Shown piece after piece: positions 1 to 64,000 of a stretch of 64,000 nucleotides of DNA. The notes beneath the pieces are model-generated. The model had not been told where the DNA came from, ran no database searches, and saw only the letters and a program-made list of their open reading frames with translations. A program made the position numbers and the translations under genes. The DNA comes from Termitomyces sp. T153 (Eukaryota > Basidiomycota > Agaricomycetes > Agaricales > Lyophyllaceae). The DNA is taken from positions 248,001-312,000 of the forward strand of contig JACKQL020000055.1 in the NCBI GenBank assembly GCA_018296165.2, given 5' to 3'. Every line of letters begins with the position of its first letter. The stretch's first letter is position 1.

Positions 1-2141
1 CGAGAAGACCCTGGTAGGAGAAATCAAAGCCATGAAGTATGGGCTTAGGAATGCATAGGTATTCATAGGAATCTGCATGTAGCTAGTCATTATTGGACTT
101 CGACTTATTAAATGGGGAGATCGATCGTACGAGATATCCATGCCCACAACTGAGCAAGAATTTGTGACCTGGCGTGATGTGGAGGATCGCATATCTGGAC
201 GATATCCAAATTCTTTCTGGGCTGCAAGCCATACGTCTATCAGATTGCAAAATGCCTGAGGAGGAGAAGCCGTTACATCAAAAAGCCCATATCCTCTCAT
301 CGCCCTCCTCTTCATAACCATCGAGATATCATCTTCCACAATCTGAGTGACCCCTGTCGCTCCAGTTGTTCGTCGACCTCCACTTAGACTATGATTTCGC
401 GATACTTTTCCTTCGGTAGTATTCTCTAAAGAAAGACCCAATGCGCTCCCTTGCATCCTCTCCATCTCGTTTGCAGCAACATCGCCATGCAGGTGGGTCG
501 TAGAAAGTCTCCTAGCCTCCAAAACTGAGAATGGTTCCCGGTCTCCTTGTCCGGATAGGAGGGTGTGTTGATCCGGCAACGGAGGCACAACTGGGTCTGA
601 CTTTGATTTCTGCCTTCCGCGCAGAAGAGACTGTTCTCTTGATCGTGATCCAACCCTACTTGTACTTATAGCCCGTTCGAAAAGAGAGGTAGTGCTTTGT
701 AGCATATCTTCGGGGACATCATCGTCTCGAGGGGCTTTGACGATGCGGTAAGAGGGCCCAGCGCCAACAGCTAAGTTACCTCGAGAGCTCCAGGCTGCGG
801 GCTTTGGTGTGTCATAGATTGCATAAAGCTCTAGATCTCCGTCCTTGTTGACAACCATGATGTTCGTTGTGAGTGGGTGTCTAGTTCCGCTAGGGGAGAG
901 AGCAAAGGACGAAAGAGGTCGAGCAAAAGTTTTGGCTAGAGAAAGTTTGAGAGTGCTAGATTACAGTGAGCGGCAAGGCTTACTCCTTCGCGTATCGGAT
1001 AAGATTAATCCATGGCTGTCTTGGTTACTCGGCGGCCCTTGATTGGCATGCGCCCCAGATGGCCATGTTAGATTGGCCCACGACCTTCTCCCTATTCTGA
1101 CGGAATCCTGTGTTCTACTTCCATTCAAGGGAGCATCGTCGTTGACGTCTATGACATTCCAGAGACGCACATATGACGCTTCTCTCTCCATGGAAGCGAG
1201 TAGACCACGACGTGTGCTTGAAAACTCTAAACCTGAGAAAATGGAATTTGGCTGTAGTTGTGCACCGTCGGCAGAAGCGTCTTTCTCCGTAAATGTGAGA
1301 TTGGGCGTTTGCAGCTTGCGGGTATCCCAGACGGTAATGACACCATCCCCGAAGCACGCTATGCGATGGGGGTCGAACAGATCGGTAGCTATTCCCTGTA
1401 CCTTAGATGCTGCATTGAGCGTTGTAGCTACAGGGCTACGGAGGTCGAAGAGGCGCAGCCAACGGTAAGATATCCCTGCGAGGAGTAGGGTAGTGGATTG
1501 CGGAAGGAATGACACAACTGATACGGTCTCCGTAGATGCATACTGTTGGAGAATGCGGTTGTCGGCCCCTCGGCCAATATCAGCTTGGGGAATGATAGGC
1601 TCCGGACGCAAAGGGCGTTTCACAACGTCATGATTCGAGGACTGGCCCAACGGTAAGGAAAGGGTAGCTGACACAGTATTAATGTCCCATAGAATCAAAC
1701 TACAATCCCCTCGTACTTTGTCGAATCCTGACGCGAGATAATTGGGGTCCACGGAGCAAAACGCCAAAGAATTGCAGGAACGTGAATTGCGCACATTGAG
1801 AGGAATACCCTGGCCACTTGACAGACTGTTGCTCCTCTGCGATACTCTGGATGCCTCCAGTCGAAGCAACTCAATCCTTCCACTCGAGTTTCCGACAGCT
1901 ACTAGGTCATCGAAGATGGGATCTGGAGACCAGGCGAGACACTGTAGTTCCTGTCACACAATGTGCGGGATATAGTATCCTCACTCACCTTCAAATGCTG
2001 TAAATCATGCTGTGAAGTGATCTGTCTGATTTTGGGTTGGTTTGGGGCCCATTCATACAGGGTAATTTGCGACCCGCCACCAACAATGAACCTATTGGCG
2101 CCCCTTGGATGCCAGAGCAGCTTTTTGTCGTACTGGACCAT
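1..2141 (-). CDS. Mio/SEA4-like WD40 protein (GATOR2/SEACAT subunit), partial
   Basis: Likely subunit of the SEACAT/GATOR2 complex, which acts at the vacuole or lysosome upstream of TORC1. My exons on the minus strand are 2141-1989, 1941-984 and 935-1; the last is open to the window edge, so the C-terminal part is missing. Introns are 47 and 48 nt with GTGAGT...CTACAG and GTAAGC...CTCTAG borders and keep the frame. The start at 2141 is chosen because the protein then opens with a first WD40 strand (LLWHPRGANRFIVGGG). Family-like signatures follow: CLAWSPD after intron 1, CNSLAFCSVDPNYLASGFDK with a later WDI, the block NIMVVNKDGDLELYAIYDTP in exon 3, and RAMRGYGL near 270. The assignment rests on recalled similarity of these blocks to human MIOS. 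A more general WD40 scaffold is the alternative. Upstream lie about 250 bp without a clear gene. Confidence 0.8.
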
Positions 2142-2199
2142 GTCGCGTAGCCAGTCGTTATCGAGAATGAGCAAAGAATTGATCAAACAGTAAGAAAAC

Positions 2200-3860
2200 A
2201 ATGCGAGAAGGAAATCGAGAACATGGCCACTCCAAACAAGAGATGAACGTTTGGACGTTTGAAACGTTGATATTGGATTCGGCTGACTTTCAACTTGAAC
2301 TCTAACTACATCGACGTCGCGTGTCTCTTGTGATGTTCAAAATATCTCACTTTGCTGTTTTTATTCACTACTGATAGTCCATTTTTTGAACAAATGGAGG
2401 AAGCGGTTGCAACTGAGTACTGATTGCGTAATGACCTCAATCTCTACGCTAGTCGTTGAGGAGGATCGTTCTGCTCTTAAATTCAGATTGACTCAGAACA
2501 CTGAACATTGTTTGTGGATAGCTGAGGCTGAGGATGTGAACGTTGTTCATGGATTAGTACTGCGAATCCTTCGTGTTCCGAGGGCAGTACTGGCACTGGA
2601 CAAGGTGACTGAGCATGACCGCAATTTTTCCTATCCTACGTGTGGTCTCCTTGGCTGTTTCTCTATGAGATAAGGTCAGAGTAAAAGTAGATTTATGTGA
2701 GCGCACCCGTCAGATAGAAGAATGGAAACAGATTGTGCGACAGCGCGTCTCCTGTGCTCGGATTTCTACTAACTTTGCATTGGTACAATTTTTGCAACCA
2801 AAATTGGTTGAATTGCCTTTCTCTTCATCCTGATGAAGATGATCCCATACACACTCCTTTTGGCGAGCCATGATGCATCCAGGGTTCTTTTCGATGAATA
2901 GATTTTCTCAAAGGTCATTTGCTATTAAAAGAAGGTTTGATGGCCTGCACGGAACTAGCCGACTGACCCCTATTGACCCTCAAATTTCCACCGACCAAAT
3001 GATTCTACTGACTGCAGATGCAACACGTGAGTACTGGACACGTTTGTAGTTAGACCCTTCGTGGCCTCGTCCTACGGCCCTACCAATTGCTTTTGCTCCT
3101 TGATCATGGATCTACCGCTCTTTTTCTGCCGTCGCAGCCTAGACCACGTCCGCCATGGCATCAGACTCAAGATGGGAGGACCTACCGATAAAGATCTGTA
3201 TCACAGGTGTTGGGCTACTGAGAGAAATTGTGTCTCCGCCTGCGCAACATACCCGAAGTGATCTCGCCTGTCTCGCCAAAATCCACGAACAAGGTTGTGC
3301 TCTGTCAGGTACCAAGGAAGGAAATCAAGACGGAAAAGTCACTTGGGAGGACAGCTAAGGTACCCTGAAGCAGTTGTTTTCGTTCGACAAGGCTCCAATC
3401 GCGCGACTACAGCTGTGTGACTCTTCGATTTTACTAGCTAAGGACGTCTTCAGAAATCTTAGCACCTTAGCTGATGGAAAGGTTGAAAAGACACCCATTT
3501 TAGACTTCAAGACGAGGCCTTGCTCTGGACATCTAGAACAAGTCGCTTTGTGTAAGTACCATGAATAGTTTGGTTCATTTATTCCTACTACGATTTTGAA
3601 CCCTGGTAGTCATGCTCGCTGTCTGTACAAGTCTGCACATGACAAAGGTGAAGATTGGAGCGATTCATGTATCCTGGTCAGTCGTGCATACACATACATG
3701 ATGAATTTTTGACATCGTCAATACATGATTGGTCTTCACACTTCTGGTTCATGATTGCCATTATTCATACGTGCCATGAACGTTGAAGCCTTGATATCAT
3801 TTACTTACCGAGTTTGACGTCAATTCTACTCATAGGGGTCGGCCGCACATCGGAGGGGTG
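2200..3860. other. Unassigned stretch with a possible decayed or spliced gene
   Basis: CG-containing, non-transposon-like DNA between two host genes. The longest open piece starts at an ATG at 2431 and ends at 2673 (about 80 codons); other short open pieces on the plus strand lie at 2930-3050, 3155-3358 and 3374-3568. I do not recognise any of them and could not join them into a convincing spliced model. It could be a lineage-specific gene, a pseudogene, or plain intergenic DNA with divergent promoters for the flanking minus-strand genes. Confidence 0.25.
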
Positions 3861-3888
3861 CCCAGGCATTACGGAAGACTGTTCAAGT

Positions 3889-5940
3889 TTACGCTAACCC
3901 TGAGCTATTGTTTTCTTCGTTCTCTTCCGTACTTCGCTTCGCGTATAACACCGACTCCAGCAGAGAGGTCAACCCAACCTCTCTTTGTATGTCAGACAAG
4001 AGCGCCATCTCTTCCTTTGATGCATGACTCCCGAAGACCAAGTCCATCTCCTCCAAAGTTTTCCCTTTTGTCTCTGGAACGAAGAAATACATAAAGATGA
4101 TAGAAAGGACATTGATGACAGCGAAGAGAATATATGTCCCAAAACCGATATGCTTAATCATGGGAGGAACAGAGTAAGCCACAACGATAGTATTGGCCCA
4201 GTTTGAAGTTGCGCCGATTGCCGTTCCCTTCGTTCGCGTCGATAGAGGGAAAATCTCAGAGATCAGTGTCCAAGAGACAGGACCTGCCCCATATGCAAAA
4301 TTCGCCTGCGTCCATAAAGTCAATTTCCTTTCTCGAAGGCTGTCGAATACAAGTCGAAAACGATACATACAATATAGATCCAAATGAACACAACAGCCGT
4401 CCACCCGCCAGCTGTGTGAGCTGTCCAGTTTGCCGAGAATTTGGCCGTAATAATGCCCACTATCAGCATAGAAAGTCCCATTCCCGTGCAACTTGCAATC
4501 CATAGCGGTTTTCGGCCCAACTTGTCAATTAAGACCATGCTGAGCATCGAAGCTAGCACCATGATCACGCCGACTACACCAGTAGCTAGAAGAGATACCG
4601 AGTTAGACGAAAGGCCGAGATTTTGGAATATGAAAGGAGCGTAATAAATAACTAGAGTTGCATTCTTCATGATTTACATGTAAGACTCAGAAATGAAGCA
4701 CTTACTCGAGTCAATACCAGTCCATTGCTGGAAAAACATTATTATACCGGCTATCGCAGTCCTTTTGAAGCTGTCTAGCGACCTAAAGAGATTCGCATAG
4801 CCCATGAGTTCTGCAATCCAGATGTTACCTCCCTTCTTCACGAGTCGGGGGTACCTTTGCTCGAGTATCCGGCGGTTAAAGATTGCCTCTGCCTTGATTT
4901 CCAGAAGCTCGATTTGAATCAATTCATGATTTTCTGGCAGGTTTCTGAGAAAAGATAGTGTGGTCGTAGCCTCCGCATATCGACCTTTGTTTACAAGAAG
5001 TCTAGGGGAGTAAGGCATGAGGAAAGTGCCAATAGCCAAGATAATGGCTGGAATGCCTTGGATAATCCAAGGAAGCTCCCAGGCCAGGTATTTTTGGCCG
5101 AAGCCAGTTCCTCCAATAAAGTTGGTACCATAGCCGATCCAGTATGCCACCTGTTTTCTTGAGGATTAGAGCAATTGACGTGACTTACATGGAGTTCCCC
5201 ACAAACCATTATTCCGAATGTCACACCGAATTGTTGCATTGCGACCAAGAGACCTCGATGACATAGTGTGAATTAAAAGGACCTATGGAGTCTGAGGAAC
5301 AATACTTACCCCGAAATTCTGGAGGAGCAAGTTCAGCATTGTATAAGAACCTGTAGGGGGGATTGATTCAAGTTCAATGTCTAAATCAGAGATTGAAGCG
5401 AGCACTTACCCGATTCCTGCCAACGTGCCTACTCCTATGCCAGTAAAGAACCTTCCCGAATAAAGGAAAGCGAGATCTTTTGCTCCAGCACACAGGAAGG
5501 AGCCGAGAATGACCCAGAGAGCACCCGAAAGAATCGTGTGCTTGCGAGAATAAACTTCACCGAATAGCCCTGCTGTTAAAGAGCCAATGTAGCCGCCGAT
5601 TTGAAGAATCGCAGTCAAAAGTGACTGAACTTCGGCTTCCGTAGTTTTCGGGAACTTCATCTGGAAGGACGGTTTGGTGAAACTACCGCCGAGAACACCT
5701 TGTTGATAGCCATATAGAAAACCGCCGATACTGATCGTAATCGATGGAATTAGTTGGATGAAATCATTTGGGAGTCTAACTTGGTTAGACTGACGATGCA
5801 AAACCAGCTACGGCTAGAGCTTTTTTGTCCTTGATCAAAGCACGTAAGCCATTGACACCGAGATAAAGTTCCGCTCTGCGTTGAGCCGCAGCTCCCTGAG
5901 CGAGTTGAACACGGTTGGTTGAACACGTTGAGTTGAACAT
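3889..5940 (-). CDS. MFS sugar porter (hexose/quinate-type transporter)
   Basis: Plasma-membrane sugar:H+ symporter-type protein of the major facilitator superfamily. Seven exons: 5940-5795, 5730-5410, 5350-5310, 5253-5189, 5150-4706, 4651-4371 and 4305-3889, giving 571 residues in one frame; introns are 37-65 nt. Family hallmarks seen in order: ASIGGFLYGYQQGVLGG in helix 1, GRFFTGIGVG, YNAELAPPEFRG, the SPRLL motif after helix 6, QQWTGIDS then IIYYAP across an exon junction, DKLGRKPLW, and PETKGKTLEEMD near the end. About 12 hydrophobic segments are present. I chose the start at 5940 because exon 1 then gives a short soluble N-terminus leading into helix 1; it overlaps a GTTCAAC-rich run of short repeats. 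The 3' splice site at 4652 was picked over the nearer AG at 4665 because only it keeps frame. Substrate is not predictable from sequence alone. Confidence 0.9.
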
Positions 5941-7088
5941 GGCGGGACAGAGCACGAAGCGATAATCAGCCAGTTCTTGCCTGTCTTGGCCAGAAGTCCG
6001 TCTTCGACGGGAGTAGAAGCAATATCATATGGTAAGCCATCCGGCAAAGCGAAGTCACGGACGAATAACCAGAAAAAGCTATGTACTTATGAGAGCAACA
6101 AGATTTACCAAAATGAACAAGCAGCAGAGATTATGACAGTTCGAACAGGGCGACTGAGGGACAGACTGTATGTTGCTGAACCGAAGAAGATGTACCAAAA
6201 CATTAGCTTACACCCATAAGTGAGAAAAGACTATAAGTGAGAACAGATATGACAGAAAGCCATGGAGAAAGGACCCTCAACCCTTGTCCGAGAAATTGCC
6301 AGAAATTCGGCCCAAAAAGGGAAATAAAATCTCTGTCATTTTTAATTATCTGGTCCCAATGCCTTAATATGTAAATTTACATTTTTTTAGGACCACTAGG
6401 TACAGGGAATTGAGCCAAAAGAATTTAAGAATATGATAAGAATGATTTAATCAAATTCATTATCCTTTCTGTGTGTTCCTGCTGAAGCCATAAAAAGAGT
6501 ATCATGAATCAATACACACAGTATTTCAGTGACCTGTGCAATAATTTTGAAGAAAAATTACATCTTTCAAGAAGCTCTTGTTTTCTTGTCTGGTGGGCAT
6601 GAGGGGACTGGAAGCAGCCAGACATATCAACTGTCATGCAGGGTTGATAACATTAATATCCATCATAATATTGCCTGGGATGCGTCAATGGGAGCTACAG
6701 TCAGGCTATACCATCTATTTATTATAACAACAGCTTGTAGTTACAGCATAGTCATGATATAACCAGCGTTGTACCTACAGTATCACGTGCCTGACAAATT
6801 TCGGCCAAATATTCTGTCAAATGGGAGAATTGAACCCATGACTGCAATCCCAAAAACAATCATTATTACAACCATAACTGCTTGATCATAAGAGCATGAT
6901 AATAGTGTCAAATCCTTGCAACTGGGGAGCAAGCTCCCCTTCAAAATATCCCTGGAACCCTAAGCATATTAACAAGACCTTAACAGAACCTTAACCAAAC
7001 CTAACAAACCTTTGACTACCTAACCAAAACTCTAACTGAACCCCAATGAGGCTAACTGTGTGCTCAACAGGCAGGCCCTGTGAGTACA
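5941..7088. other. Upstream region grading into AT-rich, CG-poor repeat DNA
   Basis: 5941-6230 is ordinary CG-containing sequence upstream of the transporter. From about 6240 the DNA becomes AT-rich and nearly CG-free. 6900-7040 has runs like 'accttaac...aacctaac' and a 'ggggagcaagctcccc' palindrome that resemble the interior of the MITE at 10247-10859, so an old related copy may lie here. No credible gene. Confidence 0.5.
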
Positions 7089-7090
7089 TA

Positions 7091-7308
7091 CAGTAACTCA
7101 AAAAACTGTCCCAATGTTTTATACTTTTTGAAAGATGACATTGGCATGAAGAATTGGAAGTATTTAAAATTCTGGTTAAATCATGTAAAATACTATGGCA
7201 TCATGGCTACAAATTGCATTTCAGTTTATGTAATTTAAATCAAAACTGATGGAGTAATGGCCATTTTAAAATATTCACTCATTGGGACAGTTTTTTGAGC
7301 ATCTCTAA
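7091..7308 (+). repeat. Left arm of the Tc1/mariner element
   Basis: Long terminal inverted repeat. CTCAAAAAACTGTCCCAATG occurs at 7097-7116 and its reverse complement at 7280-7299, so the arm is itself flanked by inverted copies of the terminal motif. Confidence 0.85.
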
Positions 7309-7317
7309 TTTTGGTAT

Positions 7318-8367
7318 TTAGTACTTTGTATGTCCTCCATTTGCCTTGATAACTGCTTGAATCCTTCTAGGCATGCTTTCTATCTAGGCATGCTTTCCAT
7401 CTAGGCATGCTTTCTATCAGTCTTTGGCATACCTCTGCTGGTATTCCATCCCACTCCTTTGCAACCCTCTCCCACAATTCATGTACACCATGAGGAGGTG
7501 TTTCATACTGCCTAAGCTGCTCCTTGAGGTACTCCCAGAGGTGTTCAATAGGGTTAAGATTAGAGGATTGGGCTGGCCACTAGAGGACATCAAAGTTGTT
7601 GTCTTCAAACCACTTGTTAGCCCTCTTGGAGTTGTGTTTGGGGTCATTGTCCTGTTGAAAGTAGTGGGCACCCTCCTCCATCTCCAACTTTTCAAAGCTC
7701 TCCTTTGCTCCATCATCCAAAATTTCATAGTACTGCTCTGCATTCATGATTCCCACCACCTCTACCAGCTTTCCTGCCCCATTCTGACTCATACAGCCCC
7801 ATACCATGAGATTATTCCCTCCTCCATATTTCACAGTAGGTATAGTGTTCAGTTTGAAATGCCTTCTTGTTGCTTCCACACATACTGTTTTCCATCTGAC
7901 CCCATCCTGTTAATCTTTGTCTCATCTGTCCATAACACTCCTTTCTAGTCCTCCACAGTCCAGTTCTGATGCTCTTGAGCCCATTGAAGTCATAGTTGCT
8001 GATGTCTAGCTTTGAGCATAGGAACTTTCCTCTTTGTAGCAGACCAATATCCCTCCTCCTTCAGCACATTCCAGACAGTCTGAGGAGAGACAGGGTTGGA
8101 AATGATGTTGTTAATAAAATTGGTGGCCTGAACAGCTGTATCAAGTCTCCCAGTTGAGATTTGTCAAACAATAGCCTGTTGATCATGTGGAGTAAGCTTA
8201 GCTGGATGACCTCCAAGATGGTTTTCCTTGTCCACCTCCAACTCTCTACCAATCCTCCCAATAGTAGACTTCCCTAGACCAGTTTTAGCCCCAATCTGAT
8301 GCAGAGGATACTCTTGAGCAAGGAGAGAAGCAACAGTAGAGCATTGTGCAGGAGAAGTAGCTTTCAT
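7318..8367 (-). pseudogene. Tc1-family DDE transposase, inactivated
   Basis: Cut-and-paste transposase of the Tc1 (DD34E) group. The start at 8367 begins MKATSPAQCSTVASLLAQ and leads into a helix-turn-helix region (IGAKTGLGKSTIGRI). Catalytic landmarks are visible: first Asp in LWTDETK, second Asp in FQQDNDPKH, Glu in LNPIEHLWEYLK. Three in-frame stops interrupt it, near 8164-8166, near 7949 and near 7587, each explained by a single C-to-T or G-to-A change; the SPD normally before LNPIE reads SSN, also by such transitions. Close to the C-terminus a 17-bp unit is present three times (7367-7417), which shifts the frame; without the two extra units the tail would read through to a stop at 7318-7320. 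Confidence 0.88.
7367..7417. repeat. 17-bp direct triplication in the transposase tail
   Basis: Three adjacent copies of ctaggcatgctttctat (the middle one with c for t). It adds 34 bp and breaks the reading frame of the transposase C-terminus. Confidence 0.9.
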
Positions 8368-8507
8368 GATGGTAGTTGAAGGTCAAGATGTGGTTCAACC
8401 AACTTGAACCACTCCTAAATATAATCAAACATGGTCACATGACTCTGTTGATATTTCCACATGCAACTTACTCTTTATTTCTGACTAAAATAGGGATAAA
8501 CCTGCAA

Positions 8508-8727
8508 AGTTGGAGATGCTCAAAAAACTGTCCCAATGAGTGAATATTTTAAAATGGCCATTACTCCATTAGTTTTGATTTAAATTACATAAACTGAAAT
8601 GCAATTTGTAGCCATGATGCCATAGTATTTTACATGATTTAACCAGAATTTTAAATACTTCCAATCCTTCATGCCAATATCATCTTTCAAAAAGTATAAA
8701 ACATTAGGACAGTTTTTTGAGCCACTG
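8508..8727 (-). repeat. Right arm of the Tc1/mariner element
   Basis: Inverted copy of 7091-7308. The 20-bp terminal motif appears at 8519-8538 and, inverted with a mismatch or two, at the outer end near 8703-8722. Confidence 0.85.
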
Positions 8728-10246
8728 TATGAAGTAAGGCACTGCCTTATGTAATTACATTAAATGTATTCATAGGTAGCATCAAGTGATGCTATTATGT
8801 TATAACAATAATAATAATGATAATAATTAAAGTAGAGTAATTGTACAAGTAAGGATTAACAATAAGTACTCCATTACAATCATCCATCCTGTTAATAATA
8901 TATGGGAGCATGATTCTGGAACTTATGGGAATGAGAAAGGATGAACTGGCCACAAGAAGACCAAAGAAAAGTGACCTGACAAACATGACCCTGAATATAG
9001 ATATCTACAATGGGACACCCAGGGTTTCATCAGGCACACTGGATACTAATGTCAAACTACTAAGGGAAAATTCCATATTTGTAGATGACTGGCTAACAAG
9101 AGTGGGGCTATGGATGGCCCCAGAAAAAACTGAACTAATGCAGCACTTGTGGAGACAGGACAGGGGATGCTCACCACCAATCAAATTGCCAATGCCTGAT
9201 GGTCCCAAAGTGGAAATATACACAAGGGAAACAATAAGAATTCTGGGACTTCACATCAACAGGAAGCTCACATTCAATTGACACATCCAAAAGGTAGCAT
9301 AAAAGGCCAGAAGCATAGCAATGGGATCACAGATACTAGCCAACATGCTCAGAGGTATAAGCCAGACACAACTATGCACAATGTACAGAGTGTGCATGGT
9401 GCCAATTATGACATACACATACCCTATGTGGTGGATGGGTAAGATGATACATATGGAAAAACTGTCAAAAATCCAGGATGATGTGCTGTGACATATGGTG
9501 GGTGCTTTTAAGACCACACTCACTAAGGCACTAGAAGTTGACATGACAATACTGCCACTGGAAACTACATTAAATGTAACAGTTAATAAATATGCTAATA
9601 GGTTACACAGACTCAAAGGCTTGAACCTGGTTGTTGGCTACTGGAGGACTAGAGACAACCAGGGCTTAACACCAACCCACTGCTGCCACCATTCAGGAAC
9701 CCAAAGAAGAAGAAGACACCTCAAAAAGATCAACCAGCTAGTGAGAATTGCAAGAACAACATACAGACCAACAGAAGGCAAAAGTGTCAACTTGTTCATT
9801 TCACTCCTATGGCAAAGCATGGCAGAGAAGTTTGGGAATAGACTAATGATTACAGGTGCACCAAAGAAGGCCAAGAAAAAAGAAGAAGCAAAGAGACACA
9901 ATGAGAGGCTATGATGGCTACTGGAAGCTGACCCAACATGGGTTATCATATACTCAGATGACTCAATGCAAGAAACAGGCTCAGGAAAGAACAAAATGGT
10001 AGGATGGGGCATAGTTGGCTACTATGAGGGCAAAGAGATACTTGTAGAGCAAGGCAGCCTTAGAAGGAGAGTGGAGGTTTATGATGCTGAGCTAACAGGG
10101 ATAGTAGAAGCAGCCAGAGCAGCTATAAAAAAATACACAAAGACACAAAAGCAAGTCAAACATATCCACATTTTCACTGACAATATGGTGGCAGTGACAT
10201 TGTCATATGAACCAAAACCAAGGCCCACAGCCAACCCTGTCACTTT

Positions 10247-10859
10247 AATGCATCATTCTGTGTAAATACAGTAAAAACAGCATGCATTATTTTCTGTAAC
10301 TTAAATTAAGTACTGTATAAAAGTAATGCATGACATTGATGCATCACTGATGCATTAGGAATGAATGAAAAATACATTACATAGGGATTGAACCAAGATC
10401 AATGTGAATAGAAATCAACAACAAACAACACCAATGACTATTAGACCTAACAGTCATAGAAAAAAAGTTGAGATGAAGTGTATTATCCAAGGGGAACAAG
10501 CCCCCCTTTAATAGATATCCCTGTCCAAAGCCTTAACCAACCTAATGCTAACACCAACCTAATCAACCTAACCAAAAACCTGACTGAACCATAATTGGCT
10601 AATAGTACAAGCCATAGACAGCTTCTACACATATACATCATGTTGATGTAATTTAACTTTGACTATGGTGCATTGGTTATGTTGTTTCTTTTAGTATGTG
10701 TGTATAGGTTGTTGGTTCATTCATATGGTAAGGCATTTTTTTCTGTTCCTAATGCATCAGTGATGCAACAGTGTCATGCATTAATTCCATACAGTACTGA
10801 ATTTAAGTTACAGAGAATAATGCATGATGTTTTTACTGTAATTACACAGAATAATGCAT
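10247..10859. mobile_element. MITE inserted in the LINE RNase H
   Basis: A 613-bp non-coding element with long imperfect inverted ends (ATGCATCATTCTGTGTAAAT at the left; the right end read inward starts ATGCATTATTCTGTGTAATT). CACTTT flanks both sides (10241-10246 and 10860-10865); extending by one base each way gives TCACTTTA/TCACTTTG, which would fit an 8-bp hAT-type duplication with one mismatch. The LINE coding sequence resumes after it. Confidence 0.75.
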
Positions 10860-11336
10860 CACTTTGTTAGAATCAGGTGAGGCTAGGACAGTCACACATG
10901 TTTAACATCATGCATACTGTAGACAACTTTCTTTACAAGGAGGCTGACAATATGGTGGATATCAAATGGTGCCCAGGACATGAGGATGTGTTGAGCAACA
11001 AAAGGGCAGATGAAGAAGCAAAAAAGGGCTTGGAAATGTGGAAAGCAGATCACACCATATACATAAACACAGGAAGGAAGGTAAAGGAGGATGCCCTAGA
11101 AGTGTGGGACTAAGAAATAGTGGAGAGCACCATAGACAGGAGGTTTTGCAATTGCCAATAATCTTCCCCCCAGGTGGAAACCAAGAGAACATGTAATCCA
11201 CATGTTAAGGGAAGTTTTCAGTAGACTTATGCAATGCAGGACAAAACACATATTTATTGGGGAGTACTATGCTAAATTTTTACCTAATGAGAACATAGAT
11301 TGCATATGTGGAGAGAGGTTTCAGACAAGGGAACAT

Positions 11337-12222
11337 TGATATAGCTAGAGATATTTCTAAATATACCAGATATAAAGGCTGAAAACTATAAGCCTTTAAT
11401 GCCAAAATCTGTAGGCAAGGGAACATACTAGCATAGACACAAAGAAGCCCAGAATACACACTAAAAACACTGCCAGCAGAACCATAATGATAAGACTGAA
11501 AGGAACTGAGCTTGATCATGCATTGATGGTTGATCAATGGCTGTGCTTGGCACACTGGCTAGACACCTAACTGATGCTGAGGACAGCAATATGGGCATCT
11601 ATTGCCATAAGGCTTTTGCCACACCTTGTAAATATGACTTTCTCTGCACCAGACTGCCTGGAATAAAGCCACCAACTGCAACCAATCACATGCAGTTGAC
11701 TAGGAGGGTTTTTGGCTGAAAAGAAAGGCAGGAAAAGGAAAAGGGATTCAGGTGAACATGGAATCAGGAGATGATGCACTATGCAGAACAACACATTATA
11801 TCAGTGTATTCAAGCAATGAGGGCATGATGCCAAGAATGACCATGCAGTACAATGACAGGAGTGCATGGAGAGCATGCTGGTCCATGTATGAACAACAAG
11901 CTATAAAAGCAAGGGATTTTGAAGGGGAAGGACAAGCAATCTGCATACCATAGCTTGGAGATACCCCAGGGAGTGGAATCTCTTAGGCTTACAAGTTCAT
12001 AGTTGTTTTGGGTTTTGGTTAACATTACTATTAAACCCTTTCTATAGCACAAGACTGTCTCAAGCTAGTGAATAAATCATTTAAATTTATATACTACTAT
12101 TTCTGTTCTATGTGAGCTTGCATATAACTAAGCTTCCAAACTACTGTGAAAACAAAGTTTGATCAGTTGATCAGATCAATCGATCAGATCAATTGATGGC
12201 ATCAAATTTACATCTCACATCA
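11337..12222 (+). mobile_element. Solo LTR (TGAT...ATCA family), 886 bp
   Basis: Flanked by ACAT at 11333-11336 and 12223-12226. It starts TGATATAG and ends CACATCA. A TATAAAA box lies at 11902-11908 and a block 'ggagtggaatctcttaggct' just downstream is shared with the copies at 41811-42961 and 61371-62250. A motif 'aaggctgaaaactataagcc' close to its start is also shared. Removing it rejoins the LINE sequence exactly. A 5-bp duplication AACAT would also fit if the element ended one base earlier. Confidence 0.75.
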
Positions 12223-12890
12223 ACATGTAATTCAGGACTGCCTGGAATACAAGGAACAGAGGGATATACTGAGGACAGCCAATGAACAGATGGAGATGGG
12301 AGTCCTGCTGGGGACAAAGAATGGAATAGAGACAATGGAAAAGTTCCTAGGCAAGACTGGCACATTCACCAAGATGGGATATCCTCAGATTCCAAGAAAC
12401 AAACCAACAGCAGAAGATGAAGATAACAAAGATAATGACAAAGAAGAAGAAAGATGGTGGAAGAGGATGGAAAGGAACAAGGAGGAGGAGGAAGGCAGAG
12501 GAGGGGGCTGGGAGATGGTAACTGGGGAGAGGGTGAAGCAAAACTCAAGAAGGATGAGAGGAACCCAAGGAACAAAGGACACAAGGGGTGAGGCATGCAA
12601 CTCCACACCATGGGAGGTTGAGACACCCTGTGCTCAACTCTGGAAGAACATATCATGGTTAGGCCATGCCACAAGCCACCAACCAACCTGACCAATATGA
12701 TATCCAGTACCTCAAAGTTCTATCTGAGTCTTCCGCAGCATGACCATGCCATACACCAGCCACACAAGGTTCTGCAAAGAGAGTTCTATCACCAGATACT
12801 ATATAGACACAGACACATTACAATGCCCATTGGTACTTAATATTGGCATAGAGTCACCATTCTACCCCTGCCTCTTAGCCCTGTATTGTG

Positions 12891-13133
12891 TGTCGGAAAA
12901 ATCTTGGGAGAGGCGTGATCAGGGTACTTTAGATGGACCCTATTTTCAGGCAAGCATTGGCGCATCCAGGCAAGGTCTGGCCCGATAAGACGTCCTTATT
13001 AGGCCTTTTTATACCATAAACAGGTCTAAGAATATCGGCACCTGCCTGATCCAAAAAATCCATCAGTCTGATTTGGCCTGATATGACCTAATTTGATTTT
13101 GAACCTGATTTGGCAAGAGATATTTTTCCGACA
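12891..13133. mobile_element. Small TIR element (243 bp) at the 3' end of LINE 1
   Basis: Ends are TGTCGGAAAAAT and its inverse ATTTTTCCGACA. Comparison with LINE 2, which reads continuously here, shows an insertion with only TG duplicated on each side. It is non-coding and keeps CG dinucleotides, unlike the LINE around it, so it is probably recent. Superfamily not assigned. Confidence 0.7.
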
Positions 13134-13529
13134 TGGCTTGCCGGCGGTATAAACAGAGAACATTCATTCATTCATTTCAACATGGCAAATTAAAAAAAAA
13201 AAAAGTTCGGCCTCCGGCCGACCTTGACGTTTGTCATATTTTCATTGCCCTCCAAGTGCACTGCATCTTGGGTCACGCCATGTCACATAAATGCCGCCAC
13301 AAGGATCAAATATCTATTCTTCTCCACTCCTTTGCGCTCGATGGAGCCGGACCCTGCTTTTCCCGGATGAATCATTTACTGAGGTCATCTAAAATTTGAC
13401 AAGGAAAACCGGTCTTGATTCTTTTTGAGAAAATGCATAAGTCGTGGCCGCTACCGTCAACCATCTTTCATTCCACAAGTTTCTCATTGTACTCATATAC
13501 CTCAGGCTAACTCTGTTAAAGCAACAAGA

Positions 13530-14930
13530 ATGACAACGACACAGAGCCTTTCCGGGTCCCCCTCGCCTTCGCAGAGCGTCCGCCCAAGCAAAAAGTTCTC
13601 TAATGTGAAGACACAAGACTCGATAGGCCCAACCGTTGAGCTTCGGATTGGATGGATGCCTCAAGACCCTGCTGTTGTTAATCGTTGGCTTTCCAAGAAA
13701 ATCGAGCAAGCGGGCGAAAAGGATGAACCATTGGCCGAAGTCATCCAGAAATTCCAAGAATTCATCGAGAACGACGCGTCGATCTTGATTCTTTTTCAGC
13801 AAATGTTTAATCAGGTGCCGACCACGCCTCCATACGATAAGGACACCTGGGGTAACCCATCTGTGAGTATTGTTGGGTGTATTCTAGTCTCAAAGTTTGC
13901 TCACCATCTTTACAAGGTTCGCGATTATAAGACAATGCTGCGCTTGTTCAACTCGCTCTTGACTGAGGCGCCCGTCTTCACATCCAAACACGCCTCTCTT
14001 GCATTCCCGATCAACGCAATACTTCAGTGGCCAATGGGCACACCTGCGGGTAAAGCACTTTTCCAAATACCTAGTGTCAACGAGCAATTCTGCAACGTTC
14101 TCAATGAACGCGGGAAATATTTATCATCTCCTGCCTCCGCCCACGTTCTTAACACAGAGCCTGGGGGCTGGTTGAGCGACGAAGCCTTGAAGGCGATGGG
14201 CGGGTTCACTCATGATTTCATTCATGACACCTCGAAGCCTCATTGGGGATTCACTTCTTGGGACGACTTTTTCACGCGTCGATTCAAGGAAGGCATACGT
14301 CCGGTTCCCGCTCCATACGACTCTCGCATCGTCACCAATCCTTGCGAGGGCGGCGTCTATAACATTGCACACAACGTCCTCGAGCATGATACCTTCTGGA
14401 TTAAGGAAAACGCGTACTCACTGGCCGACATGCTCGCGAATCATGAGTTTGTTACCAAATTTGTGGGGGGTACCGTCTATCAGACTTGGTTGAGTGCACT
14501 CAGCTATCATCGCTGGCACTCGCCGGTCACTGGTACTGTCGTAGACATCGACTTCGTCCCAGGGACATATTACTCCTCGTCCCCCACCGTCGGAATGAGC
14601 CCACTTGCGCTGAGAAATTCTCAGGGATATCTCACCTCTGTCGCTACTCGTGTCAACATCTACATGCATGCTGACAACCCAGACATCGGCCTGATCTGCT
14701 TTATGGGGGTAGGGATGGCCGAGGTGTCAAGTGTCGAGGTACAAGTCAAGAAGGGTGAAAGAATTATCCAGGGACAGGAGACAGGAATGTTCCATTTCGG
14801 GGGATCAACATCCTGTTTGATTTTCCGGCCTGAGACGAAGATAAAGTTCATGGAAGATGTCAATTCAAAGGTCGGGGATATGGCGAACATTATCAAGGTC
14901 AACACGCCTATCGGTTGCATAGAAGCCTAG
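13530..14930 (+). CDS. PsiD-like / phosphatidylserine decarboxylase-related enzyme
   Basis: Pyruvoyl-dependent decarboxylase of the PSD-related family that includes the fungal L-tryptophan decarboxylase PsiD. I take the start at 13530 (MTTTQSLSG); an open frame extends to an ATG at 13425 but that leader looks non-conserved. One in-frame 54-nt intron at 13863-13916 (GTGAGT...TACAAG) joins GNPS to VRDYKTMLRL, leaving 448 residues, close to PsiD. An N-terminal PSDC-type helical domain (about 30-180) is followed by the catalytic domain: GFTSWDDFFTRRF, ALSYHRWHSPVTG, then FHFGGSTSCLIF near the C-terminus, where the Gly-Ser bond is the expected self-cleavage site giving the pyruvoyl group. No signal peptide or membrane anchor is seen, so a cytosolic amino-acid decarboxylase fits better than a mitochondrial lipid enzyme. 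Substrate is inferred, not shown. No kinase, methyltransferase or P450 of the psilocybin route is nearby. Confidence 0.88.
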   Translation: MTTTQSLSGSPSPSQSVRPSKKFSNVKTQDSIGPTVELRIGWMPQDPAVVNRWLSKKIEQAGEKDEPLAEVIQKFQEFIENDASILILFQQMFNQVPTTPPYDKDTWGNPSVSIVGCILVSKFAHHLYKVRDYKTMLRLFNSLLTEAPVFTSKHASLAFPINAILQWPMGTPAGKALFQIPSVNEQFCNVLNERGKYLSSPASAHVLNTEPGGWLSDEALKAMGGFTHDFIHDTSKPHWGFTSWDDFFTRRFKEGIRPVPAPYDSRIVTNPCEGGVYNIAHNVLEHDTFWIKENAYSLADMLANHEFVTKFVGGTVYQTWLSALSYHRWHSPVTGTVVDIDFVPGTYYSSSPTVGMSPLALRNSQGYLTSVATRVNIYMHADNPDIGLICFMGVGMAEVSSVEVQVKKGERIIQGQETGMFHFGGSTSCLIFRPETKIKFMEDVNSKVGDMANIIKVNTPIGCIEA

Positions 14931-15009
14931 AACACTTTGATATGCCGTATGCATGTAATTGAATGCATTTGTGGCACCGATTCATACGGCCGATGGGTCG
15001 ATAATTCGA

Positions 15010-16115
15010 TATCCATATGTACAGCTTGGAATTTACTCCTCTCGGAATATATATCAGAAGCCAGGTTCGGCTCGTCCTGCCAGCCATTGAATAGCCGGGC
15101 CAGTGGATGTGTGCCTCCTAGAATTTGCTCATACTTAGTACCGACAGTCTTGAATACATTCCACCGTACATGTCTTCATCCCACAATGCTATGCTTGTCG
15201 ATGATCCCATTGAGCATCTCATTGGATTGAGGTATTGGGTGCTCGTGTCGTCAAAGGATGGTTCTAGATCCAGCATCGCCATCCGTGGTACGTTGCAGAA
15301 GTTCGCTCCAATGTCGTCGAAGAACTTAATGCGGGATCGCGAACCATTTAGTGGGGGGTGTAAAGGGTTTCGAGCGCAGTCCTGAGACGCTTTTCCCGCG
15401 TGGTACTGTCCACAATACCAGTCGCGTCTAAGATGGCGTTACACACTTTCCCAACTCAGAGATGCCGAAAGCGCAAGAAAAAATCTTCGAATAATTGCTG
15501 GAGTGTACGGCTGATAGGACCGATCTTGTCTATCAGTCAAATATGTATGGTATGGACAGTTAGGCTCAACATTAGATGGAAGAGTCACCCGTAATTTGAC
15601 AATTAGCCTCGTCGTCTGAGGTCGTTCTAATATCTTGGTTCAGGAAATGGTTCTGGGCGTTTTCAATGCTGTTTCTGCCGATTCTGACTAGAAAGCTGCC
15701 AAGTCTTTCCAACAAGGAGAATGAGCTATAAACCGACTATTTGGCCCAGACAGCAGGGCCCCCTTTACCTTTTCCAAGCTTCCCTTCCCACCTCACAATA
15801 AGAAGCAAGATATGCCACATCAAGCTTTCAAAACTTCTGTTCACACGTAGTCTCAGTGTATTTCAGGTCCAGTCGAAAACCTGATTCGATACCACCTCCA
15901 TGCTTGAAGATGTAATCTAATACATCATGAGCTGCTGTTACGGAAGCCAGTGTTTCAGATAGACCAACTTTCTAGTCCATAGGTTATGTAAGATTCTCTC
16001 CAGTTATCGGATGCCGGAGGTTCAGACTTTGGACTTTTTTGAGCCTTTCTTGCGGAGTTTTCTTCTTGGTTAAGGACAGCGCAGAGTTGGACGAATGTTC
16101 CCGGATTGGTGGCAT
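15010..16115 (-). pseudogene. Decayed copy of the unknown gene at 18231-19457
   Basis: Unknown family. Read on the minus strand it starts MPPIREH at 16115 (the intact copy starts MPPIRKH), then shifts frame to reach a NWRESYI stretch matching TWRESLI. Later pieces match CNAILDATG versus CNSILDSAG, and SDIYSERSKFQA versus SFIHSERSRCQA. Stops and frame changes occur throughout, so it is most likely a pseudogene. It lacks the 54 nt that I call an intron in the intact copy. Confidence 0.65.
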
Positions 16116-16119
16116 GAAG

Positions 16120-16840
16120 AAGAATGTTTTGGTGGAAGAGCAAGCGGAAAATTACCATATAAGACGACAAAAAAAAACAACGAAGTGATTAGCATCTTAT
16201 ACGCCCGCAGGCACCCTGTCCACAAGCATCCATGTGATGACCTCAGAAATCAAGATGGCGAAGGCATAAACAGCGGCCCTTTCTGTCAAGAGCCATTCAG
16301 TGGATGAGACATAATAGTTATCTAAGCATCCTGAGTCCTGTGAAGGCAAGGTGTTATGGCTTGTTAGGCCTCGAATACTTCGGAAACAACCAGCATTTCA
16401 TAGCACGGGATGACTCGGAGATTGCTGAATAGCTTCGAAGTGGGGGTTCCGGACCGGACTAGGGACTTCGCTTGTAGACACATATTTACTAGTTCCGGTC
16501 TAAACAATTGAATGGTTTGTTTCACATGTTCGGTACATGGTACATACATGTGCTGACCTGAGATTCCTTCTCAGATGACGCGTCATGACGCGACTTGGGT
16601 CGCAGCGGGGTCATGACTGACTCAACGCATAGCTGCTTCCGAAAACTCTGGTGTTGCGCCCAGTCACCATCAATGACAAAATCACCGATGATCCAGGAGA
16701 ATCGAATGATGTTGATTCTCCGTCAGTCGTTCACGGCTCGCGACAATGTATAGGTGGCTCGTGGTAGACGCGTCGTTTTGGACACTTAAACGCATTAACA
16801 TTTTTACATAAAGCTTTATCCGCTTTTACCAACCTCACTT
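16120..16840. other. Intergenic region between divergent genes
   Basis: CG-containing DNA between the pseudogene (minus) and the GTPase gene (plus). Open pieces here are short and unrecognised. It should contain the promoter of the plus-strand gene starting at 16841. Confidence 0.4.
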
Positions 16841-18040
16841 ATGTCTGCCGTTATTCGTCGTGTTTTCGACAACCTATATTCTGGTGTCCGGAAGGACGAA
16901 TATACGATCATCATCTTAGGTCAACCTGGAAGCGGTAAAACGACTCTTTTCGTTCCGAAGATACCCTCGTTCGGCTTCAATAGTGAAACCATAGAGGTTT
17001 CCACAACTAGCGGGCAGCCCCTGAAACTCGTGGGGTGGGATATTGGGTTTGCTGTCAGCCGATGGACCGAGCTGTCAATCTTGTTCTGCCTTACTGGGAA
17101 ACGAGCGATGCCCCTCATACGAATGGGTTGATGGGTCTGAAACCGATAATGTATGGTTTACTGAGAGCGCCATTACACTTACTTGAACTCTAAATGTGCT
17201 CGATTTGGAACCTGAGAGTGAAGACTTCCTGATTCTGCTGTAAGTGCCTCGGCGCATCCGTCTTCAAGATCCAATAGCGCTCAAATTACAGGCTAGCGCA
17301 AGTAGGACTGTCTCAATGTGCTACCATGTTGATCGGATACAAAATACGTTCGGAGCAATTTTGTCAGGCTACCCGTCGTGCTTTTCGGAATATTCTTGAC
17401 CACCAGAATGGACAAGTCAGGGCTTCCAGAAGCCTTTGAATGGCTTCGTTGCGCCCTCGAGAATGCTTCCGCAGGAAGGATTACACCAGCGGTAAACTCA
17501 ATGCCAAGACTTTTGCCCAAACTACGAGAGGCATCCTTTCTTAAGGAGGAAATCGAGTCGTAGGTCGCTCGGAGACGACTCCCGTAGAACCATCAAGCAA
17601 TTCCATTCCTTGTCCCCACCCGCATGGGACCACTATACTCATATTTAAATTGCGTTTCTCCTTACAACATACGGACGCCAGAAAGGTGGCTGTAATTCGT
17701 TCTCTTGGTTTGATCACAAGGTTCATCTTGTTGAACAGGCAAAGACATGATCTTGGACGGAATAGAGAAATACATCAACGAAAGCCCTCAAGCGCGCGCT
17801 CGCGCATTCCATGTCACTATGGACATGCTTCTGGATTCAAATCGTGCACCTCGGCATATGGAACATACCATACTTAAAGCTACAGAAATGACATTTTCTT
17901 CCAGCATATCGGGATTAGCGCCTCCAGGCCAGTTCACGCTATTCCTCGCGCTGGACCCCTATGTAGCGGATGGGATTTTGTGGACTGCTTTCAAGAAGCC
18001 GTTACCGAATGTCGTTGTACGCGATGCGATGTCGAGCTGA
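16841..18040 (+). CDS. ARF/SAR-like small GTPase with C-terminal extension, exon model incomplete
   Basis: The start is MSAVIRRVFDNLYSG followed by a P-loop, LGQPGSGKTT (about 16915-16945), a switch-I-like SFGFNSETIE and the G3 motif GWDIG, as in ARF-family proteins (IPTIGFNVETV and WDxGG in typical members). After 17053 the coding continues in other frames, so at least three introns are needed: a piece with YEWVDGSETD near 17120, a piece with LPVVLFGIF...MDKSGLPEAFEWLRCALENA at 17370-17470, a piece near 17630-17700, and the terminal piece 17747-18040 ending KKPLPNVVVRDAM. The last 150 residues are an extension not found in canonical ARFs; similar tails occur in Agaricomycete-specific ARF-like expansions as I recall. 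The NKxD position looks degenerate (TRMD). A decayed copy is possible. Confidence 0.6.
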
Positions 18041-18230
18041 TCGACCTCCTGCGCAAATGCATAGGGATGTATGTATACTAATATCATATCAAAAGGTCCA
18101 TTGAGTCACGCTGAATAATTTTGTGTTTCCTTGACAAACCACCTGATGACCTTTGAAAGCGTTCAGGTCAAGACCTTTCTCAACTTGTAGTCCCCTTGTG
18201 CTCCAACTAACGGACATAGAATGGTATATA

Positions 18231-19457
18231 TCACGCGTCCTCCTCAGACAACACTTCGTTGTATTCGATTCCAGCCTGACATCTACTCCTCTCTGAATGT
18301 ATGAAAGATCCGGGTTCGGCTTTCCCTGCGAGCCACTGAAAAGCAGGGTCACTCCATGTACCATCGTAACTATTAAAATGCATGCTGCCGTGACATCGAT
18401 CATACTGCTCATGCCGCAAAGGGTCAGCAATCATATTCATTTTTGGAGATGTGCTTACCGTATGATAGACATTATACCGCACTTTTTTCCAGACCTCCAT
18501 TCCACACCTGTCGAAAATCTTCTTGAGAATTTCGTATAATTCGGTAAGGTAAGCTTTGCTCCAGACATGGAGGATTTGACCTGAGGGATGCTTGATAACA
18601 TCCATGTTACTGTCACCCTTTCGAGGAGCACGCCTCAAAACATCTGCCATACGTCGCCGTAATGAACTTTTTGCGCGGAGTTGTCTACGTCCTGTCCTTA
18701 GAGGATACAGAGGAAGCATCACGAGAGCATTCCCAAGGTGGATTTCTCGTGCAGCGTCAGCAAAAACACCTGCCGAATCCAAGATAGAGTTACACTTCTC
18801 CCAAACCCATGGCACAGAGAACCGCAGAATAAATTCTTGATACAATTGTCGCAGGTTAGTGCTGGTCACATATTTCGACAACAATAAATCAGTTGGACTT
18901 TGACCATCAGGTGGAATTTTTCCTTCCAGCTGCAGTTTAGCCACCGCTTGATTGTCCGACAACTTTCCGATGATTGGTTCGGGGTATGGCCTGGTGCCTT
19001 TAACTTGCTTATTCCACTGTATTTTACGGCGTATCTGACTGTAAACTCATGAGTATCACAAATGGACAAGGTTAAGATACAACTCACTACGTGTCCCATC
19101 TCTCAGGACCTCCATGTTTCTCCCATGCTTTCCGCTCGATCTTGCGATGAGAAGCCACTAACGTCACACGAGTGATCGGTCTTTGGACGTTGTGTGTGAG
19201 GCTCATGAATGGTTCCCATTCAATCTCATTAAGAACGTCGAGGTGTTTAATCTGGTACCACTTATATGCTTGACTGGAAGTGATCTAACAATATTGAGCA
19301 ATTCTGGATAATGTAAATAAGTTTGTCATATTACCATCTCACCAGGGGGAATCAGAGACTCTCTCCAAGTAGCAGGATCTGTCGGTGGTGGTATCTTGTC
19401 CTTTCCACTCTTATTCAACTTGGCTGGAGACAGTAGATGCTTACGAATTGGTGGCAT
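18231..19457 (-). CDS. Uncharacterised basidiomycete-type protein
   Basis: I do not recognise the family. Four exons keep one frame: 19457-19335, 19284-19088, 19038-18459 and 18404-18231, giving 357 residues. Intron borders are GTAATA...TTAG, GTGAGT...TACAG and GTAAGC...GCAG; the last intron is 54 nt and could be read through in frame, but the decayed copy at 15010-16115 lacks it, which supports splicing. The protein starts MPPIRKHLLSP, has a basic N-terminus, a WRESL motif, a KWYQIKHLDVLNEIEWE block, and an Arg-rich stretch (RRQLRAKSSLRRRMADVLRR). No signal peptide or membrane segment. The two copies flank the ARF-like gene and point the same way, suggesting a local duplication. Confidence 0.6.
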
Positions 19458-19459
19458 CG

Positions 19460-20640
19460 AGGCCAAGGCTTTAGATGAAGGTAGATGAGGTAGATGAAGA
19501 TAGAGAGAATTGCCCACACATAATCACAAAAGAAAACAACGGAATTATACGGAGATCATTGGTAGGTCCTTGGCCCGTCCATATGACAAGTTCATATGAT
19601 CGAGTTCAACAAAGCAGCCGGTCGATTCCATATCAAAATGACCATATGGAAAAGACAACAGTAAACACACCCTCGGAGATCCGTGTCAGTGGATCAGTCA
19701 AAGTTCGAAGTTATTCAAGAAGAAACTTCGGGATTTTCGGGAAGACCAAGGACGAAGATACATAGGCGATGAGACGACATTGCGGTGACATGTCCATATT
19801 CAATTTCCGGTGGCGGACGGACAGTACTTGTAGGGTTCGTAGCTGCAGAAGGTCGCTGATAGTCGTCATTGAACACGAAAAGAGAAGTCGGTCTGCGTAG
19901 GCTTTTATGGCAGAAGAGGGTCAAATACGCTAAGTACGTTGTGGATGTATACCGTGGAAATTGGTAATCACTGAAATAGTTTCTTGAGAGCTACAAACCT
20001 GGCGTAACTGATTTGATGTCTTCCAGAGGGACGAAGGGACGAACGAAATATTGATCTAATACTGCTGTGATCTTGCGTGTACACTGAGCATAATAGAAAG
20101 GGATTATGGAGAGGATGGACGAAAGGTCGGAGAAATACTAGCTTGAGGTCGTTGCATCGCATAGGATTTCCAAGGTCTGCTGGGCGAATTGTAATCAGCA
20201 CTAACCAACATACCCGTGCTTTTTTTTCAAAAAAATCCACTGTTATTTTACAAGGCGGATTACATGGGAATACTCGTGCATATACTTGTGGCTTACACAA
20301 CGATTGATTTGGTGGAAAGCCAGAGTATTTTGCTACTGCAAGTCTGGTTTTGGCGAGTAAAAAATCGATACGGAGCAAAGTTCATATATGGATTCAATAT
20401 GTTAGCGCATGGTGTGGTTAATGCGTTATACTGGGGTCCAGTGGGAAGGACGTGTGAGTATGGGTCGTTGCACAGCATGGCCATGGTCCGAGATCTCATG
20501 TTCCGCAATTATAATTCAGATCTGATTTGCTATTTCAATAGAGAAAACACTTTGCAGCGTCGTTATTTCAAAAATGGCGTGAATTTCTATTTGCATGCAA
20601 TATCTACTGAATATACGTAGAGTACCAATCCGATTGTATG
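19460..20640. other. Unassigned region at the border of the gene island
   Basis: Open pieces include 19475-19765 and 20216-20620 on the plus strand and 19968-20378 on the minus strand, none recognised; the last two overlap, so at most one can be real. The 20216 piece has a hydrophobic start and could be an exon of a membrane protein. CG dinucleotides are present until about 20640, where the CG-poor transposon block begins. Confidence 0.3.
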
Positions 20641-20978
20641 TACTCTTCCTATGCTTTGTGGCAGCTTTGTTTTCCTCCTCATTCATATGAGCAATCAACA
20701 AGTTTTCCACATCATGACAAGTGAAGGTGGAAGGAATGCCCACACTGCAAGGGTGTTCACTAATTGCTCTGTGTTGTGCCAATGCATTGCAGACAAGTGA
20801 TTGCACAACACTGACACAACAATTGAGAAGGGGAAGTGATTGCGGACTGTTGGATATGTCAGGTAGGAATACTGTAAAATATATCCCATAAAGCAAGGTC
20901 ACAGTGCTGCTAGTACATGAGCCTTTTTTAAATCAACATGAGCAGCTTGCCTTTTGGGTGACAAGTCACAGCTACTGC

Positions 20979-21130
20979 TCAAAATATGTTTAGCTCATAA
21001 TGCTGCATATATCTGGTGTCAAGAAAAAAAAGGTCAGTAGCCCTGCTATCTAGCAGGGCAACCATGCTCTGAAACTGCTGGGTATTCATTGTCTCTATCT
21101 CCACCTGTAGCTTCAGTGATTTAGCAAGGG
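20979..21130 (-). pseudogene. Retropepsin fragment of another gypsy element
   Basis: A short minus-strand piece reads LQVEIETMNTQQFQSMVALL followed by DSRATDLFF, which resembles the active-site region (ALLDSGAT) of gypsy proteases; the Gly is changed to Arg. It points away from gypsy D and is probably a remnant of a different family. Only about 50 codons are recognisable. Confidence 0.45.
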
Positions 21131-21132
21131 GG

Positions 21133-24100
21133 TTGAGGAAACTACATATCAACAAGGAAGATGGTGTTCCCAAGCAGGAATTTGAGGGTGGGGTCCAGGA
21201 ATGGTATCCCCAATTGAGGCTTTTGACTGAGGGTGAAATTGGTATGTATGAGGAGGGACCTATCACTTCAGGCATGGTATCAAAAGCAGCAACAGATGTA
21301 TTTGATACTACAGACAGGGGGGCAGAACAATTAGCAGCAGGCAATGGGGGCAGACTGGTCATCTGCTGCCTTCCCAAAAATCCTCCTCTGACTCTAGCAG
21401 AACAGCCTCTAACTCCAAACTACCTTCTGCCAGAGGAGCAGGAGCAGCCCAGCAACATCTCAGGCTGCTAGAAGCTGAATAAGGAGCTCCTCCTGCTCTA
21501 TTGGACAGAGATAGCACACATCCAGACCTACACTTCAGATATGTTTCAGGAACTACACCAGCTTTGAGGAAATCCAATTTGTTGCCAATGTCACCAACAT
21601 CAACAAATATCTGTTTCTATTCTCCATCTTCTATTGTCCATCTTGGCAGACAGTCATGGCAACCAGGCAAAAAGTTTGATGGCATACAAGTCCCCCATGC
21701 ATTGTATCAACCAGCAAATGAAACCTCTAAAGTGATGCCAATGACTAGTGACACTCTGGTGACTACTTCCCCTTCCAACTCTGTACCAATCTGTTGCTAA
21801 CAAACATCCACCAGTCACTAAGGAATCTGTTACCCAGCCTCCAGTCCATCTGTTTTCTGGTGTTCCAGGTCACTATGCCTCTCTGGCTAATCAAAATTTT
21901 GCTGCCTCCATCAGAGCTAACAATGGTGCATATCAAACTATGTCACCCATCTATGATATTGAACAGTCCAAAGCAGTATTTGAAAGGGTTTTAAGCACAA
22001 AGGTTACAGTTTCAGTTGGAGAACTCTGCTCAGTATTACAGGACATTAGGAATCAGTTGAGGACAGCCATTATGCCCAAGCAACTTGCAAGAGCAAACAC
22101 TAACACTGTGCAGGACCCAAGCAACATATTCAGAGAGCTTTACTGACATTTGCTATGGATGAGCCCCAGTTTTCACTAGGATCTAATGTCACTACCACTA
22201 ATGGACTTACCCCAAACCAGGCCCAAGGTGCATCACTTGACCTAGTGGGGGCCTACATAGATTTGCTACCTCCTGGAGAAGAGCCTGTGGTGCTCATTGT
22301 CACTAAGGATTCCCAATCACTTTGTTCTATTATGATGCTAATTGATAACTGAGAAGAAATAGAGTGCATCACAGACAGTGGCTCCCAGATTATCTCAATG
22401 TCCACCAAAATTGCTAGTGACCCTGGCCTATCCTATGACTCCAACATTGTGTTGAACATGCAGAGCACCAACAGAACTTTGGATTGATCACTAGGACTTG
22501 CTTGTAACATCCCTTGCACTGTTGGCAACATAACAGTGTACCTCCAGATTCATGTTTCATGATCCCCTGCCTACAACATTCTACTTGGTTGCCCCTTTGA
22601 TGTACTCACTAGAAGTGTGGTCAACACCCTTAGCAATGTGGAGACCACCATTACCATCACAGATCCAAATACAGGCATGCAGCAAACTATACCAACATTT
22701 CCACATGGCAAGTCCAAAAGAAACAATTGCCAACAACTTTGCTACAATACAGAACCACCCTACTGCTTTTATCACCAAAGACATTGACAACAACAATAGC
22801 AACATAGCAGTCATTATCAGCTATGACCATTCAACTGGTCTGGCAGCATGTATAGCTTCTTGCAATTTGGACAAAGACATTTTACTTACAGAACCTTCTT
22901 GAACACAGACAGACTCTGCTTTAGCTTATCTCTATGCTACTGCCTGTGACCTTTCTGAATTCTCAATACCTTCCCACTCATATTTTGTGTCTACTGATTC
23001 ACCTATTCCTTTGATTCTTGGGCAGACACTTCCAATTGATACAGGCAATACAGACAATACTCCCACCTATGTTCACATTCCTTTCCCTGCTCAATTTGTT
23101 GCTAACAAACCTGGTAAAGAAGAAGCACAAACCAGTCACCATGAAGACCAAACCTGTTGCTGGCCACATTAGCAAAACTTTAGAATTGAGCAACACATTA
23201 TTGGCAATCCCTTAGTGACTATGCCAACACTCAACCCAAACCCTCTGCCATTGATTCCAACTCTGCAATTCATTAGTGACTAACAAGCAAGGTTTGTTAA
23301 AGATCACAACATGGGATTCCTTACTAGCAACAAACTCAAAGTGCTTATTGATCTGGTTGCCAAGCAAGAAAAGGTGTTTGCTTGGGAGGACTCTGAATGA
23401 GGAAGCTTGTGCCCTGACTTCTTTCTACCAGTATGTGTACCAACCATACCCCATGTACCTTGGATTCAGCACAATCACCCCATTTCCCCAGGATTATAAA
23501 AAGAAGTCTGTGAAATCATTTGTGAAAAGATCAAGGCTGGTGTTTATGAACCCTTGAACTCAGCTTACTGATCCTGCTGGTTTTGTGTTCTCAAGAAGAA
23601 TGGTAAGCTCAGGATTGTACACAGTCTAGAGCTGCTAAACCATGTTACCATTCACCACTCTGGAGTGTTCCTTCTAGATCACATTGCTGAATCTTTTGCT
23701 GGATGTATTTTGTGGTGCTACACTTAACCTATATGTTGGATACAATGAGCAACTAATTGACCCTGCCTCACAAGACTTAATGACATTTCAGACTCCTTTT
23801 GGTGCACTTTGCTTAGTGACCTTGTTAATGGGTTGGACCAATTCAGTACCAATCTTGCATGATGACATTACCTTCATTTTTCAGCTAGAAATACCTCACA
23901 ATGTGCTCAGCTTTATTGACAATGTTGATGCCAAAGGTCCCAAAGACTGGAAGATTGTTAATGGTGTTCCTGCTAAGCAATCTGCTAATCCAATATTTGT
24001 CTAGCACTATGGGAGTTCTTTGAACTTCTTATTCAAATTCTCCAGTGCATGGAGTATTGTGGGAGCACCTTTTCTGGTTACAAACTCATTTTATGCACTC

Positions 24101-26442
24101 TGACCTTCAAGATCCTTGGATGTTTGGACACCTAGCATTCAAATTCCAGATGAAAGTTGCTTAGCCCTACTCAAATGCTGGGTTCCTTGCAAGTTGCTAT
24201 TGGAAGTCTGTGTTTTCCTGGGTACAGTTGGAGTTCTCAGAATCTTTGTCAAGAATTTTGCTCATCACACTAACAACTTAACAAAACTTACTCGTGTTGG
24301 CATTCTTTTCAAATTTGGTCCAGACCAGACCAATGCTCAGTGAGACCTTGTCAAAGCCTTACAAGATGCTAAGCCCCTTGTTCCCATTGATTATAAATTG
24401 CTAACCCTGCCATCCTAGCAGTGGATGTGTCCTATATTGCCATTGAGTACTATTTTTGCCAGTGCGCTAGCAACAATTGCAAAGGAAGTTGCTACAACCA
24501 CTTTGGCTCCATTACTCTTAATGACAAGGAGTCTAGATTCAGTCAGCCCAAGCTGGAACTTTATGGTCTATACTATGTGCTTCAGGCCTTATAAATGTAC
24601 CTTATTTGAGTCAGGAACCTAATCACTGAAGTTGATGCTTGCTATATCAAGGGCATGCTACAGAGCCCTGATATCCAACCTTCCACTAGCAGAACTGCTG
24701 GATCATGGCAATTCTGATGTTCCCCTTTGAGCTCATTCACACTAAAGGTACCTTTCATGGCCCTGATGGCCTTTTGTGATGCCCACTACAGCCTAGCAAT
24801 TCCACCCCTGATGATAGTGACAATTCTGTTTATGAGGACTGGATTGACAGATTACATGGCTTCATTCACCAAGTTTAACTTCCTCTGCCTCTGCATTGCC
24901 AAATATCCTCTGCCTCGCCTTTGCTACCTCCTCTCTACAAGTTTCAGTCTCTTTGGTCATTAGTGACATTTGTTAGCAATGATAGCAGTACCCCAGCTCT
25001 GTAACTAGCAACCAGTGACAACATCCTACCTCTATGTGATGATAGCACTTCAACCTATAGAAATGTACCCTGTAGTGCCAAGGCCATTGCTAGCCACACT
25101 TGTATGCTCATGGTTCATAAATGGCTTAACAACCTTGTCAGACCTGAAGGCCTTAGCAACACTGCCTATGTCACCTTCATTTGCTATGCATCCATGTTCT
25201 TCATTGCTGGTGGAAAGCTTTGGTGACAAGACAGAGATGGTGTCCACAAACTCTTTATCCCTACCAACCACTGCTTATGTGTTTTGGAAGCCATGCATGA
25301 CAACTTGGGGCATAGAGGTCTTTTTGCTACCTGCTCAGCATTACTGGAATGCTTTTGGTGGCCCCAAGTCAATGCTGACCTTGTTTGGTACATTCACACT
25401 TGCCATATTTGCCAGATCCATCAGACAACAAAAGTACTTATCCCACCAACTGTGCCTACACTTGTGCCCTTGTTCAGCAAGATATATATTGACACCATGT
25501 TCATGCCACCCTCTAATAGGTTCAAGTATATTATTCAAGAATGTTGTTTGCTCACCCACTACCCCAAATTCCACATGCTTGCTAAAGAGAACAGTGAAGC
25601 CATTGCCAAGTGGCTACACAAGGATGTCATCTGTTGCTGGGGAGCCCTTAGCAAAATAGTTACCAATAGTGGCACACCCATCTTGAAGGCTGTCTGTCAC
25701 CTACTTAGCAAAGAAGTACAACTTGCACCACATACAGGTCTTAGGCAACAACAAGCATGCTAATGGTATTGTTGAGTGATCCTATTTTGATGTTCACTAA
25801 GCTCTCTTCAAAGCTGTTAATGGTGATCAGTCCAGGTGGAGTACAGCTACTTACTCTGTGTTTTTATCAGAACATGTTACAGTTTGCAAGTGAATGGGTT
25901 GTTCCCCTTACTACACAACAACTGGTATCCACCCACTTCTGCCAGCTGACATAGTTGAAGCAACAGATTTGCAACTGCTACCAAACTCATTCCTATTGTT
26001 TGCCAACCTCATAGCCTGCATGTCACCAAGAGGACCTCAAGTGACTTCATGACAACATCCTTAGTGCCATCACTTAGGTGCCATTTGCTTTGAAGCAGAA
26101 CATGTTGCTATGATTCGCAACTATAACTTTCAAACTGGTGACCTTGTTTTGATGAGGAATACTAAGATTGAGGTGACCCATAAAAAAAAGATGAGGCCTC
26201 AATATCTGGGCCCCTTGGTGGTAATATCTTATAACTATGGTGGCACTTACATTCTTTGTGAACTAGATGGATCAGTGTTTCATCACCAAGTAGCTGCTTT
26301 TTGCTTAGTCCCTTTTTTTGCTATAGAACACATCTCAGTGCCTAGTGATGCTTTTGACATGGACACTTCTTGCCTCTATGAACTTGAACAAATCAACCTT
26401 GTAGACAATGATGATGCTGGAAGATTAAAAATCATTTGCTAA
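21133..26442 (+). pseudogene. Gypsy D gag-pol, heavily interrupted
   Basis: Recognisable blocks in order, spread over three frames: a gag-proximal block ending VTVSVGELCSVLQDIRNQLR (about 21800-22140), protease with TDSGSQIISMS (about 22370) and LLGCPFDVL (about 22580), weak RT/RNase H blocks between 23300 and 24800, integrase zinc-finger and core pieces at 25284-25763 (HDNLGHRGLFAT, CHICQIHQTT), and an integrase C-terminal block at 26110-26442 (MRPQYLGPLVVISYNYGGTY, ELDGSVFHHQVAAF). Dozens of stop codons exist; many are TGA/TAG/TAA explained by C-to-T or G-to-A changes. No chromodomain is visible at its end. Confidence 0.7.
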
Positions 26443-26963
26443 GCCCTAGTGACATCTCTTGACTTTGGCTTTTGTCTCACATATATCCTTTACTAGTTAT
26501 TTGAAAAAACCATCAAATACCTTGCAAAAACATTAAGTCTTTCATTTTGTTATTTTGTCATGTTGCCCTTGTTTAAAAAGTGCTTTACAGACACTTACAT
26601 TACCATCTTCTTGCCTTTGTTAAGATGTAATGCTTAGCTACTTGTTGCTAGTGCTTGGCACACCTTTGGGGGTTTTTATGCCATGATGATTTACTGAATG
26701 TTTTCCCCATTGTTGCTAGTATCAAGTGACAATTGCTAGTGCATAACAACTCATTTACCTTTGCCTATACCCTCTGTCTTTGATTTATATGAACTTATCT
26801 CTTCACACTTTCTGACCCAGTCTGATATGATACTTTTTCTTGGGCCCCTTAAGGGGGTCAGTTTACACAAACTACAAAGAGATATAAGAAGCTCCTTAAG
26901 GGGGCTAGTCTATGTCAGTGATACAAACTAATATAAAAATATATGTACAAAGAGCAGCTGTTG

Positions 26964-28482
26964 CTAGATGTCAAGGTCAGCATCATTGCTGGGCACATCC
27001 TCCATCTCTCCCTCCTCCCAGTCCTCTTTGCCAATCTTGTTCTCCTCTTGCCAAGCCAAGAATGTTTGACAATTGCTCTGATACCCTGCCACTGTCGCTA
27101 GTGACTGCTTAGCAACAGCAAACCTCAACCTTGCCTCCAACAACTCTGCCCTTGCTCTCTCCAACTCTTTTTGGAGCTGCTTCTCCAACATTGTGGCCCT
27201 CTTGTTATACCCTCTTAGCAGCATTGCCAACATTAGCAGTGTTGACAAGGCCAGGTCTTCCCCCAGGCACTCCAGCTTGTTGTTGCCAACCTGGTGCAGT
27301 GGCTTTCCTAGCAATACTATTAGTAAAAATTAGCTAGTGAAAGAAAAAAATTTACTTGTTGTTAAACCCCTGTCTCCTCTTTGCTGTTCTTCTCCTTCTC
27401 CACCTCCATTGCCTCTTCTTCAACCTCTTGCTCTCCTTCAACTTCACCTCCACTTGCTGCTGGCTCAACCTCAGCAACTGTCACTACTGGGGTGTCCTCT
27501 CCCATCTCCACATCCTCAGTCTCCTTCTTCTCATTGCTAGCAACTGTCTTTTGTTCCTTAGTTGAAGTGACTGAGCTTGGACTTGCTGCTTGCTTACATG
27601 CCAAAGGCACATTGTCCCTATCATTGCTGTCACTAGCACTCTCCTTGTTGCTAGCATTGTTGTCACTCTCCACCACATTTCAACTCTTTTCCTGCTGCTT
27701 CTCCTTAGCAACTCCACTACCACCCACAACCATCCCATCCTGCAAAGTCAGCCAATTCAAGCTCAAATGCTTGATTTAAATGGGTTCCTTCCTTGTTGCT
27801 AACTCCCATTGTTGCTCCACAAAAGTTCTGGCCTGTTGCACCAAGGCCACCTTTGTTGCTATCCCTCTCACAAACTTCCTGCCAGTGCTCCTTGACAACT
27901 TACTCCTGTACAAACAACCTTTTCTTGAGCTATTGCAGTGATAGCAAGGTTGGGCACTAGTGGGGTACCAGCACTCCTCTGGATTGTTGTTGGCCCAGCA
28001 GTTGTTGCACTTGAAAGAGTTGTTAGTGACTATACTAGCAATGATTGCCAAGGACTCACCACTCCCTGTTTCTCTTTGAATGCTTGCCTCTCCTCAGTTG
28101 ACATTGTCATCTTTCCCTTTGCCTTCTTCCACCCCTGCACCTATGCCTGTATTCACCACTGTTAAGGCCTTCCTCCATTGCAAAAGACTTGCCAGCTTCT
28201 TGTTGGTAAAGGTATCTTGAATTGGTTCCTGTAATGATGTTAGCAATGATAGCTAAGGGTTAGTGATGGATTATGACTTACTGTGAATTCCTCTTCCTCC
28301 TCCTCTTCTCTGGCATTCCCTTTGCCCTTCCCTTTACCTTTGGGGGTTGTTGCCAACCCCTTAGGGACACTGCCAGCTGCACACTTGGGAGTGGAGAGCC
28401 CAGCCTCCCCAATGTCCCCACAATTCATGCTGACCTTGCCCCTGTGGCCCTCACTGCACTCAGCTCCCATTGCTGCCATCAA
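26964..28482 (-). pseudogene. Antisense accessory gene of gypsy D with zinc-cluster-like motif
   Basis: Lies downstream of the integrase end on the opposite strand. Pieces from N- to C-terminus: a Lys/Gly then poly-Glu segment (28240-28482), a cysteine cluster (27890-28010) with spacing C-x2-C-x8-C-x7-C-x2-C-x6-C (CNNCW, then PCYHCNSSRKGCLYR), an acidic segment (27362-27676), and a C-terminal coiled-coil-like block (LEKQLQKELERARAELLEAR, 26964-27314) ending in an acidic tail. Frames change between pieces, consistent with introns plus decay. The same organisation is seen in gypsy B and element C. The cysteine spacing recalls fungal Zn(II)2Cys6 clusters, but DNA binding is inference. Confidence 0.6.
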
Positions 28483-28500
28483 CTCATGTGGTGGGTGCTG

Positions 28501-29910
28501 AAAGAGGAATTGGTCATTTGGAAATAAATCCTCAAACAGCTAAAATTACCTTAGCAGAGTTGCTGGCCTTAGTAATGTTGCTAGCACTTACCATCATGCC
28601 AGCCTCCAAGTCCTCCATCAGAAACTTTAGCAACAATGGGAGTGGAGACTAGTAACATGGTTAACAATGCTGCCAGAAAGCAATAGAAAAACTGACAAAG
28701 TGCTTGTTGTACTCCCTGATCCAATCCTCCCCCTTGTATTGTTTGTACAGCTGCCAACACTCTTTGTTAACAGTTGCCAGCTCTGCCTACTCCATCTCAC
28801 TTCCAGCCATCTCAAACCATCGAAGCCAAATTTTGAAAACAGCAGTGACCACTATCTGAGGATTTGTTGCCAAGGATGCACATGCAACAGACAGAAGACA
28901 GTTGACCTAATCAAGGGACACCTGGGCCATGGCATGCTTCTCAAGCTAGGAGGTAAGATCTGGAGACATAGTAATAAGATGGAGATTACTAAGGGAGGTT
29001 AAGAGATAAGAGGTGGAAAGGAGAACTGATGAAGTCCAGCTGAATTGCTAGCTGCTTTTATTCTTACCTTTCTAGGCACATGGACTATGCAAGCAATGAT
29101 GGGACTTTGAGTTGACTGAAAACATTCAAGATTTCAGCATAGGGGAAGATGATAAGACCCAATGGTTGCTGAGCATGGTTTTTGGCATTTATAATTGGAC
29201 AGCATCTGACTATATTGCACATGACCATGCACCATATCACACATGGCCATGCACTATATCACACATGGCCATGCACAAGTTACAACACTTCTCATGTGGA
29301 GTTTAGCCCCAAGGTCTGGAATGATGTAGCCTTTGCATGAGATTTTAGTGACCACAGGATCTCTGGATCATAAGCCCAATCACATAGAGTCTGGCCCTTG
29401 GGTCTAGAACAAGAAAGCTGAGACCTTCCTTTAGCAATGATTGATAGTGACATTACCTGGCAATAATTATAACTCCTTTCAAAAATGGATATATTAAAGG
29501 ACATGTGATTTCTTACTTATTATTTTTCTTGTCTGGCTTACAAACATACTTGAACAGCATCTACATGTCAGGTATTGACATCAGTAATGCTCTTTTCTTG
29601 TGATTGACAATTGTTATGCATTATATTGACATTGCATATGTATACTTGGTTATCATACTGACACTTTGGCAGACACTGTTGCTGGCAGTGACTAATATTT
29701 CCTTTCTAAATACTATACCTACAAACAGTATAAATATTGCCTGTACACAGAGACAAACCAATGAACAGAGTACTGTTCCCCTCATTAGCTCTCAGCTTCA
29801 GATTTCTTATTGCTCTTTCTCATCATCACCAATGACTTAGCAACAAGTCTTGACAACCTTAACTTCAATCTAGCATGGGTGCTGACTACAGGTGCCCTTA
29901 GTGGTATTAT
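28501..29910. other. CG-poor repeat DNA, probably 3' part of gypsy D or later insertions
   Basis: No credible coding region. It contains many short words such as 'ttagcaa' and 'ctagtgac' shared with gypsy D and a short 22-bp tandem repeat. An LTR of D may be hidden here but I could not pair it with a 5' copy. Confidence 0.35.
29225..29276. repeat. 22-bp tandem repeat, about 2.4 copies
   Basis: Unit ccatgcaccatatcacacat plus gg, then a copy with one change, then a partial unit. Confidence 0.85.
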
Positions 29911-30664
29911 GACTTAGCAATGCTAGTGACTACAGCTAGTGATTAGTTTGCATTTGTCCCACAGTTTACATTACCTTCACTCATTTCTTGTTCCCCAACT
30001 CCTTTCTTGTTCCCCAACTCCTTTCTATTGCTTAGTTCCCTCTTTTCTAGTGACTCTTTTGCCTCTATCCAGCAACCTTTTAATACCATCTAGCAAGTTA
30101 GGCTAGCAATAGTGACTTTTTTTTCACTTCACTCCTCATTATTATCTCTTGTTTTCTGGGACAGTTACTGACTTGCCCCTATATACTTCCTATTGTGAAC
30201 TACCCTATCTAGTTGCTAGTGTTTAGGTCTTCCTGTTGGTTTCCTGCATGGCAGCTAGGCAGCATAGGAGTGCATCAATGACTTAGTGATGTTAGCAATT
30301 ATGGCTAGTGATTACTTTGTGTTCATCCCCCAGTTCACATAAACTTCATTCCTCCCTTGTTTCTCACTCCCTTTCTATTGCTTGGTTCCCCTTTTCTAGC
30401 AACTCTTTTGTCACTGGCCCTTTCTCCTTCTGTTTCCCTGTGACCTTTTGTTACTGTCTAGCAAGTTAGACTAGCAATAGCAATACTTTTCACTTGACTC
30501 TTCATTTCCTTCACACCAATTAGCTCTTGCTTTCTGGGACAGTTACTGACTTGCCCCTATTAACTTCCTATTTCCAGCTACTCAATCTAGTTGCCAGTGT
30601 GTTTAGGTCTTCTTTTCTTGGTTTTTTTTGCATGGCAGCTAGGCAGCATAGGAGCACATCAATG
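29911..30664. repeat. Tandem duplication of a 370-385-bp unit
   Basis: Two adjacent direct copies, 29911-30279 and 30280-30664. Both begin 'gacttag...tagcaa' style sequence, both contain 'ttctgggacagttactgact' followed by 'tgcccctat', and both end 'ggcagctaggcagcatagga' then 'catcaatg'. The copies differ by substitutions and small indels, so the duplication is old. Old gypsy A starts directly after the second copy. Confidence 0.8.
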
Positions 30665-32320
30665 TGCTATATGAAAAATTGACAGCAAAGACTGTAATTA
30701 CCAGTTTATGAAAAATAAGTGAGCAGTTTAGGTCTCAAAGACACACTGAATTGTGGATCAGACACTGACATCTTCTCTGCCCCAGATGCCTCCCTCCATG
30801 AAATGGTTTTCTCTCCAGACACTCTCACAGCACACCTCTCATTGCACTCCTCCCACACCCTCCTCCACACCACCCTCCCCTTTGCTGCCAGCTCCATCCC
30901 CACTCTGGTTGACAGTAGTGCCACCAACAACTTCATTAATGAATCCCTGACAGTGCTTGTTCCACAACACCTCTAGTGCCTCCTCACTTGCATTCTCCTC
31001 AAACTCTTCAATGGCAATCCTACCTCTGCCAGAGACATCACCCACTGTGTGGAAACAACTATGACCTTTGCCAATGGACAATGACAGGACCTCTGGTTGC
31101 TAGTCACCAAGCTACATGCCTCTGTCCCCCTTGTTCTTAGCTTTTCCTGACTCCACACAACTAATCCCCACATTGACTGGCCCAGCCTCACCCTCTGCCT
31201 TGACTGGGAAAGCTTGACTGACTCCAGACAAGTCCTCTTTAACATCTCACCTCATTCAAAAGGCCCAGAAGACACTACTAATGTTTCTCAAACCTCTCCA
31301 TAGCTCTGTTCAAAGTCTGTGCAATTGTTCATCATCTACATCTGACTGACTCAACAACTCCCTGATGGTCCCCCCCACCCTTGTTGACAGTGGAGCCTCC
31401 AGCATCTTTGTTAGCAAGCAGCTTGACCTTCTACACAACACCCTCAACAGGCCTCTCAAACTCCAACTCTTCAATGGAAGCCCTGCCTCAACTGGAATCA
31501 CCCAATATCACAACAGTGCCCTCATACTCAACAATGACTTAGAATTCCAGGTCTGGATCCTCATCACTCAGCTTCTGGAGTCAACCCTAATGGTGCTTGG
31601 ACTCCCTTGGTTACAGGATGTTAACTCTGACATTGACTGGAGGAACCTCACTATGTGAGTTCCAGGCCCCAAAGCAAGCCTAGCAGCTGCCATCCCTCTC
31701 CAACTCCAGTCCCCCTCAAACTCCAATGTCCTCAACCCCAACTCCAGCAGCTCTGGAGGAACTCAAAGCCCCACAACCCTCAAGGACAACCAAGAAAGAG
31801 AGGAAAATGCACCTTCACTCCAGTCCTCCATCAACACACTCTGACAGCTTCTCCACAACATTCTCAGAATCAATATAAAGGCCTGTGGTACTCTAACCAA
31901 CAACACCAGGCAACTCTGGACCCCACCACCACCACTCTAGACACCACTGCCACTACTCTGGACCCTGCTGCCACAACTCCAATGATCACCCCCATTGATC
32001 CAGAAGCCCTCAACATTGAAATTATTGGCACTGTCCCCCTTGCATGCATCTGACAAGATGGGATCCCCATTTATCAGCTTCAAATCACTCCAGCCCTACT
32101 AGAAGAACACTTACACATGCAGGAACTACCCCACCAAAACTAAAAACAGAGGAACAGATCTTACATGAAGTAGTTCCTGTAGTTCCTCTGGAGTACCATG
32201 AATTCACTGACATATTCTCTGAAGAAAGTGCTAAGGAATTCCCCCCACACCAATCCTACAATCACAACATCAATCTTGAAGAAGGCACCTCCCCCTCTTT
32301 TGGCAAGATCTATGACATGT
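30665..32320 (+). pseudogene. Gypsy A: gag end, two protease domains and N-terminal pol
   Basis: Left part of an old chromovirus-type element, homologous to gypsy B 41640-44220 but without the solo LTR found in B. It opens with the Gag C-terminus (CNYQF) and then has two retropepsin-like domains: LVDSSATNNFI around 30905 (active-site Gly changed to Ser) and LVDSGASSIFV around 31380. The pol linker follows (EQILHEVVPVVPLEYHEFTD) and the frame reaches GKIYDM, where element C is inserted. The next residues (SEIK) are found inverted at 49931-49717. CG is nearly absent and several stops are present. Confidence 0.8.
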
Positions 32321-33458
32321 TGTCACGACCCATTCCCTGAAGCCCCATACACCGCCCAACAAATGCCCGCTCCCCTGGACCCCCCCCCCCCCGATGCTTT
32401 GTCGAACTTCCCCAGCACTCCACGCCTACTCTGGCTAACTCCGGCACATTCTCGGCTAACTCCGATGGCCCTCTGGCCAACTCCGACGTCTTCCCCACAG
32501 CCGCCAGTGCTTCCCCTGGACTTCCTGAGCCCCTGGGACCACTCCCCCGCCATGCCTGACCCCATTACACATCATCAACTTGACACCCTGGCTTCCCTGA
32601 CTTACTCTGGAGTATCATGACAGCCTTGGAACAGACCATGTTGCAATTGATCCCATCAACATATCAATGCAGCCTGCCCTCTGATTGTAACCGACACCCA
32701 TCAACTCCGTCGAGCTCCGCCAAGCCCCGCCACCACAGCCAACGTCCCCGAAGCTCTTCAGTAGTCAGTATATAAGACATAGAGTAGCTCCTCGTACTCT
32801 AGTCTTGAGATTATCTATCTACCTACCTTTCTGATGTGTTTCTGATTGTTTCTTCTCGTGTTTTGTGTCTCATGTCTTGTTTTCCTTACTCTCAGTCTCC
32901 CAGTCTTATCTTGTTTCTGTTCCATTATCCTTTTATCATCATTCCATGTCTCCACCTGAATCTATTCTCATTCTCATCTCATCTTTGTCTTGTTCAACTC
33001 CATATTGCTCCATTTGATTCTGTCTATTGTGTTCAAGTCCTCCCGACCATAATGTACTCACAAACTCCGCAATTACAATTACAAACCTCCGATGCTCGTT
33101 ACCACCCCCAGACCCTGCTATACACTTGGCTCTGAACCCCATCAATCCCTGTTGATCCCCCATCAGAACTCCAGCTCCACTCCTGTCATCTGCGTAGCCT
33201 CTGCCTCCTCCGCACCCGCAATACTCACACACAGATTTATGCCTGAACCCTGCCAGGTCCGTCCCCCTCCCCCGCAGCTTGTCCTCTACTCCTCCGGACC
33301 TCCCTGGACTTGCTTGGATCAATCTCCCTTGGCTATCCTCACAAGTCCCCAGTGCTTGGAACACCTCCAAGTGCTCAGTTGTCAGTGCAGGGAATCATGT
33401 TTGCCTAGTAAGGACTTGCCCACTGTAGCTGAGCCCCCGTGGTCAGTGGAACCTGACA
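32321..33458 (+). repeat. 5' LTR of element C
   Basis: Starts TGTCACGACC and ends GGAACCTGACA; 1138 bp. It is preceded by CATGT (32316-32320); the matching CATGT lies at the far end of C, at 49927-49931 in inverted orientation. Solo relatives: 54962-56087 and 62339-63456. Confidence 0.88.
32769..32813 (+). promoter_or_regulatory. TATA box and predicted transcript start in the C LTR
   Basis: TATATAA at 32769-32775. The 13-mer AGTCTTGAGATTA at 32801-32813, 32 nt after the TATA start, is the exact reverse complement of the 13 nt directly after this LTR (33459-33471). Confidence 0.65.
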
Positions 33459-33471
33459 TAATCTCAAGACT
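33459..33471 (+). promoter_or_regulatory. Predicted self-priming primer-binding site of element C
   Basis: TAATCTCAAGACT follows the LTR with no gap. It carries no TGG expected of a tRNA-type site but pairs over 13 nt with the predicted 5' end of the element's own RNA (32801-32813). Confidence 0.6.
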
Positions 33472-33490
33472 CTCCCTTACCCCACTTGTG

Positions 33491-34282
33491 ATGTCCGCAC
33501 TAACCCCGCACACACATCTGACAAACACCCCAATGTCTACAACCAACCCATGCCTGGAAACCACTATGATTCATATTGCCCCGCCCAATTTGCCAAGGCA
33601 CATTGAGTTGCAGATCTGACACAAAATGTCCCTTCCGCCCCAGTTACATCCATACAATGGCTCTATCCATGGACACCCTCTTACAGCTCCCACACCCCCC
33701 ACCATCTCTGCCAGCTCTGCCCCTCACAGAGGCCAACCCCAACATCACCCAAGCTTCACCCAAAACCCTGGCGACAATTCAACCCAGTGCTCGACAACTT
33801 CTCCGACACCGCACCCTCACCCCTCCAACAACAGTAGCAAAAGCCCCACCGGGGAAAGCTGCTCACCACATGAAAGACCAATCGCCAACCTCCCCCAAGA
33901 CAACAATGAGACCTCTGAGAACGCATTCCCCCGAACCCCGCCGTTGGACCCTCCAACCCACAGCAGCCCCATGCACCATCAGGAACAGACCCAGCGGGTT
34001 CCCAACAATATTGAGTCTGTCCACAACCCCAATAGCAGAACCCCGCCACCAGATCATCCAACTTTCACACCCATCCCTGAGAAGGTCCACCCTCCAAAAC
34101 TAGCCCCGCCACTGACTGGAATCAAACCCAACCCAGCAACCCCATCCAAAATGACACAAGATTCTGAGACCAACGCTAACCCCCAATTACAGAACCCACT
34201 TCTGGGATCAGTTAGGACTCCCTGGTTGACTTGGCCATCACCTCCACCAACAAATGAAGGGGCCCTGACACCTCTGACCTAA
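33491..34282 (+). pseudogene. Proline-rich leader ORF of element C
   Basis: The ATG at 33491 sits 32 nt after the 5' LTR, at the position of the Gag start of gypsy B, and begins MSALTPHTH (B: MSAFNPAYN). The frame stops at 33617-33619; a second frame (33626-34282) continues as Pro/Thr/Asn-rich sequence with no Gag core. Composition is strongly C-biased on this strand, so open length alone is weak evidence for coding. Confidence 0.45.
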
Positions 34283-36347
34283 CCCCAACAACTCCAGAAC
34301 AAGACCAAGGAATCCCTGAGCTTCTAGGAATGGCTATGCACCCCCACCCTGCTGCTTGAAGCACAGCCCAGAGTTCATGAGGAGAACCCTGGCACTCCAA
34401 CCTCAATGAAGAACAACTCTGGACCCCCACCCACTACTTCAGCACCTGCCTACTACCTCAACCACCTTCTCCTGTATGATCCGGAACCCCCGACGTTAAA
34501 GACCCTCGATGCTGACCCTCCCCGCACACCACCCCCAGACGTAAACTCCGCCACCAGACTCTGCCACCTCCCACAAAGTAACCCCCAGCACAGGAGTTAC
34601 CCCAAACTAACTATAGGAAAAATGGCCCTACACGAAGTAGTTCCTGAAGTACTCTAAAATTGCTGACCTGTTCACATAAGGGAGGGAGAAGCCCCACCAT
34701 CATCCCAGAGACGGCCAATCAACCCACTCAAACATCCTGATGAGCCAAGAGCATATGCTCTGACATCCAGGGGGGACTCCCCTGCCAGGACTGACAACCC
34801 AAATAACCCTGCACTGGCTTGAAGCTGCCCCAATCCACCCCTCTGACCCACTCCGGATTCTAGCAACACAACTCCGGGGCCCCCACTCTGACTCCAATAT
34901 CCAACCAAGGGGACCTACAATGCCAGCCCCACACCCCATACAACCCTGCCCCTATGCTGGAAGATGTCTATCAAGCAGGGACCGCATCAACGGAGTAACC
35001 TGAAACAAACCCCATGCGAAGTAATCTCCCGGAGTACCCTAAAAGTTGCTGATGCCTTCCCCAAGAAGTGAGCGGTGCCTCTCCCCACTGCTACCCCCAC
35101 ATTTGCAACAACCTCCAGGCCGCTCCGGAACACAAATGAAGAGTTGCCTCAACTGCGCTGTGACTCCCGGGGAGTCCCACTCCAATGCCTCCCCACGACT
35201 GACTTCCCCGCCACCCCCCAACAATCATGAACAACCATCTTCCTCCATCCAAGCTCAGCTCCAGGAGCCACTGCCACTCCTACACAACAACTCTGCTGCT
35301 CTGCAAAAAACCCCCACTCCGGAGCTCCCCCTCTGATTCACGACACAGCCCCACCAACAAGTTAAGACCCAACCCCAACCCCCACATCGACCCCAGACCC
35401 CTGGTACTCATGCTTGGAACTGTGGACCAACAAAATGTGCCTCAGACCCCTCCCTCTGCCCGCACCTCCCCCAAAAGCCAACACAACCAACAAACCCCCA
35501 CCAAGTGACCCTTGTGTTGACTCAGGGACCGCCCACTTCTTCCCCAATGAAGGAACCACCGATCCCCAGAAGGAACAACCCATGGAACAAGCCCCGAAGC
35601 ATCTCTGCTGAGGTGAGCCATTCCCCAACCAACCCCCGTGCTGCCCCTGCCCAAAATAAACATCCACCAATACAACCCCAACAGACCCCCAAACTCTAGG
35701 GAGTGTCAGAATTACATGACCTGGAACCTTCAAATTTCGACTCCGGACTCAAAGGAACTGGTCAGGACTGATCACCCTGCACCCCGCCCCCTTGGTCATC
35801 AACACTCCAGAGCACACCAAAGCACCACCCAAACATGCCCGCCCACAGATGCAATACTCCAGAGCATGACTTTGACCTGGACCAACACCCCGGAGCATAG
35901 CAAAGCCTGATCCTGAGTACCCTTCACCAAATACAATACTCCGGAGCTCGCCCCGACAACTCCAGGGCTAGCTGACACAGATGGCACTAGTGGGCCTAAC
36001 CCCCGCCTCTGGATCCACTAGGGATTCAACTCCCACCAGCACCCCTGCATGTTTTGCTTACCTCACCCTCACACAAATTAAAGTCTCACTTTGCACACCC
36101 AGGAACAACGAGGAAGTATTGAAAAGTACAAGAAATATATGATACAAGGCAGAATGGGGTGGCAAACTCAAAGACGACAAGAAGCAGGACCCGGCTGCCC
36201 CCTCACTCCTCTCCCAGAACCCCCGCCATCCCTACCCCCAAATCAATCTCCATCTGGGCCCGCATCACCGCCAAGACCTCCGCCAGCCCAAGCAAAGCCT
36301 CCCCCGCATCCGCTGCCACTTCCCACCACAACCCCAGGGCCACTGCA

Positions 36348-37803
36348 TTATGCTGTCAATGCCCCGCCAGCAACCTCCCCACCCTCGCCATCCCCTGCTG
36401 CAACTCTGGAGGCTGACCCACAGGCATCTGCGCCAACCCGTCTTGAATCGATGCAAATGCCATGGAGGCACCATCCAAGAGAACCCAGTGCTCCTGCACC
36501 CAACCTGGCCCCAAACACGATCCATTTAGTAACAGGCGGAGAAGTGGGAACAACACTTACAAAGGATCTCCGCATGCCCTGAAGCGGCCTCGTTGGCCAG
36601 CCAATCCTCCCTCCGCCTTGCTACCTCCAACTCTGCCCATAGCAGACCAGCCTCTGGTGCCATTTCCCGCTCCTCTGCCTCCTCTGTGGGCCGCCCCTCC
36701 TGCTGCATTGGACGCTCCCACAAGCCCCATACCTCCGGCACTCGCTCTGGCGCCCCCCACACCGAGGTGTTCCACGCCCGCTCCAATGCCTCCTTCTCTG
36801 CCTGCGCTGCATCTCAATCCTCCCTTGCCCATCAAAGCTCCCCCTCCCGTGCTGTCAACGCCACCATTAGCACCTCCACCCACTTGCGAAGGAAGACCTC
36901 CGTGATTGAAGGCAGGGGCTCCAGAGGACTTGATGCCCATCCCAAGGCCGCATCCGGGGTAGGAGAGTGAACGTAAAACCCTGGAAAACCTGCCATTGGC
37001 TTGTACCCCCGCAGCCTCTTGCTAGGCCCTGCCCCCAACACCGGGGAAGCTCTCTGCTTCCCATGGTCTGCCACCAAGGACGCCCCCTCCCTCCACCCAC
37101 TCTGCGGAGGCCCCACCTGCCCCGCAGACCACCCCAAGCTCACCTCCCCCAACGTCCGGGTCCTCTGTGCCTCGCCCAGCCGACTCCGCACCCAGTCCTT
37201 GTCCCACCCCTGCTCCGCAGCAACGCACGCTGCTCACCACTTCAACAAGATCAAGCACTTCTTGTGGTTTGCGCAACATAGAAGGCAAATGGAAGTATCA
37301 CGCCACAAGCCCACAGAGGGTGCATCAAAGACACAGGCCTCACCCTGCTGCACACAGAGAACACACTGAGAACAATGGATCAGCGCATGCAACAAAGGGG
37401 AACTCAAAGACTCACTGGGGCCTCGTTTTGGCACCATTCCAGCATTGGAGGGCCCCGAGCCCATGCCAATGCCCTTGCAAACTCCTCCGCCGTCACCTCC
37501 GCCTGAGGGATTTGCTGCAGTGGAGGGACCCCTTCCGCATCCCCTGCCACCAATTGGGGCACCGCGGGACAAAATTTGGCCTGCCTAGGGCCCCCCGAAG
37601 AACCCACCACCACCGTGGACAACTCTGTAGAACTCCATCAGCCACTCCAAAGAAACAGGTCGATGCTGCTCATGACTCCGGTATATCATACCAGCTCAGC
37701 ACTGATGCTCGAACTCCTCCCCCTTGCTGTTGTACACAATCACCACGTCCGCGTCTGAAATCAATGGGGCAGGGGAAGCGGCTGAATAACTGGGAGGGGA
37801 CAT
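36348..37803 (-). pseudogene. Antisense accessory gene of element C with zinc-cluster-like motif
   Basis: Starts at 37803 with MSPPSYSAASPAPLISDADV, about 220 bp from the 3' LTR, matching the B gene start (MSSSAYSPTASRSP) in place and style. The cysteine cluster at about 37260-37375 reads CVLCVQQGEAC, 14 residues, then CLLCCANHKKC, giving C-x2-C-x6-C...C-x2-C-x6-C. A C-terminal block at 36360-36480 (LLDGASMAFASIQDGLAQMP, then GRLLAGH) matches B (LLDRASAALGSIHDGLARMP). RREDWLANEAASG also matches B. Frames switch between these pieces, fitting introns plus some decay. Confidence 0.65.
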
Positions 37804-38021
37804 GACAAAGAATTTGAGGGAGCCCCGGGGTACGTCCAAGGCCTTTTAATTGATTAGGAAGAACCCCCTGATGCAGTGGCGGCCATGCTTTGACTTTGCC
37901 TCCCACACTGCCATCACTCACTGCGGATTGATCAATATTACTAGGCTTTGACTCCCATGCCCCGCTGATCCCTGACCCGCCTCCCCGCATCTTGAGGGTC
38001 TCGACGCTGAAGGGGGGGTGA

Positions 38022-38234
38022 TGTCATGACCCGTTCCCTGAAGCCCCATACACCGCCCAACAAGCCCCCGCTCCCCCGGAACCCCCCCCCAATGCTACGT
38101 TGAACTTCCCCAGCACTCTGCGCCTACTCCAGCTAATTCCGGCACATTCTCAGCTAACTCTGATGGCCCCCTGGCCAACTCCGATGTCTTCCCCACAGCC
38201 ACCAGCACTTCCCCTGGACTTCCTGAGCCCCTGG
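38022..38234 (+). repeat. 3' LTR of element C, first 213 bp
   Basis: Starts TGTCATGACC and is cut by gypsy B after CCTGG (38230-38234). The rest of this LTR is found inverted at 49932-50861; the two parts minus the 5-bp duplication give 1138 bp, the same as the 5' LTR. Confidence 0.85.
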
Positions 38235-39220
38235 TGTCATGACCCACTCCCTAGCTCCCTAGACACTGCTCCCAACCCCTCCCAATTTCCCGTCTAACTC
38301 CCCTGAACCCCGCCCACACTGGATAACTCCGACGCTTCTCCGGCAAACCCCGACGGCAACTCCCTCTCCGTAGCCATCAACACCCCCCCTGAAACCTTCC
38401 CCCACCGTTCCTGGCCACGTCATACGTCCCCGACCCCCTACCCTAGTTTACCCGACCCGTCCTGGAGTGTCACGACGTCCCCGGAGCGGCTGTGCCCCCA
38501 ACTGATCCCATCACAATACCGCCATGGCCTGACCTTGGATTGTACCTGACACCCGTCGACTCCGCACAGCTCTGTCGACCCCTGCCACCATATCTGCCGC
38601 CCTCGGAGGTACCCAGTAGTCAGTATATAAGTCATAGATATAACTCCTTGAACTTTAGTCTTGATATTACATTTACTGGTTTCCTATGTTTTGTCTCTCG
38701 TCTCGTCTCTATTTCTGTTTTTAGGTTTCGAATCTATCTTTTCTCAGTCTTGTCTTGTCTCTGTCTCATCTCAACTGTACATATTTCCTTTGTTCCTCTA
38801 AAGTTCCCTTGCTCCCTATGTCAGTACAAACTCCGCGCACGCGCCACGACCCAAACATTCTTAACAACAACTCCAAACCTTGCTACCTGCTCGGCCCCAG
38901 AACCCATCAAGCCCCGGTGATCCCCTGTCCAGCTCCAACCCCGCCCCCATCAACCGAGAAGCCTCCGCCTACCCCGCAATCTATTTGTGTGCCCACTAAC
39001 TAGCCCTGACACCCGCCCTGGGTCAATGACCAGTACCTTTGGTCTTAGACTCCTCCGGACCACTCAGGACTTGCTCGGGCCGCTCTCCCTAGGGACCCCC
39101 TCGCAAGCTTTCCCCACCTCCGCTCCAACTCCAGATGCCTGGTTATAAGCGCAGGACATCGCGTCCGCCTAGTAAGGACTTGCCAGTGTACTGAGCCCCC
39201 GTCGTCAGCGGAACCTGACA
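38235..39220 (+). repeat. 5' LTR of gypsy B, 986 bp
   Basis: Starts TGTCATGACC, ends GGAACCTGACA. The 3' LTR is the same length once its two halves (49136-49716 and inverted 50862-51266) are summed. Confidence 0.92.
38624..38669 (+). promoter_or_regulatory. TATA box and predicted transcript start in the B LTR
   Basis: TATATAA at 38624-38630; the 13-mer AGTCTTGATATTA at 38657-38669 lies 33 nt after the TATA start and is the exact complement of the site after the LTR (39221-39233). Confidence 0.65.
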
Positions 39221-39233
39221 TAATATCAAGACT
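39221..39233 (+). promoter_or_regulatory. Predicted self-priming primer-binding site of gypsy B
   Basis: TAATATCAAGACT directly follows the 5' LTR. It pairs with 38657-38669 over all 13 nt. One base differs from the C site and is matched by a change in the C LTR partner. No tRNA-type TGG is present. The leader between LTR and Gag ATG is only 32 nt. Confidence 0.65.
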
Positions 39234-39252
39234 TCCCCTTACCCCGTTCTCG

Positions 39253-41625
39253 ATGTCTGCATTTAACCCCGCGTACAACCCCATCGGTTACCCAACTGAT
39301 GCCTACGGCCGGCCCATACTGGAAAATTCCTACGCCCCATTCTACCCGGGTCCCTTCGCGGACCAATACGTGCCTCGTCATTGGACCCCTGACCCCAACC
39401 AGGCGTTCTACGCCCCCTCCATCAGCCAGGGAATACCCCCGGGCTGGCACCGCCCTCCCGCATTCCACGCCGATGGCAACAACCCCTGTATCAACCCTGG
39501 AGGATACTCCACAGCACCCCCCAACCCTGCCTACCTCCCCCCCACCCATTACTATGCATACCCAATCCCTGCTGCAGCTCAAACCCCTCCTTCTCCTAGG
39601 CAGCAAAGGATCAAAGCCTATGCCCAGCAACGCGACAAAGTCCTCCGCTTCCTCCACCTGTCCCCTGCGGAATTTGCAAGGCATACCTGCACCCTCCTCA
39701 CCAACCTAGGCTACCCCGACGCCTCTGCAACTCCGGAGGTCTGGGCGGATCGACTCCTCGACTTCCACAAACGCTACCTACAAGGGAACCTCCTGGAGAA
39801 TATGCAAGGCACCCTGGGCATCGACGACAACTTACGGAACAAGCTCCACACCTTGGTTGAAGAAATCCACACTAGCCTGAACCCCCGCCCCTTTGAAGAC
39901 CCTCTGGATCCCGCCCGCTCCTTCCATGTGCAATGCAAGGAACCCGTCAGGACACAAAACAAAGCCCCATCTTCTGTTCCCCATCAGCAGGAAGAACTCA
40001 ACGCGGCCTCCAGCATCTTGAGGAACCTCAACCCCGTGGGGGGGTTGTTCGACCAACCCGCCGCCCACACCCTGGCTCTCTCCGCCCGGCCCCAGGCCAG
40101 CTCGGTGCCCAGCGCCTTCCGAACCTGAGACCAACCCGCCGCCCCTGAACTCCGTTCCCAATGACCACCCTTACGTGTCGACAACAACAACAGCACCCTC
40201 TCCTATATTGACGAGCCGGGCAACCCTGCCGACGAACACCCCCCACGCAACGGGCCCCAACAAGACCGACCCCCCCACTTCGATCTCCGCACCCCTCGTA
40301 GCAATGCCCCTCCGCCCCGTCCCAACGCCCCAGTCCCCCCGCAACAGCCCATGGGCCCCGGGGCGCCCCGATACCCTCTTTCCGTCAACCCCTCTCATCC
40401 CCCGCCTGCCCCAATGCCTAATCCCCCCACTGACGTCAACTATTTCGGACCCCCAAACCCCGGAGGACCCCCTCCCCCTTGATGGGCCCCAGGACCCGCC
40501 CCGGGTAGTGTGGGTCAAAACCCTGGTGGAGGACCACCCAATGGTGGACCCCCGGGAGGATGGGGCCCGGCGATGGACAGCTTTCCCCCCCAGCGCGGAA
40601 ATGGAAATCACTACTACTACTACTACAACGCCAGACCCCCACCTCGAACTCAAAATTCACAGGACAATACTCGCGACGCACTGGCCCAGGAAGGAAAGCT
40701 CGACATCCAGAAGCCCAAACCCTTCACTGGCCACGACCCTCAGAAGTGGCAAATCTTCCTGACCCAGTGTTTAACTATGTTTCAAGCTAAGCCCATCACT
40801 TTTCAGCTTGAGAGCTCACGAGTGGCCTTCACCACATCATACTTGCAGGGCATCGCCTTCAACCACTACACTGCGCTACTCCGGTTCGACCCAAACAATC
40901 CTGTACTCTCCAATTGGCTTGCTTTCACCCAAGAGTTCTCGAGTAAGTTTGGCATCTTTGACACTGTAGCGGAGGCAGAGGAAAATCTCTTCAACCTCCG
41001 AATGCGCGACAACGAATGCTTCACGACCTTCATCGTACAATTCGAACGAGAGGCCTACGAGACCGGCTGGAATTACAACGCGCTCCGGTTCGCCCTCTGT
41101 CGTGCCCTACCCCAACAGATCAAGGACGTCCTTCGCCTCGCACCCAAACAAACCACCTACGATGGGTACAAGGCACTTGTTACCCAGGTCGACCAACGTT
41201 ATTGGGAAGACTGCAGCAAAAACACGGCACCCCAGACCTCGTGGAACACCTCCGGTAACACCAACTGGCAGGCCGGAGCAACCAATGGCATCTGATCCTC
41301 AATCCCCACTAGCCCTGCTAACCCCGCACCCTGCTTCCCCCCAGGCCAAGGAGTCCCCAACACTAACTGACCCCCGGGGCAGCGCCCACCCGCCCAGCTC
41401 AACGCCACCAACCTCCATGACACCCCAGTACCCCTGGATACCAACCCCGACAATTGCGACAACATCCCGGACCCCGCTGACGATCAGGAAGCCCTATGCG
41501 CAAACAGAATCCAGGACAGCCTGTGGATCGACGTGCCGGAGAAGATGCAGGAGAAATGACGGAAGGAGGGCGCGTGCATCCTATGTGGTGAGCAGGGACA
41601 CTTTATTCGCAGTTGCCCTAAATGA
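39253..41625 (+). pseudogene. Gypsy B gag, interrupted by stops
   Basis: Structural Gag protein. All pieces lie in the frame of the ATG at 39253. The N-terminal part (MSAFNPAYNPIGYP...) is Pro/Tyr-rich then helical. The Gag core is in 40510-41295, with KPKPFTGHDPQKWQIFLTQC and SNWLAFTQEFSSKFG, followed by a CCHC zinc knuckle at 41575-41616 (CILCGEQGHFIRSC). In-frame stops include TGA at 40126-40128 and 41293-41295; the first fits CGA to TGA. Because the frame is shared across the stops, this was recently one ORF. Confidence 0.85.
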
Positions 41626-41810
41626 CAGGTGATGGGACGCGCCGTGTGGACGATCGACGGAGAAGACTGTAACTACCAGTTCATGGAAAACAAGTTGGCA
41701 GTTTAGGTCTGGAAGACGCACTAGACCGCGGACCATATCCCGACGTCTTCTCCGCCCCAGCCACACTCCTCCGCGCAATGATGCTCACCCCGGACAACCC
41801 CCCAGCACAC

Positions 41811-42961
41811 TGATACGATGTTGTCACACCATTGGGAACATAATAAACACCAGAAGTCAAAACAAACATTTATTAAGGCTGAAAACTGTAAGCCTCCTGG
41901 TAAAACAAGTCCCAGCAACATTATCCCTTTAAATACACCAGAAGAAAGACAGAACAGGGTAGGACAAGGACTATACTAGACTATACACTCAATAATAGTT
42001 CAATCACTGTAATGGGAGGGGAAGCATGGGACTGGCAAAAGCACCTGAGTGGCATCAATTCTGGCAAGATCTAGATCTGATCTAAGAATAACCAGATTGG
42101 AATGTTGACTGGAAGAAGGGAAAGGAAGATGAATGGAAGAATATGAAATGAATGGAATGAAGGGAAGGGAAAGGAAGATGAATGGAAGAACCTGAATGGG
42201 AAAGAACCTAAAAGGGGAAGAATATGAAAGGAATAAAGGAAGATGAATGGAATGAATGGGAGGGGACAGATGAATGGAAGAACCTGAATGGGAAAGGACC
42301 TGAATGGGGAAGAATATGAAATAAATAAAGGAAGAAGAAGGGAAGAAACTGAATGGAGAAGAATATGAATGGAAGAAATACAAAGGAGGGAGAGATAGCT
42401 AAGAAGAAGGGAAGAAACTGAATGGAGAAGAATATGAATGGAAGAAATACAAAGGAGGGAGAGATAGCTAAGAAGAAGGGAAGAAACTGAATGGAGAAGA
42501 ATATGAATGGAAGAAATACAAAGGAGGGAGAGATAAATGGGGCAAATGGAAGCTAAGAATGCAAAGGAGGAATGATGGAACCAGGAACTGGCCTGTGGCA
42601 CTGAAACAGGCATGCCAAAAGGGGGAATTAGAAGAACAGTTATGAATAAGGGGCTGGAAAGTATGGAACCAAAAGTCACATGTAGGGAGTGGTCTGTGCA
42701 CTGTAGAAAGAGGTATAAATAGCCCAAGTAGAGTAGCAAATGGACAGGCAATTGATAGGCAAAGGCTCGGTGGTTCACAGGGAGTGAATCACTTAGGCTG
42801 GAGTTTGTTGAGACCCCTCTGCATTCAGAATAGAAATATTTTGGAAGTAAACCCCTTCAACTTCAAGCATTTATCAAGACATCAGTGTGGAATTGGAGTA
42901 GACTGCCTAAGTCTTCAAGAAAGCCCCAGAACTATCAGTATTACTCTAACCCAGTACTACA
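41811..42961 (+). mobile_element. Solo LTR (TGAT family) inside gypsy B, with minisatellite
   Basis: Inserted between Gag and protease of B; gypsy A lacks it at the same point. Flanked by ACAC (41807-41810 and 42962-42965). Starts TGATACGATG and ends GTACTACA. Shared blocks with the other family members: 'aaggctgaaaactgtaagcc' near the start and 'cagggagtgaatcacttagg' after a TATAAAT box at 42714-42720. Longer than its 880-bp relatives largely because of the repeat array at 42100-42535. Most of it is CG-poor, while B around it is CG-rich. Confidence 0.75.
42333..42535. repeat. 69-bp tandem repeat, about three copies
   Basis: 'gaatatgaatggaagaaata' recurs at 42361, 42430 and 42499, exactly 69 nt apart. 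Purine-rich on the plus strand; related degenerate units extend left to about 42100. 69 is a multiple of 3, which creates a long minus-strand open frame without implying a gene. Confidence 0.9.
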
Positions 42962-45900
42962 ACACCTCCCCTCCCACTCCTCCACAAACCTCCTCCTCTG
43001 CACCACTCTCCCCTTCACCGACAAACCCATCCCCACACTAGTCGACAGCGGCACCACCAATAACTTTGTTGACGAATCCCTGGCAACACTCGCCCCACAA
43101 CCCCTCCGCCACCTCCCCGCCCCGATCCCCCTCAAACTCTTTGACAGAGACTCTACCCCAGCGGGAGACATCACTCATTGCCTAGAAATGACCCTGACCT
43201 TTGCTGACGGACAACAGCAAGAACTCCGACTACTCGTCACAAAATTACACCCCTTCGCCCCTGTTGTCTTAGGGTTCTCATGGCTCTGCTCCACCAATCC
43301 CCACGTCGATTGGCCCAGTCTCACCCTACACCTCGACCGGGACAACCCCACCAACTCCGGACTGGTACCCTTCCATGTCTCACCCCCCTCGAGAGCTCTG
43401 AGACCACGATCAACCAACCCCGGACCCCGCCACAACTTCGCTCTAGGTCTGCACGATTGTTCATCATCTATGTCCAACTTGGCGGCTTGCTCAAGGTACT
43501 TCCCACCCTCGTAGACAGCGGCGCCTCCAGTGTCTTTGTCAGCAACCAACTCGACCTCCGATGCAACGACCTTGACAAACCCCTCAAGCTCCAACTCTTC
43601 GACGGGAGCCCCGCCACGACAAGAATCACGCAGTACCACGACAACACCCTCACCCTCGATAACGACCTGCAGTTCCAGGCCCGACTCCTTGTTACCCAAC
43701 TACCCCCGTCGACCCCGATCGTGCTTGGACTCCCATGGCTGCAAGACGTCAATCCCGACATCAACTGGAAGAACCTCACCATGCAATTCCCTGGCCCCAA
43801 AGCAAGCTTAGCGGCCGCCATCCACCTCCGCTTCCAGTCTATCCCTGACCCCAACGCCACCCCGGACCCAACTGCTACACCTATGGTACCCAACCCCGTT
43901 GACTCCAGAAACCTCGACATTAAAATCATCGGCGCTGTCCCCTTCGCATGCCTCCTATGAGAAGGCACCCCTGCCTTCCAGTTGCAAGTCACGCCAGCCC
44001 TACCTGAGGAATACCTCTGCGCAGGGACTACCATGCCAGAAAAAAAGACGGAGGAACAGATCCTATCCAAAGTATATCCCCTGGAGTATCATAAGTTTGC
44101 TGACGTGTTCTCCGAAGGAAGTGCCAAGGAACTCCCTCCGCACCGCTCCTACAACCACCAGATCGACCTCGAAGAAGGTACCTCACCCCCGTTTGGCAAG
44201 ATCTACAACATGTCTGAAATCGAGCTCCGGGCCCTGAAGGAATACCTCGACAACATGCTCGGCAAAGGTTTCATATGTCCCTCGATCTCCGTGGCTGGCA
44301 CCCCGGTTCTGTTTGCCAAGAAAAAAGACGGATCCCTCCGACTCTGTGTGGATTATCGGGGACTCAACAAAGTCACCAAGAAGAACCGGTACCCCCTCCC
44401 CTTAATCAGAGACCTTGTTGATCGCCTTCACAGCGCCAAGATTTACATGAAAATCAACCTTTGTTCTGGCTACAACAACGTCTGGATTGCCCCGGGACAT
44501 GAATGGAAGACCGCCTTTCGCACCCGCTACAGCCTCTTTGAGTATCTCATAATGCCCTTCGGAATGACTAACTCCCCCACCACCTTCCAGTACTTCATGA
44601 ACGACATCTTCCATGACATGAACGATGTCTTTGTCATCGTATATTTGGACGATATCCTGATCTACTTGAATTTGCCGGCGGAGCATTTGGAGCACGTCCG
44701 CCATGTCCTGGAACGACTCCGAGAGTATCACCTTCATGCTAAACCCAAAAAGTGCTCATTCCACACAGCGGAAGTCGAATATCTTGGGGTCATTGTCACC
44801 CCCAACAGTGTGCGCATGGACCCCACCAAGGTCGACATGATACTCAACTGGCCCTCCCCGCGGAACATCAAGGAGGTACAGTCATTCCTGGGGTTTGCTA
44901 ACTTCTATCGCCGCTTCATCGACAACTACTCCGGGATCACCAAACCCCTCAACCGACTCACATGGAAGGACACCCCTTGGGATTGGGACAGCAAGTGCCA
45001 GAGCGTATTCCTCCTCCTGAAGAAGGCCTTCACCTCCGCTCCGGTCCTCCGCCATTTTGACCCCTCCCTACCGATTGTGCTTGAATGTGACGCCTCCAAC
45101 TACGCTATTGCCGGGATACTCTCGCAGTTGAACTCGGGGGGCAAGGATCTCTGCCCCATCGCCTTCTACACCCGATCAATGATCCCAGTGGAACTCAACT
45201 ACGACATTTACGACAAGGAACTCCTTGCGATCGTCAAAGCCTTTTGTCAGTGGCGGGCCTACCTTGAAGGGTCCCTGCACCGCATCCAAGTCTACTCTGA
45301 TCACAACAACCTGCAATATTTCACGACCACAAAACAGCTCAGCCACCACTAGGCTCGATGGTCCAAAACCCTTTTGGAGTACAATTTTACCATCCACTAC
45401 CGCCCCGGGCAACTCGGCACAAAGCCCGACACCCTCACTCGGAGACCCAACATGTATCCAAAGAAATTGTTTGAAACCGAATGAAATGCATTCAACCATC
45501 GAGTGGTAATCCCACCCAAACATCTACATGCCGTGCTGATTTTAAATGAAGAAGGAATCCTCCAGCAAATCAGGAATTCACCCCCGGACCCCTTCTTCAA
45601 CCAGCACGACCCCCACAACAACCCTGACGAGTCGAGCGTAGACAACCCCTTTTTGCTATCCCCGGACCACCACCTGCTGCTCCGGAGTGGGCGAATCTAC
45701 GCCCCGGACCACAAGTCCATTCGCCTTGACATACTCCGGCAGCACCACGATCACAAACTCCGGGGGCACCCAGGAATTTGTAAGACCCTTCAACTCATCT
45801 CCTGGACTTATTTTTGGCCAGGAATGAAGAAGGACATCACGCGATACGTAAGAGCCTGCGAACCCTGCCTACGGGCCAAAGTACCCTGCCATCGCCCCCA

Positions 45901-47011
45901 CGGATTACTGAAACCCCTCCCCATCGGTCGCCGCCCCTGGTCTTCAATATTGATGGATCATATCATCGAACTCCCCGACTCCGAAGGTTTCGACACAATC
46001 CTCGTCGTTGTCTGCTGCCTTACCAAACAAGCCCTCTTTATTTCCTGCCACACCACTGACACCGCCCCGGATTTCGCCAAACTATTTCTAGAACACGTAT
46101 TCTCCAAACATGGACCTCCCGACGACATCATCTCCGACCGTGGACCCCTATTCATATCTCATTTTTGGCAATCGCTGTGCAAGGTGCTCGAGATCAAAAC
46201 CAGCCTCTCTACCACCTACCACCCGGAAACCGACGGACAAACCGAGCGCATAAACCAGACGTTAGAACAGTATCTTTGCCTCTATGTTAACTATTTACAG
46301 AACAACTGGCGTGCGGAGCTTCCCCTTGCCGAATTCACCTACAACAACACGCCTCACTCCGCCACCGGAGTTTCCCCCTTTTACGCCAACAAGGGCTACA
46401 ATCCTCGACTCACGCTGTCCCTCAAAGACATCCCCTCCCACGTTGCCCACGAAGTCGCTGAGGACCTCCGATCCCTCCACCAATTCCTCCGGGATGAGAT
46501 CGACACCGCCAACCAAGCCTACTCCAAGCACGCCAATGCCCGTCGCAAGCTGACCCCCGACTGGCCCTCCGGCACCCTGGTCTGGCTCGACCGACAAAAT
46601 CTTAAGACCTGGAGGCCTTCCATCAAACTCAACCACAAACGCCTTGGCCCATTCAAGATCCTCTGGAAGGTCTCCACCCACGCTTACAAGCTCGACCTGC
46701 CTCTAGGCCTGAAGGGCCTCCACCCTGTGTTCCACGTTCGACTCCTTGAAAGGCACGCTCCAGACCCCTTCCCTGGCCAACGCCTCAGCCGACTGCCCCC
46801 CGTCGAAGTCGAGGACAAGTATCACTACGAGTTCGACAAGATCCTCGACTCCCAGGTAGTTCGCGGCCGACTCCAGTACTTGGTCCGCTGGAAAGGCTAC
46901 GGACCTGAGGACAATACGTGGGAACCCCAAAAGAACCTCGACAGAGCCCCCGACAAACTCCGGGACTTCCACCAACGGAATCCTGCCAAGCCCTGGAACC
47001 CCCGGGACTGA
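42962..47011 (+). pseudogene. Gypsy B pol: two proteases, RT, RNase H, integrase, chromodomain
   Basis: Polyprotein of a chromovirus. Protease domain 1: LVDSGTTNNFVDES at about 43037, with VVLGFSWL. Protease domain 2: LVDSGASSVFVSN at about 43505, with IVLGLPWL. RT at 44230-44900 has the catalytic YLDD (about 44642). RNase H follows (LECDASNYAIAGILS). Integrase has a zinc finger ([14 protein letters not shown] then CEPC), the core Asp residues (MDHIIEL, SDRG) and Glu (TERINQ), and the protein ends with a chromodomain ([10 protein letters not shown]...[16 protein letters not shown]). From protease 2 on, one frame is used and only three stops break it: TGA 43958-43960, TAG 45350-45352 and TGA 45482-45484, each a C-to-T or G-to-A change. 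Protease 1 is in another frame. The chromodomain suggests heterochromatin targeting. Confidence 0.9.
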
Positions 47012-47240
47012 CCCAACACAGATGGCAATAGTGGGCGTAACCCCTGCCTCTGGGTTCACCAGGGATTCAACTCCCACCAGTACTCTCCTACATGTTTCCA
47101 CTTACTCCTCTCCTTGCTCTATCTGAAACTTCCCACACTCAGCAGAAGGACCAGAGACTGTATAGGAACAAGCAGTGTACATATATATACTCGAACAAGA
47201 AGGGGCAGAGAACAAGTCAACGACGGGGTCTGAATTCCCC

Positions 47241-48922
47241 TCACTCTCCCTCCTCCTCCGACCCTAACCCCGCTACCCTTCCCACCATGAACACCTCCAA
47301 CTGTGCCACTACCGCCGCCAGAACCTCGGGTTGCCTGGGAAGTGGTTCCCCCATGTCCGTCGCCATCTCCCACCATGCCCCAGGATCTGCCGTTGCCCTC
47401 CGCCGATGCCCTGCCAACAGACGCCCCATCTGCATAACCCCTTGACCCAACTCCGGCAGAAGGTCCCCAGGCATCCTCGCCAACCCATCATGGATGGACC
47501 CCAGCGCTGCCGACGCTCTGTCGAGAAGGATGCAATGCTCCCTGGCCCAGTCTGTGGAACCTGAATCAGCGCTTAGGAGACGAAAGTGGGGAAACCACTC
47601 ACGAAGCACTCCTTGCTGGCCCGAGGCTGCCTCGTTGGCGAGCCATTCCTCCCGCCGCCGCTGCCCGGACTTCCCCAGCGCTGGAATCCTGCTGGGTCTC
47701 CCGCACCCCTGAGCCTCCTGCCTGCTGCGTCGCCACCTCCGCCGCCTCCACCCACGCCTGCAAATGCACCGTCCGCACCTCCAACTCCTGCAGACAAGAC
47801 AATCGCTCCGCAGCAGTCCCGACGGCAACATCCTTGTCTTTCCACGCCAGGTCCCATTCCCTCCAAACCCCATCTAACTCCCGTCGAGCCCCGTCCCTCT
47901 CCTCCCGTACCCCCTGAATCTCCTCCTCGCATGCAACCAACAACCGTTCCAAGCCCTCTACCCAACACTGCAGATAGGCCTCCGCAACCGACCACAACCT
48001 ATCCATGGACTGCTCAACGGGGGCTCCGGATGTAGGAGAGTACACCGTGGAACCAGGGGGGCCCCCCATTACCTGCTCGCCCTGCGCCCACTTACTGGGA
48101 CCTGCCTCAGGTGAAGGGGACGCTCTCCATTTCCCTTTCTCCTGCGTGGAAGGGGCCCCCTCCCTCCGTCCACCCCACGGGGGGCCCACCTTCATGACAG
48201 GCACGCTAACCCGTTCCCCTTCCCCAGCCCCGGAGCCCCTCCCCGACACCCTGCCCTTCTGCCCTTCCTCCAGCTGCGCTGCAACCCAACCTTGATCCCA
48301 CCCTTGCTCCGCCACGATGCAGACGGCCCACCAACTCAGGGTGATGGAGCACTTCTCGTGCCGCAAACGGCACGAAAGGCACACCGACGTGTCCCGCTGT
48401 ACCCCCAATGCAGGTTCCTCAAACTCACACTGCTCCCCTCGTTGGATACAAGATGCACACTGCAGGGGCATGTTGGTCCGGGAAACATGAAGCTAAGTGG
48501 CCACTCACCAGGGCCGCTGCCTGACACCACTTGAGGGTGGGGGGACCCCTCACCCGACCCACCACCTTGGCAAACTGCTCCAGCATCACCTCCGCCTGTA
48601 CCACCCTCAAACCCTCTGGGACAAGCCAGACCACCCCCGGGCGAATGCCAGACTTGGAGCGCATAGAAGTGACCATGCCCGCCGGTGGCTGCATCACATC
48701 CGCGCCAGACGGTGGCCCTGAGGGACCAGCCATGGCCGCGGACAACTCTGCGAAGGGACAATCAGTGTTCTGGGGTACATGGGACGGACCGCACTCACGA
48801 CTACAGTACATTGCCTTGACCCGACGGCGATCTCAGCAACCCTCTGAATCTTTGGAGGACAACGGCTGGGAAGGTGGGGATGGCGACCTAGATGCTGTGG
48901 GAGAATAAGCTGAAGAAGACAT
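47241..48922 (-). pseudogene. Antisense accessory gene of gypsy B (zinc cluster and coiled coil)
   Basis: Unknown function. Starts at 48922 (MSSSAYSPTASRSPSPPSQP), 214 bp from the 3' LTR, and runs back toward the pol stop. Exons can be set: 48922-48799, 48747-48509, 48459 to about 47603, then a C-terminal exon, with introns of 51, 49 and about 55 nt bounded by GTGAGT...CAG. The third exon opens with a cysteine cluster, CASCIQRGEQC, 15 residues, CLSCRLRHEKC (C-x2-C-x6-C...C-x2-C-x6-C), followed by a charged, probably coiled-coil region (EEEIQGVREERDGARRELDG). The C-terminal part has WLANEAASG and LLDRASAALGSIHDGLARMP, both shared with the gene in element C. One in-frame TGA (from CGA) in exon 1 and one frame change late in exon 3 suggest decay. 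Introns in antisense to the element mean this is a true separate transcription unit, not part of the retro-RNA. Confidence 0.7.
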
Positions 48923-49122
48923 TGCAACAAGCTGGTGGACTCCCGGGTGCATCCACCCCTTTTAATAACTTAAGAAGGGGCCCCTGACAAACAGCGGCCA
49001 CACCTCAACTTCCTTCCCCACGCCGCCGTCGCTTGCTGCGGTTTGATCAATATTGATCAACTTCGATTCCCACGCCCTACCGATCCCCGACTCACTCCCC
49101 GCATCTCGAGGGTCTTGATGCT

Positions 49123-49135
49123 GAAGGGGGGGTGA
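49123..49135 (+). other. Polypurine tract of gypsy B
   Basis: GAAGGGGGGG then TGA directly before the 3' LTR start at 49136; the same run occurs before the C 3' LTR at 38009-38018. It would prime plus-strand DNA synthesis. Confidence 0.75.
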
Positions 49136-49716
49136 TGTCACAACCCACTCCCTAGCTCCCTAGACACTGCTCCCAACCCCTCCCAATTTCCCGTCTAACT
49201 CCCCTGAACCCTGCCCACACTGGATAACTCCGACGCTTCTCCAGCAAACCCTGACAGCAACTCCCTCTCCATAGCCATCAACACCCCCCCTGAAACCTTC
49301 TCCCACCATTCCTGGCCACGTCATACGTCCCCGACCCCCTACCCTAGTTTACCCGACCCATCCCGGAGTGTCACGACGTCCCTGGAGTGGCTGTGCCCCC
49401 AACTGATCCCATCAGAATACTGCCACGGCCCGACCTTGGATTGTACCTGACACCCGTCGACTCCACACAGCTCCGTCGACCCCCGCCACCATATCCGCCG
49501 CCCTCGGAGGTACCCAGTAGTCAGTATATAAGTCATAGATATAACTCCTCGAACTTTAGTCTTGATATTACATTTTTCGGTTTCCTATGTTTCGTCTCTC
49601 GTCTCGTCTCTATTTCTGTTTTTAGATTTTGAATCTATCTTTTCTCAGTCTCGTCTTGTCTCTGTCTCATCTCAACTGTACATATTTCCTTTGTTCCTCT
49701 AAAGTTCCCTTGCTCC
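49136..49716 (+). repeat. 3' LTR of gypsy B, first 581 bp
   Basis: Starts TGTCACAACC and matches the 5' LTR up to 'cccttgctcc'. It then breaks into inverted RT sequence of gypsy A. Differences from the 5' LTR are mostly CG versus TG/CA. Confidence 0.92.
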
Positions 49717-49931
49717 AGTCAACAAGGTCACCAATCAGGGGGAGAGGATACTGGTTCTTTTTTGTGACTTTGTTGAGCCTCTGGTAGTCAATGCAGAGCC
49801 TGAGGGAACCATCCTTCTTCTTGGCAAACAGGACTGGAGCTCCAGCAGCAGAGATTGAGTGGCATATGAAACCTTTTCTGAGCATGTTGTTGAGATAATC
49901 TTTGAGGGCTCAGAGCTTGATTTCTGACATG
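49717..49931 (-). pseudogene. Gypsy A RT fragment, inverted
   Basis: Minus-strand reading starts at the TSD and continues from GKIYDM of 32320: SEIK, then [20 protein letters not shown] and a [11 protein letters not shown] block. It corresponds to gypsy B 44213-44420. The plus-strand continuation is at 51267. Confidence 0.88.
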
Positions 49932-50861
49932 TGTCAGGTTCCGCTGACCACGGGGGCTCAGCTACACTGGGCAAGTCCTTACTAGGCAAACATGATTCCC
50001 TGCACTGACAACCGAGCACTCGGAGGTGTTCCAAGCACTGGGGATTTGTGAGGATAGCCAGGGGAGATTGAACCAAGCAAGTCCAGGGAGGTCTGGAGGA
50101 GTAGAGGATGGGTTGCGGGGGAGGGGGACGGACTTGGCAGGGTTCAGGCATAAGTCCGTGTGTGAGTATTGCAGGTGCGGAGGAGGTGGAGGCTACATGG
50201 ATGACAGGAGCGGAGCCAGAGTTCTGATGGGGGATCAACAGGGATTGATGGGGTTCAGAGCCAAGTGTATAGCAGGGTCCGGGGGTGGTAACAAGCGTCG
50301 GAGGTTTGTAATTGTAATTGCAGAGTTTGTGAGGACATTACGGTTGAGAGGACTTGAACACAATAGACAGAATCAAATGGAGCAATACAGAGTCAAACAA
50401 AACAAGACAAAGACAAGATGAGAATGAGAATAGATTCAGGCGGAGACACGGAATGATAATGAAAGGATAACAGAACAGAAATGAGATAAGACCGGGAGAC
50501 TGAGAGTAAGGAAAACAAGACACGGGACACAAAACATGAGAAGAAACAATCAGAAACACATCAGGTAAGGTAGGTAGATAGATCTCAAGACTAGAGTATG
50601 AGGAGCTACTCTATATCTTATATACTGACTACTGAAGAGCTCTGGGGACATTGGCTGTGGTGGCGGGGCTTGGCGGAGCTCGACAGAGTTGATGGGTGTC
50701 GGTTACAATCAGAGGGCAGGCTGCATTGATATGTTGATGGGATCAATTGCAACATGGTCTGTTCCAAGGCTGTCATGATACTCCAGGGTAAGTCAGGGAA
50801 GCCAGGGTGTCAAGTTGATGACATGTAATGGGGTCAGGCACGGCGGGGGAGTGGTCCCAGG
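49932..50861 (-). repeat. 3' LTR of element C, remaining 930 bp, inverted
   Basis: On the plus strand it starts TGTCAGGTTCCG (the reverse of the LTR end) and runs to the B insertion site, ending in CCAGG, the inverted copy of TSD CCTGG. Confidence 0.85.
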
Positions 50862-51266
50862 TGTCAGGTTCCGCTGATGATGGAGGCTCAGTACACTGGC
50901 AAGTCCTTACTAGGTGGATGCGATGTCCTGCGCTTATAACCAGGCGTCCGGAGTTGGAGCGGAGGTGGGGAAAGCTTGCAAGGGGGTCCCTAGAGAGAGT
51001 GGCCCAAGCAAGTCCTGAGTGGTCCAGAGGAGTCTAAGACCAAAGGTACTGGTCGTTGACCCAGGGTGGGTGTCAGGGCTAGTTAGTGGGCGCACAAATA
51101 GATTGTGGGGTAGGCAGAGGCTTCTCGGTTGATGGGGGCGGGGTCGGAGCTGGACAGGGGATCACTGGGGCTTGATGGGTTCTGGGGCCAAGCAGGTAGC
51201 GAGGTTCGGAGTTGTCGTTAAGAATGTTTGGGTTGTGGTGCGTGCGTGGAGTTCATACTGACATAG
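50862..51266 (-). repeat. 3' LTR of gypsy B, last 405 bp, inverted
   Basis: Starts TGTCAGGTTCCGCTG and ends 'actgacatag', which continues, in reverse, the break at 49716. Confidence 0.88.
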
Positions 51267-52410
51267 GCCTCTGCAGTGCCAAGATCTACACCAAAATGGA
51301 CCTCTGCTCTAGCTACAACAATGTCTGGATTGCTCCAGGGCATGAATGGAAGACCACCCTCCGCATCTGCTATGGCCTATCCAAGTATCTAGTGATGCCT
51401 TTTAGAATGACCAACTCCACTGTCACCTTCCAGTACTTCATGAACAACATCTTCCACAACATGAATGATTTTTTTTGTTATTGTGTATTTGGACAACATT
51501 CTGATCTACTCAAACTCCCTGGAGGAACATTCAGAGCATGTCTGCTGCATCCTGGATCAATGCTGGGAGTACCATCTCCATGCCAAACCCAAAGAATGCT
51601 CCTTCCACACTATGGAGGTTGAATACCTTGGAGTTATTTTCACTCCAGACAGAGTATGCATGGACTCAGCCAAGGTTGAGGCCATCTTCAACTGGCCCCT
51701 GCCCTGAAACATCAAGGAGGTACAGTCTTTCCTAGGATTTGCTAACTTCTATCACCAGTTCATCAATAATTACTCTGGGATCACAAAACCTCTCAACCAA
51801 TTCACCTGGAAGGACACCCCCTGGAACTGGGATAGCAAGTGCCAGAGCATTTTCACCCTCCTAAAAAAGGCTTTTATCTCTGCCCCAATTCTCCATCACT
51901 CTGACAACACTCTACCCATAATTCTCAAATGCAATGCCTCTGACTATGCCATCACTGGAATACTCTCCCAGATAGACTCTGATGGAAAGGATCTCTGCCT
52001 TGTTGCCTTCTACACCTGCTTAATGATCCCTGTGGAGCTCAACTATGACATCTACAACAAGGAGCTCCTTGCCATTTTTGAAGCATTCTGGCAGTGGAGG
52101 GCCTATCTCAAAGGAGCCCCACAACACATCCAAGTTTACTCTGACTACAACAATCTATAGTATTTCAACACTACCAAGCAGCTCAGCTGCTGACAAGCTT
52201 GTTGGTCTAAAACCCTCTCCAAGTATGACTTCACCATCCACTACTGCCCTAGTTGGCTTGGCACCAAACTCAACCCCTCACCTGGAGGCCCAACATGTAT
52301 CCAAAGAAATTGTTTGAGGCTGAGTGGAATGCATTCAACCATTGAGTGGTAATCCCTCCTGAGCATTTGCATGCCATGCTGATTATGAATAAAGAAGGGA
52401 TCCTCCACCA
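51267..52410 (+). pseudogene. Gypsy A RT and RNase H, right part
   Basis: Continues the A polyprotein: AKIYTKMDLCSSYNNVWIAP, then the RT palm region with YLDN in place of YLDD at about 51480 (an Asp-to-Asn, G-to-A change), and RNase H-like sequence to about 52400. Frameshifts and stops are present. The end corresponds to B about 45570; the integrase is missing, replaced by an LTR fragment. Confidence 0.8.
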
Positions 52411-52877
52411 ATATGTAATGCACTCTTGTCTCGATCTTGTCTCAACTCCATCTTGCCTCATTTGTCTTAGGTTCCTTTCATGTTGCCTGATTTCCTTTTG
52501 ACTCTATCTCTGTTCCAATCACTGTCTATAACTTACAACCTGTACATTCATGACTAACTCCAGACCTTGTCCTATGCTCAGCCCTGGAACCTATCAATGC
52601 CATCTGATTGTCCATCAAACTCTGGTCCCACTCCTGTTGCTCACATGACCCTCAATTGCCCTGCATCCCCAGTATCTGCTCCTGGACTTATGCCTGACAA
52701 ACACCAAAGTCCAACCCTTATTCATGCCTTGCCTTAGACTCCTCCAGACCACCCTGGACTTGCTTGAACCACTTCCCTAAACTTACCCTTGCAAGTATCT
52801 GACATCTGGACCTCCCTGGAGTGCTAGGGACATTGTGTCTGCCTAGTAAGGACTTGCTCAGTTAAGCTGAGTGTTGA
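52411..52877 (+). repeat. LTR fragment fused to gypsy A
   Basis: Resembles the last half of the C/B-type LTRs (for example 'gcctagtaaggacttgctca' near the end) but stops short of GGAACCTGACA. It is joined directly to RNase H sequence, which implies deletion of integrase and the rest of the internal region. Probably what is left of the A 3' LTR. Confidence 0.65.
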
Positions 52878-53025
52878 AGGATGTCCCATTCCCCCTCTGT
52901 CCTGTTCTCCCTCCTTATGGTCTTTCTTTACTCCCCTTTGTTTTCCCTACCTGCTTGCTCCTGTTCTAGCCCTCAGGCTGCACCAGTTCTCTGTCTGTAA
53001 TTCTGACAAGTGTTGCCCCTTCCAC

Positions 53026-53880
53026 ATGGCCTCTCACCAGACCTCTGGATTGTTTCCTGCATTCCAGACCTACCTTTTCATTGTAGGCCTCCCATCTTTG
53101 GAGCATAGATACTCCATCTCCATGCACAATGGAGGTGGACAACAACTCAGTGCCCATTACAGTATCAATGGAGTTGTTGGCTCCTTCAAGGTGGTCACAC
53201 CACTAGCACTGGCTTCTTCATTTACTGTGCTGGAGCATGTTGATAACACCCCTTCTTCAGTGAAAAGATAAGGGAAGGTGATAGAGTCACTTTCCAGACT
53301 GACTAAGAGGGGTGAATCCTCCTTGTCAGCAACTGAATGGAAGATGGCTGAGTGCTACATCTCTACCAAGAGGAAGAGTAAGGGCAAAGCTAAAGGGAAA
53401 AGCTGAAGAGCTTGAGCCCTCAACATTGACAGATGAGCAGCTGTAGTTGCATAAGTGCCAGAGGACATCAGAGCTAACATCCTTAAAAATCCAGTAGTGC
53501 AACTTGCACTATCTCAAGTTCTGAAATGAACTTAATAGAGTAGGATCCCAAAGGGACAAGGTTCATTCAGACCTCTTCTGGTCTGCACTGGGGAAGAGGA
53601 AGCATGTAGCATCTCCTCCCCTACCTCCTAAGCCAAAGAAGGCATGGATCAGACCTTTTGTGTTTGTTGAGGGCTTCCCAACTAATAATGTAGTTCTAGC
53701 TGGCAATGCTCATGCAATGGATGTGTGCCCTGACTTTGGGGCCCTAGTCTTAACACTGGATCATTAATGCTGGCTGCTGTCAAGGCTGGCTCAAAGAAGC
53801 CTGTGGCTGCAGCAGGAGATGAAACACTGGTCTTTTCTACTACCATGGCATACCCTAGCAAAATGCAGAAATGATTCAAA
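53026..53880 (+). pseudogene. Possible LINE ORF1-like segment
   Basis: An ATG at 53026 starts MASHQTSGLFPAFQTYLFIV with about 80 codons open to 53271; further blocks with Lys-rich sequence (KRKSKGKAKGKS near 53370-53400) follow across stops. Position upstream of RT fits an ORF1, but I recognise no zinc knuckle or RRM, and no endonuclease is seen before RT. Confidence 0.35.
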
Positions 53881-53964
53881 TCCTTGATGCAAGACCTATG
53901 AAATCTGTAAGGGTGACCTCTGGAGGCTTTGGCTCAATCACACAACTGACAGAGGGAGATCCAA

Positions 53965-54587
53965 AGTCTATTCAGCATCTACAAGAAGTTTTAGAGTTCT
54001 AGCTACTCACCTGGCAGAAGGGGATCCAGGAAGTTTGACTAACAATGTGTTATTAACTCATATAGAGGACATCCAGGCAGCATGCAACCATGAAAAAGTG
54101 ATGTCTATACTTACATTTGACATTTCAGGCTTCTTCCACAATGTAAACCATGCAAGACTCCTGTGGGAAATGCACAGAAAGGGCATACCACTGCCACTAG
54201 TGAAATGGACAAGTTCATTTCTACAGAAGAGACAAGCAGTGGTGTGCCTAGACAGAGTCAGGAGAAATATGAAACCAGTCAAAAATGGCATACCTTATGG
54301 ATCACCAGTGTCCCCCATCCACAACAATGAACATGTACATCAATGATGGGACACTCAGAGTCTCATTGGGATTGGTAGACGAAAATGTTGAATACTGAGA
54401 GGTGACTTCATTTTTGTAAATGATTGGCTGACTAGAGTAGGACTGTTGACAGCATCAAAGAAAACTAAGCTCATGCACCACTCATGGAGGAAAGACAAGG
54501 GAAATTCACCATCAATCAAACTACCAATGCCAGACAGTTCTGAAACAGAGATATGGGCTCAGGAAACAATCAGGATCCTAGGCCTAC
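53965..54587 (+). pseudogene. LINE 2 reverse transcriptase, N-terminal/palm part
   Basis: Landmarks: LLTHIEDIQAACNH, the palm motif LTFDISGFFHNVNHARLL, LVKWTSSFLQKR and NGIPYGSPVSPI (normally PQGSPxSP). A frameshift follows; the catalytic position reads YINDG instead of YxDDG, which needs one G-to-A change. RT is interrupted at 54587 by the hAT element and resumes at 57092 with HINRKLTFN. Confidence 0.8.
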
Positions 54588-56310
54588 TAGTGATTTGCAA
54601 GGTGAGGCTTGTAAGCCTTGAGCCAGGTGAGCCAAGCCCTATTTAGGCTGGGCTGAGCTGGGCCCTGTTGCTGGGCTTTCAAAGGCCTATGGCTTGGCTT
54701 TACTGCTGTCAGGCCTTGTAAAAGCCTTTGGGCCTGGGGCTTTTGTGCTGAATGTTTCTGACTCATTAATCTGTCTATAACAGTCATATCATACAGTACT
54801 TCACCCTTCTTTATCTCTGTAAAATGGTATTAGTACAAATGTGCTGGTGCCAACCCCTTTGCTGATCCAGAAATCAGTAGCTCTGATCCAGATTCAATAT
54901 ATTGTGACATTGCTTGTAAGGCATCAAGGTGCAACAAACTTTTCAAAGACTTTCAACATACTGTCAGGTTCCACTGGTCACAGGGGCTCAGCTTAACTGG
55001 GTGAGTCCTTACTAGGTGGACATGATGTCCTGCACTGATAGTCTAGTGCTCTGGGGTGGTTCAGACTTCAGATACTTGCAAGGGTAAGCCAAGGGAAGCA
55101 GTCCAAGCAAGTCCAGAGTGGTCTGGGGAAGTCTAAAACAGAGTACAAGGAAGGGTCAGGCTTGTGGAAGACTCAGGTACAAGCCCAAAGGCAAGTATTG
55201 AAGGTGTAGGGCAAATGGAGGCTACACAAGTGATGAGAGTGGGGCTGGAGTTTGATGAGAGATCAATTGATGTTGATGGGCTCTGGGGCTGAGCATAAAG
55301 CAAGGTCTGGAGTTGGTTATGAATGTTTGGGAGTTGTAATTGTAAGTGCAGAGTTTGTATGGTGTTAGAGTTGAAGGGAACTTAGGCACAATAAAGGGAA
55401 TGGAGAAAGATGAGACAAGACAGAGTCAAGGCAAGATTGAGACAAGAGCAAAAATAGATTGAGACAGAGTTACAAGACAATAACAAGAAAATAGATGGAA
55501 ATAGAGATGAGACAGGACCAGAAGACTGAGATAAGAGGAAATATAACAAGAAACATGAAACACAAAGAAACCAAGTGAGCAACATTAATATCAAGACTAG
55601 AGTAAGGGATGCTACTCTACAACTTATAAGCCAGCTACTGGAACTCCTCCAGGGATAGTGGGTCTGACAGTGGGGCTTGTCAGGGCTGCACAGAGTTGAT
55701 GGGTGTTGGTTATGATCGATTGGTGGGCCATAGTGATATACTGATGGGATCGGATGGAAATGTGGGCTGCCCCAGGGTCATTGTGATGTTCCAGACTCCA
55801 TCAGGTAAGCCATGGTGGCAAGTCAGTGGCATACACCAGGGTCAGGAACATTGTTAGGGGGGTTCCATGGGCTCAGGAGAGGAAGAGGAAGCATTGGGGC
55901 CTGCAGGAAATGCATCAGAGTTTGCCAGGGGAGTGATTGGGGTTTGCTGGAGAAGCATTGGAGTTAGCTGGGGTGGGTGCTGTGGGTAGACAAAGGTTGG
56001 GTGAGTTGGGGGGTGTTGGGAGGGGGACCCCTGAGGATGTGTGGTAGCTTGGGGAGAGGTCCAGAGGTCTGGGAACAGGTCATGACACATACCTCTGGAC
56101 AATGTATTTATTTGTTGCAAACAGGATTTTTATGTTGATTATTCAGGATTCAGCAGTGTTCCCATTTTATTGTAAGCCCAGGCTTGAGCCTGAGTGGGCT
56201 GGCCCTTGATGAGGGCTCAGGGCCCAGTTCAAAGCTTTGGAAAGTCCTGGTGCTTGTGGGCCTGGCCCAAGCCCAGGCTTTTGAGCCAAGCCAGGCCCTG
56301 CAAATCACTA
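54588..56310. mobile_element. Non-autonomous hAT element
   Basis: Terminal inverted repeats TAGTGATTTGCAAGG and, read inward from the right, TAGTGATTTGCAGGG. An 8-bp TSD AGGCCTAC is at 54580-54587; the right copy is AGGCCTA at 56311-56317, completed by C after the TA-flanked element (57090-57092). Subterminal regions are packed with short GGGCCT/AGCCC words. Without the LTR inside it is about 590 bp, too short for a transposase; a Cys/His piece (CDIACKASRCNKLFK near 54915) may be a BED-finger relic. Confidence 0.85.
54962..56087 (-). mobile_element. Solo LTR of the B/C type inside the hAT
   Basis: 1126 bp, inverted orientation, TSD CATAC at 54957-54961 and 56088-56092. Begins TGTCAGGTTCC and ends GTCATGACA. 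It contains 'attaatatcaagact' near 55585, the B-type version of the predicted transcript-start 13-mer. Confidence 0.88.
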
Positions 56311-56317
56311 AGGCCTA

Positions 56318-57089
56318 AGGTAGATGTCATGAACTTCTGGCACCCTTACATAAGGTTTATGATATAAGCACCAGCTTACATAATCTATATTATATAAGCA
56401 CTAATGTGATCATTCTGAATTTCCAAGGTAAATCTTGGGTTGGTTATTTGCATGCTCACATTTGACAGCTGCTGCCATCTCTTGGGCTCTGTGCAGAGTC
56501 TCCAGAGAGTTCTCCAGAGCTGTGACCTCAGTGATATTCTCTCCATTGTCCTCCTCATATTCTCCATTGGATACTTGCTGAATCTCTACCTGGATGCTCT
56601 GATTCAAAGGGCTAGAAACTTGTGGAAGTTCCTCATCTGGCACATCCTCAATTATGGGATCTTGTAAGTTTCGGAAGTTCAAAAGGTTGTGGACCTTTGC
56701 ACACTTTGCTTTTGAGGATTTAGGCATAGAGTCACATCAATAATACAATTTGCTTCCCATTATCCTCCTTCTTCATATGTCCCTCAGAACATCATGTGAG
56801 ACATTATGTAAGAGGCCAATCTTAAGTGCATCAAAGTTCCATACTCTCCCAAATATGGTTAGAAAGTATAAATACATCATTTGGAAGTATCTCAAAAAAT
56901 GTGCTAACTACTCAAAAATAGAGGACTATTTTGAAAATCCATCTCCTAGCAAATGTACCTATGAGTATCCTCTACTTTTCTTAGAGCCTCAATTTCTACA
57001 AGAACAATTTGTTGAAGATGAGATGTCAATGTTGAGAAGAACTGTTTGTGCTTACATAACCATGCACTGGAAGTTTGTGACATCTACTT
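56318..57089. mobile_element. TA-flanked DNA element, 772 bp
   Basis: TA on both sides (56316-56317, 57090-57091). Ends AGGTAGATGTCATGAACTT and, read inward from the right, AAGTAGATGTCACAAACTT, with further matches inside. A minus-strand frame 56410-56727 (MPKSSKAKCAKVHNLLNFRN, then an acidic stretch) may be the N-terminus of a transposase; no DDE part is present. It splits the right TSD of the hAT element, so it came later. Confidence 0.75.
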
Positions 57090-58800
57090 TACACATCAAT
57101 AGGAAACTAACCTTCAATTAGATGTGCAAAAAATTGGCACAGAAAGCCAAGGTAGCCACAATGGTATCACAGATTCTGGCCAACACGATAAGAGGCATGA
57201 ACTAGGTACAACTCCACCTAATGTACAGGGCGTGCGTGGTACCAATTATGACATATATGAGCCGAATATGGTGGATGGGCAAGAAAATACATGTGGACAG
57301 ACTGACTAAAGTACAGAACAACTCACTAAGACATATGGTGGGTGCATTTAAGACCACACTGATCAAGACACTGAAAGTCGACATGGCAATACCACCCCTA
57401 GACATAACAATCGGAGTGAAGGCTATGCCAACAGAATGCATCAGTTGGAAGGCACGAATCCAATCATCACGCAAATGCCAGGAGAATGGAGACAACGGGA
57501 ACAGGCTAACAATACTCTACCACTACCTTCCAGAAGAACAACAAGGAAGAAAACCCACCAAAAGCTGAACCAACTTGAGAGGATAACACGGATGACATAC
57601 AGACCAACAGAAGGGGAAAGTATCGATCCATCTATTTCACCCTCATGGCTGAAAACAGCAGAGAGATTCGGACACAGACCAGCAATTACAGGGGTGCTGA
57701 GGGGGGCCAAAAAGGAGGAAGCAAATAGACACAACGAGAGACTACAAGGACTAGAGAGGGACGGGCACGCACTATAGTAGACTCAGATGGATCGATGCAC
57801 GAAAAGGGCCCGAATGATGCCAGAACAGTTGGCTGAGGCATGGTGAGTTACCATGAGGAACAAGAAATATTTGCAGAAAGAGGTGGTCTAGGAGGAAATG
57901 CAGAAGTATATGATGCGGAACTGACAGGAATAGCTAGGACAGCCAGGACAGCTGCAAGGTATACCAGAATGGAAATCAGATGAGGCACATACACATCTTC
58001 GCAGATAACACGGCGGCAGTGACAGTGTCATATGGGCAGAAGCCAAAGCAGGGACAATCAAACATGGTAAAGATCACTCATACCATAGACAGATTCTTGG
58101 AAGAGAAGGACGACAGATTGATAAGCATCAAATGGTGCCCGGGCCACGAGGACATCAAAGGAAATGAAAGAACGAATGAAGAAGCTAAAGAAGGGACGAA
58201 ATTATGGCCGCCGGACCACGCAATGTAAACGAACGCTAAGAGGAAGGCAAACGAGAGAGCCTTGGGTTACTGGGTCAAGGACTGGAAAAAGGCACCCCGA
58301 ACTGGAAGTTTTGCAATTGCAAACAACCTACCTCCGAGATGGAAACCAAGGGAACACGTCGTCCACACACCGAGAGAAGTCTTCGCCAGACTTACACAGC
58401 GCAGAACGAAACACACTTTTATTGGTGAGTATTATGCTAAGTTCATACCTGATGAAAGTATAGGGTGCACGTGTGGAGAACGATATCAAACCAGGGAACA
58501 CATTATACAGAGGTGTCCAAAGTACGAGGAAACACTGGGGAAGACTGAGAGAGGTGAACGAACAATTAGAGATGGGGATACCGCTGGGCACGGAAGGCGG
58601 ACTCGAAGTGAGAGCGAAGTTTCTGGAGAAATCCGGTGCGTTCATGAAGACAGGGAAATCGTGAGAACAGCGCAGAGGACCTACGGCAGAAGACGAAGAG
58701 AACGCATATATCAGGCCAAACAACTAAACAACCGGAAGTCAAAGGGGCCTAACGTTATGAAAACGGCTGTAACACTCAACTCCCAATCATTCACGACGTG
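57090..58800 (+). pseudogene. LINE 2 RT end and RNase H
   Basis: Continues from the interrupted RT: HINRKLTFN, then MYRACVVPIMTY and MVGAFKTTLIKTLKVDM. RNase H follows with DAELTGIA, FADNTAAVTVSYG and IKWCPGHEDIKGNERTNEEA. A C-terminal cysteine motif CTCGERYQTREHIIQRC (about 58470-58520) could bind zinc, as in other LINE tails. Several frame changes break it, but it is better preserved than LINE 1. Confidence 0.8.
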
Positions 58801-59329
58801 ACCGTGCCACACACCCGCCATACGAAATTCTGCGACACGAGTTCTAATAACAGATACATTACGAATACCAATACGATACATTGACGACCAGCACTTACTA
58901 TTGGAGTAGAGTCAGTACTCTTCCCCGCCTTTTAGCCCTGTATAGTGGCTTTCCGGCTGTATAAACAGAGTTCATTCATTCATTCCAAATAAGGTTGTTA
59001 GACATCGACCCTCCACTCTACCTCATGTTTCAACAGGACATCTGTCAAGATCCTTCAAAATAACTTTCATTGATGGGATCGAGTTAGACAAATCCACCGT
59101 AGGGTCACACTTAGAGCTTCTCGATGCATGATGGATGTCAGGGTGCCACTCAAGGGGGGGTCTAGACGCACACCACGCCACTTCACCACGCGTCCTCACT
59201 TTCTAGATCTCGGAACTTGCTGGAGTTTCCCGGCAAGAGCACAGGTTTTTTCCTCCATTGGAAATGATGAACTGCATACCTTCCTTTAAATTCAGGGCTT
59301 GCAACAGACTCAAAGTACATAATCGAAAG

Positions 59330-60568
59330 ATGAGTTACGACTCAGGATCCGTCTTCATTCTCCCTGATCCTCTCGCGGAATGGCCCTGGAAGCGCAATAT
59401 TAGTCCACACTATCTTCAGACCCAAGCAGAATCGTCAGCATGGATCCGAAGTTTCAATGGACTTCCACCCCATGTGCAACGAGCACTTCACCTCGGTGAA
59501 TTTGGTGAGTCTCGCCTGTCTGTTTGCTAGACAGTGGCTTAGATTGTTTCACTATATAGAGTTGCTTGCTTCTCTCGCATACTCTCTGGAGAGTAAAGGT
59601 ATGCTCATGAAGTTTTGCTAGCTATCATTATCAATTACATATGCATTGGCATGCAGATGTCATTCGCGCGGGTTGTGATTATATCATTCTGTTTGCGCTA
59701 TTTGATGAGTACAGTGATGTTATGACGCCTCACGAGGTTCGACAACTGGCCATGATGGTCATGGATGCTTTGCAGAATCCTGACAAGGCCAGACCAGCTG
59801 GAGAGTGTGTCCTTGGAGAGATTGCTCGCCAGTAAGGCCTGAACCTATGATGACTCTCGAGATTGATCATTGTGGCCTAGATTCTGGCAGTCGTCATTGA
59901 AGTTTGCATCCGAGGGTGCACGCCGTCGATTCATCAAGGGATTCGACGAATACACTACCAAAGTTGTTGAAGAAGCTCAGGATCGTGTTCAAGATCTCAT
60001 AAGGAATATTGATGATTATATTCTTTTCCGCCGTTCAGCAGTCGGGATGAAGGCGACATACGTGTTTATTGAATTCTCACTCGATCTTCCAGATGAATCC
60101 TTCGAACACCCTATTATTCAGAGACTTACCGATACTTCCAGTGATCTGATCTGGCTCATAAATGTAAGCTTGTTTTTTCTCGGCCACCGATGTTTCATTT
60201 TGAACTTCGACCAGGATATGTATTCCTATAACGTTGAACAAGCCCGCGGCGAAAATCATAACATCGTCGCGAGTCTCATGCACCACAAAAATATTGGTGT
60301 GAATGAAGCGATGGAATGGGTCGGCGACTACTGCTCAAAGCTTACGCGCAATTTCTTGAACGACCTGCGTGATGTGCCATCTTTTGGCGAAGAACTTGAT
60401 GGTCAAGTACAACACTACTTGAATGGTTTAGCTTACTGTGTCAGGGGAAATGATTCTTGGAGCTTCGAGACTCGGAGGTACTTTGTAGAAGGTGGATTGG
60501 ATATTCAGAAGACTAGGAGAGTTGTCCTCCTTCCACGGCTAGTATTTTCCACGAGCGAAATGTTCTGA
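59330..60568 (+). CDS. Sesquiterpene synthase (class I terpene cyclase)
   Basis: Cyclises farnesyl diphosphate to a sesquiterpene; product not predictable. Five exons: 59330-59504, 59560-59598, 59657-59831, 59881-60163 and 60215-60568, with introns of 49-58 nt, give 341 residues, the usual fungal size. The start MSYDSGSVFILPDPLAEWPW fits the family's N-terminus. The aspartate-rich motif reads DEYSD (residues about 90-95). The NSE motif is formed across an exon junction as NDMYSYNVEQ, and the C-terminal RY pair is present (ETRRYF). Typical fungal blocks HLGEF and RAGCDYIILFALFDEYSD are intact. No stops; the copy looks functional. Neighbours are transposons; no P450 or other tailoring gene lies within the window on this side. 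Confidence 0.92.
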
Positions 60569-61370
60569 TACTCATTAATTCCTCAGAAGGAACCTTCAGA
60601 TCAATGAGGACGTGCTTGATGGGTGAGTAACCACTTCTTCAACAGCACAAACACGCTGACTCCAACTGCCTAGGGTTTTGTGACTCTCAAAAACCCATTT
60701 CATTATCTCGTGATAGCATGACCAAATGCTGTATCGACCTTGAAGTAGGTTTTTGTCCCTCACTTCGACAATGAGTCACTCGATTCAAGTGGTTTCAACA
60801 CCACAATGACTAGACAACAAGACGAACCCTAAGCCGTAGGTACTCATCCTCTTTCTTTCTCTTTATACCTCTCCCGACACGTATGAATACGCCTCCAGTA
60901 CCTATCTTATCCCTAAGGCCTAACCCCGGTGAGAACTGGATCTGCAGCCAGCTGAAAATATCTGAGTCAGTCCAGATATGTCTGGCTCAGATTTTGTATA
61001 TAAATACAGAAATATTTTTGAAGTCATCCGAGGCTGGATGAAGGGTTCTGACACCATCCGAATAGTTTATCCTGTTGTAGCCTAGATGTTCCAAAATGTT
61101 ATGAGCTGTTCTGAAATATAACAATCATTCATTGCTAATAAAACTCTGCGTACAATCCGATGCCGTCTGAAATTATCTGAAGACTACTGAGGCTGTTGTT
61201 GCGACCGGCACAGTCAAAGTAAACCGGCATGTCTAACATATCACGGAACGGGACACCACTGAGGATACTTTCCGCCACATCTTTGCATCATATGACATAT
61301 AGCTTACTGAGAACGGATTATTTATAATACCATTATGACGAATTACTTAGACATTTATCCGCCTTCATGT
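60569..61370. other. Downstream region of the terpene synthase
   Basis: CG-containing, AT-moderate DNA with no convincing gene. Short inverted words around 'tccagatatgtctgg' (60978-60992) are present, possibly an old MITE. It ends at the TSD ATGT (61367-61370) of the next solo LTR. Confidence 0.4.
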
Positions 61371-62250
61371 TGATGCGAAATCAAAGTTTGACAGTGGCGC
61401 AAGGTTTACAAAACTTGGCCAAACGTGTCGGGCTTAGACTTTGCGAGAGTTCGGGGTTCTTTGTCACTAGTTCTCACTGTACATGTAGACCAGATAATAG
61501 ATTTATTGATTTTATTTACTTAGTTCAAGATGGTTCTCAAAACAAGCAAAGGGACACAAATAGTATATTAACTAATGATCCCGAAGTAAGTAGAGCTCAT
61601 GAGCCTAAGAAATCCACTCCCTGGGGACTTCTGAGCCATGGCAAATACTTCCTTGCTTGACTGCTCGCTTTCCCTTCCTTTTTATACTGCTTCTAACATG
61701 CACGGACCTTTGCAATGGCATGATTATTTGTTGTCATCTGGTAGCATAGTCAGCCAATGGTTGGTCTGGGCATTGGAGTTCCACATGGGCAGGGCTTGGC
61801 AACTGTAGTGTGTCCTTTTTCCTTTTCTTCCTCTCCCTCTTGTTCCCTCTTTCCACCACGTAGTCTCCCCTTCTTCAAGGGTGGCAAGGCTCATTGCTAT
61901 GGCAAGCCAGTAAGGCAGTTGCTTGAATGCTCCTTACTGGACCAGGTGTCAGCCTGTGGCAAGCTCGGGCCAGCACCCAATCTTAGCATTGGTTATGGTT
62001 TTCCAATCATGCTGAGGTTCCTGGCAGCACTTGTTCCTGGCTGTAAACTGGCTTTTTGGTTGAGTCTTTCATTGTTTTTGTGTTATAGGAGGGATAATTT
62101 ATGAGGTACATCCACATCTACAGTTTTTGACATTGTTATCAGCTTACAGTTTTCAGCCTTTTGTATAATATATCATATTTTATTATAATATGCTGCTTTT
62201 TCAGACTCATATGTTCCCTCTGGTTTTGTTGTTTTGAGACTGTCATATCA
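61371..62250 (-). mobile_element. Solo LTR (TGAT family), 880 bp, inverted
   Basis: TSD ATGT at 61367-61370 and 62251-62254. In its own orientation it starts TGATATGACAG at 62250. It shares 'aaggctgaaaactgtaagc' and 'cagggagtggatttcttagg' with the copies at 11337 and 41811. A TATA box lies at about 61681-61686 in reverse. Confidence 0.8.
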
Positions 62251-62338
62251 ATGTATGTATATAAAGGGTTGTGACAAGGACATATAGTCCTTGTATGCAA
62301 CAACTCGAATACATCAATCTATCCTCACTCACACTTAG

Positions 62339-63456
62339 TGTCAGGTTCTGCTGACCACGGGGGCTCAGCTACACTGGGCAAGTCCTTACTAGGCAGATGT
62401 GATTCCCTGCACTGACAACTGGGCATTCAGAGGTGTTCCAAACACTGGGGACTTGCGAGGATAGTTAGTGGGAATTGATCCGAGCAAGTCCGGGGAGGTC
62501 CGGAGGAGTAGAGGATGAGTTGCGGGGAAGGGGGACGGGCTTGGTGGGGTTCAGGCATAAGTCCGTATGTGAGTATTGCAGGTGTGGAGGAGGTGAAGGC
62601 TATGTGAATGACAGGAGCAGAGCCGGAGTTCTGATGGGGGATCAACAGGGATTGATAGGGTTTGGAGCCAAGCATGTAACGGGGTCCAGAGTTGGTGAAA
62701 GAGTGCCAGAGGTTTGTAATTGTAATCATGGAATTTGTGGGGGCATTATGGCTGAGAGGACTTGAACACAATAGGCAGAATCAAATGAGATGAGACAGAG
62801 TCGAACAAAATGAGACGGAGACAAGACAAGAACAAGAATAGATTCAGGCAGAGACATGGAACAATAACAAAATGATAATGGAATAGAGACAAGATAAGAC
62901 CAGGAGACTGAGAATAAGGAAAACGAGACACGGAACACAAAACATGAGAAGAAACAATCAGAAACACATCAGGTAAGGCAGGTAAGTAATCTCAAGACTA
63001 GAGTACAAAGAGCTACTCTACATCTTATATACTGACTACTGAAGAGCTCCGGGAATGTTGGCTGTGGTGGCGGGGCTTGGCAGAGCTCAATGGAGTTGGT
63101 GGGTGTCGGTTATGACCAGAGGGTGGGCCACATTGATATGTTGATGGGATCAATTGTTGACACAGTCTGTTCCGAGGTTGTTGTGATATTCCAGGGTAAG
63201 TCAGAGGAGCTAGGGTGTTGAGTCGATGATGTGTAACAGGGTCAGGCATGGCGGGGGAGTGGTCCCAGGGGCTCAGGAGATCCAGGGGGAAGCGTCGGCA
63301 GCTGCGGGGAAGATGTCGGAGTTGGCCAGGGGGCCGTCGGAGTTAGCCAGAGTGGGTGCAGAGTGCTGGGGAAGTTTGACAGAGCATCGGGGGAGGTTCT
63401 GGGGGGACAGGGGTTTGTTGGGCAATGTACGGGGGTCCAGGGAACGGGTCGTGACA
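62339..63456 (-). mobile_element. Solo LTR of the C type, 1118 bp, inverted
   Basis: TSD CTTAG at 62334-62338 and 63457-63461. Begins TGTCAGGTTCTG and ends GTCGTGACA. It has 'taatctcaagact' at about 62989, the C-type start-site 13-mer complement. Confidence 0.9.
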
Positions 63457-63632
63457 CTTAGCTGATCTTGTTAGTTTTTATGCTCTCAGTTACTCCAACA
63501 GCTGCTACTCAGACATATAATACACACTAATCACAGCACAAAGAAAATCACCAAGTCATAAATGTAAAACAAGGCATGAATGTACTTTGAATTTATTGAT
63601 ATGTGGACAATGTTAAGCAGTCTTTTTGGCCT

Positions 63633-63995
63633 TCATTTGTTTTTTGAATAATCCAACATATTTCTAGAAACAAGATGTATCAGTGTCTCAACAAGATAAA
63701 TAAAATCTACCTTTTTTGTCTTGGAATTACAGGCCTTCCATACAGCTGCAAACTCCCCTTCAGTTGCACTTGGGTGCTCCACAAGATAGTCAATTATGTA
63801 GAGATCCCTGTCAGAAAGATTGCATAATGCAAGTATATTTTGGTTCATAATGATGTACCAAGCTGTTGTTACTCCATCTTTTGATTGAAGTGACTTGCTG
63901 TCAGTGGGTTTTGTGAGAAGACTTAGTTCATTTGCAGTGGCAGATTCAGTAACCAAGTTAGGTGGTTGTGGGATAGAAAGTTTTTTTCCAATCAA
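63633..63995 (-). pseudogene. Unrecognised ORF in CG-poor DNA at the right edge
   Basis: An open frame of 120 codons on the minus strand, possibly continuing beyond the window. Pieces read LSDRDLYIIDYLVEHPSATE and ETLIHLVSRNMLDYSKNK. I do not recognise it. CG-poor surroundings suggest it belongs to an old transposon, so host-gene status is doubtful. Confidence 0.35.
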
Positions 63996-64000
63996 ATATT

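What the first reader, a model, noticed from the sequence alone, without database searches (positions are those of the whole stretch)
26964..48922. Three LTR elements each carry an antisense zinc-cluster/coiled-coil gene downstream of pol
Seen: minus-strand genes at 26964-28482 (D), 36348-37803 (C) and 47241-48922 (B). All have two CxxC-type halves with C-x2-C-x6-C in the second, then charged helical sequence. B and C also share WLANEAASG and a LLDxAS...SIxDGLAxMP block. The B gene has several GTGAGT...CAG introns in antisense, so it is a separate transcription unit. D belongs to a different gypsy lineage, and C has lost pol but kept the gene. Inference: a retained accessory function such as transcription control, silencing escape or host interaction.
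Basis: partly seen in the sequence, partly recalled or inferred. Interest (0 to 1): 0.88.

Follow-up and report, generated by a model that had tools for sequence, protein, structure and literature searches.

The report
Antisense regulator genes in fungal retrotransposons
Several families of jumping genes in the genome of what is likely a termite-farmed mushroom (Termitomyces) carry, on the strand opposite their other genes, an extra gene with predicted introns that shows the mark of natural selection, and its six-cysteine, predicted coiled-coil protein would likely bind the element's own DNA and help it escape or adjust its silencing by the host.

Summary
B (48922-47241), C (37803 to about 36206) and D (28969-26964) are antisense genes next to the 3' LTR; in B and D they follow pol, and C's element has no pol. 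Young copies elsewhere in the 72 Mb genome give the anatomy: B 514 aa with up to three introns, D 582 aa with five. B has 132 scored copies; 98 of the 100 with a listed RT within 12 kb are antisense to it. Internal branches show purifying selection (dN/dS-like ratio 0.66 for B, 0.42 for D, 0.20 in D's cysteine cluster). B and C are related; B and D are not by profile comparison, so two gypsy lineages carry different antisense genes of the same plan. New here: the D element is studded with a short CpG motif, T[AG]GCGA, about nine times more often than expected, and outside introns its sites are about twice as conserved as control sites. Best reading: a nuclear DNA-binding protein acting on its own element, likely against silencing. 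Function, transcription and motif binding are inferred. The kind is known (plant Grande and Retand, Botrytis Boty brtn, HTLV-1 HBZ); the spliced six-cysteine form and the selected motif are new variants as far as my ten paper searches reached.

The parts
26964..28969 (-). Antisense gene of element D (decayed copy; a young relative has six exons, 582 aa)
   Evidence: tblastn of the young D protein aligns residues 3-581 over 28960-26970; stop at 26964; ATG at 28969 and a stop at codon 8
27914..28009 (-). Six-cysteine cluster of D (CNNC...CWYP...CYHC...C)
   Evidence: translation; each cysteine kept in 29-31 of 31 copies
22675..26427 (+). pol of element D (gag at 21666-22769), convergent with its antisense gene
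   Evidence: tblastn with the young D pol and gag, 49-71% identity; Pfam domains of the young pol
32318..33461 (+). 5' LTR of element C, an element without pol
   Evidence: self-comparison; matched by the LTR of L079
36206..37803 (-). Antisense gene of element C, 39-53% identical to the B protein
   Evidence: tblastn; start matched at 37803; intron 2 GT-AG in 6 of 6 C copies compared
37255..37365 (-). Six-cysteine cluster of C
   Evidence: translation
38019..38234 (+). Start of the 3' LTR of C, cut by the insertion of B
   Evidence: 87.7% to 32318-32536; the rest lies inverted at 50868-49932
38232..39220 (+). 5' LTR of element B (TG...CA)
   Evidence: 94.9% to 49133-49716 and 93.1% to inverted 51267-50862
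39097..41703 (+). gag of element B
   Evidence: 85.7% to the young copy's gag over 888 aa; Retrotrans_gag
41676..47008 (+). pol of element B with chromodomain; interrupted by an insertion about 41810-42963
   Evidence: tblastn 88-90%; RVT_1, RNase H, Integrase_H2C2, Chromo
47241..48922 (-). Antisense gene of element B (young relative: 514 aa)
   Evidence: ATG and stop; 132 scored genome copies; spliced models in other Termitomyces assemblies
48748..48798 (-). Intron 1 of B, 51 nt; GT-AG in 23 of 31 aligned copies
48460..48508 (-). Intron 2 of B, 49 nt, required by a frame change; GT-AG in 30 of 31 aligned copies
47552..47602 (-). Intron 3 of B, 51 nt; GT-AG in 24 of 31 aligned copies
48349..48459 (-). 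Six-cysteine cluster of B (CASC...C...CLSC...C)
   Evidence: six cysteines kept in 31 of 31 copies; weak Zn_clus match below the curated cut-off
48960..48966 (-). ATTAAAA box, TATA-like, 44 nt upstream of the B ATG and outside the LTR
   Evidence: ATTAAAA present in 29 of 31 aligned copies; one also lies upstream of the C start in L079
49133..49716 (+). First part of the 3' LTR of B; its end lies inverted at 51267-50862

Best explanation
Gypsy LTR retrotransposons of at least two lineages in this genome carry, between pol and the 3' LTR and on the opposite strand, a protein gene with predicted introns that shows purifying selection, whose six-cysteine, predicted coiled-coil product would likely enter the nucleus, bind the element's own DNA and keep the element expressed against host silencing. 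Shown by sequence: position, strand, conserved splice-site sequences, many copies, selection on the protein on internal branches and, for lineage D, a dispersed CpG motif T[AG]GCGA (often followed by C) whose sites are conserved beyond control sites. Inferred: transcription from a promoter just inside the 3' LTR, splicing, zinc binding, dimerisation by the coil, nuclear action, binding of the motif by the D protein, and anti-silencing as the outcome. The introns could survive replication because the packaged RNA would be the sense strand, on which they are not spliced.
For: Position: of 132 B-gene matches, 100 have a listed RT within 12 kb and 98 of those are antisense to it, 88 at about 2.75 kb. 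For D, 27 of 30 loci align past the reference point where pol's frame ends on the other strand. Young complete copies have LTRs 99.0% (B) and 98.9% (D) identical and open antisense genes. Introns: B intron 2 is GT-AG in 30 of 31 copies. D's five introns have GT in 18 to 28 and AG in 26 to 30 of 30 copies. Selection on internal branches: B 0.66, stops 2 against 12.7 expected. D 0.42 (0.37 without CpG changes), stops 27 against 64.1, cysteine cluster 0.20; same-strand shifted frames 1.43 and 1.62. Other isolates: B in Termitomyces Mn162, T112 and J132; D also in T159_Od127 and T32_za158, 32-35% identical in the four compared end to end, with 23 of 32 cluster residues identical in P0188. Motif: T[AG]GCGA on both strands, 133 against 15.4 expected in the young D element. 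In 13 CpG-depleted D copies its deaminated 7-mer forms count 250 against 24.2 expected, but 42 against 47.8 in 30 B loci and 0 against 8.4 in 6 C loci. Outside introns motif sites are kept at 0.44 (31 sites) against 0.224 for 165 single-CpG control sites of similar GC, 6 of 20000 permutations. GTCGCTAGCGA: 22 of 40 genome hits lie within 12 kb of a listed D gene, about 2 expected. Form: long coil in B (residues 271-369, block pLDDT to 93); helical N-terminus and C-terminal coil in D.
Against: No RNA, protein or binding data. No Pfam domain above its cut-off in either antisense protein and no solved relative at a meaningful E-value; both models are of low confidence overall (mean pLDDT 46) and the cysteine regions lie in poorly predicted parts. 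B and C show no motif of that strength and spread, so the motif argument covers D only. In the window's D copy the motif is nearly gone (1 site in 9.7 kb), as CpG is (0.03 of expectation). In introns part of the motif's conservation may come from the branch point, and in one of three codon phases the excess is small (4 sites, 0.28 against 0.20). One sense-strand frame shares the wobble position and gives 0.66 (B) and 0.56 (D); in D transversions separate it (0.25 against 0.58), in B hardly (0.23 against 0.42 on few changes), so there splice sites and homology must decide. Terminal branches are weaker: B 0.82 with stops 36 against 36.1 expected, D 0.61 with stops 122 against 131.8. Database gene models for D use other junctions around exons 2 and 3 than mine. 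Anti-silencing rests on analogy.
Confidence: 0.5

Rival explanations
1. The antisense protein is an ordinary transcription regulator of its own LTR (activator or repressor, as HBZ is for HTLV-1), with no effect on silencing.
For: Antisense gene beside the 3' LTR, cysteine cluster plus coil, long low-confidence stretches likely disordered; published antisense genes are argued to regulate retrotransposition.
Against: In D the motif is spread over LTR, gag, pol and gene at 7 to 17 per kb rather than gathered in the LTR, more than a promoter needs.
Confidence: 0.25
2. The protein is a cofactor of particles or integration (for example nuclear import or chromatin targeting) rather than a regulator.
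For: D's pol shows no chromodomain hit at E <= 0.01, so a targeting function could lie in another protein; D's N-terminal part is predicted all-helical.
Against: B's pol has a chromodomain and still carries an antisense gene. Expression from a separate antisense mRNA is awkward for a particle protein. Foldseek finds no match at E <= 0.001 for the D model, which is weak evidence given the model's quality.
Confidence: 0.12
3. What is selected is antisense RNA (for example double-stranded RNA or interference with sense transcription), and the protein is incidental.
For: Antisense RNA can regulate retrotransposons.
Against: Selection acts on amino acids, strongest in D's cysteine cluster (0.20), and stops are depleted on internal branches.
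Confidence: 0.04
4. The reading frames are chance openings in GC-rich sequence, or a host gene carried by a few copies.
For: Mirror frames on the sense strand are long in B; the sense offset-1 frame looks constrained because it shares wobble sites.
Against: More than a hundred copies each, conserved splice sites with a frame-changing intron, cysteines kept, the four other frames of D at 1.28 to 1.72 on internal branches, and D-type gene models in five isolates.
Confidence: 0.02

Closest known systems
Antisense additional ORFs (aORF-3R) of plant gypsy elements: Grande gene23, RIRE2, Retand TRP28 (PMC7264820: abstract, sections 5, 7, 8 and passages; PMC11963269: abstract, discussion and passages)
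   Same: [quoted passage not shown] argued nuclear or DNA-binding regulators; own promoter in Grande; some recently active Retand elements lack coding domains.
   Different: No TRP28 hit. Here the proteins carry a six-cysteine cluster and coil, D has five predicted introns, and the D element carries a selected dispersed motif. The word intron does not occur in either paper's main text.
Boty of Botrytis cinerea with antisense gene brtn (seen in passages and as a reference title in PMC8365987 and PMC7264820; the paper itself not seen)
   Same: Antisense extra gene in a fungal LTR retrotransposon (brtn is placed in BcGypsy1 in PMC8365987).
   Different: Botrytis is an ascomycete (recalled); no sequence of brtn was available, so homology is untested.
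HTLV-1 HBZ (a passage of PMC11963269 and section 8 of PMC7264820; details recalled)
   Same: Nuclear protein encoded antisense to gag-pol, near the 3' LTR.
   Different: HBZ is a bZIP protein (recalled) and the HTLV antisense promoter lies inside the 3' LTR; here the ATG lies about 166 nt (D) to 215 nt (B) inward of the LTR, with a TATA-like box outside the LTR in B.
VANDAL/VANC anti-silencing system of Arabidopsis (PMC5735166: abstract and one results section; PMC10398659: abstract)
   Same: A TE with its own candidate DNA-binding protein and a short motif dense in that TE and rare elsewhere; the CpG decay suggests a host that methylates TEs.
   Different: VANDAL21 motifs lie mainly in non-coding regions and VANC targets often form tandem repeats; D's motif lies throughout, coding parts included. 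Binding and demethylation are untested here. VANDALs are DNA transposons (recalled).
Fungal Zn(2)-Cys(6) cluster (PF00172)
   Same: Six cysteines in two CxxC-type halves; weak match in B.
   Different: Below Pfam's cut-off (17.4 against 21 bits), spacings outside the textbook range (recalled), no match in D.

Membership tests
Antisense additional ORF (aORF-3R) of LTR retrotransposons | Lies between pol and 3' LTR | tested here: met
   Young B and D copies with both LTRs mapped; window B and D. C has no pol
Antisense additional ORF (aORF-3R) of LTR retrotransposons | Opposite orientation to gag-pol | tested here: met
   98 of 100 B genes with a listed RT within 12 kb; D in L071 and the window
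Antisense additional ORF (aORF-3R) of LTR retrotransposons | Present in most copies of the family and conserved like other element proteins | tested here: met
   96 of the 150 listed RT matches, several lineages mixed, have a listed B gene within 7 kb downstream; internal ratio 0.66 against 0.77 for the last 465 codons of pol in the same copies, the pol figure being raised by misaligned pieces
Antisense additional ORF (aORF-3R) of LTR retrotransposons | Transcribed as its own antisense unit | not testable with these tools
   No RNA data; splice-site sequences and a TATA-like box only
Retand TRP28 proteins | TRP28 domain (PF04195) | tested here: not met
   No such hit in Pfam at E <= 5 for three B-type models and the young D protein
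Zn(2)-Cys(6) transcription factors | C-x2-C-x6-C-x5-12-C-x2-C-x6-8-C (spacing recalled) | tested here: not met
   B linker 15, D spacings 8 and 8
Zn(2)-Cys(6) transcription factors | PF00172 above its curated cut-off | tested here: not met
   B 17.4 (window exon), 11.1 and 11.2 bits against 21; D none
VANC-type anti-silencing | Short motif dense in the element and rare elsewhere | tested here: met
   D only: 133 against 15.4 expected; 11.7 per kb against 0.36 in the window and 0.83 in young B
VANC-type anti-silencing | Motifs concentrated in non-coding regions, often as tandem repeats | tested here: not met
   Spread through gag, pol, gene and LTR
VANC-type anti-silencing | Protein binds the motif and lowers methylation | not testable with these tools
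   None
HBZ-type antisense retroviral genes | bZIP domain (recalled) | tested here: not met
   No bZIP hit at E <= 5
Boty brtn | Sequence homology to brtn | not tested
   Sequence not available to me

The most novel reading that the evidence does not exclude
The D lineage is a self-recognising anti-silencing system in an LTR retrotransposon: a spliced antisense gene encodes a zinc-cluster protein that binds T[AG]GCGAC sites spread and selectively kept along the whole element, shielding these CpGs from methylation, and a second gypsy lineage (B, with its pol-less relative C) has independently evolved an antisense protein of the same plan.
Probability: 0.25. Interest if true: 0.9.

Novelty: new variant of a known kind. 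Interest (0 to 1): 0.72.

Why it matters
Antisense extra genes of LTR retrotransposons are known but their function is open. Here are two gypsy lineages in one likely basidiomycete, each with its own antisense gene under selection, plus a candidate target sequence in one of them. That turns 'what do these genes do' into a direct binding and methylation test. If the D protein acts on the motif, it would extend the VANC principle from plant elements to a fungal LTR retrotransposon.

Tried and rejected
Chance reading frames: rejected by copy number, splice sites and frame-specific selection. Homology of B and D proteins: profile comparison gave probability 0.5%, so not claimed. Membership in Zn2Cys6, TRP28 and bZIP families: not met. 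Solved structures: no hit for D and only E >= 1.1 for B; Foldseek of the D model had no match at E <= 0.001; the B model was not searched. The first D protein search used a 105-aa piece and found nothing, probably because it only admits proteins of similar length; the full-length alignment worked. A self-motif in B or C: among the leading 6-mers, ratios reached 4.8 in B and 5.8 in C on counts of 11 and 10, against 11 for TAGCGA in D on 88; of B's enriched 8-mers CAACCCCG lay on one strand only, and all eight TCTCGTC sites lay in the LTRs, four in each. The intact D hexamer itself is 1.46 times expectation in B loci. Selection in C: too few copies. Motif turnover between D subfamilies was computed but is confounded by chance matches of deaminated forms and is not used; a first conservation test without single-CpG controls gave 0.46 against 0.15 and was replaced by the stricter one. 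Relatives outside Termitomyces: none among the 120 listed of 133 B hits nor among 71 D hits; the prefilter limits this.

Rows dropped before counts: L026 and L035 from the B tree (29 of 31 rows used); L040, L044, L045 and L064 from the D tree (27 of 31); L076 from the C set as the same place as L079; ten of the 13 old D copies used for site conservation (L044, L045 and L064 left out).


Full report
WHAT IS THERE. The window lies in a 72.4 Mb genome of 307 contigs. A protein of Termitomyces sp. J132 matches 70% of the young D antisense protein at 100% identity (P0130), so the fungus is likely a Termitomyces. B runs from 48922 to 47241, C from 37803 to about 36206, D from 28969 to 26964. The elements are nested: an old B-like pol (30698-32319 and 51269-52411) is split by C, whose 3' LTR is split by B, and about 1.55 kb (49717-51268) is inverted.

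ANATOMY FROM YOUNG COPIES. The window copies are decayed, so I read other copies of the same genome. The young B copy (L069 with L070) has LTRs of about 992 nt, 99.0% identical, open frames of 889 aa for gag and 1394 aa for pol, and then an antisense gene in the 2.1 kb up to the 3' LTR. Its spliced product would be 514 aa with introns of 51, 49 and 51 nt. The 49-nt intron is forced, because the frame changes across it. The young D copy (L071 with L072) has LTRs of about 1147 nt, 98.9% identical, a pol frame of 1285 aa, and an antisense gene of six exons coding for 582 aa, with five introns of 49 to 57 nt, three of them with a CTAAC branch-like site. Gene models in other Termitomyces assemblies match in length: 514 aa for B in J132, 578 to 581 aa for D in T112 and J132. 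Those models are predictions too, and those for D differ from mine around exons 2 and 3.

COPIES AND POSITION. The B protein has 132 scored matches, D 150, C 150. Of the 132 B matches, 100 have a listed reverse transcriptase within 12 kb, and 98 of these are antisense to it, 88 at about 2.75 kb; 96 of the 150 listed RT matches have such a gene within 7 kb downstream. The other 54 RTs belong to other lineages or have genes that were not listed; I did not sort them. For D, 27 of 30 loci align past the point where pol's frame ends on the other strand.

SELECTION. Copies decay mainly by CpG transitions, so I counted changes on a tree by type (CpG transition, other transition, transversion) and compared nonsynonymous to synonymous counts with the opportunities of each type. 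These are parsimony counts, not a codon model. B: internal branches 0.66, stops 2 against 12.7 expected; terminal branches 0.82, stops 36 against 36.1, as expected for mostly dead copies; the last 465 codons of pol in the same copies give 0.77 internally, with a transversion ratio of 1.39 that points to misaligned pieces. D: internal 0.42, without CpG 0.37, transversions 0.25, stops 27 against 64.1; cysteine cluster 0.20; terminal 0.61, stops 122 against 131.8; other frames on internal branches 1.28 to 1.72, except the sense frame that shares the wobble position, 0.56, with transversions 0.58. C: six copies only, non-CpG internal 0.60 with few changes, terminal 0.83, so inconclusive. All six cysteines are kept in 31 of 31 B copies and each in 29 to 31 of 31 D copies; cysteine codons are poor in CpG, which helps this figure. 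D-type proteins from Termitomyces T159_Od127 and T32_za158 are 32-35% identical overall (four compared), and P0188 keeps 23 of 32 residues of the cluster; in the other four (P0186, P0187, P0189, P0190) the gene models lack part of the cluster.

TWO LINEAGES. B's pol is a chromovirus type with a chromodomain. D's pol has no chromodomain hit and is 23-24% identical to the window's B pol where tblastn aligns them. The B and D antisense proteins do not match by profile comparison (probability 0.5%). C's protein is 39-53% identical to B's. The two C copies seen across the element, the window's and L079, have LTRs, a gag remnant and the antisense gene but no pol match; four further C loci (L074, L075, L077, L078) show no pol in the roughly 0.9 kb held beyond the gene. 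C thus likely spread with help from other elements.

A MOTIF IN THE D ELEMENT. While reading D I saw the same short word again and again. T[AG]GCGA, both strands, occurs 133 times in 11.3 kb where a first-order Markov model gives 15.4. It lies in both orientations, in LTR, gag, pol and antisense gene, at 7 to 17 per kb, but not in the 165 nt between gene and LTR. In the window the rate is 0.36 per kb and in the young B element 0.83. D copies of other subfamilies, which have lost nearly all CpG (0.00 to 0.02 of expectation), show its deaminated 7-mer forms ten-fold enriched, 250 against 24.2; B loci (42 against 47.8) and C loci (0 against 8.4) do not. Across ten old copies the sites are kept at a mean rate of 0.40 in coding sequence (23 sites; single-CpG sites of similar GC 0.18), 0.55 in the remaining non-intron sequence (8 sites; 0.35), and 0.52 in introns (10 sites; 0.23); outside introns 0.44 against 0.224, 6 of 20000 permutations; one codon phase shows little excess (4 sites, 0.28 against 0.20). 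Genome-wide, 22 of 40 hits of GTCGCTAGCGA (two pairs of which overlap as a palindrome) lie within 12 kb of a listed D gene, about 2 expected; the reversed control word occurs 14 times. The motif is therefore very likely a selected DNA feature of the D lineage, not a by-product of codons. What reads it is unknown; the D protein is the natural candidate.

HOW IT LIKELY WORKS. An antisense mRNA would start between the 3' LTR and the ATG, a stretch of about 215 nt in the young B copy and 166 nt in D. In B an ATTAAAA box lies there, 44 nt upstream of the window's ATG, in 29 of 31 copies. The mRNA would be spliced and translated. The protein has a six-cysteine cluster and a predicted long coil (B residues 271-369; D 491-556, plus a helical N-terminal part, overall confidence low). 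It would bind the element's own DNA as a dimer and oppose silencing or set transcription. The strong CpG decay of old copies says that these elements were probably methylated, the pressure against which such a protein would help. Every step after the gene itself is inference.

WHAT IS KNOWN. [quoted passage not shown] PMC11963269 abstract, discussion and passages), and one fungal case, Boty brtn, is cited in PMC7264820 and in PMC8365987 (passages; the brtn paper itself not seen). So the kind is known. I used all ten paper searches. None of the listed titles and abstract starts showed such a gene in a basidiomycete, a zinc-cluster antisense gene in a retrotransposon, or a selected self-motif in an LTR element; passages of two further papers (PMC12810828, PMC8220671) did not either; most subscription papers are not in that library. 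The anti-silencing analogy is VANC (PMC5735166 abstract and one results section; PMC10398659 abstract).

CERTAINTY. Antisense, protein-coding and selected: about 0.95 for D and 0.9 for B. Nuclear DNA-binding protein acting on its own element: about 0.5. Anti-silencing by motif binding in D: about 0.25.

Noticed in passing
30698-52411: Nested elements A (old B-like pol), C and B, with a ~1.55 kb inversion (49717-51268) that carries the end of B's 3' LTR, the rest of C's 3' LTR and a piece of A's RT.
   Followed up: partly
L039-L047, L049, L053, L063, L064, L067 and window 20500-30200: Old D copies have almost no CpG left (0.00-0.03 of expectation), a very strong CpG-directed decay, while the young copy exceeds expectation (1.21).
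   Followed up: partly
41810-42963: Insertion inside B's pol that includes purine-rich tandem repeats (69-nt unit at 42332-42552).
   Followed up: no
33461-38018; L079: C looks like a pol-less LTR family that keeps an antisense gene and long proline-rich sense frames.
   Followed up: partly
7087-7313 and 8731-8505: Inverted repeat of 227 nt, 96% identical, of unknown origin.
   Followed up: no
P0132: Termitomyces J132 protein model joins a D-type antisense protein with a copia-type gag and Pol_BBD; a nested insertion or a chimeric gene model.
   Followed up: no
L034 (C43) and L035 (C74): These two B loci have the same identity and aligned span to the reference, and their contigs carry RT and gene at the same spacing, as if from one duplicated or uncollapsed region.
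   Followed up: no
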